Assembly: GCA_001443445.1 (NCBI GenBank)
Contig: LDXN01000025.1
Span: 1-41,202 of the forward strand
Direction of reading: 5' to 3'
DNA: 41,202 nucleotides
Source: Candidatus Dadabacteria bacterium CSP1-2
Lineage (GTDB): Bacteria; Desulfobacterota_D; UBA1144; Nemesobacterales; CSP1-2
Shown here: in pieces, positions 1 through 41,202 of the stretch
How positions within the stretch are numbered: position 1 is the first letter of the stretch
Layout of the letters: each line of letters begins with the position of its first letter
Notes under the pieces: model-generated
What the model saw: only the letters and a program-made list of their open reading frames with translations
The model's database searches: none
What the model was told of the DNA's origin: nothing
Translations under genes and position numbers: made by a program

Positions 1-105
1 ACAATTCGTGTAAGTTTGCATCGTCGTGTAACTATTCGGAATGATAATTGAAGAATCCTACTCCTCGCTATCAAAAAATAAATTATGGATTCTTTTACGG
101 TAACC

Positions 106-111
106 TATAAT
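106..111 (+). promoter_or_regulatory. Possible -10 box for the LLM oxidoreductase
   Basis: A perfect TATAAT lies 21 bases before the start codon at 133. The expected transcription start is near 118, which would leave a very short leader containing the AAGGAG ribosome site at 117-122. No good -35 hexamer is seen at 17 bases upstream, so this is a weak call. Confidence 0.35.
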
Positions 112-132
112 TTAAAAAGGAGCCGATGACTC

Positions 133-1146
133 ATGGAGCGCGTGGGATTAATTCTCGATGCTGAAAGTATTGCTGAGCTAGTTGAGTTGGCTAAAGAAGC
201 TGAAGATGTAAAGTTTGATTCGGTTTGGGCAACGGAGCTCTATAGAACCTCTTTCCAGCAACTCTCCGCCGTAGCACAGGCAACGCAAACGATTAAACTC
301 GGCACCGCCGTTGCCCTTGCATTTGTAAGGAGTCCATTAATTACAGCGCTTACTGCACTAGATCTTGATGAGATTTCAAGCGGCAGATTAATACTTGGAC
401 TTGGAACAGGAGCAAAGCGCACAAACGAGTTGTGGCATGGAGTAACTCACGGAAAGCCCGTATCACGAATCAAAGAATGCATCGAGGTAATCCGCCTTAT
501 TATGAATAAGTCCCATTTAGATGGCCCCATTTCTTACGCGGGGGATTACTACAATATCAATACAAGGGGCTACCACCGTCCTTTTAAACCCTTGCGTTCA
601 AATATCCCTATTTATCTAGCTGCGGTCGGAAAATATATGGCTCAGGCTGTGGGAGAGGTTGCAGATGGATACCTTGGGCATGTTGTTTGTTCGCTTAGGT
701 ATATCAAGGATGTAGTTAATCCGAACATAAAGAGCGGACTGGAGCGTTCCCGAAGAAGCCGAAAGGATTTTGACCTTGCTTCAATTATTACTTGCGCTGT
801 TTCAAACAATGAGAGTGAGGCAAAGCAGGCAGCCCGTGCTACTATAGCATTTTATGCCACTGTTCGTACATATGAGCCTCCTTTTAAGATGCATGGGTTT
901 GAGAAAGAGGCTCAGAAGATCAGAGAGGCGTTTTTTAAAAGGGATATTAAATCTATGATTGAAAACGTAACCGACGATATGGTTGAAACATTCGCAATAG
1001 TAGGAGATGCGGATGAATGCCTAAAGAGAATAAATGAATATAGGGAGTACATAGACTTACCAATCCTTAGCGCACCACATTATTTTCTTGATTTTGATGA
1101 GGTCAAAGAGTACCAGAGGGCTATTTTGGAGACATTTGGAAAGTGA
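133..1146 (+). CDS. LLM-class flavin/F420-dependent oxidoreductase
   Basis: This 337-residue protein belongs to the luciferase-like monooxygenase (TIM-barrel) family. The N-terminal strand, the FDSVWATE segment near residue 28, the LGTAV segment near 56 and the SGRLILGLGTG segment near 83-93 are the family's usual landmarks. It resembles the branch often annotated as F420-dependent (MSMEG_2516-like), but the cofactor, FMN or F420, cannot be read from the sequence and the substrate is unknown. The start is ATG at 133 with AAGGAG about 10 bases upstream. It is transcribed alone: the next gene is on the other strand, after a repeat-filled spacer. A decayed relative lies at 13872-14258. Confidence 0.85.
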   Translation: MERVGLILDAESIAELVELAKEAEDVKFDSVWATELYRTSFQQLSAVAQATQTIKLGTAVALAFVRSPLITALTALDLDEISSGRLILGLGTGAKRTNELWHGVTHGKPVSRIKECIEVIRLIMNKSHLDGPISYAGDYYNINTRGYHRPFKPLRSNIPIYLAAVGKYMAQAVGEVADGYLGHVVCSLRYIKDVVNPNIKSGLERSRRSRKDFDLASIITCAVSNNESEAKQAARATIAFYATVRTYEPPFKMHGFEKEAQKIREAFFKRDIKSMIENVTDDMVETFAIVGDADECLKRINEYREYIDLPILSAPHYFLDFDEVKEYQRAILETFGK

Positions 1147-1179
1147 TGCCATTCTATAAAAAAGTAGAATATTCAAAAG

Positions 1180-1411
1180 GTTGTCATCGCACTTCGTTAA
1201 GCTCGGTGTAAACTCCGCGATGTGATCTCATCTTCTTCTGTCACTGCGAGCGTTGCGGTTCCCTAATTACCCTCCCTCTTGATCGCTACCACAGATCCCA
1301 GCGAAGCAGTCCCTTTGAGATTCCTCACCGTTCCTTCGCTTAGACTCAGGACAGGGTTCAGAATGACAATCTGTGCTAGATTGCTTCGTAACTTCATTTC
1401 TCACAATGACA
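1180..1411. repeat. Composite repeat, family A (AGATTGCTTCG / CGCAATGACA type)
   Basis: The 318-base spacer 1147-1464 holds no convincing gene. It contains degenerate copies of inverted words: TTGTCATCGC at 1181, TCACTGCGAG near 1241, GAAGCAGTCCC near 1304, AGATTGCTTCG near 1378 and CACAATGACA at 1402. Together they look like several rounds of insertion and decay of one inverted-repeat element. The same words recur at 2235-2265 and 6460-6610. Confidence 0.7.
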
Positions 1412-1464
1412 AGCGATGGCTTCCGCTGTTTAATGAAAAAGATTATATATTGTTTTATAGCACA

Positions 1465-2148
1465 CTAATCCTCTTTAACCCCAACATAAATAATCACCGT
1501 TCCCATTGTAAGCTCTATTGGTTTTTTCACCGTAAATCCTGCTTCTTCCATCAGCTTAATGAAACTTTCCCTTTGAGGAAACATAGGAATGGAGTCTACA
1601 AGGTACTTGTATTCATTTCTCTTTCCAAAAAACGATCCGAGAAATGGAAACATGTTTCTAATGTAAGACATATATAGAGGAGCAAAAAGCCTATTTCGAG
1701 GTACAGCAAACTCTAGAATTCCTACTCTGCCCCCGGGTTTTAGAACCCTATTCATTTCTTTGAGGGATGTAAGGGGATCAACAGTATTTCTGATTCCAAA
1801 GGCTATTGTTATGGCATCATATGTTCCATCTTTAAATGGTAGGCTCTCAGCAACCCCCTCGACTAAATCAATTTTCTTTTTGACTCCGGCTGTTTCGAGC
1901 TTTGTATGAGCGAGATCTAGCATTTGCTTACTTGGATCAATGCCTATTGCAAAACACCCATTCCACCTCTTCACAACCTCAATCGCTACCTCTGCTGTTC
2001 CTGTAGCTATGTCAAGTACAAGGTTTGAACTTCTTATCTCCTCAGCCAGTCTTCTTCTCCAGGATTTATCCGTTCCAAAGCTGAGTAAGGTATTTAGCAG
2101 GTCATAGTGTTCTGCAACTCTATTAAAAATGGATTTTGTTTCAGGCAT
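1465..2148 (-). CDS. ubiE: Demethylmenaquinone/ubiquinone C-methyltransferase (MenG/UbiE)
   Basis: This 227-residue protein is a class I SAM-dependent methyltransferase that would methylate the quinone ring in the last or a late step of menaquinone (or ubiquinone) synthesis, at the membrane face. SAM motif I is VLDIATGT at residues 44-51. The family-specific AFGIRN lies at 116-121, LKPGGR at 136-141 and the YLVDSI-FP segment at 182-191. The length fits the family. Whether the organism uses menaquinone or ubiquinone is not visible here, so menG is the equally valid name. It is followed downstream by repeat A1 and lies 135 bases after metF on the same strand, with repeat A2 between them. Confidence 0.93.
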   Translation of the reverse strand: MPETKSIFNRVAEHYDLLNTLLSFGTDKSWRRRLAEEIRSSNLVLDIATGTAEVAIEVVKRWNGCFAIGIDPSKQMLDLAHTKLETAGVKKKIDLVEGVAESLPFKDGTYDAITIAFGIRNTVDPLTSLKEMNRVLKPGGRVGILEFAVPRNRLFAPLYMSYIRNMFPFLGSFFGKRNEYKYLVDSIPMFPQRESFIKLMEEAGFTVKKPIELTMGTVIIYVGVKED

Positions 2149-2234
2149 ATTTTTTCAGATAAAGCAGGTTATACACGCATACACTACAGTCAGTTGACTA
2201 ATAACCTTTTTTTATTTTGAGAAACGATATAAAT

Positions 2235-2265
2235 GTGAGATTGCTTCACTACGTTCGCAATGACA
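2235..2265. repeat. Family A element, short copy
   Basis: A minimal family A copy reads GAGATTGCTTCAC then TACGTTCGCAATGACA, in the metF-ubiE spacer. GATTGCTTC and the terminal CGCAATGACA match the parts at 6477 and 6519, so it is the clearest single unit of the family. Confidence 0.65.
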
Positions 2266-2283
2266 CCTGTTCTACCATAGAAC

Positions 2284-3168
2284 CTAAACCCGCAGGGCCT
2301 CAATAATCTTCCGAATGTGTGTGGATTTATTGAGTACATAGAAATGGATGCCTGATACACCATGTGAAAGAAGATCCTTCGCTTGGCGTATACATTGACG
2401 TATTCCGATTTCACTTGCCTTTTCATCATCGTCTGCGGCGCTCTCTAGTTCTAGCTGTAACTCATGGGGTATGCTAGAGCCGCACATAGAGGTTATACGT
2501 TTAATCTGCTTTACAGAAAGAATTGGCATAAGTCCTGGAATGATTGGGACAGTTATACCGGCAGTGCGTGCCCTTTCCACGAAGTTAAAGAAAAATTCAT
2601 TATCAAAAAAGAGTTGAGTAATTATGATATCGCCTCCTGCTTCAACCTTGCGCTTAAGGTTGGCTATATCTATTTCCATGCTCGGCGCTTCTATATGCTT
2701 TTCTGGATAACCGGCAACAGCGATACCAAAGGGTTCTTGACCCTTCTCACTTTCTAAACGGCGGATGTGCTCAACTAATTGATTTGCATGTGCATAACCG
2801 TCGGAGGGCGGAATAAAGGTTTTATCACCTTGAGGAGGGTCGCCGCGTAGGGCAACTATATTTCTTATAGAAGAATCAGAAATCCTCCTAAGGATTTCAT
2901 CTAGCTCGTTACGTGATGCTCCTACACAGGTGAGGTGGCACGCGGTTTCCATTTTATACACGTTTTTTATTAGCGAGGCGATTTCGAGTGTCCTATGCTG
3001 AGTTGAACCCATAGCTCCGTATGTCACTGTGATGTAATCTGGACCAAGAGCTACTAGTTCAGGAATAATCTCTAGGAGGGGTCCCATTCCCTTATCTGTT
3101 TTTGGCGGAAAGATCTCGAAGGATATTATCGGTTTTCCGCCATCTTTGAAATACTCTGGGAAGCGCAT
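2284..3168 (-). CDS. metF: 5,10-methylenetetrahydrofolate reductase
   Basis: This 294-residue protein is a flavin (FAD) TIM-barrel enzyme that reduces methylene-THF to methyl-THF for methionine synthesis. SFEIFPPK at residues 16-23 carries the catalytic Glu18. VTYGAMGSTQHRT near 48-60, HLTCVG near 78, LRGDPP near 107, AGYPEKHIEA near 152 and ITQLFFD near 183 are the family's folate and FAD site segments. Length matches E. coli MetF. The start ATG (3166-3168) faces the gmk gene across a 248-base divergent spacer. No SAM riboswitch or Met-box could be recognised upstream. Confidence 0.96.
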   Translation of the reverse strand: MRFPEYFKDGGKPIISFEIFPPKTDKGMGPLLEIIPELVALGPDYITVTYGAMGSTQHRTLEIASLIKNVYKMETACHLTCVGASRNELDEILRRISDSSIRNIVALRGDPPQGDKTFIPPSDGYAHANQLVEHIRRLESEKGQEPFGIAVAGYPEKHIEAPSMEIDIANLKRKVEAGGDIIITQLFFDNEFFFNFVERARTAGITVPIIPGLMPILSVKQIKRITSMCGSSIPHELQLELESAADDDEKASEIGIRQCIRQAKDLLSHGVSGIHFYVLNKSTHIRKIIEALRV

Positions 3169-3416
3169 GAGCTTTATTAAATGATCTTAGTAACTTAATA
3201 CACTTGCCTTTTAATTGTTGACTTTGACTTGGGAGAACGACAAATCAACCATTTTTTTAAATAGGATCAAAAAATTTTGAAAGAATATTCGAGCCATAAT
3301 TTTCACTTTTTAAGGAGTATTGTCAAATAAGATGAGGTTCTAACAAATGTCTTCCAATTGCAAATTGTGTAAAGGTATCCTAAACTTATAAAAAGTTGTA
3401 ATAATCCTTTGAAATC

Positions 3417-3998
3417 ATGCGAGAAGGAATCATCTTTGTAGTTTCTGGTCCATCAGGAAGTGGAAAAACGACGCTTACAAGGCGTGTGATTAAAATGGTT
3501 GAAAATCTTAGCTTTTCAGTTTCCTTTACGACCAGACAACAAAGACCAGGCGAGGTGGACGGAATAGATTATAGATTTATCTCTGAGAATGAATTCGATG
3601 AGATGGTTAAAAGTAATAGGTTTGCTGAATGGGCTCAAGTTCATGACCACCGCTACGGAACTCCAGTTGAGGAGATCGACCGTATAAGGACATCAGGTGT
3701 TGATCTCCTTTTAGACATAGATTCACAAGGGGCAAAAAGTATAAGAAAGAGGTGTGATTCGGGCGTTTACATCTTCATTATCCCACCAACATTTGATGTT
3801 TTAAAAGATAGGATCATGAGAAGGGAAGGTGAGCGAACGGATGAAGTTGCAAGAAGGATCGAGGATTCAATAAATGAGATGGAGGAAATCCACTCCTATG
3901 ATTACATTATTATTAATGACTCATTAGATGAAGCGGTAAATAAATTAAAAGCTGTGATAATTGCTGAGAGGTGCAAGAGAGAAAGGGTATTAAAATGA
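3417..3998 (+). CDS. gmk: Guanylate kinase
   Basis: This 193-residue cytosolic enzyme phosphorylates GMP (dGMP) to GDP. The P-loop GPSGSGKT lies at residues 11-18. SFTTRQQRPGEVDGIDYRF follows at 35-53 as the GMP-binding segment, and the lid region carries RRE-ER near 133. The start is ATG at 3417 with no clear Shine-Dalgarno. A weak promoter (TTGCAA at 3358, TAAACT at 3381, 17-base spacer) is possible. The omega-subunit gene rpoZ, commonly next to gmk in related bacteria, is absent. Instead a nested repeat separates gmk from the (p)ppGpp synthetase. Confidence 0.96.
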   Translation: MREGIIFVVSGPSGSGKTTLTRRVIKMVENLSFSVSFTTRQQRPGEVDGIDYRFISENEFDEMVKSNRFAEWAQVHDHRYGTPVEEIDRIRTSGVDLLLDIDSQGAKSIRKRCDSGVYIFIIPPTFDVLKDRIMRREGERTDEVARRIEDSINEMEEIHSYDYIIINDSLDEAVNKLKAVIIAERCKRERVLK

Positions 3999-4023
3999 CT
4001 TAAGGACTTTTAAAGATGCAACT

Positions 4024-4165
4024 TCAGCCACTAAGACACCAGGGCACAATGTTAGGAATTAGGAATTCGGGTTTGGGAATTAGGGGTATCCAATCCTAAT
4101 TCCTTAAGAAAAACTTAGTGTCGCCTCGCCTGAGCTCGACGCAGGCTTTGTGGCTAAATAGTTAC
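4024..4165. repeat. Family E element, copy 1 (contains B1)
   Basis: The left arm CAGCCACTAAGACACC starts at 4024 and the right arm ends GTGGCTAAATAGTTAC at 4165. They form an imperfect inverted repeat with AGCCAC paired to GTGGCT. A family B element fills the centre. The same outer arms recur at 37354-37502. Confidence 0.7.
4051..4109. repeat. Family B element, copy 1, nested in E1
   Basis: The left arm iterates TTAGGAATTAGGAATT and the right arm reads ATCCTAATTCCTTAA. It lies wholly between the two arms of E1, which suggests that it inserted into a pre-existing E element. Confidence 0.65.
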
Positions 4166-4179
4166 TTGGGAATAAAACT

Positions 4180-6336
4180 ATGTTGAGATTAAACGACATC
4201 GTTGAAAAGGTTACCTCATACCTTCCTGAAGCCGATGTAGAGGTTATTAAAAGGGCTTATGTCTACTCTGCTAAGGTTCATGCAGGACAAAAAAGAAGTT
4301 CAGGAGAATCTTACCTAGGCCATCCTCTTGAGGTAGCGGGGATACTTGCAGATTTGAGGCTAGATTTGTCATCTGTAGTAACAGGGCTTCTTCACGATAC
4401 AGTGGAGGATACACTTGCAACCCTTGATGAGATTGAAGCACTTTTTGGTAAGGAGGTTGCACTTCTTGTTGATGGTGTTACAAAAATAAGCAAGCTACCA
4501 TTCACTTCAAAGATCGAGGAACAGGCAGAGAGTTTCAGGAAACTATTCCTGGCAACGGCAAAGGATATAAGGGTTGTTCTTGTTAAGCTTGCAGACAGGC
4601 TTCATAACATGCGCACATTAGAATACCTTCCTGAGGATCGTCAGAAGAGAATTTCTAAGGAAACTCTTGAAATTTATTCTCCTCTTGCACATAGGCTTGG
4701 TATTTACTGGATAAGAACAGAGCTTGAGGATCTCTCTTTTCGTTTTCTAAATCCCGAGGAGTATGAAAATATTTCAAAACTAATTGCAAAAAAGAAAAAG
4801 GAATGGGAGAAATACGTTGAGTCAGTAAAAGGCATACTTGAGAAGCAACTCATGGAGTTTGGTATAAAGGCAGAAATAACTGGCAGGTTTAAGCATATTT
4901 ACGCAATTTACAACAAGATGCAAACACAGAATCTTGAGTTCGATCAGGTGCATGATGTTATAGCCTTCAGGATTATTACAAGCTCACTTAGAGAATGCTA
5001 TGAGGCTCTTGGTGCAGTTCATGCAGCTTGGAAACCAGTTCCAGGAAGATTCAAGGACTACATTGCTCTTCCAAAGGGAAACGGGTACCAGACTCTTCAC
5101 ACAACGGTTATTGGTCCATTTGGTGAAAGAATGGAGGTTCAGATCAGGACCCAAAGAATGCACGAGATTGCAGAATACGGTATAGCAGCTCACTGGAAAT
5201 ATAAAGAGGGAAGGATCGAAGCCGCGGAGAGCGATAAAATCTATGCCAGCTTAAGGCAGCTTCTTGAATGGAAGGATATAAAAGACCCGACAGAATTTCT
5301 TGAAGCGGTTAAGGGCGAATTAATTCCTAATATGGTTTATGTGTTTACCCCAAAGGGGGATCTAAAAGAGCTTCCTAATGGAGCTACTCCAGTTGATTTT
5401 GCATATTCGATTCATACGGAGGTTGGAAACCACTGCACAAGGGCAAGGGCAAATGGGAAGCTAGTTCCGCTTGATTATAAGCTAAGAAGCGGCGACACAG
5501 TAGAAATTGCCACGTTACCAGACAAAAAACCCAGTCGCGACTGGCTTAGGTTTGTAATTACATCTCGTGCTAAGACAAAGATTCGTTCATTGCTTAGAAC
5601 GGAAGAAAGGGAGCAATCGAAGCTCGTAGGGAAATCTATATGTGAGAGGAAATTCAAACAGCATGGTCTTGATTATCAAAAGATGTTAAAGAGCGGTGAG
5701 CTTAATACACCACTTAGTGAGCTTGGATTTAAGGAAATAGACGAGTTTTATTTGGCTCTTGGCTATGGCAAGGTTTCTGTAACGGAGCTTTTAAAACGCA
5801 TTCTTCCAAAGGAAAAGCTGGAGGGTTTGCCTGAGAAGGAATCTATGCTTGAGAGGATAATACAGACCCTCACACGCTCGACGAAAAGCGGAGTTCTAGT
5901 TAAAGGTTTCGATGATGTGATGATTAGGTTTGGAAACTGCTGCACTCCTCTTCCTGGAGAAAACATTGTTGGATACATAACAAGAGGCCGCGGAATTACA
6001 ATACATAAACACAACTGTTCCCAGCTTCTTGACGTTGATCCTGCAAGAAAGATAGACGTTGCCTGGGACAGAGGCTTTAAGGAAACTAGGCCTGCAAGGA
6101 TTGAGGTTATATGTGCAGACCGTCCTGGAATATTATCAAGCATCACGCGCTCTATTGCGTCGTCTGATATAAACATATCTAAAGCCGAAATCCATTCAAC
6201 TGATGACGAGAGAGCTATAGGGAAATTTGAGATAGCGGTTTTGGATTTGAACCAACTAGAAGGTGTCATGAAGTCAATAAAAAGGTTAAAAGGGGTTATC
6301 TCTGTAGAGAGAGTATTAGGGGCTGAGGAAATCTAG
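4180..6336 (+). CDS. spoT: Bifunctional (p)ppGpp synthetase/hydrolase RelA/SpoT
   Basis: This 718-residue protein is the long RSH form that makes and degrades (p)ppGpp. The hydrolase domain has HDTVED at residues 72-77 with an intact HD pair, plus the downstream LADRLHNMRT near 137-146. The synthetase domain contains GRFKHIYAIYNKM near 235 and the PGRFKDYIA/GNGYQTLHT segments near 288-308. RxKD rather than ExDD there is the pattern of bifunctional enzymes. A TGS domain follows (VYVFTPKGDLKELP, near 386), then a Cys-containing conserved region (FGNCCTPLPG, near 584) and a C-terminal ACT domain (about 645-718). The ATG at 4180 lacks a strong ribosome site. Confidence 0.96.
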   Translation: MLRLNDIVEKVTSYLPEADVEVIKRAYVYSAKVHAGQKRSSGESYLGHPLEVAGILADLRLDLSSVVTGLLHDTVEDTLATLDEIEALFGKEVALLVDGVTKISKLPFTSKIEEQAESFRKLFLATAKDIRVVLVKLADRLHNMRTLEYLPEDRQKRISKETLEIYSPLAHRLGIYWIRTELEDLSFRFLNPEEYENISKLIAKKKKEWEKYVESVKGILEKQLMEFGIKAEITGRFKHIYAIYNKMQTQNLEFDQVHDVIAFRIITSSLRECYEALGAVHAAWKPVPGRFKDYIALPKGNGYQTLHTTVIGPFGERMEVQIRTQRMHEIAEYGIAAHWKYKEGRIEAAESDKIYASLRQLLEWKDIKDPTEFLEAVKGELIPNMVYVFTPKGDLKELPNGATPVDFAYSIHTEVGNHCTRARANGKLVPLDYKLRSGDTVEIATLPDKKPSRDWLRFVITSRAKTKIRSLLRTEEREQSKLVGKSICERKFKQHGLDYQKMLKSGELNTPLSELGFKEIDEFYLALGYGKVSVTELLKRILPKEKLEGLPEKESMLERIIQTLTRSTKSGVLVKGFDDVMIRFGNCCTPLPGENIVGYITRGRGITIHKHNCSQLLDVDPARKIDVAWDRGFKETRPARIEVICADRPGILSSITRSIASSDINISKAEIHSTDDERAIGKFEIAVLDLNQLEGVMKSIKRLKGVISVERVLGAEEI

Positions 6337-6372
6337 ATTGATGAAGATTCCTTCAACAAGATACAAAAAGGC

Positions 6373-6610
6373 TTGATAGCTCTGCTAGAGCTATCAATGA
6401 CATTTCAAGAGCCGTTTATTACGAGGAACACTTCGCATGTGCTCAGCACTGGCTCAGAGGCGATTCTAAAAACGAGATTGCTTGACGGAGCTTGCACTGA
6501 ACGAAGTGAATGTGTTCGCAATGACAACACGCGAATGTCATTGCGAGGAACCCTTCGTCTAGCTCAGGATAAACTCCATGACGAAGCAATCCCTTTGAGA
6601 TTCCTCAGTA
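6373..6610. repeat. Composite repeat, family A, with a perfect 11-bp hairpin
   Basis: The spacer between spoT and lepB holds no convincing gene. It opens with a perfect hairpin: TTGATAGCTCT at 6373-6383, a 3-base loop, and AGAGCTATCAA at 6387-6397. Family A words follow: GAGATTGCTTGACG near 6474, CGCAATGACA near 6519, TGTCATTGCGAGGAAC near 6537 and GACGAAGCAATCCC near 6580. The hairpin lacks a T-tract, so it is not a classic terminator. The remaining 6611-6741 shows only a stray TATAAT at 6650. Confidence 0.7.
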
Positions 6611-6741
6611 CTCCTTAGGTAATGATCAGGTTCATTACTGCAGCCAGGATATAATCTTCGACCAATTTAGCAAAATAGATTTGTATATAGATACATTAAT
6701 TCCGAATTGTGAATTCTGGGATTAGTAATTACCAGGTTTTT

Positions 6742-7725
6742 ATGCATATTGAAAGAATCCACCTTCCCATTTATACTCAAACCCTCAAGATGTTTGGAAT
6801 TTGGTCAAGGGAATCTAAAATAAAAAAGAGGGCAAAAAGATCGGTTGCTATAGCGCGATCTATTCTTAAGAGTAATATTTCAAAAATCTCCCCCGATGTA
6901 GGGAAATTAATAACGGAAAAAATCAGTCAGACTGAAAAGGCTTTAGAGGACGGCAACTTGAGAGACCTTACTATGGAAACTGAAGGTCTTGAAGGTGTGG
7001 TTGAAGAACACCTGTCTAAGTTTAGAAAATCAAGGTTAAGACAGAATATCGAGTCCCTTCTTATCGCTGTAGCGCTCGCACTTTTTATCAGAACATTTAT
7101 TGTGCAGCCATTTAAAATTCCCTCCGGATCTATGATCCCCACACTACTTGTAGGTGACCACCTTCTTGTAAATAAATTTATTTATGGGACGAGGATACCA
7201 TTTACGGATAAAATGGTTTTGCCTATTCATAATATAAATCGTGGTGACGTGATAGTATTTACCTATCCTAACTATGAGAATGACCCTTCCAGAGATGGAA
7301 TAGATTATATAAAGAGGGTGATAGGTCTTCCGGGCGATAGTATAGATATTAAAGGCAGGAATTTAAATATAAATGAAGAAGAGGTTCCTCTTAAATACCA
7401 AGGGGAGTTTCATGATGAAAGAACTGGGGTTGGTTACGATGAATATGAAGAAGATCTCTTCGGAAATAAACATCAAGTGATATATCTAAAGGGAAAGGGA
7501 TCTACAGAAAAGGGCGAGTACATCCCTGTAACAAAGGTTCCAGAGGGTTATGTATTTGTCATGGGGGACAACCGGGACAATAGCCAAGACAGCCGATTCT
7601 GGGGATTCGTGCCAGTAAAAGATATAGTTGGTAAGGCTTTTCTTATCCATTGGTCATGGGACTTTGGTAGCGAAGGTATACTAGATAAAGTCAGGTGGCA
7701 TAGAGTGCTTTCTTTAATTGAATAG
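6742..7725 (+). CDS. lepB: Signal peptidase I
   Basis: This membrane-bound serine protease removes Sec/Tat signal peptides. One membrane segment (about residues 105-121) is followed by PSGSMIPTL with catalytic Ser130 and YIKRVIGLPGD with catalytic Lys191. The box-E segment GDNRDNSQDSRFWG comes next. A cytosolic N-terminal tract of about 100 residues, Lys/Glu-rich and probably helical, precedes the membrane segment. I chose ATG 6742 (327 residues). GTG at 6709 lies in repeat-like sequence and ATG at 6790 is also possible. The gene sits in a housekeeping stretch upstream of a small membrane protein and pyrR, after a 265-base gap with no clear content. Confidence 0.93.
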   Translation: MHIERIHLPIYTQTLKMFGIWSRESKIKKRAKRSVAIARSILKSNISKISPDVGKLITEKISQTEKALEDGNLRDLTMETEGLEGVVEEHLSKFRKSRLRQNIESLLIAVALALFIRTFIVQPFKIPSGSMIPTLLVGDHLLVNKFIYGTRIPFTDKMVLPIHNINRGDVIVFTYPNYENDPSRDGIDYIKRVIGLPGDSIDIKGRNLNINEEEVPLKYQGEFHDERTGVGYDEYEEDLFGNKHQVIYLKGKGSTEKGEYIPVTKVPEGYVFVMGDNRDNSQDSRFWGFVPVKDIVGKAFLIHWSWDFGSEGILDKVRWHRVLSLIE

Positions 7726-7990
7726 TGTCGGTAGGTGCTATTATATATATCTAACTCAAAATTAGACCGCTATAAAATTGTCGACCCAAACAGAGCTAAA
7801 ATAAGTTGAATAAACCGATCTCTTAAGATTGGTGAACTAGTATCATAATAACAATGCTGTAATTAAACAACGGATTTGAGATTTATTCATGCATCTTTTG
7901 AATTGCTAGCGGCTTTATTTAATGAGAATATGGAAGTAATATATTGATAAAACTGTTTATTAACTTGATTTAAACCATGAGGGTTATCAT

Positions 7991-8350
7991 ATGAGTGCAA
8001 AGATGATATTTTGGATTCTAGTTTTGGTGCTTGTTTTCTATCTGGGTTTTGAGGTAGTTCCAATATTTTATAGAGGAATATTTGGTATAAGGGCTGCTTG
8101 TAGGGAAGATGTAGAGTATTATAAAACATACGGGCGAGAGTTCGTTGTTCATCGGCTAGATGAATCACTAAATGTAAGGGGGATGCCCAAAGATAAAAGA
8201 ACATACACGGTTAGGGTAACAGACCAAGCTATTATAGTAACCATAGACTACTTTGATACAGCAGAGTTTTTCGGGGGAGAGTGTAGGTGGTGCAAAAGGG
8301 ATTTCGAATTCCATTATGAGTGTGAGGGCGCGTTAAAGAGCGTATATTAG
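7991..8350 (+). CDS. Small membrane-anchored protein of unknown function
   Basis: I do not recognise this 119-residue protein. One hydrophobic segment (about residues 5-22) is followed by a soluble part that should lie outside the cytoplasm. It contains four cysteines (37, 98, 101, 111), including a CRWC pair, and a hydrophobic/charged alternation near residues 80-115 that suggests a small beta sheet. The layout resembles DUF4845-like proteins found near lepB in other bacteria, but I see no decisive motif. It ends 7 bases before pyrR and is probably co-transcribed with it. The length and good start (ATG 7991 after GAGGG) favour a real gene. Confidence 0.65.
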   Translation: MSAKMIFWILVLVLVFYLGFEVVPIFYRGIFGIRAACREDVEYYKTYGREFVVHRLDESLNVRGMPKDKRTYTVRVTDQAIIVTIDYFDTAEFFGGECRWCKRDFEFHYECEGALKSVY

Positions 8351-8357
8351 TTTCATC

Positions 8358-8915
8358 ATGAAAAGCAAAGTAATTATGGATTCAGAAACTATAACCCGCG
8401 CCCTTTCGCGAATTGCACACGAGATACTAGAAAGAAATAAGGGTGCAAAAGAGCTAAGGATTATAGGCATAAGAAGAAGGGGAATTCACCTTGCAAGAAG
8501 GCTTGTAGATAAGATTCAAGAACTAGCGGGCATAAAGCCGCCTCTTGGAACACTGGATATAACGCTTTACAGGGATGATTTTAGAAGAAGAACCGACTGG
8601 CCCAGTGTCCAGAAAACAGAAATCCCTTTCTCAGTAGAGGATAAGAACGTGATTCTTGTGGACGACGTTCTTTATACGGGAAGAACTACAAGGGCTGCTA
8701 TTGAGGCCATAATGGATTATGGGAGACCCGCCTCGATACAGCTCGCCGTTCTTGTTGACAGGGGAGGCCATAGGGAACTTCCTATCCAAGCGGACTATAT
8801 GGGAATTAAGGTTATGACCATAAGGACTCAGAAGGTAGATGTGCTTCTTAAAGAACTAGACGGAAGGGATGAGGCAATAGTGCTTCAACTAGACTCACCA
8901 AATGAAGCCGGATAA
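8358..8915 (+). CDS. pyrR: Pyrimidine operon regulator / uracil phosphoribosyltransferase
   Basis: This 185-residue protein has a PRPP-binding type I phosphoribosyltransferase fold. The PRPP loop VILVDDVLYTGRT lies at residues 98-110. IRRRG at 38-42 and LYRDDF near 70-75 are typical PyrR segments. In Firmicutes PyrR binds pyr mRNA and attenuates transcription, and it also has weak UPRTase activity. No PyrR-binding loop or terminator/antiterminator could be recognised in front of pyrR or pyrB here, so it may act elsewhere or at translation. It starts the pyrR-pyrB-pyrC cluster, with a 5-base gap to pyrB. Confidence 0.93.
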   Translation: MKSKVIMDSETITRALSRIAHEILERNKGAKELRIIGIRRRGIHLARRLVDKIQELAGIKPPLGTLDITLYRDDFRRRTDWPSVQKTEIPFSVEDKNVILVDDVLYTGRTTRAAIEAIMDYGRPASIQLAVLVDRGGHRELPIQADYMGIKVMTIRTQKVDVLLKELDGRDEAIVLQLDSPNEAG

Positions 8916-8920
8916 TAAAC

Positions 8921-9850
8921 ATGGTTTTTGAACGAAAGCATATACTTGGACTTGAAGAATTATCATCGGATGAAATAAGGCTTATTCTTGACACCGCCGA
9001 GTCAATGAAGGAGGTGTCAGAGAGGGATGTAAAAAAGGTCCCTGCACTCAAGGGTGTTACAGTCGTTAATCTATTCTTCGAACCTAGCACAAGAACAAGG
9101 GCGTCTTTTGAGATAGCTGAGAAAAGGCTTAGTGCTGATGTACTAAATTTTACACCAACTGAGAGTAGTGTTGTAAAAGGTGAAACTCTACTTGATACTG
9201 CTAGAAATCTTGAAGCTATGGGAGCAAGTGTGATAGTGATCAGGCATGCTATGTCTGGTGCTCCATGGCTTCTCGCCCGAGAACTTAGCTCTTCAATCGT
9301 TAACGCAGGTGATGGTTTTCATGAGCATCCTAGTCAGGCTTTACTTGATTTGTTCACTGTAAGGGAAGTCAAGAAGGAGATATCGGGACTTAAAATTGTT
9401 ATTGTAGGAGACGTTTCACACAGCCGAGTAGCAAGGTCGAATATTTGGGGATTCATAAAGCTTGGAGCAGAGGTAAGGGTTGTAGGACCTCCTACAATGA
9501 TACCTAGAGATATCGAAAAGGTTGATGTTAGGGTCTACTACGACATAGAGGATGCACTGGAGGGCGTAGATGTTGTAATGATGCTTCGTCTTCAAAAGGA
9601 AAGGCAAGAATCCGGGCTTTTACCCTCCTTGAGGGAATATTCAAGGTTTTACGGACTTACACGCGAGAGGCTAAGGCTTGCAAAGGAGGATGTTATTGTT
9701 ATGCATCCGGGACCAATAAATAGAGGAGTTGAGTTGTCCTCTGAAGTAGCCGACGATGTTCACTCGGTAATACTTAACCAGGTATCAAATGGAATAGCTG
9801 TCAGAATGGCAATGCTCTACCTTGTTGCATCAAGTGGAGGAAATGCATGA
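8921..9850 (+). CDS. pyrB: Aspartate carbamoyltransferase catalytic subunit
   Basis: This 309-residue enzyme condenses carbamoyl phosphate with aspartate, the committed step of UMP synthesis. The carbamoyl-phosphate loop STRTR lies at residues 56-60, and HPSQALLD at 136-143 completes the active site. The C-terminal MHPGPINRGVE segment is the aspartate-domain signature. No regulatory subunit gene (pyrI) follows. Its stop overlaps the pyrC start as ATGA, so the two are probably translationally coupled. Confidence 0.97.
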   Translation: MVFERKHILGLEELSSDEIRLILDTAESMKEVSERDVKKVPALKGVTVVNLFFEPSTRTRASFEIAEKRLSADVLNFTPTESSVVKGETLLDTARNLEAMGASVIVIRHAMSGAPWLLARELSSSIVNAGDGFHEHPSQALLDLFTVREVKKEISGLKIVIVGDVSHSRVARSNIWGFIKLGAEVRVVGPPTMIPRDIEKVDVRVYYDIEDALEGVDVVMMLRLQKERQESGLLPSLREYSRFYGLTRERLRLAKEDVIVMHPGPINRGVELSSEVADDVHSVILNQVSNGIAVRMAMLYLVASSGGNA

Positions 9851-11130
9851 AGATACTGGTAAAGGGAGGGCAGCTTGTAGATCCTTCTCAGGAAATTAAT
9901 GAAATAAGAACCCTTTATATAGAAGACGGACAAATCAAGAGCTATCCACGAGGCACTAAGGAATTAGAAAAAGATCCGAGCATCAAGGTGATAGATGCTT
10001 CGGGGAAGATTGTCTCTCCTGGGTTTATTGATCTTCACGTTCACTTAAGAGAGCCTGGTTTTGAGCATAAAGAAACAATTCGCACTGGATGCATGGCAGC
10101 AGCGGCAGGTGGTTTTACATCAGTTGTTTGCATGCCAAATACGAATCCTGTTAATGATAATGCATCGGTGACGGAATACATACTACTTAAGGCACGAACA
10201 GAGGGAGTTGTAAATGTTTTCCCTGTAGGGGCTATAACAAAGGGACAAAAGGGTGAGGAGTTATCCGAGATCGGAGAGATGTGGGAAGCTGGTTGCATAG
10301 CAATCTCAGATGACGGGAGACCTGTAATGAACTCTAGGGTTATGCGACATGCAATGGAATATGCTAAGGCCTTTGGGCTTCCAGTAATCTCTCATGCTGA
10401 AGATTTATACCTTTCGTCGGGTGGTGTAATGAATGAAGGCTTCACATCAACTATGCTTGGTCTTAGAGGAATTCCAAACGCATCAGAGGAAGTAATGGTT
10501 GCGCGTGACATAACACTCGCGGAGCTTACTAAAACTCATCTCCACATAGCCCATGTCTCAACAGCAGGCGCGGTAAGGCTTATGAGAGAGGCTAAAAAGC
10601 GAGGTGTGAAAGTAACAGCAGAGGCTACACCACACCATTTTACGCTCACTGATAAAGCTGTTCTAAGCTATGATACAAATGCAAAGGTGAACCCTCCTAT
10701 TAGAAGTAAAGAAGATATGGAGGCGATAAAAGAAGGGTTGAATGAGGGCATAATAGATATAATTGCAACGGATCATGCGCCTCACACTGAGGACGAGAAA
10801 AAGGTTGAGTTTGACCTAGCCCCATTTGGGATCTCAGGGCTTGAAACCGCTCTTCCTCTTGCGCTTAAGCTTGTCGAAGATGGCATTTTAACTCTTACTG
10901 AGTTAATAAGGAAGCTCACTTTTAATCCAGCTCAAATAATTAAAAGCGATAGAGGAACGCTAAAACTCGGAGCACCTGCCGATGTAGTTATATTTGATCC
11001 AAATAAAACCATTAAGGTTGATAGAGAAAAATTTCGTTCAAAAGGTAAAAATACCCCCTTCCACGGATGGCAGCTTTCAGGACAAATTCTTTATACTGTA
11101 GTTGGAGGACATATAGTATTTCCCACTTGA
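9847..11130 (+). CDS. pyrC: Dihydroorotase (type I)
   Basis: This 427-residue zinc amidohydrolase cyclises carbamoyl-aspartate to dihydroorotate. The metal motif HVHLREPG starts at residue 64. Later ligand segments are SHAED, HIAHVST and ATDHAPH. Length and the SDDGRPV segment fit the type I family found next to pyrB. The start overlaps the pyrB stop by 4 bases. The operon ends here; the next gene has its own apparent promoter 47 bases on. Confidence 0.96.
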   Translation: MKILVKGGQLVDPSQEINEIRTLYIEDGQIKSYPRGTKELEKDPSIKVIDASGKIVSPGFIDLHVHLREPGFEHKETIRTGCMAAAAGGFTSVVCMPNTNPVNDNASVTEYILLKARTEGVVNVFPVGAITKGQKGEELSEIGEMWEAGCIAISDDGRPVMNSRVMRHAMEYAKAFGLPVISHAEDLYLSSGGVMNEGFTSTMLGLRGIPNASEEVMVARDITLAELTKTHLHIAHVSTAGAVRLMREAKKRGVKVTAEATPHHFTLTDKAVLSYDTNAKVNPPIRSKEDMEAIKEGLNEGIIDIIATDHAPHTEDEKKVEFDLAPFGISGLETALPLALKLVEDGILTLTELIRKLTFNPAQIIKSDRGTLKLGAPADVVIFDPNKTIKVDREKFRSKGKNTPFHGWQLSGQILYTVVGGHIVFPT

Positions 11131-11162
11131 TTCCGCTAACTACCCAATCAAGAGTGAATTCT

Positions 11163-11171
11163 TGCTATAAT
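11163..11171 (+). promoter_or_regulatory. Extended -10 promoter placing the start at the ATG
   Basis: TGCTATAAT is a perfect extended -10 element. Counting seven bases from the last base of the hexamer puts the transcription start at 11178, the A of the start codon of the next gene. No ribosome site lies between, so the transcript would be leaderless. A -35 hexamer is not evident, which is normal for extended -10 promoters. Confidence 0.5.
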
Positions 11172-11177
11172 TAGCTC

Positions 11178-12443
11178 ATGCCAGAGAATCTAAAGCTTTT
11201 GGAGTCGCTTCTCATCGCTCTTGCTCTCGGTGTTCTTATTGGTGCGGAAAGGGGAATTGCTAGGGTTCGTCAACGAGTGGAAGAGAAGACTACTTTTGCT
11301 GGAATAAGGACTTTTACCCTTATAGCTCTTTTAGGCGCGCTTTCTTTACATTTTACAAACTATTTTGGAAGGGTGTTTTTCGTAGTTTCATTTTTTGGTT
11401 TTGTCTTGCTTGTTACAGCGGCATACATCATAACGTCAAAAAAAGAGAAGGATGTGGGGACTACTACAGAGATCACCGCTATCTTAACCTTTTTTTACGG
11501 TGCATTATGTATGACTGAATATCGTCTTGTTGCGATCGTGCTTGCGATTTTTACGACTGTTATCCTCTATACTAAAAAACCTGCTTACGCATTCCTAGGT
11601 CGTGTTACGGATGAGGAGTTCTATGCTACCCTTAAGTTTGCAATAATCGCTTTTGTAGTACTTCCGTTTTTACCCAAAGATGATTATTTAGGTTTTTTTA
11701 ATCCCTATAGAATATGGCTAATTGTGGTGATTATTTCAGGTATTGAATTTGTAGGCTATGTAATCATGAAACTTATGCCACCTAGAAAAGGTATTGCCAT
11801 AATGGGGTTTTTAGGCGGGATAATATCAAGCACTGCTTTAGTCTTAAATGCTTCACGAGAGAGTAAAAGAGAAAAGATGCTTACAAATTCCTTGGCTTTT
11901 TCTTCTGCAATAGCATCATCAACAGTATTTTTAAAGCTAATACTAGAGGTTTATATAGTTAACAAAGCAATGTTGGATAAAGTGGCACTTCCAATGATTA
12001 TCATGTTTATTCTTGGCATGATTGGGGCACTCTTCTTATGGAAAAGGAGCAAGGCAGAGGAAGAGATAAAGACAATTGATTTAAAAAGCCCATTTACACT
12101 TAATCCCGCACTAAAGTTCGCCGTTTTCTTTGCGTTGATTATTTTTCTTGTAACATTTGCAAATAAGTATTTAGGTGTAAGCGGTGTTTATGTTACATCT
12201 GCTATCGGTGGGCTTGCAAACCTTGATGTGCCGACAGTCTCACTTGCGAGTCTTGCGTATAGAGATATAACAGCGGAGGTTGCAACCTTGGGTATAGTAA
12301 TCGCAGCCTGTGTTAATACGGTTTCAAAAGCAGGAATAGCGTTTCTTCTTGGTTCAAAAGACTTCTCAAAACTTGTAATTTTATCTTTTTCTTTTCCAAT
12401 AATAGGAGCGATATTATACATGGTGGTTTTTATGTATAGTTAA
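11178..12443 (+). CDS. MgtC/DUF4010 family integral membrane protein
   Basis: This 421-residue protein is almost wholly hydrophobic, with about 12 predicted membrane helices. The N-terminal half has the MgtC-like LGVLIGAERG (residues 18-27) and AGIRTFTLIALLGA (41-54) segments. The C-terminal half matches the DUF4010 pattern (GFLGGIISSTALV near 212, TSAIGGLANLD near 338, TVSKAGIAFLLG near 380). Function is unknown; MgtC-like proteins are linked to magnesium and envelope homeostasis, but no transport role is shown here. It stands alone between the pyr operon and an MFS gene and appears to have its own promoter. Confidence 0.85.
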   Translation: MPENLKLLESLLIALALGVLIGAERGIARVRQRVEEKTTFAGIRTFTLIALLGALSLHFTNYFGRVFFVVSFFGFVLLVTAAYIITSKKEKDVGTTTEITAILTFFYGALCMTEYRLVAIVLAIFTTVILYTKKPAYAFLGRVTDEEFYATLKFAIIAFVVLPFLPKDDYLGFFNPYRIWLIVVIISGIEFVGYVIMKLMPPRKGIAIMGFLGGIISSTALVLNASRESKREKMLTNSLAFSSAIASSTVFLKLILEVYIVNKAMLDKVALPMIIMFILGMIGALFLWKRSKAEEEIKTIDLKSPFTLNPALKFAVFFALIIFLVTFANKYLGVSGVYVTSAIGGLANLDVPTVSLASLAYRDITAEVATLGIVIAACVNTVSKAGIAFLLGSKDFSKLVILSFSFPIIGAILYMVVFMYS

Positions 12444-12478
12444 CCGCTCAGTTTGTAGAGCCTAACCTAAATGGAACG

Positions 12479-12550
12479 CGTGATTCGTGGTTGGTGTCTC
12501 GTGATTCGGGACTCGTTATTCGATTAACTAACCACAATGCACGAATCACG
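12479..12550. repeat. Family F element, copy 1
   Basis: Arms CGTGATTCGTG (12479-12489) and CACGAATCACG (12540-12550) are perfectly complementary over 11 bases. The following GTTGGT and the preceding ACTAACC extend the stem imperfectly. CGTGATTCG is repeated inside the left half. The right arm ends 11 bases before the next start codon, next to its AAGGGA ribosome site. Confidence 0.75.
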
Positions 12551-12561
12551 AAGGGATCCTA

Positions 12562-13749
12562 ATGTCTAGATATTCAAATGACTTGATTCAATTTGATATA
12601 GAAAACAAATCTCTCCTAAACCGAGATTTTATCTTAATCACACTTTCAAGCTTTGTTTTTTTCTTTAATTTTCATTCCTTTCTTCTTTTGCCCATACGTA
12701 TACAGGAACTCGGTGGTAGCACGTCTACGATAGGGTTTATCATGGGTGCTACGGGACTTAGTACCATCTTTACAACACCTGCTGTTGGGGTATTGGTGGA
12801 TAGGTGGGGGAAAAAGAGGTTTCTGGCCACTGGTGGGCTTATTATGTCTCTTACCACACTTCCATTTGCATACCTTGATACACTTAACTTTTTATTTCCT
12901 CTATTAAGGATTATACAAGGGGGTGCTTTTTCTCTCTGCTTTATATCAGCAGGGGCCCTTATAGCTGATGTTACACCTGTATTAAGAAGGAGTCAGGCAC
13001 TTGGTCTTTTTGGAGTATTTACGATAGTAAATTATGCTCTTGCACCCTACATTGGAAAATTAATTATTGAAACTTACAGTTTTAAAGTTTTCTTTCTTAT
13101 CTTTTTTATTTTTGGGTTTCTTTCTTTTTTAGTTGCCCTACTAATTAGAGAGCCCGATAGGAGAATAAAGGTAGAAATAGAAGGAAGCAGTATACTAACA
13201 ACGCTATTTCGAAAAGGGGTGTTTGTTTCTGCATTTACTCTCATGATTGCGGGCTCAGGTTTTATTTCAACCCTTACCTTTTTCCCAGTCTTTGCTAAGG
13301 ATATTAAGGTTGAATCATTTCATCTTTTTTTTATAGCTTATACGCTTTCGGCGCTATTTGTTAGACTATTTGGGGGATGGATTCCTGATAGGTTTGGAAA
13401 AAAAAGGGCTGTTGTGCCTTCACTTTTATTTTTTTCGTTGAGCGTTATATGGGTGAGCTTTGCCTCAAGAGCATCTGATTTCATAGAGACTGGAGTTTTA
13501 TTCGGACTAAGTCATGGCCTTCTTTATCCTTCAGTCTATGCTTTGGTTATTGATCTTTCTCCAATTGTTGATAGGGGGAAGGCATTTGCTATTTGCAGTG
13601 TAGCTTTTACCCTTGGTGGGATGTTAGGTTCTTTTATTTATGGGGTGGTTGCAGATTTTTTTGGGTTTCAAGTTATGTACATAGCCGCTGGTGTGGTTTG
13701 CTTTATCGGCTTTATTGTGTTTAGCGTGTTTGGAAGGGACAGAGAGTGA
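12562..13749 (+). CDS. Major facilitator superfamily transporter
   Basis: This 395-residue protein has about 12 membrane helices. The loop between helices 2 and 3 carries the MFS motif A-like GVLVDRWGKKR (near residue 76), and its weaker copy WIPDRFGKKR lies near 273 in the second half. The substrate cannot be inferred; drug- or sugar-type exporters share this pattern. It is flanked by repeat F1 upstream and a pseudogene downstream, so the region looks like accessory DNA between housekeeping blocks. Confidence 0.85.
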   Translation: MSRYSNDLIQFDIENKSLLNRDFILITLSSFVFFFNFHSFLLLPIRIQELGGSTSTIGFIMGATGLSTIFTTPAVGVLVDRWGKKRFLATGGLIMSLTTLPFAYLDTLNFLFPLLRIIQGGAFSLCFISAGALIADVTPVLRRSQALGLFGVFTIVNYALAPYIGKLIIETYSFKVFFLIFFIFGFLSFLVALLIREPDRRIKVEIEGSSILTTLFRKGVFVSAFTLMIAGSGFISTLTFFPVFAKDIKVESFHLFFIAYTLSALFVRLFGGWIPDRFGKKRAVVPSLLFFSLSVIWVSFASRASDFIETGVLFGLSHGLLYPSVYALVIDLSPIVDRGKAFAICSVAFTLGGMLGSFIYGVVADFFGFQVMYIAAGVVCFIGFIVFSVFGRDRE

Positions 13750-13871
13750 ATTATGTAATGTGCTGTAAAAAAATTCATTCTTACAATCATTATCCTTCGT
13801 GAGATAATAGTTAAAGGAAAGGCTTATGCATAAGATGGCTTAAACACCTCAATTTACGGAGGTAAATAGAG

Positions 13872-14258
13872 ATGAAGTTTTGAATTGGGCCTTTTAGCAT
13901 GCGGAAACACCTCGAAAATCCAAGTTCCCATGCCGAGATTTACAGACAATGACTTGAACAAGTAAAACTTGCAGAAGAAGTAAATTTTGATTCAGCATGG
14001 ATTGCAGAACACCACTTCCTTGAAGATGGGTTCTGTCCTTCCCCAATTGTCACGGCCTCTGCAATGGCTACAGTGACAAAGCGAATAAAAATCGGAACAT
14101 GCACTCTTTTACTTCCTCTTCACAATCCTGTACAAGTAGCAGAAGATGCCACCATTGTGGATAACATATCAAATGGAAGATTTATTCTAGGTATTGGTAT
14201 GGGTTACAATAAGGAGGAATTCGATGGTGTAAAAATATTCTTTGAATCTTGGATTTAG
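13872..14258 (+). pseudogene. Decayed LLM-class oxidoreductase
   Basis: A single reading frame from ATG 13872, with GGAGG at 13858-13863, encodes a luciferase-family N-terminus: IGPFS, HAEIYRQ, FDSAWIAEHHF, CPSPIVTASA, IGTCTLLLPLHNP and GRFILGIGMGYNKEEFDG. It is interrupted by TGA at 13881 (fourth codon) and TGA at 13950 (after YRQ). It then stops at 14258 at about one third of the family's usual length of 330 residues. TGA ends many intact genes here, so read-through is unlikely. The downstream two thirds are gone. The intact ribosome site and clean frame suggest recent decay. Confidence 0.8.
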
Positions 14259-14482
14259 AATTGTGTTCCGATGGGGAAAGCAGCAGGGTATGGTAAAATA
14301 AAAAAGTTCGAATTTTGAATTAGAGTTAAATAGTTATTAATCTAACTACTGACAACTGCGCTTATTAGATAGTTTCTAGTTGTTTTTCGATTGATTCTTG
14401 TCGTTCGACTGGAAAAAGATAAAAGACAAACAATAAATTTGTGAACTCAACGCGCTTTTTAGATATGATATAAGGAGAAAAC

Positions 14483-14902
14483 ATGAATAACTTACATAGA
14501 GAAAAAGAAATAAAACTCCCATTTCCAACTCCACCGTTTTGGGAACTCCTTGGAATTGAAGTTGTTGAAATAGATGACGGGTATGCCAAGCTCGTCATGC
14601 CTTTTCACGAGAAACTTACTCAGCCCTACGGTATCGTTCACGGCGGGGCGATATTTTCTCTTGCTGATTCTGCTGTAGCTATTGCAACAACCTCTATAGT
14701 CGAGCCTGAGAGAAAAGTACTAACGATAGAAATGAAGATAAATTTTCTAGCTCCTGTAAAAGATGGGGTGATGGAAGCTAAGGCAAGGGTTCTTAGAAAA
14801 GGAAGAATTATTCCTGCCGAAGTAGATATTACAAATAATGGAGTACTTGTTGCAAAAGCGATTGCAACGTATATAATTCTTAGAGATGAAAAAAAATTAT
14901 AA
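14483..14902 (+). CDS. PaaI-type hotdog-fold thioesterase
   Basis: This 139-residue protein has the hotdog-fold thioesterase pattern. GIVHGGAIFSLADSAVAIA (residues 50-68) contains the HGG segment and the downstream acidic residue of the PaaI/4HBT family. KINFLAPV (near 85) and KGRIIPAEVDI (near 107) are the later strand signatures. It would hydrolyse acyl- or aryl-CoA thioesters in the cytosol; the substrate is not evident. ATG 14483 follows AAGGAG by 5 bases, and TATGAT at 14464 is a possible -10 box. It is followed by repeat C1. Confidence 0.85.
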   Translation: MNNLHREKEIKLPFPTPPFWELLGIEVVEIDDGYAKLVMPFHEKLTQPYGIVHGGAIFSLADSAVAIATTSIVEPERKVLTIEMKINFLAPVKDGVMEAKARVLRKGRIIPAEVDITNNGVLVAKAIATYIILRDEKKL

Positions 14903-14909
14903 CCTGCTG

Positions 14910-15046
14910 ATGAAAATACAAATACCAAATCCTAAATCACAAGTCTCAAACAATTTTCAATCTCTAAATTCTAAATTCCAAACTTTGGTATTTGAAAATT
15001 AGAATTTTTTGGAATTTGAGATTTGGTAATTGGTGCTTGTCCTTCT
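14910..15046. repeat. Family C element, copy 1
   Basis: The left arm iterates CAAATACCAAATCC-type words, the centre carries TTCCAAACTTTGGTATTTG, and the right arm reads GGAATTTGAGATTTGG then ATTGGTGCTTGTCCTT. The element begins with ATGAAAATACAAAT, which opens a 30-codon frame. Copies with the same ends are at 29140 and 38035, in the same orientation. Confidence 0.75.
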
Positions 15047-15088
15047 TGATGTATTTTCCCTTTTTAGGTAGAAAAATTAGCTCAAACT

Positions 15089-16549
15089 ATGGAAAATGAA
15101 CTCGTAGAACAGAGAAAACAAAAAATAAAAGAATTAAGAAGTATAGGTATTAATCCATTTCTAAACGATTTTAAACCAAGTCATGATGCAGGGGGTGTTC
15201 TATCTTCTTATTCAAACTTCTCTGATGAAGAAATAAAAAACCTATCGGATGAGTTTTCTCTTGCTGGTCGTGTTATAGCTTTAAGAGACTTCGGTAAAAG
15301 CACATTTTTCCATATTATGGATAGAACAGGAAAGATCCAAGGATATATACGAAGGGATGTTATGGGTGATGAAAAGCTCAATTTTTTTAAGAAATTCATT
15401 GATATTGGTGATTTTATCGGAATTAGAGGAGATCTATTTAAAACTAAAACAGGTGAGCTCACAATAAACGTAAAAGATTTTAAACTAATCACAAAGAGTC
15501 TATATCCACTTCCTGAGAAGTGGCACGGACTTAAAGATGTCGAGACTAGATATAGACAGCGATACCTAGATTTAATATCAAACCCTGAAGTAAAAGAGAT
15601 CTTTCTAAAAAGAACTGAAATCATAAAGCTCATAAGAGGTTTTCTAAACGAAAGGGGTTTTATTGAGGTTGAGACTCCTATCCTTCATCCAATCGCGGGC
15701 GGCGCTGCAGCAAAACCTTTTAAAACCTATCATAATGCACTCGATATGGAACTATTTCTTAGAATCGCTCCTGAGCTTTATCTAAAAAGGTTAGTAGTTG
15801 GAGGTTTTGAAAGGGTCTATGAGCTTGGTAGAACATTTAGGAACGAAGGGGTTTCAACTCAACATAATCCTGAATTTACTATTATGGAGCTTTATCAATC
15901 CTATGCTACATATGAGGACTTAATGGATTTAATCGAAGAGCTCATCTGCTTTGTGACAGAAACCCTTCTAGGTGCTCTTGAGTTTGGTTATCAAGATATG
16001 AAGGTGAATATGAAGCGGCCTTGGAGGAGGATTAATCTTATTAAGTCAGTTAAGAGTAAGCTCGGTGAGGAAATTCTAAGTAGTGATGAATTTCTTTTTA
16101 AGAAAGCTAGCTCTTTAGGCATTGCTCACAAAGGAATTAGAGGGAAAGCAATCGTTGAGATATTTGAGCGCACAATTGGGGATGAGATTGTTGATCCGAC
16201 ATTTGTTTATGGATTTCCTGTAGATGTGTCACCTCTTGCAAGAAAAAATGATTTAAATCCTGAGATTACTGACAGATTTGAACTTTACATCGCAGGACGG
16301 GAAGTAGTGAATGCATTTTCGGAGCTTAATGACCCAGATGATCAAAAGGAGAGATTTCTAAAACAGCTTGATTTTAAATCGAAAGGTGAAGAGGTTCACG
16401 AAATGGACGAGGATTTTATCGGAGCGCTTGAACATGGGATGCCACCAACTGCAGGTGCAGGAATAGGAGTTGATCGCCTAGTTATGCTTCTTACAAATTC
16501 TCCTTCCATAAGGGAAGTAATTTTCTTCCCCCATCTCAGGCCAGAATGA
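15089..16549 (+). CDS. lysS: Lysyl-tRNA synthetase, class II
   Basis: This 486-residue enzyme charges tRNA-Lys. An N-terminal OB-fold anticodon-binding domain (about residues 55-150, GRVIALRDFGKSTFFHI) precedes the class II core. Motif 1 is near 185-200 (FIEVETPIL), motif 2 is FRNEGVSTQHNPEF near 250, and motif 3 is GAGIGVDRLVMLL near 460-472. Length is normal. ATG 15089 has no clear ribosome site. Its stop overlaps the lolC start as ATGA, tying it to the lipoprotein-transport genes, an arrangement common in Deltaproteobacteria-like genomes. Confidence 0.96.
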   Translation: MENELVEQRKQKIKELRSIGINPFLNDFKPSHDAGGVLSSYSNFSDEEIKNLSDEFSLAGRVIALRDFGKSTFFHIMDRTGKIQGYIRRDVMGDEKLNFFKKFIDIGDFIGIRGDLFKTKTGELTINVKDFKLITKSLYPLPEKWHGLKDVETRYRQRYLDLISNPEVKEIFLKRTEIIKLIRGFLNERGFIEVETPILHPIAGGAAAKPFKTYHNALDMELFLRIAPELYLKRLVVGGFERVYELGRTFRNEGVSTQHNPEFTIMELYQSYATYEDLMDLIEELICFVTETLLGALEFGYQDMKVNMKRPWRRINLIKSVKSKLGEEILSSDEFLFKKASSLGIAHKGIRGKAIVEIFERTIGDEIVDPTFVYGFPVDVSPLARKNDLNPEITDRFELYIAGREVVNAFSELNDPDDQKERFLKQLDFKSKGEEVHEMDEDFIGALEHGMPPTAGAGIGVDRLVMLLTNSPSIREVIFFPHLRPE

Positions 16550-17844
16550 GATACGAATTCTTTATAGGACTTAGATACCTAAGATCAAAAAGAAGGCAGA
16601 CCTTTATTTCTGTCATAGGGTTAATATCCATACTTGGGGTGTTTATGGGTGTAATGGCGCTAAACGTTGTTCTGGCTGTAATGAGAGGTTTTGAGGAGGA
16701 ACTCAGAGATAAAATCCTTGGGGTGAACTCTCATCTTGTGGTGCTGAGCTACGATGGGCCTATGGGAGATTATGAAAGAATAAAGGACAAGATTATTAAT
16801 ACAAACGGGGTAGTAGGCACAAGCCCATTTATATACGGACAGGGAATGGTTGTAGGTGAAAACAATGTTCTTGGAGCGGTGATTAGGGGAATCGACCCTA
16901 AAAACGCGGGCAGCGTAACAAACATAGAGGAGGCATTGGGAAGAGGGATGGTTGGAAGGAACGGAAAGGTTAAGACTGATGAACTTAGAGCAATTGGTCG
17001 AGAGCTGATAATGAAACTTAATAGAGAAACTAAATCAGGAAAGCCTCCTTTAATCTTAGGTATAGAACTTGCTTCAAACCTAGGGATTTCAGCCGGGGAT
17101 CAAGTAAACTTGGTATCTCCTTTTGGAAAGGTCGGCCCATTCGGACCACAAGCGAAAATTAAGAGGTTTGAAGTGGTCGGAGTCTTCGACTATGGAATGG
17201 TTGAATATGACTCCTCTATCGCCTACGTTGGTTTAAGGGATGCGATGGATTTTTTTGAGATGAACTCCAAGGTTACAGGTGTTGAAGCTAAGGTTAGAGA
17301 CTTATATAAAGCGAAGGAGATCGGTGAGAAGATTACCGTGAATCTAGGTTTTCCCTTTTATACAAGAAACTGGGAGGAGGTAAACAGAAGCCTCTTTCGA
17401 GCGCTTCGTCTTGAAAGGATTGCTATTGCAATCTTTCTCGCTCTTATAATACTGGTTGCAGCGCTTGATATTGTTAGCACACTCACTATGGTTGTAATGG
17501 AAAAAGGAAAGGATATTGCGATCCTACGTGCTATGGGTGCCACCCGTAGAGGAATTATGAGAATATTTATAACGGATGGAATGATAATTGGTTTTGTTGG
17601 AACACTTCTTGGTAGTATCGCCGGATTAGGAATCTGCTATTTAGTGAAAACTAGTGATGCTGTCAAGAAGCTTATCCCGTTTGACACACAGGTCTATCCT
17701 GTTTCTGAGTTTCCAGTTAAAATTGAACCGCTTTACTTTTTAGGGGTGGCGATCATGAGTTTGGTTATATGCTTTTTAGCAACCCTATATCCATCATATC
17801 AGGCGTCGCGAAAAGACCCTGTGGAAGCATTGAGGTATGAATGA
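16546..17844 (+). CDS. lolC: Lipoprotein-releasing ABC transporter permease
   Basis: This 432-residue inner-membrane protein has the MacB/FtsX-like LolC/LolE layout. One N-terminal helix (about 22-45) precedes a large periplasmic domain (46-285) and three C-terminal helices (about 290-312, 345-368, 395-420). The N-terminal segment FIGLRYLRSKRRQTFISVIG is highly typical. With LolD it extracts mature lipoproteins from the inner membrane for delivery to LolA. Only one permease gene is present, so a homodimer is likely. It overlaps lysS and lolD by ATGA at both ends. Confidence 0.94.
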   Translation: MRYEFFIGLRYLRSKRRQTFISVIGLISILGVFMGVMALNVVLAVMRGFEEELRDKILGVNSHLVVLSYDGPMGDYERIKDKIINTNGVVGTSPFIYGQGMVVGENNVLGAVIRGIDPKNAGSVTNIEEALGRGMVGRNGKVKTDELRAIGRELIMKLNRETKSGKPPLILGIELASNLGISAGDQVNLVSPFGKVGPFGPQAKIKRFEVVGVFDYGMVEYDSSIAYVGLRDAMDFFEMNSKVTGVEAKVRDLYKAKEIGEKITVNLGFPFYTRNWEEVNRSLFRALRLERIAIAIFLALIILVAALDIVSTLTMVVMEKGKDIAILRAMGATRRGIMRIFITDGMIIGFVGTLLGSIAGLGICYLVKTSDAVKKLIPFDTQVYPVSEFPVKIEPLYFLGVAIMSLVICFLATLYPSYQASRKDPVEALRYE

Positions 17845-18524
17845 GTAAAGAGATAATAAAGACAAGGGGTCTAACAAAGGTATTTGAAACTGATGGCAGC
17901 AGAGTGACTGCGATAAAAGGAATCAACCTTGTGATTAATAAAGGTGAAGCAGTAGGTATTGTAGGTGTATCAGGATCAGGGAAAAGTACACTTTTACATA
18001 TAGTTGGAACCCTTGAACGCCCTAGCGATGGTGAGGTTCTTTATCAAGGTGAGAACGTGTTCATGAGAGACGATGATGAGCTTGCACTTTTTAGAAACCG
18101 TGAGATAGGATTTGTTTTTCAGTTCCATTATTTGCTCTCAGAGTTCAGCGCGCTTGAGAATGTTATGATGCCACTTTTAATACAAGGAATTCAACCAAAC
18201 GAAGCAAGGGAGATAGCAGCAATAATCCTTAAGAGGGTGGGACTTGGAGCACGATTAAGGCATAGACCCGGAGAACTTTCGGGGGGAGAACAACAGAGGG
18301 TTGCAATCGCAAGGGCTTTGGTACTAAAACCCCAGGTGATTTTGGCTGATGAACCAACGGGGAATCTGGATTTAGAAACTGGAAACTCAGTTTTGGATCT
18401 ATTTCTTGAGCTTAACGTCGAGGGAGGGATAACATTGGCTATGGTTACGCATAATCCGGCGGTAGCTATGCGGCTTGGCAGAAGAATCAGACTCTCAGAT
18501 GGAAAAATCGTAGATGAGAACTAA
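17841..18524 (+). CDS. lolD: Lipoprotein-releasing ABC transporter ATPase
   Basis: This 227-residue ABC ATPase has Walker A GVSGSGKST at residues 42-50, the Q-loop near 90 (VFQFHYLL), the signature LSGGEQQR near 146, and Walker B VILADEPTGNLD near 165. VFQFHYLLSEFSALENV is characteristic of LolD. It powers the LolC permease at the cytosolic face. Overlaps with lolC (4 bases) and bamA (11 bases) indicate one operon. Confidence 0.95.
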   Translation: MSKEIIKTRGLTKVFETDGSRVTAIKGINLVINKGEAVGIVGVSGSGKSTLLHIVGTLERPSDGEVLYQGENVFMRDDDELALFRNREIGFVFQFHYLLSEFSALENVMMPLLIQGIQPNEAREIAAIILKRVGLGARLRHRPGELSGGEQQRVAIARALVLKPQVILADEPTGNLDLETGNSVLDLFLELNVEGGITLAMVTHNPAVAMRLGRRIRLSDGKIVDEN

Positions 18525-20808
18525 AAGCCCTTATGTATTTTTCTTTACGACTCTCATTAGTCTTTTTTTATCATTATCTTTAACCCGAATTGGATTTTGT
18601 CAAGAGAACATAATAAGAATTGACATTGAAGGGAGTAGAAGAATAGAAACCGATCTTATAAGGATTAATCTATCCGCAAAGGTTGGAGATCCTCTGTCTC
18701 AGGAGACAGTAAGTAATGATATTAAGAAGATTTACAAACTCGGTTTTTTTGATGATGTATCGGCTGAGGTCGAAAAAACTCCAGAGGGGGTAATACTTAT
18801 CTACAATGTGAAAGAGAAGCCTGTTGTTGTTGACCTTAGGGTAAAGGGGAATAAAAAGATAAAGACAGACGAGATTCTCAAGGTTATAGAAGTTAAGGAA
18901 GGAAGGATAATTGAACTTGAAAAGGTTAAAATGAGTGCGGCTGCGATTAAGAAGCTCTATTTGGACAAGGGATATGTAGCAGCGGAGGTAAACTATGATA
19001 TCGAACCAAAGACTGAGGGTACAGTCGGTGTTACTTTTGATATAAAAGAGGGAAAGAAGGCATTTATAAAGGAAGTAATTATTGTAGGTAACAAAGCATT
19101 AAAGACGAAAAAGATAAAAGGTGTTATGCAGACCAAACCTAAATGGTTCCTCACTTTTATTACTCAACGAGGGATTTATAGGCAGGAAGAGTCGGATAGA
19201 GACTCAGAAAGGATTAGAGCACTATATCTTGATAGTGGTTACATCGATGTAAAAGTTAGTAAACCAGAGGTTCAATATAGTGAAGAAAAAGAAGGCTTTG
19301 TTGTTACCTATAGGATTGAAGAAGGTAATCAGTATCAAGTCAAGGAGATTAAAGTAGAAGGGGATTTGGTAGCTTCAGAAGATGAATTGATGAAGCTACT
19401 TACACTCCAGATAGGTAAGCCATTTAGCCGTGCTGCTATTGCAGATGATATTTCCCGGCTTACTACATTTTATGGTGACAAAGGATATGCTTTTGCTAAC
19501 GTTGATCCAGATTTTAAGATTGATAGAAAGAATCTTACAGTTGATATAAGCTTTAAAATAGAAAAAGGAAAGGAGATATACATAAGAAATATTGACATAG
19601 CTGGAAACATAAGAACCCGTGACAAGGTTATAAGAAGGGAGATTCCAATACAAGAACAGCAGCTTTTTAGTTCATCAAGGATTCAGGCAATAAAACCCCG
19701 TATATTTAGGCTAGGATATTTTGAGGAGAATATCGAGGTTTCTACCGATCGTGTCCCGGATACAGAGGATCAGCTTGATATAAATGTCAAGCTTAAAGAG
19801 AAACCAACCGGGTTTTTTAGCATAGCCGGAGGTTTTAGCTCTGTTGAAACATTTATCTTTGCTGGTCAGATTCAAGAATCGAATCTCTTTGGCTATGGGA
19901 GAAACCTATCTCTTTCTGCACAAATAGGTGGTGTTACAAGGCTTTTTCTATTGAATTATACAGACCCACACTTCTTAGATTCGGACTGGACGCTTGATGT
20001 CCTTGGGTTCCAAACTGATAGGGAATTTCAGGATTTCAGTAGGTTTTCATTTGGAGGAAGTGTAACCTTAGGCCGAAGGCTTTTAAGAGATTTAACAGGC
20101 AGGATTACCTATAGACTCGAACATGTAGACGTAGATAATGTCTCTGAGGATGCCTTTTTGCTAATTTCAGAAACTCCAAGGCTTATAAGCAGTGTTGGTA
20201 TTGGCTTCGTATGGGACACAAGGAATAACGTTTTAGACGCAACGAGTGGTAATATTAGTAGAACCATAGTAGAATTTGCGGGTGGTCCCTTTGGGGGCAA
20301 TACTGATTTCATACGATATACAGCCTCAACACGGTTCTTCTTTCCATTTTACCTCAACACGGTTTTTTCTGTTGCAGCACGCTATGGCTTGATTGATTTT
20401 AGGAACCTTGGAAATGAACTTTTAGTTTCTGAAAGGTTTTTCCTTGGCGGCCCCAATGATTTACGTGGATACGAGTTTAGAAGGGTTGGGCCGCGTGTGC
20501 CCACAGATGATGGCGGGTTTGTAATTATTGGTGGAGTTCAAGAGGTTTTTTTTACAGCCGAGTATATATTTCCTTTAATACCTCAGGTAGGTTTTAAGGG
20601 AGTTGTCTTTTTTGATATGGGGAATGCTTTTAATGATGGTCAAAACCTAAGCATTGATCCTCGTGATCTTAGAAAGGACTATGGTTTTGGAATTAGGTGG
20701 GTTTCTCCTTTGGGACCACTTAGGTTTGAGATTGGTTTTCCAATCGGAGATACGCTTCCTGGAGAGGACCCATACGAAGTACAGTTTACTGTAGGGACTT
20801 TATATTAA
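18514..20808 (+). CDS. bamA: Outer-membrane protein assembly factor BamA
   Basis: This 764-residue protein has a signal peptide (about residues 1-29) and five POTRA domains (roughly 32-425), visible as repeated patterns such as GFFDDVSAEVE and GNKKIKTDEI. A C-terminal 16-strand barrel follows. The conserved L6-loop motif appears as LRGYEFRRVGPR near residue 650. It inserts beta-barrel proteins in the outer membrane and so proves a diderm envelope. The final residue is Tyr rather than the common Phe/Trp. The start overlaps lolD by 11 bases, and skp follows after 15 bases. Confidence 0.96.
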   Translation: MRTKSPYVFFFTTLISLFLSLSLTRIGFCQENIIRIDIEGSRRIETDLIRINLSAKVGDPLSQETVSNDIKKIYKLGFFDDVSAEVEKTPEGVILIYNVKEKPVVVDLRVKGNKKIKTDEILKVIEVKEGRIIELEKVKMSAAAIKKLYLDKGYVAAEVNYDIEPKTEGTVGVTFDIKEGKKAFIKEVIIVGNKALKTKKIKGVMQTKPKWFLTFITQRGIYRQEESDRDSERIRALYLDSGYIDVKVSKPEVQYSEEKEGFVVTYRIEEGNQYQVKEIKVEGDLVASEDELMKLLTLQIGKPFSRAAIADDISRLTTFYGDKGYAFANVDPDFKIDRKNLTVDISFKIEKGKEIYIRNIDIAGNIRTRDKVIRREIPIQEQQLFSSSRIQAIKPRIFRLGYFEENIEVSTDRVPDTEDQLDINVKLKEKPTGFFSIAGGFSSVETFIFAGQIQESNLFGYGRNLSLSAQIGGVTRLFLLNYTDPHFLDSDWTLDVLGFQTDREFQDFSRFSFGGSVTLGRRLLRDLTGRITYRLEHVDVDNVSEDAFLLISETPRLISSVGIGFVWDTRNNVLDATSGNISRTIVEFAGGPFGGNTDFIRYTASTRFFFPFYLNTVFSVAARYGLIDFRNLGNELLVSERFFLGGPNDLRGYEFRRVGPRVPTDDGGFVIIGGVQEVFFTAEYIFPLIPQVGFKGVVFFDMGNAFNDGQNLSIDPRDLRKDYGFGIRWVSPLGPLRFEIGFPIGDTLPGEDPYEVQFTVGTLY

Positions 20809-20823
20809 TTAAGGAGGGAAGAC

Positions 20824-21351
20824 ATGAAGATAGCTTTAGTGGTTATAGGTTTTATAATTTTGGCTTCAGGGTTAGCGTTTGCTCAATCGGCGGGAAAGAT
20901 TGGAATCGTGGATCTACAGCGTGTTATACGGGATTCACAAGCTGGCAAAACCGCGAAGGCCGCTTTTGAAAGGGAGTTTCAAGATAAAAGAAGGATAATC
21001 GAGCAAAAAACAGAACAATTATCTCGTATGAAACAAGATTTTATTGCTAAGGCCTCTGTAATGGAAGAGAACGCAAGAAAGCAGAAGGCTGAGGAGATTG
21101 ATAGAATAGAAAAAGATCTTAATAGAACTAGGGATGACTTCCGGGATGAACTACAGAAGCGCGACTTCGAGCTAACACAGAAGATATTATCTGAACTGGA
21201 AGGTGTAATACAGAAAATAGGGGATTCTGACGGGTATGTCATAATCATTGAGAAAACCGAGGGCGGTGTCATTTATGCTGCAAAAGGAGTAGATCTAACT
21301 GATAAGATCATACAGGCTTACGATAGCACAAGGGGTAGCTCAAAGAAATAA
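20824..21351 (+). CDS. skp: Periplasmic chaperone OmpH/Skp
   Basis: This 175-residue protein has a signal peptide (about residues 1-20, ending AFA-Q), then the family start GKIGIVDLQRVIRDSQAGK. A long charged coiled-coil region (about 50-130) follows, forming the tentacle arms. It would hold unfolded outer-membrane proteins on their way to BamA. A strong ribosome site (AAGGAGGGAA) lies before ATG 20824. The neighbouring lpxD gene usually found after skp is missing. Confidence 0.93.
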   Translation: MKIALVVIGFIILASGLAFAQSAGKIGIVDLQRVIRDSQAGKTAKAAFEREFQDKRRIIEQKTEQLSRMKQDFIAKASVMEENARKQKAEEIDRIEKDLNRTRDDFRDELQKRDFELTQKILSELEGVIQKIGDSDGYVIIIEKTEGGVIYAAKGVDLTDKIIQAYDSTRGSSKK

Positions 21352-21364
21352 ATAATTCGGAACC

Positions 21365-21461
21365 GGATTGTGAGGATTGTCTATCTTGCCTCGTTATTGA
21401 AGCTTTATCATATTACAAAAGCTGATCTCATCTCACTATGGAGTCGTTAAACACACAATCC
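21365..21461. repeat. Inverted repeat in the skp-fabZ spacer
   Basis: GGATTGTG (21365-21372) is the exact complement of CACAATCC (21454-21461), enclosing 81 bases. GAGGATTGT is partly repeated inside. It occupies the place where lpxD would normally lie. It may be a further, unrelated repeat element or chance. Confidence 0.35.
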
Positions 21462-21478
21462 TTATGTAAAAATGGGGT

Positions 21479-21484
21479 TATAAT
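21479..21484 (+). promoter_or_regulatory. TATAAT abutting the fabZ start
   Basis: TATAAT ends at the base before ATG 21485. If it acts as a -10 box, transcription would start at 21491, exactly at the second in-frame ATG of fabZ. No -35 or TG extension is visible, and GGGG at 21474-21477 can also be a ribosome site for 21485, so the reading is ambiguous. Confidence 0.3.
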
Positions 21485-21916
21485 ATGTTAATGAGTGAAG
21501 AGGATATCAAAAGATTTCTTCCACATCGAGAACCTTTTCTTTTTGTTGATGGGGTTATCGAGATAGGGCCTGGAGAAAGGATACTCGCCTTCAAAAGATT
21601 TCGACCTGAAGAGGAGTTTTTTAAAGGACATTTCCCTGGAAATCCTGTTGTTCCGGGGGTAATAATTGTTGAGGCTCTTGCTCAAGCTGGTGGTATCTTA
21701 GCTTATGTTACAGATCCGGAAGGGATAAAAGGAAAAGGACCTGCTTTAATAGGACTTGAAAATGTGAAATTCAGAAAATTCGTTCTTCCTGGTAGTGAGC
21801 TTAAGCTAGATGTAAAGGTTTTGAAGAGGCGGGATAGAGTTTGGAGGATAAAAGGAGAGGCTTACGTTGAAGGTGTTAAGGTTGCAGAGGCAGAGATATT
21901 AGCTTCGCTTCTTTAG
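21485..21916 (+). CDS. fabZ: 3-hydroxyacyl-ACP dehydratase
   Basis: This 143-residue hotdog-fold enzyme dehydrates 3-hydroxyacyl-ACP in fatty acid synthesis. HFPGNPVVPGVIIVEALAQ carries the catalytic His49 and Glu63. Two in-frame ATGs (21485 and 21491) are possible starts. In most diderms fabZ sits between lpxD and lpxA; here both are absent, so the gene has kept its place beside skp while the lipid A genes have moved or been lost. Confidence 0.95.
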   Translation: MLMSEEDIKRFLPHREPFLFVDGVIEIGPGERILAFKRFRPEEEFFKGHFPGNPVVPGVIIVEALAQAGGILAYVTDPEGIKGKGPALIGLENVKFRKFVLPGSELKLDVKVLKRRDRVWRIKGEAYVEGVKVAEAEILASLL

Positions 21917-21975
21917 AGTGGATTTAGGTTATTTAGTCACGAAAATGCGGGTAGTGGTCGGGCATTTCGGCGAAG

Positions 21976-22103
21976 CCAATTGACTCAATTGGACATGAAT
22001 GAAATAGATAGGATGCAAGACTTCGTCGTGAGCTCAGTCGAACGATACATGATACAGGATGCATGTAAAAACTTTCATGAATCATGCATCGTGCATGATT
22101 TTA
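21976..22103. repeat. Family D element, copy 1, with a short hairpin upstream
   Basis: CCAATTGA (21976-21983) and TCAATTGG (21985-21992) form a short palindrome. The D element proper (22009-22103) iterates GATACATGATACAGGATGC on the left, has TGTAAAAAC in the centre, and CATGAATCATGCATCGTGC on the right. The left part is interrupted by a foreign segment near 22018-22044 (CTTCGTCGTGAGCTCAG). Confidence 0.65.
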
Positions 22104-22173
22104 TTAGCGGCTAAACATTTGTTATGATTTCGCAAGTAGTATTGCGTCCGCAGTGTGGACGTAATGGAAATAA

Positions 22174-22935
22174 ATGAACGAAACAAGATTAAAGGAGCTG
22201 CTTATTTGCGTAAGATCTGGTACCGTCTCTGTAGATGAAGCCGCTAGAGTACTAAGAACACTCCCGTATGAAGATTTAGAGTTTTCAAAGGTTGACCACC
22301 ATAGAGAGCTCAGACTGGGTTTTCCTGAGGTTATTTTCGGCGAAGGAAAAAGTACAGAAAATATAATTGGAATTGTTAGAAGTATGATAGATAAAGAGAG
22401 CAACGTACTTGTTACAAAGCTTTCCCAAGATAAAGCGGTCTTACTAACACAGGAGTTTCCTGAAGGTAGATATAATGAAATTGCTAAAGCATTTTATATT
22501 TTGTCTCGGTCCCCTAGGCTAAAAGGGAATGTTCTTGTTGTCTCAGCAGGTACCTCGGATATCCCTGTTGCTGAAGAGGCGGCAGTCACGGCAGAAGTGA
22601 TGGGTAGCTTTGTTGAAAGGGTTTACGACATTGGCATAGCAGGAATACATAGGGTTTTTAATAATTCTGAAAAATTTCAGAAAGCATCTGTAATAGTAAT
22701 TGTTGCGGGGATGGAGGGAGCGTTGGCAAGTGTTGTAGGCGGTCTTTTTCCAAAACCAATTATTGCAGTGCCTACAAGTGTGGGATATGGAGCTAACTTT
22801 AAAGGTCTTTCTGCACTTTTAGGTATGCTGAACTCTTGTGCCCCAGGGGTTGCTGTTGTCAACATTGATAACGGGTTCGGAGCGGGGTATATTGCGAATT
22901 TGATAAACAGTAATGCGGGGGAAAAAATACAATAA
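22174..22935 (+). CDS. larB: Nickel-pincer cofactor biosynthesis protein LarB
   Basis: This 253-residue protein has a PurE/AIR-carboxylase-like C-terminal domain (about 115-245). LarB signatures are LGFPEVIFGEGK (near 49), SAGTSDIPVAEEAA (near 125), AGMEGALASVVGG (near 178), and AVPTSVGYGANFKG followed by NIDNGFGAG. The family carboxylates and hydrolyses nicotinate adenine dinucleotide, the first step toward the nickel-pincer nucleotide of lactate racemase-type enzymes. An in-frame TAA directly before the ATG fixes the earliest start. No larC, larE or racemase gene is in view. Two small overlapping stems (22131-22161) lie in the leader. Confidence 0.92.
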   Translation: MNETRLKELLICVRSGTVSVDEAARVLRTLPYEDLEFSKVDHHRELRLGFPEVIFGEGKSTENIIGIVRSMIDKESNVLVTKLSQDKAVLLTQEFPEGRYNEIAKAFYILSRSPRLKGNVLVVSAGTSDIPVAEEAAVTAEVMGSFVERVYDIGIAGIHRVFNNSEKFQKASVIVIVAGMEGALASVVGGLFPKPIIAVPTSVGYGANFKGLSALLGMLNSCAPGVAVVNIDNGFGAGYIANLINSNAGEKIQ

Positions 22936-22951
22936 AAATCATCTCGTAAAT

Positions 22952-22981
22952 TTGACAAATACTATAGATTTATGCTATCTT
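22952..22981 (+). promoter_or_regulatory. Promoter of the tRNA-tuf-ribosomal operon
   Basis: A perfect -35 TTGACA (22952-22957) is followed, 18 bases on, by TATCTT (22976-22981) with a TG extension at 22973-22974. The start would be near 22988, 80 bases before the first tRNA. This is one of the two best-looking sigma-70-type promoters in the window, and it is placed to drive the tRNA cluster and tuf. Confidence 0.65.
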
Positions 22982-23067
22982 TAAGTTTTTTGTAAATTGT
23001 CGGCCTACCATTCCTAACCTCAACTCGATGCAGAATCTTTATATGGGAAATGAACTAACTTGCGAAA

Positions 23068-23142
23068 GCTGGCGTAGCTCAGCGGTAGAGCAGCTGACTT
23101 GTAATCAGCAGGTCGGGGGTTCAAATCCCTTCGCCAGCTCCA
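23068..23142 (+). tRNA. tRNA-Thr (TGT anticodon)
   Basis: The acceptor stem GCTGGCG pairs with CGCCAGC (23132-23138), followed by T and an encoded CCA. The anticodon loop CTTGTAA gives TGT. The D and T arms are normal. It is the first of four tRNAs ahead of tuf. Confidence 0.95.
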
Positions 23143-23148
23143 CTTTTA

Positions 23149-23237
23149 AGGTGCAGGATACAAGATGCAGGATCCATGATACAGGATATAAAATGCGAAA
23201 CCCATCGCGCATCACGCATCGTGCATCATGCATCGTT
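23149..23237. repeat. Family D element, copy 2, between two tRNAs
   Basis: The left arm iterates GTGCAGGATACAAGATGCAGG and similar words. The right arm iterates GCGCATCACGCATCGTGCATC. The element fills the spacer between tRNA-Thr and tRNA-Tyr. It keeps the family's left-to-right order. Confidence 0.7.
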
Positions 23238-23243
23238 ACGCGA

Positions 23244-23329
23244 GGGGAGGTGGCCGAGTGGACAAAGGCAGCAGACTGTAAATCTGCCGGCGAAAGCCTT
23301 CGGAGGTTCGAATCCTTCCCTCCCCACCA
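23244..23329 (+). tRNA. tRNA-Tyr (GTA anticodon)
   Basis: The acceptor GGGGAGG pairs with CCTCCCC (23319-23325), then A and an encoded CCA. The loop CTGTAAA gives GTA. A long variable arm (GCCGGCGAAAGCCTTCGG region) is as expected for a class II tRNA-Tyr. Confidence 0.95.
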
Positions 23330-23333
23330 CTTA

Positions 23334-23430
23334 AATTCGGATTTCGGATTTTGGATTTCGGATTTAGCTCCTTCGCTACGCTCAGGACATGCTTTGATTC
23401 CGCAATCCGCAATCTGTAACCCGCAATTGA
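23334..23430. repeat. Family G element, copy 1
   Basis: The left arm repeats the eight-base word GGATTTCG/GGATTTTG from 23338. The centre contains TTCGCTACGCTCAGGA. The right arm repeats CCGCAATCCGCAATC (from 23400). It occupies the spacer between tRNA-Tyr and tRNA-Gly. Confidence 0.65.
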
Positions 23431-23435
23431 AACAG

Positions 23436-23509
23436 GCGGGAGTAGCTCAGTTGGTTAGAGCATCAGCCTTCCAAGCTGAGGGTCGCGGGTTCGAGTCCCG
23501 TCTCCCGCT
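23436..23509 (+). tRNA. tRNA-Gly (TCC anticodon)
   Basis: The acceptor GCGGGAG pairs with CTCCCGC (23502-23508), with T as discriminator and no encoded CCA, unlike its three neighbours. The loop CTTCCAA gives TCC. It ends 13 bases before the next tRNA. Confidence 0.95.
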
Positions 23510-23522
23510 CTATCGCTCGAGG

Positions 23523-23598
23523 GCCCACGTAGCTCAGGCGGTAGAGCACATCCTTGGTAAGGATGTGGTCGGCGGTTCGAGTCCGCCCGTGGGCTCCA
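23523..23598 (+). tRNA. tRNA-Thr (GGT anticodon)
   Basis: The acceptor GCCCACG pairs with CGTGGGC (23588-23594), then T and an encoded CCA. The loop TTGGTAA gives GGT. It is the last tRNA before tuf, so Thr-Tyr-Gly-Thr-tuf matches the E. coli thrU-tyrU-glyT-thrT-tufB order. Confidence 0.95.
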
Positions 23599-23650
23599 GG
23601 TTTTCGGTGGTTTTGATGTGATAATTTTAATGTAATTAGCCATGAATTGA

Positions 23651-23784
23651 CCAAATAGACACGAATGAAAACAAGCAGGATGCGAGATAAAAGATGCGGG
23701 ATATATGATACAGGATGCATGTAAAAATTTTCATGAATCATGTATCATGCATCATTTGCTCAGTGTATATTCGTGTCTATTTGG
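23651..23784. repeat. Perfect 16-bp inverted repeat in the tuf leader (family I) enclosing a D element
   Basis: CCAAATAGACACGAAT (23651-23666) is exactly complementary to ATTCGTGTCTATTTGG (23769-23784). It encloses a family D copy and ends 34 bases before the tuf start. A hairpin of this size in the leader of the most expressed gene could act in processing or stability; that is inference. Confidence 0.8.
23676..23756. repeat. Family D element, copy 3, nested in the family I repeat
   Basis: Left-arm words GATGCGAGATAAAAGATGCGG and ATACAGGATGCATG surround the centre TAAAAATTTT. The right arm reads CATGAATCATGTATCATGC. It matches copy 1 base for base across GATACAGGATGCATGTAAAA. Confidence 0.75.
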
Positions 23785-23817
23785 TGCAGAATAGTTGCAT
23801 TAGGAGGTGAGCAATAA

Positions 23818-25002
23818 ATGGCGAAGCAGAGGTTTGAGAGGAAGAAGCCGCATTTAAACATAGGGACAATAGGGCACGTAGATCATGGCAAGACAACTTT
23901 GACAGCGGCAATAACGAAGATACTAGAGAAGCAAGGCAAGGCAAAGTTTGTCCCATTTGATGAGATAGACAAGGCGCCAGAGGAGAAGGAGAGGGGGATA
24001 ACAATAAACATAGCACACGTGGAGTATGAGACAGACAAGAGGCACTATGCGCATGTAGACTGTCCTGGGCATGCAGACTACGTAAAGAACATGATAACCG
24101 GGGCAGCACAGATGGATGGGGCAATACTAGTAGTGAGCGCACCAGATGGGCCAATGCCCCAGACAAGAGAGCATATATTATTGGCAAGGCAGGTAGGTGT
24201 GCCATGCATAGTGGTATGCCTAAACAAGGTAGATGCGATGGATGATCCTGAGCTATTAGATTTAGTGGAGCTAGAAGTAAGGGAATTATTAACCAAATAT
24301 GGGTTTCCAGGGGATGAGATACCGATAGTGAGAGTAAGTGCGCTAAAGGCATTAGAGGGTGATGCAGAGGCAGAGAAGCAGGTACTAGAATTAATGAGCG
24401 CAGTAGACAAGTACGTACCAGAGCCGGTGAGGGAGGTAGACAAGCCATTTTTGATGGCAATAGAAGACGTATTCACCATATCGGGAAGGGGAACAGTGGT
24501 GACAGGGAGGGTAGAGAGGGGGAAGATAAAGGCAGGGGAGGAGGTAGAGATAGTAGGGTTTAAGGAGACAAGGAAGACAGTAGCGACTAGTTTAGAGATG
24601 TTCAGGAAGATACTAGATGATTCGGTAGCAGGGGATAACGTAGGGGTGTTATTAAGGGGGGTAGGGAAGGATGAGGTGGAGAGGGGGCAGGTATTGGCAG
24701 CGCCGGGGAGTATAACGCCGCATACGAGGCTTAAGGCAGAGGTGTATGTATTAACGAAGGAGGAGGGGGGAAGGCACACACCATTTTTCACAGGGTATAG
24801 GCCGCAGTTTTACCTAAGGACAACGGATGTGACAGGGAATATAAAGCTGCCAGATGGGGTAGAGATGGTGATGCCAGGGGATAATGTGAACATGGATGTG
24901 GAGTTGATAGCGCCAGTGGCGATGGAGGAGGGGTTAAGGTTTGCAATAAGAGAAGGGGGAAGGACAGTAGGAGCAGGAGTAGTTACTAAAATCACTCAGT
25001 AG
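23818..25002 (+). CDS. tuf: Elongation factor Tu
   Basis: This 394-residue GTPase delivers aminoacyl-tRNA to the ribosome. G1 is GHVDHGKT (near 19), the switch region is RGITI, G3 is DCPGH, and G4 is NKVD, all intact. Domains 2 and 3 are complete. The ribosome site is TTAGGAGGTGAG before ATG 23818. Codon use is extreme: Ile is ATA at every site I read except one ATC in the last few codons, Val is nearly always GTA/GTG, Lys AAG, Arg AGG, Gly GGG. Neighbouring ribosomal genes use mixed codons. The last codons (GTT ACT AAA ATC ACT) return to the genome's style. The gene is followed directly by rpsJ, without the str operon. Confidence 0.98.
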
Positions 25003-25020
25003 AGCCGTTCGACAGGCTCA
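25002..25020. repeat. Small hairpin abutting the tuf stop
   Basis: GAGCC (25002-25006) pairs with GGCTC (25015-25019) around GTTCGACA. The G of the tuf TAG stop is its first base. The sequence GTTCGACAGGCTCA looks like a fragment of another dispersed repeat. Confidence 0.45.
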
Positions 25021-25047
25021 CAACAGGAGTCCTAGGATAATAAGAAT

Positions 25048-25368
25048 ATGAATCGTGCTGCTAAGATTAGGATAAAGTTGAAATCCTTTGATCACAGATT
25101 ACTTGATAAATCAGCAAAGGAAATTGTAGAAACGGCTAAGAGGACAGGGGCAAGGGTGGCTGGTCCGGTTCCGCTTCCAACTCATATAAGCCGTTACTGT
25201 GTGTTAAGGTCTCCTCATGTTGATAAGAATTCTAGAGAGCATTTTGAAATACGGACGCACAAACGGCTAATTGATATACTTGAACCTACACAGCAGACAA
25301 TTGATGCCCTTATGAAGCTTGATCTGGCGTCAGGGGTTGAGGTTGAGATAAAACTTACAGGATCATAG
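25048..25368 (+). CDS. rpsJ: 30S ribosomal protein S10 (NusE)
   Basis: This 106-residue protein is of normal length. [15 protein letters not shown] at the start and [16 protein letters not shown] plus [16 protein letters not shown] in the middle are diagnostic. Besides its 30S head role it binds NusB in antitermination, which matters for a long operon. It starts the ribosomal block 45 bases after tuf. The ribosome site AGGAG is rather distant. Confidence 0.98.
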
Positions 25369-25373
25369 ATGTT

Positions 25374-26030
25374 ATGATAGAAGGATTAATTGGTAGAAAG
25401 GTTGGAATGACTGAGGTATTTCTTGAGGATGGGACGCTCATAGCAGGTACCGTTATAAAGGCAGGGCCCTGTTTTGTCGTACAAAAAAGGAGCTTGGAAA
25501 GGGATGGATATGAGGCAATTCAGATTGGCTTTGAGGAGGTAAAACCACATAGGGAAACAAAAGCCCTTCTTGGTCATTTTAAGAAGGCTGGTATTCCACC
25601 AGTGAGGATTCTTATGGAGTTTGAGGTCCTTAAAGGTAAGGTTGATGATTATAAGTCTGGCGACGTTATTAAGGCAGAAATATTTAAAGAAGGCGACATA
25701 ATAGATATTTCTGGAACAAGCAAGGGAAAGGGTTTTGCTGGTGTTATGAAAAGGCATGGATTCAGCGGTCAGCCTGATTCTCATGGTGGTATGTCTCATA
25801 GAAAACCAGGCTCAATTGGACAACACTCTTATCCGGCAAGAGTATGGAAGGGAATTAAAATGCCAGGACATATGGGGGCCGAAAGGGTGACAATGCAAGG
25901 ACTTCGAGTAATTAAAGTAGAAACTGAAAAGGATATAGTATTGGTAAAAGGCTCGGTTCCTGGTCCAGATGGCGGTTTAGTGATTCTCAAGCATACAACA
26001 AGAGGTAGGGTTAAAAGTGGCACAGTATAG
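25374..26030 (+). CDS. rplC: 50S ribosomal protein L3
   Basis: This 218-residue protein starts [16 protein letters not shown]. The conserved loop that reaches the peptidyl-transferase centre is present as [30 protein letters not shown]. It lies 5 bases after rpsJ and overlaps rplD by 14 bases. An insertion near residue 70-95 ([15 protein letters not shown]) is within the family's variation. Confidence 0.97.
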
Positions 26031-26640
26031 CGTTTACGATTTGGAGAAAAATAAAGTCAGTGAAATAGAGCTCGATCCTGAGGTTTTCGAAGCCCCAATA
26101 AAGGAGCATCTATTTTATACTGTGGTCAACTGGCAATTGGCTAACCGCCGCTCTGGAAGCGCTTCGACTAAGACAAGGGGTGAGGTAAGCGGAGGCGGGA
26201 AAAAGCCCTGGAAACAAAAACACACTGGTCGTGCTCGCCAGGGGAGTATCAGGGCGCCTCAGTGGAGAAAGGGCGCAGTAATATTTGGACCCCGGCCAAG
26301 GGATTGGTCATATAACATCCCTAAAAAGGTTAGGCGGCAGGCACTAAAAAGCGCTCTTTCGTTAAAACACAGAGACGGCAATATATTAGTACTTAAAGAT
26401 TTTAATTTAGCTCAGGTTAAAACTAAGCAGGTTGTGAATTTTCTTAAAAGGTTTGAACTAGATAGGGTTTTAATATTAATTAATGAGGATAATGAAATCC
26501 TGAAAAAATCGGCTAGAAACCTAGAAGAAGTGAAGGTATTAAAAGCTGACGGACTTAACGTTTATGATCTACTTAGGTTTAACTCACTTGTTATGACAGA
26601 GGATTCGCTTAGTCGGGTTCAGGAGGTGCTAAAGAATTGA
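26017..26640 (+). CDS. rplD: 50S ribosomal protein L4
   Basis: This 207-residue protein starts at GTG 26017 inside the end of rplC (14-base overlap). The exit-tunnel loop is seen as GGGKKPWKQKHTGRARQGSIRAPQWRKG. In E. coli L4 also represses this operon; no matching leader site was recognised here. Its stop overlaps the rplW start as TTGA. Confidence 0.97.
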   Translation: MAQYSVYDLEKNKVSEIELDPEVFEAPIKEHLFYTVVNWQLANRRSGSASTKTRGEVSGGGKKPWKQKHTGRARQGSIRAPQWRKGAVIFGPRPRDWSYNIPKKVRRQALKSALSLKHRDGNILVLKDFNLAQVKTKQVVNFLKRFELDRVLILINEDNEILKKSARNLEEVKVLKADGLNVYDLLRFNSLVMTEDSLSRVQEVLKN

Positions 26641-26924
26641 GAGAACCAAGAGAAGTCGTTAAGCATCCTCTTGTTACAGAAAAATCATCAGCAATAAAGG
26701 ATACTGGATGGTATCTATTTGCGGTTGATGGAAGGGCTAATAAAAAGGAGATAAAGGAATCTGTAGAGAAGCTCTTTAAAGTAAAGGTGGATAAAGTAAG
26801 AACGCTTATCTTGGCTGGAAAGAGTGTGAAAAGATTCGGTCGCATATCTGGTAAGAGGTCTCCACTTAAGAAGGCATATGTGAAACTAAAAGAAGGCAAG
26901 ATTGAGTTCTTCGAAGGAGTATAA
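26637..26924 (+). CDS. rplW: 50S ribosomal protein L23
   Basis: This 95-residue protein starts at TTG 26637, overlapping the rplD stop by four bases, with CAGGAGG about 10 bases upstream. VVKHPLVTEKSSAIKD and VDGRANKKEIKESVEKLFKV are diagnostic. It sits at the tunnel exit and docks trigger factor and SRP. Confidence 0.96.
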   Translation: MREPREVVKHPLVTEKSSAIKDTGWYLFAVDGRANKKEIKESVEKLFKVKVDKVRTLILAGKSVKRFGRISGKRSPLKKAYVKLKEGKIEFFEGV

Positions 26925-26930
26925 ATTATT

Positions 26931-27773
26931 ATGGGGATTAAGAAATATCGTCCAGTTACTAAAGGTAGAAGGTTTATGACAAGCCTAGACTTCTCAGAGA
27001 TTACTGAGGATAAACCTTTTAAACCTTTAACGGTGCCTCTTAAGAATCAAGTAGGGAGAAACTTTCAGGGAAGGGTTTCAAGCCTACATCGTGGGGGTGG
27101 TCACAAGCGTTTATACAGAGTTATTGATTTCAAAAGGGATAAGTTTAATGTGCCCGGTAAAGTGTTATCAATAGAATATGACCCTAATCGTTCAGCAAGA
27201 ATTGCGCTTATTGGTTATGTAGATGGAGAGAAGAGATACATAATAGCCCCAGATGGCTTAAAGGTTGGCGATAAGGTAATCTCAGGAGAAAATGTTGACG
27301 TTCTTAATGGAAACGCACTCCCTTTAAGGAATATTCCAGTTGGAAATTTCGTTCATAATATAGAATTAAAACCCTTAGGGGGAGGGAAGCTCGCACGAGC
27401 CGCTGGGGCATCGGCACAACTCTTAGCTAAAGAGGGCGACTATGCACAGCTTAGGATGGGCTCTGCTGAGATTCGTTTAATTCATCAAAATTGTATGGCG
27501 ACCGTTGGAAGGGTCGGTAACGTGGAGCATGAGTTAATAGTGATTGGAAAGGCTGGAAGAAGTAGATATATGGGAAAGCGTCCCCATGTGAGAGGTGTCG
27601 CGATGAATCCCGTGGACCATCCACACGGTGGTGGAGAGGGAAAGGCTCCACAAGGAAATCCTCATCCGGTGTCACCTTGGGGATGGGCTACAATCGGATA
27701 TAAAACAAGAAAAAACAAGAGGACAAAGAAATTTATAGTAAAGCGTAGAAGAATTGGTTATGGAATGGATTAA
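26931..27773 (+). CDS. rplB: 50S ribosomal protein L2
   Basis: This 280-residue protein is of normal length. [16 protein letters not shown] starts it. The C-terminal [12 protein letters not shown] contains the conserved His near the peptidyl-transferase centre. AAGGAG precedes ATG 26931. It is followed by repeat G2 before rpsS, the first interruption inside the ribosomal block. Confidence 0.98.
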
Positions 27774-27836
27774 GTTGGATTTCAGATTTCGGAGACGCAT
27801 GTTTTTCAATCCGAATTCCGAAACCCCAAATTGAAG
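27774..27836. repeat. Family G element, copy 2
   Basis: The element begins at the base after the rplB stop. Left words GGATTTCAGATTTCGGAG pair imperfectly with CAATCCGAATTCCGAAACC. Its right end runs into the AAGGAGAGG ribosome site of rpsS. Confidence 0.65.
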
Positions 27837-27844
27837 GAGAGGAA

Positions 27845-28135
27845 ATGGCGAGATCGAAAAAGAAGGGGCCTTACATAGATCCAAAACTACTAAAGAAGGT
27901 TCAGTCAGCAAAGTCCTCAGGGGATCAACGCATTATAAAAACTTGGTCAAGGGGCTCAATGGTTATACCAGAGATGATAGGGCTTACTTTTGCTGTATAT
28001 AATGGGAAGATGTTCATACCTGTGTATACAACAGAACATATGGTTGGACATAAGCTCGGTGAGTTTGCTCCAACTCGTACCTTTAGGGGTCATGGAGCAG
28101 GTGATAAAAAGGCAAAGGTTGAGAAGGCTCGGTAG
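27845..28135 (+). CDS. rpsS: 30S ribosomal protein S19
   Basis: This 96-residue protein starts [40 protein letters not shown] and [15 protein letters not shown] are diagnostic. It lies in the 30S head and binds S13. A strong ribosome site directly follows repeat G2. Confidence 0.98.
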
Positions 28136-28152
28136 GTATTTAGGGTAATAAT

Positions 28153-28491
28153 ATGGTATCAAAAGCATTGCTTAAATATACTAGAACATCACCAAAGAAG
28201 GCGCGAGTTATACTCGATTTAATAAGAGGGAGTGGCGTCGAAGAAGCCTTTGCAACCCTTGCATCTGTAAAAAGGAGGCATGCACCAATTATTGCTAAAC
28301 TTCTTAAATCCGCTGTCGCCAATGCTAGTGAGAAAGGTCATACCGATACCGAATCTCTTTATATAAAGGAGGCATATGCCTCTCAAGGGCCTGCGATTAA
28401 AAGATTTAGACCGAGAGCAATGGGAAGGGCTTATCCCAGAAAAAGAAGAACAAGTCACATAACGCTTGTGCTTGAAGAAAGGGGGTTATAA
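28153..28491 (+). CDS. rplV: 50S ribosomal protein L22
   Basis: This 112-residue protein has the typical [15 protein letters not shown] start and the tunnel-lining hairpin [25 protein letters not shown]. The ATG has only weak ribosome-site character (TAGGGTAATAAT). It lies 17 bases after rpsS and 1 base before rpsC. Confidence 0.97.
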
Positions 28492-28492
28492 C

Positions 28493-29143
28493 TTGGGACA
28501 GAAGATCTGCCCGATAGGACTAAGGATCGGAATAACTAAAAGTTGGGATTCAAAGTGGTATGCGGAGAAGAAGAAGTATACAGAGCTTCTTCATGAAGAT
28601 ATTAAGGTTAGAGAACTCATTAAAAAGGGATTTTATCAGTCTGGGATTTCAAAAATCGAGGTAGAAAGGGCGGCTTCTGAAAAGGTAAGAATAGTAGTTC
28701 ATGCCGCACGACCTGGAATGATAATAGGGCGAAGGGGACAGGAGATCGAATCTCTTAGGCGTGATTTGAGTAATATTACGGGTAAAGAAGTTTATTTGGA
28801 TATTCGTGAAGTCAAACGCCCTGAGATAGATGCACAGCTCGCTTCGGAAAACATAGCGCGACAGATTGAAAGGCGTGTAGCTCATAGGCGCGCTATGAAA
28901 AGGGCAATGGCTTCTGCTATGAGACTTGGTGCACTTGGTATTAAGGTAATGGTTGCAGGAAGGTTAGGGGGATCAGAAATAGCAAGGAAGGAATGGTACC
29001 GCGAGGGTAGGGTTCCCCTTGCAACGCTTCGTGCAGATATTGACTATGGATTTGCCGAAGCAAAGACAACATATGGAGTAACAGGTATTAAGGTATGGAT
29101 ATTTAAAGGCGAGGTGTTGGAGAAGAAAGGACGACAACAATGA
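28493..29143 (+). CDS. rpsC: 30S ribosomal protein S3
   Basis: I place the start at TTG 28493, giving 216 residues and the family start [14 protein letters not shown] good GAAAGGGGG site lies 9 bases upstream. ATG 28466 would add nine residues and overlap rplV, which no homolog needs. The KH domain is seen as [17 protein letters not shown], and [19 protein letters not shown] marks the C-terminal domain. The stop TGA overlaps the ATG that opens repeat C2. Confidence 0.97.
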
Positions 29144-29270
29144 AAGTACAAATTACAAATACCAAATCACAAATTTTAAACAATTTTAAATTTCTAAATT
29201 CTAAACCTTTGGTATTTGAAAATTTGAATTTGTTTGTAATTTGGAATTTGATTATTGGTGCTTGTTCTTT
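29140..29270. repeat. Family C element, copy 2, with a 48-codon open frame
   Basis: The element begins ATGAAAGTACAAATTAC. ATG overlaps the rpsC stop as ATGA. The left arm iterates CAAATTAC-type words. The right arm reads TTTGTAATTTGGAATTTG then ATTGGTGCTTGTTCTT. An open frame runs from 29140 to TAA 29284-29286, 22 bases before the rplP start. Confidence 0.75.
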
Positions 29271-29271
29271 T

Positions 29272-29290
29272 GTTGTGGCTAAATAATTAC
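29272..29290. repeat. Right-arm remnant of a family E element
   Basis: TTGTGGCTAAATAATTAC matches the right end of E1 (TTTGTGGCTAAATAGTTAC) with few differences. No left arm is seen on the other side of C2, so this is a partial copy. Confidence 0.5.
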
Positions 29291-29308
29291 ACTTCGTGAG
29301 GAAGAAGG

Positions 29309-29734
29309 ATGCTTCAGCCGGCTAGGACAAAATATAGAAAGCAACAAAAGGGGAGAACAAGAGGGCTTGCAACAAGGGGCGCAACGCTTGCCTTTGGCGA
29401 ATTTGGGCTTCAATCGCTCGAATGCGCCAGGTTGACTTCTCAGCAGATCGAAGCAGGACGTGTTGCGGTAACACGCCATGTCAAGCGTGGAGCAAAGCTC
29501 TGGGTAAGGATATTCCCTGACAAACCCGTGACAAAGAAGCCTGCTGAGACAAGGATGGGAAAGGGAAAGGGTGATATTGCTGGTTATGTTGCTCCGATAA
29601 AAAGAGGGACGATGCTCTACGAAATAAGCGGTCTTGCACCGGAAGTCGCTAAAGAGGCGCTTAGGCTTGCTTCACATAAACTACCTGTAAAAACTCGCAT
29701 AGTTATTCGCGAAGAGGGGGTGCTTGCTGGATGA
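29309..29734 (+). CDS. rplP: 50S ribosomal protein L16
   Basis: This 141-residue protein starts [19 protein letters not shown]. The conserved [35 protein letters not shown] spans the tRNA-contacting region. GAGGAAGAAGG gives the ribosome site, directly after repeat sequence. It overlaps rpmC by ATGA. Confidence 0.98.
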
Positions 29735-29934
29735 AGCCTGCTGAAACAAGAGAGCTTATTGGTGATGAATTAAAGAAAAAAGAAAGGGATGTAAAGGAGG
29801 AGCTTTTTAACCTAGAGGTTCAGCTTTCAACACGTCAAACAACTAATGTGTCGAGGGTAAAGAAGCTGAAAAAGGATTTGGCACGAGTGCTTACAGTTAT
29901 GAGGGAGAGGGAGCTTGGCATAAGGAGAAGATAG
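29731..29934 (+). CDS. rpmC: 50S ribosomal protein L29
   Basis: This 67-residue all-helical protein has the [30 protein letters not shown] pattern typical of L29. The start overlaps the rplP stop; rpsQ follows after 5 bases. Confidence 0.95.
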
Positions 29935-29939
29935 TCAGA

Positions 29940-30248
29940 ATGCGTAGAGGTAAAGTCAAAACAAGAGTGGGTGTAGTTACAAGTAACAAGATGAATAAGA
30001 CCGTTGTCGTTGCTGTAACTCAGATTGTGCACCATCCGAAGTATGGAAAGCACGTAAAGAAGATATCGAGGTTCAAAGCCCACGATGAAAAAAACGATTG
30101 TAGAATCGGCGATAAGGTTTTTATTATCGAGACAAGTCCTCTCAGCCGTACAAAGAGATGGAGAGTGAGTAAAATCCTTGAGCGTGCAACGCTACTCAAA
30201 GCCGAACTACCCAAAGAGGATCTTGGGGAGAGAGGAAACGGAGAATGA
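29940..30248 (+). CDS. rpsQ: 30S ribosomal protein S17
   Basis: This 102-residue protein has the OB-fold pattern [15 protein letters not shown] and the [15 protein letters not shown] segment. It exceeds the usual 80-90 residues through a charged C-terminal tail ([16 protein letters not shown]). The stop overlaps the rplN start as ATGA. Confidence 0.97.
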
Positions 30249-30613
30249 TTCAACCAACTAGTATTCTTGAGGCTGCAGACAATACCGGGGCGAAAAGGCT
30301 TTTCTGTATAAGGGTTATGGGTGGATCTAATAGAAAATATGCAGGGCTTGGTGATGTAATAGTAGTTTCAGTGAAGGAGGCCATACCCAACTCAAAGGTT
30401 AAAAAGGGAGATGTGCATAGGGCTGTAATCGTTCGTACTCGGAAGGAGCGAAGGCGCTCAGATGGCTCATACGTGAGGTTTGATGATAATGCTGCCGTGC
30501 TTATAACTAAGGAGAACGAACCGATTGGTACTCGTGTTTTTGGACCGGTGGCAAGGGAACTGCGTTCTAAAGGATTTATGAAAATAATATCACTTGCACC
30601 GGAGGTTGTATAA
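30245..30613 (+). CDS. rplN: 50S ribosomal protein L14
   Basis: This 122-residue protein is of standard length. [19 protein letters not shown] and the C-terminal [24 protein letters not shown] are diagnostic. GGAGAATG provides the ribosome site inside rpsQ. rplX follows after 3 bases. Confidence 0.98.
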
Positions 30614-30616
30614 CTC

Positions 30617-30955
30617 ATGGAAGTGACTCAAGGGAAAGAGTTTCATATCAAAAGCGGTGATACGGTTTATGTAATTTCTGGTAAGGAAAAAGGAAAAACA
30701 GGGAAGGTTATAAGGATATTAAGGGATAAGAGAAAAGCAGTTGTGGAAAAACTAAATATAGTAAAACGCCATGCTCGTCCTTCACAAAAGAATCCTGGTG
30801 GAGGCATAATTGAGAAGGAGGCTGGAATTCACATATCAAACCTCATGATCTACTGTACAAAGTGTAGCCGTCCTGTAAGGATAGGACGAAAAAGGCTCTC
30901 AAGCGGAGAAAAGATACGTTACTGCAGGAGATGTGATGAGGAGATTAAGAGCTGA
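30617..30955 (+). CDS. rplX: 50S ribosomal protein L24
   Basis: This 112-residue protein has the KOW motif near residues 14-40 ([18 protein letters not shown]). A C-terminal zinc-ribbon-like pair, CTKC and CRRC, is intact. The stop TGA shares one base with the rplE start. Confidence 0.97.
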
Positions 30956-31509
30956 TGGTTCCGAGACTAAAGCAATATTATAAGGATAAGGTTACTAAAC
31001 TGCTCAAGGAAAGGTTTGGATACAAAAACCCAATGGAAATTCCACGATTAGATAAGATTGTGATTAATATGGGGCTTGGTACTCTCAGCGATGGCGGAAA
31101 AGAAAATAAAATCATAGATGATGCGGTTCAGGAAATTTCCATTATTACTGGACAGAAGCCAGTAGTAACGAGAGCAAGAAAATCAATCGCAGGGTTTAAG
31201 CTGAGAGAAGGTGCGACTATCGGTTGCATGGTTACATTACGTGGTGAAAGGATGTATGAGTTTTTTGATAGATTGGTTAATCTGGCCCTTCCCCGTGTTA
31301 GGGATTTTCGTGGAGTTTCTCCTCAGGCCTTTGATGGTAACGGTAATTTCACACTAGGACTCAGGGAACATACGATATTTCCTGAGATTGAGTATGGTCA
31401 GGTTGAAAAGGTAAAAGGAATGAATATAACAATCGTTACAACAGCAAAAAATGATGAAGAATCAAAAGGGCTTTTAAAGGATATGGGAATGCCATTTAGA
31501 GGGCGTTAA
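30955..31509 (+). CDS. rplE: 50S ribosomal protein L5
   Basis: This 184-residue protein has typical segments [32 protein letters not shown] and [20 protein letters not shown]. It binds 5S rRNA. It overlaps rplX by one base, and a small hairpin separates it from rpsN. Confidence 0.98.
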
Positions 31510-31519
31510 ATAGAAATCG

Positions 31520-31546
31520 TAGGGGCAGGTTTCAAACCTACTCCTA
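31520..31546. repeat. Short hairpin element (family J) between rplE and rpsN
   Basis: TAGGGGCAGGTTT (31520-31532) and AAACCTACTCCTA (31534-31546) form a 13-base stem with one mismatch and one G-T pair. It lies 10 bases after the rplE stop and 23 bases before the rpsN start. It differs from the word-iterating families: a single compact stem. Confidence 0.65.
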
Positions 31547-31569
31547 GAAAAATGGAAAGAGAGGGACAT

Positions 31570-31755
31570 ATGGCGACAAAGTCAATGATGGAGAAGTTAA
31601 AGAGTAGGCCCAAGTTTAGAGTGAGACATAGAAATCGCTGCCCTCTCTGTGGGCGACCAAGGGCATATTTAAGGATATTTAATATGTGTAGGCTGTGCTT
31701 CCGACAGGCGGCTAGTTTTGGGAAGGTGCCAGGGGTTAAGAAGGCTAGTTGGTAA
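31570..31755 (+). CDS. rpsN: 30S ribosomal protein S14, zinc-binding type
   Basis: This 61-residue protein is the short, zinc-containing form of S14. CPLC and CRLC provide the four cysteines. [20 protein letters not shown] is diagnostic. I chose ATG 31570 (GAGAGGGAC upstream) over 31552, which adds six residues no homolog has. It is followed by repeat D4. Confidence 0.96.
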
Positions 31756-31756
31756 C

Positions 31757-31838
31757 ATGATACATGATACATGATATAAGATACAGGATTCGATGAATCT
31801 AAATTTCATGCATCATGAATCATGCATCTTGCATCATT
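31757..31838. repeat. Family D element, copy 4
   Basis: The left arm iterates ATGATACATGATAC and AAGATACAGGATTC. The right arm reads CATGCATCATGAATCATGC then ATCTTGCATC. It starts two bases after the rpsN stop and ends about 10 bases before the rpsH ribosome site. Its right arm is open in the rpsH frame from ATG 31815. Confidence 0.75.
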
Positions 31839-31859
31839 ATTCAAAAAGGGGTAATCGTA

Positions 31860-32252
31860 ATGACAGATCCAATAGCTGATATGCTTACAAGGATCAGAAA
31901 TGCTCTAAAGGCTCGTTTTGGCTTTGTAGATGTTCCTGCATCGAGGATTAAGTTTGACATCGCTAGGGTTCTTAAAGAGGAAGGATATATTAATGACTTC
32001 AAGGTGCTTGAGGATGGAATAAAGAAGATAATTAAGATAGAACTCAAATATACACCTCAAAAGGAATCAATAATAACGGAGATCCGCAGGGTCAGTAAAC
32101 CCGGGCACAGGGTTTATGTTAATAAGAATGAAATACCTCGGATAAGGGGAGGGCTAGGAATTTATATCCTTTCAACCCCAAAAGGGCTTATGACGGGAAT
32201 CCGGGCACGCCGCTCCGGAATCGGGGGAGAGATTATATGTGCAATCTGGTGA
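31860..32252 (+). CDS. rpsH: 30S ribosomal protein S8
   Basis: This 130-residue protein starts MTDPIADMLTRIRNA, the family start. An upstream in-frame ATG (31815) would add 15 residues coded by repeat D4 and is rejected. AAAGGGG before the ATG is the ribosome site. LSTPKGLMTGIRARRSGIGGEIIC ends it. It primarily binds 16S rRNA and, in E. coli, represses the spc operon. Confidence 0.97.
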   Translation: MTDPIADMLTRIRNALKARFGFVDVPASRIKFDIARVLKEEGYINDFKVLEDGIKKIIKIELKYTPQKESIITEIRRVSKPGHRVYVNKNEIPRIRGGLGIYILSTPKGLMTGIRARRSGIGGEIICAIW

Positions 32253-32262
32253 GGAAGGAATC

Positions 32263-32811
32263 ATGTCGAGAATAGGAAGAAGATCGATTTCTATACCAAG
32301 TGGGGTAAAGGTGAACATCAAAGATGGATTAGTAGAGGTTTCAGGGCCAAAAGGGAGGCTTATAAGACATATTCCTTTTGGGATTAAGGTTAAGGTTGAT
32401 ATTACTCAGGTTAGTGTCGAGCGAAAAAGCGACGATAAAGAGCTTAGAGCACTTCATGGCCTAACACGTGCTCTATTATCAAATATGATTTTTGGTGTTG
32501 CTGAAGGATTTTCAAAGTCTCTTGATATTGTAGGTGTTGGTTACAAAGCCGAGCTTTTGGGGAAAAGTAACCTAAAGTTCAGCATAGGCTATTCAAAACC
32601 GGTCGAATTTTCTCTTCCTGAAGGGTTAGCAGTGAGGGTTGAAGAAAGAGGTACAAGGGTGATAATTCAAGGAATTGATAAAGAGGTTGTTGGTGAAACA
32701 GCAGCAAGGATTAAAAGGCTTAGGCTTCCAGACTCATACAAAGGTAAGGGAATAAGGTACTCAGATGAAATACTTAAACTCAAACCTGGTAAGGCAGGCG
32801 TGAAGAAATGA
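32263..32811 (+). CDS. rplF: 50S ribosomal protein L6
   Basis: I chose ATG 32263 (182 residues) with GAGGAAGGA directly upstream; the ATG at 32239 lies inside rps[16 protein letters not shown] starts it, and [15 protein letters not shown] near the end is diagnostic. It overlaps rplR by ATGA. Confidence 0.97.
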
Positions 32812-33185
32812 TAAGAAAGAAGACTAGAAAGGAAAGACAGGACATAAGACACCGAAGAGTAAGAAGAAAGCTAAGGGGTACTTCTAATACACCTAGGCTT
32901 TCGGTGTTTAAGTCTTCTAAGCATATTTATGCAGAAATAATTGATGACATCAAAGAACATACACTCATAGCAGCATCAACACTTACGCCTAAGATTAGAG
33001 AGGCGCTTAATAATGAAGGGAAAAAGAAGAAGGTTGAAACTGCAAAATTAGTTGGAAAGTATATAGGAGAGATGGCTTTATCAAGGGGTATAAAGAAGGT
33101 GTGTTTTGATCGGGGCGGTTATCTTTACCATGGAAGGGTAAAAGCCTTCGCAGACGGGGCAAGAGAAGCAGGACTGGAGTTTTAG
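32808..33185 (+). CDS. rplR: 50S ribosomal protein L18
   Basis: This 125-residue protein binds 5S r[37 protein letters not shown] and [27 protein letters not shown] are diagnostic. Its TAG stop (33183-33185) is the first three bases of repeat B2. Confidence 0.97.
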
Positions 33186-33256
33186 GAATTAGGCATTAGG
33201 AATTGGGAATTAGTAAAAAATCTTTTAATTCCGAGTTCCTAATTCCCAATTCCTAG
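33183..33256. repeat. Family B element, copy 2
   Basis: The left arm TAGGAATTAGGCATTAGG continues with AATTGGGAATTAG. The centre is AAAAAATCTTTT. The right arm is CCGAGTTCCTAATTCCCAAT then TCCTA. It starts on the rplR stop codon and ends next to the AGGAGG site of rpsE. Confidence 0.8.
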
Positions 33257-33269
33257 ATAGGAGGTAGAT

Positions 33270-33794
33270 TTGCCAAAAGAAAGAGTTGATCCAAGTGGGC
33301 TTGAGCTGAAAGAAAAGATTGTTCATGTTAGAAGGGTTGCTAAGGTAACCAAAGGTGGAAAGAGGTTTCATTTTACCGTATTAGTTGTTATTGGAGACAA
33401 TAAAGGCATCGTTGGAACCGCTCTTGGTAAATCTAACGAGGTTCCAGATGCTATAAGAAAGGCTATAGAAAAGGCAAAGAAGAATCTCATTAGGGTCCCA
33501 AGACATGGAAGTACTATTCCGCACGAAACTATTGGTCAACATGGTTCAAGTCGAGTTATTTTGCGACCTGCCGCTCCTGGTACTGGGGTTATTGCAGGTG
33601 GAGCGGTACGATCTGTTGTAGAGCTTTCTGGGATTCAAGATATTCTATCCAAGGTTTTAGGGTCAACAAACCCCCTTAATGTTGTTATAGCGGCAATAAA
33701 AGGACTGTCTTCACTAAGAACACCTGAGAATGTTGCTAGACTGAGAGGACGGGAGACAAAGGATTTAGACCTCCCTAAGTACTATCAGGAATGA
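33270..33794 (+). CDS. rpsE: 30S ribosomal protein S5
   Basis: This 174-residue protein starts at TTG 33270, 7 bases after [30 protein letters not shown] and [23 protein letters not shown] are diagnostic. It lines the mRNA entry and decoding region. The 161 bases that follow, where rpmD (L30) is expected, hold no L30 and no clear repeat. Confidence 0.97.
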
Positions 33795-33955
33795 AAAATT
33801 TGATGCGGTCTTTAGAATATGAACAAGCTAGAGTAATTATTAGGTTATTACCTGTGTAAAATACATTTTAGCGCAATATAACCTCGACATTAAGATGAAT
33901 ATAGACCGTTGAATTTTACAGTTGTTATTTCTAGGTGTGATAGGGTGATTATAAA

Positions 33956-34387
33956 ATGTTAAATAAATTGATTCCTCCGGAAGGCGCAGTGAAGGATAGA
34001 AAGAGATTAGGTAGAGGTCCTGGTTGTCATGGGAAGACATCTGGAAAGGGACATAAGGGACAGAGATCGCGATCGGGTGGGAGGGTATCTCCCTGGTTTG
34101 AGGGAGGGCAGACTCCTCTTAAAATGAGGACCCCCAAGCGTGGGTTTAGAAGTTTTCAAAAGACCCTTTTTGACATAGTTAATGTTAAGGACTTAAATAA
34201 TTTTAAAGATGGTGAAGTCGTAACCCCTGAAGAACTAGTGAAGCTTGGTTTTGTGAGTGGTAAGAAACCTGTGAAGATCCTTGGGGATGGGGATATTAAT
34301 ACTACACTTACTGTTAGAGCGCATGTTTTCAGTAAGGAAGCTAAAAGAAAGATCGAAGAACGAGGTGGGAAAGCGGAGATTTTATGA
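33956..34387 (+). CDS. rplO: 50S ribosomal protein L15
   Basis: This 143-residue protein has the Gly-rich start GRGPGCHGKTSGKGHKGQRSRSGG and the FEGGQTPLKMRTPKRGF segment. The start ATG follows GGGTG by 9 bases. It overlaps secY by ATGA. Confidence 0.97.
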   Translation: MLNKLIPPEGAVKDRKRLGRGPGCHGKTSGKGHKGQRSRSGGRVSPWFEGGQTPLKMRTPKRGFRSFQKTLFDIVNVKDLNNFKDGEVVTPEELVKLGFVSGKKPVKILGDGDINTTLTVRAHVFSKEAKRKIEERGGKAEIL

Positions 34388-35703
34388 GTAGGAATATAGG
34401 AGCTATCCCTAAGATTCCAGAGCTTAATCGAAGGCTTCTATTTGCTGCCTTGATGCTCGTTGTTTATAGATTGGGTGTATTTGTTCCAACACCTGGGATT
34501 GATCCAGAGGAGCTTATAAAGCTTTTCGAGCAGACAAAGGGGACAATATTCGACATACTAAACCTGTTTTCAGGTGGAGCACTTGAGCGAGCTTCTATCT
34601 TTGCGCTAGGTGTGATGCCGTATATTACATCCTCAATCATCATGTCTCTTCTTGTGAAGGCATTCCCTACGCTTGAGGCTATGCAGAAAGAGGGAGAAGC
34701 TGGAAGGAGGAAGATCAATCAGTACTCTCGTTATGGCACTGTCCTAATATGTATTATCCAGGGACTAATGCTTGCTATCACGCTCGAAGGTGGGCTTGGT
34801 TCTGGCGCCTCAGTTGTTAGAGATCCAGGATGGATGTTTAGATTTACAACCGTTATGACTCTAACGGCTGGCACCCTTTTTGTAATGTGGATAGGTGAGC
34901 AGATTTCTGAGCGTGGAATAGGGAATGGCATATCTCTTATAATTGCTGCTTCAATCCTTACAAGAATGCCGGCTGCACTTTGGGATTCAGTAAGGCTGAT
35001 TGAAACTGGTGAACTGACTGTATTTGGAATGCTTCTTCTTTTTGTGTTTATGGCTTTTATTGTTGGCTTAATAGTTTATTTTGAAAGGTCTTATAGAAAG
35101 ATCCCTGTTCAATATCCTAGGCGGGTAGTAGGGAGAAAGGTCTATGGAGGTCAGGCATCTCATCTCCCACTTAAGGTAAACACAGCAGGAGTTATTCCGC
35201 CGATTTTTGCCTCTTCGCTAATGATCTTTCCAGCAACTATACTTAGTTTTGTAAACATACCCTATTTGAGGGATATCACCGATGTATTCCTAGGACAGGG
35301 TTTTATTTATAATTCGATGTATGCAGGTTTAATAATATTTTTTGCATACTTTTATACCGCTGTTATATATAATCCAGATGATCTTGCTGACAATCTAAGA
35401 AAAAACGGTGGCTTTATACCTGGAATTAGACCGGGAAAGAAAACTGCTGATTATATTGAAAAGATTCTTGGAAGGATTACCTTTATTGGTGCGATATACG
35501 TTGCAGCCGTGTGTGTGCTACCCTCTATTCTTCAGGGAGCGCCTTTTAATATACCCTTTTTCTTCGGTGGTACATCGCTTCTCATTGTTGTAGGAGTAAC
35601 GCTTGATACTGTACAGCAGATTGAGTCCTTCCTAATTACACACAGTTATGAGGGATTTATAAGAAAAAGGGGAATGAAAGGGCCTAGAAGGTATGGAGTA
35701 TAA
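34384..35703 (+). CDS. secY: Protein translocase subunit SecY
   Basis: This 439-residue inner-membrane protein with ten helices forms the Sec channel. RRLLFAALMLVVYRLG at the start, the plug-region SGGALERASIFALGVMPYI, and RGIGNGISLII near residue 177 are diagnostic. The cytosolic loops that bind SecA and the ribosome (YERSYRKIPVQYPRR type, FIPGIRPGKKTADYIEKIL) are intact. adk follows after 3 bases. Confidence 0.98.
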   Translation: MSRNIGAIPKIPELNRRLLFAALMLVVYRLGVFVPTPGIDPEELIKLFEQTKGTIFDILNLFSGGALERASIFALGVMPYITSSIIMSLLVKAFPTLEAMQKEGEAGRRKINQYSRYGTVLICIIQGLMLAITLEGGLGSGASVVRDPGWMFRFTTVMTLTAGTLFVMWIGEQISERGIGNGISLIIAASILTRMPAALWDSVRLIETGELTVFGMLLLFVFMAFIVGLIVYFERSYRKIPVQYPRRVVGRKVYGGQASHLPLKVNTAGVIPPIFASSLMIFPATILSFVNIPYLRDITDVFLGQGFIYNSMYAGLIIFFAYFYTAVIYNPDDLADNLRKNGGFIPGIRPGKKTADYIEKILGRITFIGAIYVAAVCVLPSILQGAPFNIPFFFGGTSLLIVVGVTLDTVQQIESFLITHSYEGFIRKRGMKGPRRYGV

Positions 35704-35706
35704 TCT

Positions 35707-36357
35707 ATGAGACTTATAATTTTCGGACCGCCAGGTGCAGGAAAAGGCACACAAGCAGTTAAGATCTCTCAGGAGTACAAGGTCCTTCATATCTCTACAG
35801 GAGATATATTGAGGGCTTCAGTGAAAGAAGGGACTGAACTTGGAAAGCTTGCTAAAACATATATGGATAAGGGTGAATTAGTTCCTGATAACGTAATAAT
35901 TGGAATAATAAAAGAGAGAATCACAACGCAAGATTCGCAGAAGGGATTTCTTCTCGACGGTTTTCCAAGGACGATAGAGCAAGCAGAGGCATTGGAAAAG
36001 ATGCTTAATAAAGAAGGGCAAAGGATAGACAGTGTAATCTCTATTGAGGTGGATGATGAAGAGATTGTTAAGAGGATAACTGGCAGGCGGGTTTGCGAAA
36101 AATGTGGCTCAATGTATCATATTATTTTTGATCCACCAACAAATATGGGGTATTGTAACAAATGTGGGGGTGGGCTTTATCAAAGGGATGACGATAGTGA
36201 AGATGTGATAAGGACAAGACTTCAAGTTTATCGAAGGCAGACCGAGCCATTAAAGAAATTTTATAAAAAAGTAGGAATCTTAAAAAGGGTTGATGGGCTA
36301 GGTACGATTGATGATGTGTTTGAGAGGATCGAAAAGATATTAAAAGGTGTTGCTTAA
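35707..36357 (+). CDS. adk: Adenylate kinase, zinc-lid type
   Basis: This 216-residue enzyme interconverts ATP, ADP and AMP. The P-loop GPPGAGKGT lies at residues 7-15, and DGFPRT at 84-89 binds AMP. The lid has four cysteines (130, 133, 150, 153) of the zinc-binding form. It directly abuts map with no gap. Confidence 0.97.
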   Translation: MRLIIFGPPGAGKGTQAVKISQEYKVLHISTGDILRASVKEGTELGKLAKTYMDKGELVPDNVIIGIIKERITTQDSQKGFLLDGFPRTIEQAEALEKMLNKEGQRIDSVISIEVDDEEIVKRITGRRVCEKCGSMYHIIFDPPTNMGYCNKCGGGLYQRDDDSEDVIRTRLQVYRRQTEPLKKFYKKVGILKRVDGLGTIDDVFERIEKILKGVA

Positions 36358-37125
36358 ATGATTTTTTTAAAGAGCGAAGAAGAAATAGAAAAGATTAGAA
36401 GAGCTTCAGATATAGTTGTCGAGGTTCTAGATAGGCTTAGTGAGGAAACAAAGCCTGGTGTTTCTACATGGGACCTCGATAAAATTGCAGAGGAGCTTAC
36501 CTTAAGAAAAGGAGCCATACCAGCTTTTAAAGGGTATCGAGGTTATCCTGCCTCTGTTTGCTTCGCTGTTAACGAAGAGGTTGTTCATGGAATTCCATCA
36601 AAAAAGAAGATATTGAAAGAGGGCGATATTGTAAGCCTGGATTTTGGTGCGTATTTTGACGGATTCTATGGCGATTCAGCAATCACCGTGCCAGTAGGTA
36701 AGGTATCTCAACTTGCTGATAGCCTGCTTCTAGTAACGAGGAATTCTCTCTATGAGGGAATCAAAATGGCCCGGGCGTCTAATAGGCTTTTTGACATTTC
36801 TCAAGCTATTCAAAATTGCGTCGAGAATGAGGGATTCTCAGTTGTGAGGGCCTTTGTAGGACATGGAATTGGGAGGAAGCTTCACGAGGATCCTCAGGTA
36901 CCCAATTTTGTTCCAGAGAATGGACACTGGGGAAAGGGCATTAGACTTAAACCTGGTATAGTAATCGCGATCGAGCCAATGGTTAATGTTGGAAAGCCTG
37001 ATGTCAAGGTTTTGGGTGATGGTTGGACTGCTGTGACTGTGGATGGTACCCTTTCCGCTCACTTTGAGCATACTGTTGCAATACTCGAGGATGGCCCTAA
37101 GATTTTAACCGAATTTAGACAGTGA
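36358..37125 (+). CDS. map: Methionine aminopeptidase, type I
   Basis: This 255-residue metalloenzyme removes the initiator Met from nascent chains. His77 (VVHGIP) and the metal ligands Asp95, Asp106, His169, Glu206 and Glu237 are present in order. No SH3-like N-terminal extension. It lies between adk and infA in the usual spc position. Confidence 0.97.
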
Positions 37126-37132
37126 GGAGGTT

Positions 37133-37354
37133 ATGCCGAAAGAGGAAAGAATAGAGTTTGAGGGTACAGTTATTGAGGCGCTTCCAAATGCTATGTTTAG
37201 AGTGGAGATTGAAGGTGGTCCAAAGATACTTGCTTATGTCTCGGGAAAGATGAGGACTCATTTCATCAGAATCCTTCCTGGTGATAAAGTAAAAGTGGAG
37301 CTATCACCCTACGACCTCACTAAAGGAAGAATAACATACAGGATGAAAAAATAG
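37133..37354 (+). CDS. infA: Translation initiation factor IF-1
   Basis: This 73-residue OB-fold protein has [34 protein letters not shown] and [20 protein letters not shown] precedes ATG 37133. Its TAG stop overlaps the first base of repeat E2. Confidence 0.98.
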
Positions 37355-37502
37355 TAACCTTTCGGCCACTAAGGCACAAAGGCACAATGAGGAATATTAG
37401 TTTAAAAAAAATAGGTTCGGAAGTCAGAAGCCAGAACACAGAACACAGAAGGAGGCTATCTTCTAACTTCGTGTCTCAGTGTCTTTGTGGCTGAGTAGTT
37501 AC
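37354..37502. repeat. Family E element, copy 2, with an inner insert
   Basis: The outer arms GTAAC-CTTTC-GGCCACTAAGG and GTGTCTTTGTGGCTGAGTAGTTAC pair (GTAAC/GTTAC, GCCAC/GTGGC). Inside lies a different word set (CAGAAGCCAGAACACAG, AACACAGAAGG, near 37422-37452) that looks like another inserted element. It separates infA from rpmJ. Confidence 0.7.
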
Positions 37503-37528
37503 AGGAGATAAAAGAGGAGGAGTTTAAG

Positions 37529-37642
37529 TTGAAAGTAAGGGCATCAGTGAAGAAGATTTGTGATAAATGCAAGATAATAAAAAGACGTGGAGCAATTCGC
37601 GTAATCTGTAATAACAAAAAGCATATGCAAAAACAAGGTTAG
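37529..37642 (+). CDS. rpmJ: 50S ribosomal protein L36
   Basis: A 37-residue frame starts at TTG 37529, 5 bases after GAGGAGGAG. It reads [19 protein letters not shown] and ends HMQKQG. Cys11, Cys14, Cys27 and His32 form the zinc site, so it is the C+ form. It is too short for usual length filters. It lies 11 bases before rpsM. Confidence 0.95.
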
Positions 37643-37653
37643 GAGGTAACCGG

Positions 37654-38034
37654 ATGCCAAGAATAGCAGGTGTAGATATTCCACCGAATAAACGGATTGA
37701 AGTTGGCCTTACTTACATTTATGGGATAGGCCGACCGACGTCAAGGAAGATTCTTGCGCAAGCGGAGGTTGACCTAAATAAGCGCTCAAAGGACTTAAAC
37801 GAGCAGGAGACAGCCAAGATTAGGGACATAATTGAAAGGGATTGCACGGTTGAGGGTGAATTACGAAGAGAGGTTCAGACAAATATCAAACGCTTCATCG
37901 AAATAGGCTGCTATAGAGGAACGAGACATAAGCTCGGTCTTCCAGTTCGTGGGCAACGGACGCGTTCTAATGCTAGAACTAGGAAGGGACCAAGAGGCAC
38001 GGCTATTACAAGAAAGAAAAAGCTCAAGGGTTAA
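37654..38034 (+). CDS. rpsM: 30S ribosomal protein S13
   Basis: This 126-residue protein starts [26 protein letters not shown]. The helix-two-turn-helix region and the C-terminal [20 protein letters not shown] tail, which contacts tRNA, are intact. AGGAGG precedes the ATG. Repeat C3 begins at the base after its stop. Confidence 0.98.
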
Positions 38035-38133
38035 ATGAAACTACAAATTCCAAATCACAAGCACCAAATTCCAAATAACAAACATTAAGGCTTAGAATTT
38101 GGAATTTTAGATTTGTTTATTGGGCTTGTTCTT
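38035..38133. repeat. Family C element, copy 3
   Basis: It begins ATGAAACTACAAATTCC directly after the rpsM TAA. The left arm iterates CAAATCACAAGCACC-type words. The right arm reads TTGGAATTTTAGATTTG then TATTGGGCTTGTTCTT. A 17-codon frame (MKLQIPNHKHQIPNNKH) opens from its first ATG. Confidence 0.75.
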
Positions 38134-38149
38134 AATCTGGAGGTGAATG

Positions 38150-38533
38150 TTGGCTAAGAAAAAGGCGGCTAAAAAGAGCAAAAAGGTTGCAGATCAGGGT
38201 GTGGCTCACATTCAGGCTACATTCAATAACACTATAATTACTATAAGTGATAACCAGGGAAACGTTATCGCTTGGTCAAGCAGCGGCGCAAAGGGATTCA
38301 AAGGTACAAGAAAAGGAACACCATTTGCTGCTCAGATTGCTGCTGAGGATGCTGCAAGGAAAGTGGTAGCGCATGGAATGAAAAGTGTTGTCGTATATGT
38401 CAAAGGGCCTGGTCCAGGAAGAGAACCGGCCATCAGATCTCTTCAGTCTGCAGGGCTTAGAATAACAATGATTAGAGATGTTACTCCACTTCCTCATAAT
38501 GGTTGCAGACCAGCTGGAAGAAGAAGGGTATAG
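38150..38533 (+). CDS. rpsK: 30S ribosomal protein S11
   Basis: I prefer TTG 38150 (127 residues, [12 protein letters not shown]) because GGAGG ends 6 bases before it; ATG 38147 is only 3 bases from that site and adds one residue. [19 protein letters not shown] and [17 protein letters not shown] and [18 protein letters not shown] are diagnostic. It forms the platform near the mRNA exit. Repeat D5 begins directly after its stop. Confidence 0.97.
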
Positions 38534-38623
38534 ATACAGGATATAGATACAGGATGCAGGATACATGATACAAGATGCATGTAAAAACTCCCATGAATTG
38601 TACATCATGCATCGTGCATCGTT
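38534..38623. repeat. Family D element, copy 5
   Basis: It begins at the base after the rpsK stop with ATACAGGATATAGATACAGG, then GATGCAGGATACATG. The centre is TGTAAAAACTCCC. The right arm reads ATGAATTGTACATCATGC then ATCGTGCATCG. It has the same orientation as the other D copies. Confidence 0.75.
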
Positions 38624-38658
38624 GTTCGTGGCTCGTGTATCAAATCATGAATCACGAA
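38624..38658. repeat. Family F element, copy 2 (partial)
   Basis: TTCGTGGCTCGTGTATC and ATCATGAATCACGAA form a short inverted repeat related to F1 (CGTGATTCG words). It sits back to back with D5 in front of the rpsD ribosome site. Confidence 0.5.
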
Positions 38659-38691
38659 ATCCGCGATAGAAAAAGGGAGGTTAACGGATAA

Positions 38692-39324
38692 GTGGCAAAA
38701 TACACTGGGGCTGTTTGCAGGCTATGTAGAAGGGAAGGAATAAAACTATTCCTTAAAGGAGATAGGTGTTACACAGAAAAGTGCGCAGTAGAGAGGCGTC
38801 CTGACCAAGTTCCTGGGGAGCACGGTCTAAGACGTCCTAAGTTTTCTGAGTTTGGGATTCGACTAAGAGAAAAGCAAAAGGTGAGACGAATTTATGGTCT
38901 TACTGAAAGGCAGTTCAGAAGGTATTTTGAAAGGGCTTCCCGTGTCAAGGGTATTACAGGTGAGCTTCTAATTTCTTTTCTGGAAAGAAGGCTTGATAAC
39001 GTTGTATACCGTCTTGGTTTTGCAGGTTCGAGGAATGAGGCACGGGTGATAGTGCGCTATGGGCATATTCTTATTAACGGTAGGAAATTGGATATACCAT
39101 CATATCAAACTAAGCTGGGTGATGTTATTGAGGTAAAGGATAGAAGTCAAAAGCTTGATAGAATTAATAAGTCGCTTGAAATCCTTGCAAGAAGAGGTCT
39201 TCCTGATTGGCTTGAACTTGAGAAAGAGAATTATAAAGGAATAATTAAAAGGCTTCCACAAAGGATAGATGTTACGTTTCCAATAGAAGAGCAGCTTATA
39301 GTGGAATTCTATTCAAGAGTCTGA
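38692..39324 (+). CDS. rpsD: 30S ribosomal protein S4, zinc-binding type
   Basis: This 210-residue protein starts at GTG 38692 with GGGAGG upstream. Cys9, Cys12, Cys26 and Cys31 form the zinc site of the C+ form. The S4 RNA-binding domain is near 100-160 ([36 protein letters not shown]). In E. coli S4 represses the alpha operon. A 70-base gap to rpoA follows, holding only a weak AT stem. Confidence 0.98.
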
Positions 39325-39394
39325 TCATTAATGGGATATTTTTAATATCAATTTTGAAAAAGCACCCTATAACTAACAAAGGGAGGGAGGCAAG

Positions 39395-40429
39395 GTGAAG
39401 GATTTTCAGAGAAATTGGCAGGAACTTATAAGACCAAAAAGGCTTGATAAGGATGAGAAGGATTCTAGTATAGTTTATGGGAAATTCATATGTGAGCCGC
39501 TTGAACGCGGATATGGAGTTACTTTTGGAAACGTTTTGAGGAGGGTATTGCTATCCTCTATCCAAGGGCCTGCAATTACATCACTTAAAATTGAAGGAGT
39601 GCTTCACGAATTTTCTACTATCCCTGGTGTTAAGGAGGACGTGACGGAGATTGTATTGAATCTCAAGGGAATAGAGCTCAAAATGCATACCTATGAACCT
39701 CAGTTAATTACAGTCAGTGCTATGGGAGAATGCGACGTAAAGGCAGGTGACATTATCACCGGGCATCAGATTGAAATCCTTAATCCAAGTCACCACATAG
39801 CCACACTCTCAGAGGGGGCAAAGCTTGAGATGAACATGACAGTAGAAATGGGGCGTGGCTATGAACCTGTGGAAAGGCGAGGCGATACTCAAAGAGCGAT
39901 AGGGGTTATACTAATTGACGCTCTTTTCTCACCTGTGAGGAAGGTAAATTATAACGTTACGAATGCTAGAGTTGGCAGACGAACTGATTACGAAAGGCTC
40001 ACTCTTGAAATCTGGACAAATGGGATAATTGTTCCAGAGGATGCACTTGCTTATGCAGCAAAAATACTGCGGGAGCAACTTAAGGTCTTTTTAAATTTTG
40101 ATGAAGAGGAAATAGATGCCGTCGTCGAGGTTGAGAAGAAGAGGGAGATAGTCGGGACAGAGGCTGTTCTTTTTACTACTATTGATGATATGGATCTCTC
40201 AGCAAGGTCACTCAATTGTCTAAGAAAGGCAAATATTGTCTATGTGGGAGAACTAATCCAGAAAACCGATGAGGAGCTATTAAATCTTGAAAACTTTGGC
40301 AAGCGTTCTCTTATGGAAACAAAAGATAGGCTTACGGAACTGGGTCTTGGTCTTGGTATAAAGCTTAACCAGGAGATCTTTGAATCAGAAAGGGCCAAGC
40401 GCTTAAAAGAGAAAAGGGTTTCAAGTTAG
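39395..40429 (+). CDS. rpoA: RNA polymerase alpha subunit
   Basis: This 344-residue protein starts at GTG 39395, 4 bases after a strong GGGAGGGAGG site. The N-terminal domain (about 1-235) has GYGVTFGNVLRRVLLSS and the dimer and beta-contact regions. The C-terminal DNA-binding domain (about 260-325) has DLSARSLNCLRKANI and a helix-hairpin-helix. Length is a little above the usual 330. Its TAG stop is the start of repeat B3. Confidence 0.98.
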   Translation: MKDFQRNWQELIRPKRLDKDEKDSSIVYGKFICEPLERGYGVTFGNVLRRVLLSSIQGPAITSLKIEGVLHEFSTIPGVKEDVTEIVLNLKGIELKMHTYEPQLITVSAMGECDVKAGDIITGHQIEILNPSHHIATLSEGAKLEMNMTVEMGRGYEPVERRGDTQRAIGVILIDALFSPVRKVNYNVTNARVGRRTDYERLTLEIWTNGIIVPEDALAYAAKILREQLKVFLNFDEEEIDAVVEVEKKREIVGTEAVLFTTIDDMDLSARSLNCLRKANIVYVGELIQKTDEELLNLENFGKRSLMETKDRLTELGLGLGIKLNQEIFESERAKRLKEKRVSS

Positions 40430-40499
40430 GAATTGGGAATTAGGGATCAGGAATTGCTATACAAATTTTTTAATTAATACCGAATTCCTAATTCCTGAT
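40427..40499. repeat. Family B element, copy 3
   Basis: TAGGAATTGGGAATTAGGG and ATCAGGAATTG form the left arm, the centre is AAATTTTTTAATTAAT, and the right arm is CCGAATTCCTAATTCCTGA. It starts on the rpoA TAG stop and ends next to the TGGAGG site of rplQ. Confidence 0.8.
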
Positions 40500-40513
40500 T
40501 TGGAGGCTGTGTA

Positions 40514-41074
40514 ATGAGACATAGAAGAGTCGGACGAAAACTCGGTGTTGTTACCAAACACAGAAAAGCATTATTCCGAAACATGGTTACGGATTTTTTT
40601 CGTAATGGAAGGATCGAGACGACGGATACAAGGGCTAAGGAATTAAGAAGAATTTCAGAAAAGATTATAACACTTGCCAAGCGGGGTACGCTTCATGCAA
40701 GAAGACAAGCTGCATCAGTAATTAGAGACAAAGAGGTTTTGAAAAAGTTATTTGATGAAATAGCTTCTAAGTACAAAGAACGTCCTGGGGGTTATACAAG
40801 GATTGTAAAACTCGGTTCTAGACGAGGAGACAACGCTCCGATTTCCTTATTGGAGCTTGTTGAAGAGGCATTTGAGCCTAAACGCAAAAAGAAATCAAAA
40901 GCTACGCCTAAAGCGCCAAAGCCTGTAAAAGAAAAGCCAAAAGCTAAAAGCCAGAAAAAAGAGGCAGCAGAAGAGCTAGGGTTAATTGAAGGGGAAAAAC
41001 CCAAAGAAGTCTCACCTCCACAAGAAGAAACCGCACAAGAAACAATTTTGGAGCCTGAAAAGAAAACCGAATAG
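40514..41074 (+). CDS. rplQ: 50S ribosomal protein L17 with extended tail
   Basis: This 186-residue protein has a normal L17 core in residues 1-120 ([56 protein letters not shown]). A 66-residue low-complexity tail follows: first Lys/Pro/Ala-rich (about 123-156), then Glu/Pro-rich and acidic. Most L17 proteins end near 120-130. It closes the alpha operon; no clear T-rich terminator follows in 41075-41128. Confidence 0.96.
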
Positions 41075-41128
41075 ATTACATTCCCTTTCTCTGGACTTAA
41101 GAATTTTTTAACCATTCCTATTATGCTC

Positions 41129-41157
41129 TTGACATCCACCCCTAAAGTGTGCTATTA
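41129..41157 (+). promoter_or_regulatory. Promoter for a gene beyond the window edge
   Basis: A perfect TTGACA (41129-41134) is followed at 17 bases by CTATTA (41152-41157). The start would be near 41164. It sits after rplQ and before a frame that runs off the window, so it probably opens a new transcription unit. Confidence 0.5.
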
Positions 41158-41183
41158 GTGAAAATAGATCAGAGGTATGGAGC

Positions 41184-41202
41184 ATGGGAATGGGGGTAGT
41201 TT
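41184..41202 (+). CDS. Possible gene start, cut by the window edge
   Basis: ATG 41184 follows AGAGG by 8 bases and is open to the last base (MGMGVV). ATG 41177, in another frame, is also open. Too little is present to name a product. Confidence 0.25.

Follow-up and report, generated by a model that had tools for sequence, protein, structure and literature searches.

Cyanobacterial STRR sequences, such as GGGGAYT in Nostoc, are intergenic tandem heptamers arranged as direct repeats, and several words can coexist. The TAACTGA repeats of Beggiatoaceae are likewise intergenic tandem heptamers, with only one inverted case (PMC4692102, PMC4679880). In Xanthomonas, GGGAATC heptamers (GGGANTN) number 183-186 per genome, form 70-75 convergent pairs that are possible stem-loops, and lie in arrays whose length varies between close species (PMC4692102). 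Work cited in that paper has noted an excess of bacterial heptamer repeats since 2007, as cited there without explanation. For Geobacter metallireducens, the part of the report drawn on here describes paired sites of class 1 (GTTGCTYN octamers), class 2 (TCTCCGTS[Y]) and class 3 (MTYCTGA heptamers), and these paired 7-, 8- and 9-mers were read as sites for IHF/HU-like or unidentified regulators (PMC2700814). REPINs, found with RAYTs, are short inverted pairs in intergenic DNA that are proposed to move in hairpin form (PMC3116915). Here we describe repeats in a 41,202-nt stretch of Candidatus Dadabacteria bacterium CSP1-2 (the window), in about 1.63 of 2.48 Mb of genome DNA, covered in pieces, and in relatives that include a sister genome (G001) with ~95% identity to the host genome (G000).

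Results

Intergenic hairpins built from tandem 7-nt words

The original prediction placed about 20 elements of at least eight independent families in the spacers of the window, most of them built from degenerate words on the left, an A/T-rich centre and the complementary words on the right. This plan was confirmed in the window elements, which number about 15-20 and fall into several sequence-distinct families (Table 1); the independence of the families holds in part, as some intergrade or use one common frame. Word length had to be revised. Across the 1.63 Mb, lag 7 stands far above other lags, with its multiples 14 and 21 also dominant, and the 8- and 12-mer words proposed earlier are mis-phased 7-mers: GATACAGGATGC resolves to GATACAG+GATGC, CAAATTAC to CAAATTA+C and GGATTTCG to GGATTTC+G. 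The word is 7 nt in every inner family (F1, GATRCAN; F2, TCGTGNN; F3, TTAGGAA; F4, CAAATNC; F7, GGATTKC; and F5, CAGAAKY, whose 13 hairpins include CAGAAGT, CAGAATT and CAGGAGT), and true 8-, 9- and 10-base words are confined to some outer arms (CACTAAGG, CACAGAGAA, ACACGAATTT). At least ten distinct words are built on the same hairpin plan. A compositional rule for polarity, with the purine-rich arm first, was rejected because it fails for the words of F2, F4, F7 and F10. As to G-tracts capable of forming G-quadruplexes, the F1, F2, F4 and F5 words rarely extend beyond GG, and GGG words are limited to F9 and part of F3.

Lag-7 arrays were searched for an inverted partner within 130 nt, and the match was compared with 30 shuffles and 30 random windows. 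In the 1.63 Mb, 87 of 165 arrays had a partner that beat all 60 controls; against shuffles, the control periods gave 0/41 (period 6), 2/46 (period 12) and 0/18 (period 13). Polarity was consistent with a single orientation per family in 96 of 98 hairpins, as expected from the copying of whole hairpins. By both counts, convergent array pairs are present here as in Xanthomonas-type heptamer repeats. The families are multi-copy, with tens rather than hundreds of copies each, and their arms are more complementary than shuffles. Long ORFs make up 80% of the DNA, and 91 of 134 arrays lie outside them. Hairpins were seen in many intergenic gaps, including those of the ribosomal-protein operon.

RNA folding of 15 window elements, each against dinucleotide shuffles, gave z-scores of -2.39 or lower for ten (lowest -7.4) and weak values for five (-0.67 to -1.93).

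Table 1. Repeat elements of the window, with z-scores of their predicted RNA folds
Position	Element	Fold z
4024..4164	8-mer frame CAGCCACTAAGACACC...GTGGCTAAATAGTTAC; F3 hairpin nested inside, its TTAGGAA words starting at 4052	-1.85 (4024-4160)
12479..12550	F2 hairpin, TCGTGNN words, without frame	-3.68
14910..15044	F4 element, CAAATNC words, in conserved F4 subfamily	-3.27
21935..22150 (outer limits approximate)	F1 element, GATRCAN words; 25-nt CTTCGTCGTGAGCTCAGTCGAACGA insert in left array	-0.67 (22030-22110 alone; not significant)
23150..23245	F1 hairpin between tRNA genes, no frame seen	-1.93
23329..23434	F7 hairpin, GGATTKC words, between tRNA genes	-2.58
23650..23785	F1 hairpin within 17-bp perfect inverted repeat ACCAAATAGACACGAAT/ATTCGTGTCTATTTGGT	-7.13
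27774..27836	F7 hairpin, L2-S19 spacer	-1.42
29137..29276	F4 element, S3-L16 spacer, right end GTGGCTAAATAATTAC	-5.40
31744..31846	F1 hairpin, S14-S8 spacer	-2.39
33182..33256	F3 hairpin, TTAGGAA words, L18-S5 spacer; L18 stop TAG inside first word	-7.37
37354..37502	TIR element GTAACCTTTCGGCCAC...GTGGCTGAGTAGTTAC, 8-mer arms, nested F5 array (CAGAAKY words)	-4.64
38035..38125	F4 element, S13-S11 spacer	-1.78
38542..38680	F1 hairpin grading into F2 hairpin, S11-S4 spacer	-3.21
40426..40500	F3 hairpin, RpoA-L17 spacer; RpoA stop TAG inside first word	-4.84

Four families share terminal frames

The elements had been described as unlike MITEs with fixed ends. This is true of F2, F7 and F10, in which fixed ends are absent, but not of F1, F3, F4 and F5, which often lie within a frame GTAACTATTTAGCCAC...GTGGCTAAATAGTTAC. 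There were 29 terminal inverted repeat (TIR) pairs, compared with 0.8 on average when the ends were scrambled, and they occurred only with these four families and the 8-10-mer frames. An end core was present within 110 nt of 11/13 F5, 6/10 F3, 6/12 F4 and 14/31 F1 hairpins (random, 6%), and of 1/15 F2 and 0/11 F7 hairpins. The flanks of the 29 TIR elements, read by eye for target-site duplications, showed one possible 8-nt repeat (L226), and lengths were inconsistent. Within ~2.3 Mb of incomplete genomes, a single end pair lay 400-6000 nt apart (L056, 6091-10064), and apart from it no larger element combining these ends with a transposase was found. Sites that are not linked agree in their degenerate word, in polarity and, in many cases, in the loop; in four families the outer ends agree as well. 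In F4 the homologous element spans 136 nt; G000 and G006, the latter belonging to another genus, each contain 26 matches to it, and a single long sequence has been retained across genera.

Elements are replaced at orthologous spacers

Some spacers hold the same family in different genomes: F1 between S14 and S8 is also present in G001 and G006, F4 between S13 and S11 is common to G001 with an altered word array, and the F3 hairpin between RpoA and L17 differs in G001 by one word per arm. Other spacers differ in family. The L2-S19 spacer contains F7 in the window genome and F4 in G006, and in G003 and G005 it is 23-25 nt long and free of elements. Between S3 and L16, the window genome has F4, the sister G001 has an 8-mer/F5 element and other relatives are empty; between L18 and S5, F3 in the window genome stands against an F10 hairpin in G001; and the S11-S4 spacer carries F1 with a GTAGCTAAATAGTTAG end in G001 and F7 in G006. 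At the S3-L16, L18-S5, L2-S19 and S11-S4 spacers the array is absent from most other relatives examined. For elements present in one sister only, the best full-length matches were 79-87% identical (F3, F4), or 85% over 61 nt (F10), and no near-identical donor was found for these F3, F4 and F10 elements despite the ~95% genome identity.

Arms change by whole words and independently

Between the sister species, arrays differ by whole words, with each arm changing independently. Array indels measured 7 nt in 14 cases, 14 nt in three and 28 nt in one, and only 4 of 283 indels in other non-coding DNA of the sister genomes had a size of 7. Such changes would be explained by polymerase slippage. In five of six families, the match between the two arms of an element is at best slightly closer than that between arms taken from different family members. 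Because the arms act separately, the data point to slippage of tandem arrays and not to growth of palindromes; of the two processes proposed originally, slippage is upheld. Compensatory changes had also been anticipated, along with tens to hundreds of copies per family. The copies were found, in tens, and the changes were not: the F4 alignment, the one family covered (12 elements, four genera), showed two-sided change in 0 of 20 pairs.

Candidate sources of the repeats were rejected. Proximity to RAYTs as the repeat-making process showed no consistent association with Y1_Tnp genes, and for reverse-transcriptase templating RVT_1 was present as one broken copy in G000 and not at all in G001. The F2 word was not enriched in IMG/VR (45 matches versus 58 for the reversed pattern, a control that also matches other heptamer hairpins).

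Discussion

The elements have a 7-nt period, hairpin form, family polarity and multiple copies, and they show whole-word indels in each arm, replacement of one family by another and shared frame ends. Their appearance is that of mobile repeats with rapid turnover, a kind for which there are scattered earlier reports but no explanation; this reading follows from the sister species often having a different word family in the same gap. We consider it probable that they are small, non-autonomous mobile hairpins in which slippage by 7 nt lengthens and shortens the arms. According to this model, an element of about 60-150 nt, with arms that each repeat one degenerate 7-nt word in tandem, the word of the second arm being complementary to that of the first, would enter an intergenic spacer whole by a transposition-like process, so that dispersal would be transposition of the hairpin itself. 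F1, F3, F4 and F5 would often ride inside or beside a frame with GTAACTATTTAGCCAC ends. After arrival, the arms would gain or lose whole words by replication slippage while the words drift, which would blur the borders between families and leave the arms pairing by consensus only. Counting against the model are the missing close donors of elements present in one sister only, which is a weak point, the lack of a consistent target-site duplication by eye at the 29 TIR elements, the failure to find, apart from the L056 end pair, a longer transposase-bearing element with these ends in the incomplete genomes, and the position of RAYT genes away from the arrays.

De novo growth of palindromes on site, by slippage or template-driven synthesis and independently at each site, would suit genome-specific elements that lack close donors, arrays that alter by whole words, and F2, F7 and F10 with their lack of fixed ends. 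It is nevertheless unlikely, given that unlinked sites agree in word, polarity, often loop and, in four families, outer ends, that arms are unmirrored in five of six families, and that the long F4 sequence is kept across genera. Mobilisation of REPINs by RAYT (Y1) transposases fits the hairpin form and the location between genes. Y1_Tnp genes number 2-17 per genome in the host's family versus 0-2 in the rest of the order, and lag-7 arrays roughly follow this distribution in small samples; however, general mobile-element load could account for the correlation, six of seven Y1_Tnp loci had no lag-7 array within 1.5 kb (one did), and the GTAG/CGTC tetranucleotides were not seen at ends or arms read by eye. 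We therefore give this source a low probability.

Two further readings invoke function at the site of residence. By analogy with the interpretation given for Geobacter metallireducens, the elements might be selection-maintained arrays bound by a global DNA- or RNA-binding protein; the part of that report considered describes the same paired opposite-strand layout, and at consensus level its class-3 word MTYCTGA is the complement of the F5 word and its class 2 resembles the 9-mer family (PMC2700814). Position is not conserved, however, with orthologous ribosomal-operon spacers holding another family or none, and we regard such a role as distinctly unlikely. The stable RNA hairpins predicted in operon spacers would also be expected of cis-acting RNA elements (terminators, attenuators or 3′-end stabilisers) kept for operon regulation. 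This is very improbable: there was no Rfam match except tRNAs, F4 is without compensatory changes, and neither position nor family is conserved.

A wider reading is speculative and unlikely: that there is one widespread bacterial element class defined by architecture rather than sequence, a fixed-polarity hairpin of tandem 7-nt words spread by an error-prone or template-renewing mechanism that holds the 7-nt period while the word changes, so that copies never closely match their donor. With many word families and a sister at ~95% identity, the same spacers record insertion, replacement and change one word at a time. Why the number is seven, how the hairpins move and whether the repeats of Geobacter, Xanthomonas and Nostoc represent a single phenomenon are therefore directly testable here.

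Among known systems, MITEs resemble the subset of non-coding elements with fixed inverted ends; they differ in that no consistent target duplication was seen by eye here, a parent transposon was not found in the ~2.3 Mb of incomplete genomes and elements with the same ends have unrelated interiors. REPINs differ by the lack of word iteration and by conserved 16-mers beside a RAYT gene, which were unseen here (PMC3116915). As in Xanthomonas- and Nostoc-type repeats, the intergenic DNA carries degenerate 7-nt units in tandem. The Nostoc STRR and Beggiatoaceae TAACTGA arrays differ from the present hairpins in being reported as direct repeats (PMC4692102, PMC4679880). Xanthomonas likewise has degenerate heptamer arrays, convergent pairs and length variation, but has one word per genome and a G-quadruplex reading; multiple families, frames and family replacement belong to the present elements and are undescribed for Xanthomonas (PMC4692102). 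Geobacter differs in its regulator-site reading and three paired classes, and the terminal frame, nesting and sister-species turnover seen here are undescribed in the part of that report considered (PMC2700814). That same part nevertheless describes 7-9-base words paired on opposite strands in intergenic, multi-copy sites like those found here; its class 2 resembles the 9-mer arms CACAGAGAA/CACGGAG, and its class 3 MTYCTGA is, as a comparison of consensus sequences, the complement of F5 TCAGRAK (the CAGRAKT word) (PMC2700814).

Intergenic hairpins are built from words of seven nucleotides

The window is the whole of contig C25 of the 2.48-Mb CSP1-2 genome (G000; 89 contigs) and carries genes for RelA/SpoT, Omp85, a class II tRNA synthetase, four tRNAs and EF-Tu, together with the ribosomal-protein operon that runs from L2 to L17. 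Its repeats and spacers were read directly. Comparing 441 kb with itself at every lag gave 26 runs for lag 7, 12 for lag 14 and 0-5 for every other tested lag. Across 1.63 Mb (threshold 11, a few 'N' runs included) there were 98 lag-7 arrays, i.e. tandem runs with a 7-nt period, compared with 7-25 for the remaining lags from 4 to 13; with the 'N' runs removed (1.59 Mb, threshold 10.5), 87 lag-7 arrays stood against 4-26 for lags 5-13. The families are named by their words; F6 and F8-F12 are defined from few copies. Words of 8-10 nt are present in outer arms.

Words and coordinates of the repeats and associated features
Feature	Word or sequence	Position	Remark
F1	GATRCAN		
F2	TCGTGNN		
F3	TTAGGAA/GGAATTR		
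F4	CAAATNC		
F5	CAGAAKY		
F6	AGCYATS		few copies
F7	GGATTKC		
F8	GACTCTY		few copies
F9	GGACGGR		few copies
F10	TAGTCGT		few copies
F11	GCCGTCA		few copies
Further family	GGTTCAA type		
L18 stop codon		window 33183-33185	part of first F3 word (TTAGGAA)
RpoA stop codon		window 40427-40429	part of first F3 word (TTAGGAA)
Dispersed repeat, ~25 nt	CTTCGTCGTGAGCTCAGTCGAACGA	window 22020-22045	mostly near-identical; 1.63 Mb of G000 contains 24 copies, among them L034, L036, L043, L047, L056, L085
Larger dispersed repeat	TCATTGCGAGGA..GAAGCAATC..GATTGCTTCG	window 1147-1464, 6337-6708; L081 17815-18068; L013 9082-9262; many more	unrelated to heptamer hairpins
Luciferase-like monooxygenase gene		window 133-1146	intact
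Spacer		window 13750-14482	resembles broken second copy of that gene, judged by reading

An inverted partner within 130 nt was detected for 87 of 165 lag-7 arrays, above 30/30 dinucleotide shuffles and 30/30 random windows. In the comparison with shuffles, lag-8 and lag-9 arrays gave 12/43 and 10/56, and lags 5, 6, 12 and 13 gave 1/16, 0/41, 2/46 and 0/18, respectively. The 5′ arm bore the listed family word in 96 of 98 hairpins drawn out, the exceptions being a self-contained hairpin that had been wrongly assigned (L064) and a lone F6 element with the word written on the other strand. A single polarity per family is expected if whole hairpins are copied; it is not evidence for a rule across families, because the strand assigned to each word was chosen after inspection.

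Families are replaced between relatives and arrays change by whole words

Orthologous spacers were compared between G000, its sister genome G001 (same genus, ~95% identity over the aligned operon) and further relatives. The S3-L16 spacer holds F4 in G000 and an 8-mer frame with F5 in G001, while in eight other genomes it measures 32-69 nt and lacks an array; the S3 stop codon itself is supplied by one element in G000 and by a different one in G001. At L18-S5, F3 occupies G000, F10 occupies G001 and the others have none. At L2-S19, G000 and G001 share F7, G006 (another genus) has F4, and G003 and G005 have nothing. At S11-S4, F1 in G000 and G001 stands against F7 in G006, and at S14-S8 all three share F1. 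Replacement extends beyond the operon, with F5 against F1 at L036/L217 and, at L024/L227, both F6 against F10 and F3 against the GGTTCAA type.

In an alignment of G000 with G001 that spans ~191 kb, the 84 indels at arrays included 14 of 7 nt, three of 14 nt and one of 28 nt, although part of these array indels is an artefact of forced alignment between unrelated families; outside arrays, 4 of 283 non-coding indels were of 7 nt. Clear whole-word cases are L217/L036 (28 nt), L226/L009 (7 nt, several places), L203/L017, and L215 against window 40430 and 40473. In the last of these G001 has an extra left-arm word and G000 an extra right-arm word, indicating that the arms change independently.

The original prediction was of compensatory arm changes. 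If the elements grew as palindromes, own arms should match better than arms taken from different family members. The own partner arm had a mean rank (0.5 = random) of 0.43 for F1, 0.49 for F2, 0.48 for F3, 0.42 for F5 and 0.36 for F7, giving no sign of mirrored arms or of compensation, and of 0.19 for F4. F4 can be aligned as a single homologous element across four genera, and there the predicted changes failed to appear: two-sided change was found in 0 of 20 predicted pairs, with a covariation term of −0.01.

Shared ends, nesting and dispersed repeats

Elements of unlike word content have the end pair GTAACTATTTAGCCAC...GTGGCTAAATAGTTAC in common. It occurs 29 times in 2.03 Mb, and ten scrambled ends averaged 0.8. 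An end core of this type lay within 110 nt of the hairpin in F5 (11/13), F3 (6/10), F4 (6/12), F1 (14/31), F2 (1/15), F7 (0/11) and F10 (0/3), and in 6% of random windows. One 8-mer frame type encloses both F3 and F5, and a 10-mer frame encloses F1. Nesting in loops is recurrent, and frames also house other unrelated palindromes. At L007, L043, L051, L219 and L010, the loops of GTAACTATTTAGCCAC...GTGGCTAAATAGTTAC frames hold unrelated small palindromes (GTAGGAGCGCCATCCCTGGCGCGAC..., GCACGAATAAATTCGTGCCTAC, GTAGGGGCGAACGGCCGTTCGCCC). Frame loops thus look as if they were landing sites for small palindromes.

The ~25-nt repeat interrupts heptamer arrays at 11 of its 24 copies, compared with 23 of 2000 random places, and its last two bases are usually repeated just before it (GA or GG). 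It is reminiscent of the small dispersed repeats of Nostoc. The most repeated regions of the genome belong to the larger dispersed family.

Distribution

In samples of 12-80 kb, lag-7 arrays were present in G000, G001, G005 and G006, weaker in G002, and absent from those of G003, G008, G011 and G019; an array in G010 was discounted, its sole match being a T-rich run. Among 58 genomes of the phylum, which belong to one class and include one family with ~1-Mb genomes, the F2 triple-word pattern occurred in G000 (22), G001 (7) and G005 (2) and in none of the rest, and the reversed pattern gave 0 matches. The F5 pattern matched 92 IMG/VR stretches, more than the number of independent cases since related contigs contribute some copies of one repeat, against 9 with the reversed pattern; seven IMG/VR F5 hairpins had the same polarity and 0 were reversed. 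Together with the class-3 word of Geobacter, these matches suggest that the F5 word reaches beyond this lineage. A reversed-pattern control also met further heptamer hairpin families, with the words GTGCTTG and TCGGGTA, in the IMG/VR contigs L413 and L463. The heptamer hairpin class thus appears to be common among environmental contigs.

Origin of the hairpins and comparison with known repeats

The intergenic hairpins are a real, multi-family class that turns over rapidly; most probably, they are mobile and 7-nt slippage has shaped them. Mobile hairpins are the best explanation, and its main gap is the missing close donors. In whole-genome searches of five genomes, the best donor match of a genome-specific F4 element was 87% (G000:C44), with 86% in G006; those of F3 and F10 elements were 79% and, over 61 nt, 85%. 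Matches of 79-87% speak against the idea that a surviving donor was copied very recently. They leave room for donor loss, horizontal entry or an error-prone process.

Many word families per genome, a shared terminal frame and family replacement at orthologous spacers were not found in the available portions of the open-licence literature, and may be described elsewhere. The general kind of repeat is already known but unexplained. Comparable elements are the paired 7-, 8- and 9-mer sites of Geobacter metallireducens (PMC2700814), the multicopy sequences of G. bemidjiensis (PMC2996986), the TAACTGA repeats of Beggiatoaceae (PMC4679880), REPINs (PMC3116915) and the GGGAATC repeats of Xanthomonas, which form 70-75 convergent pairs and vary between species (PMC4692102).
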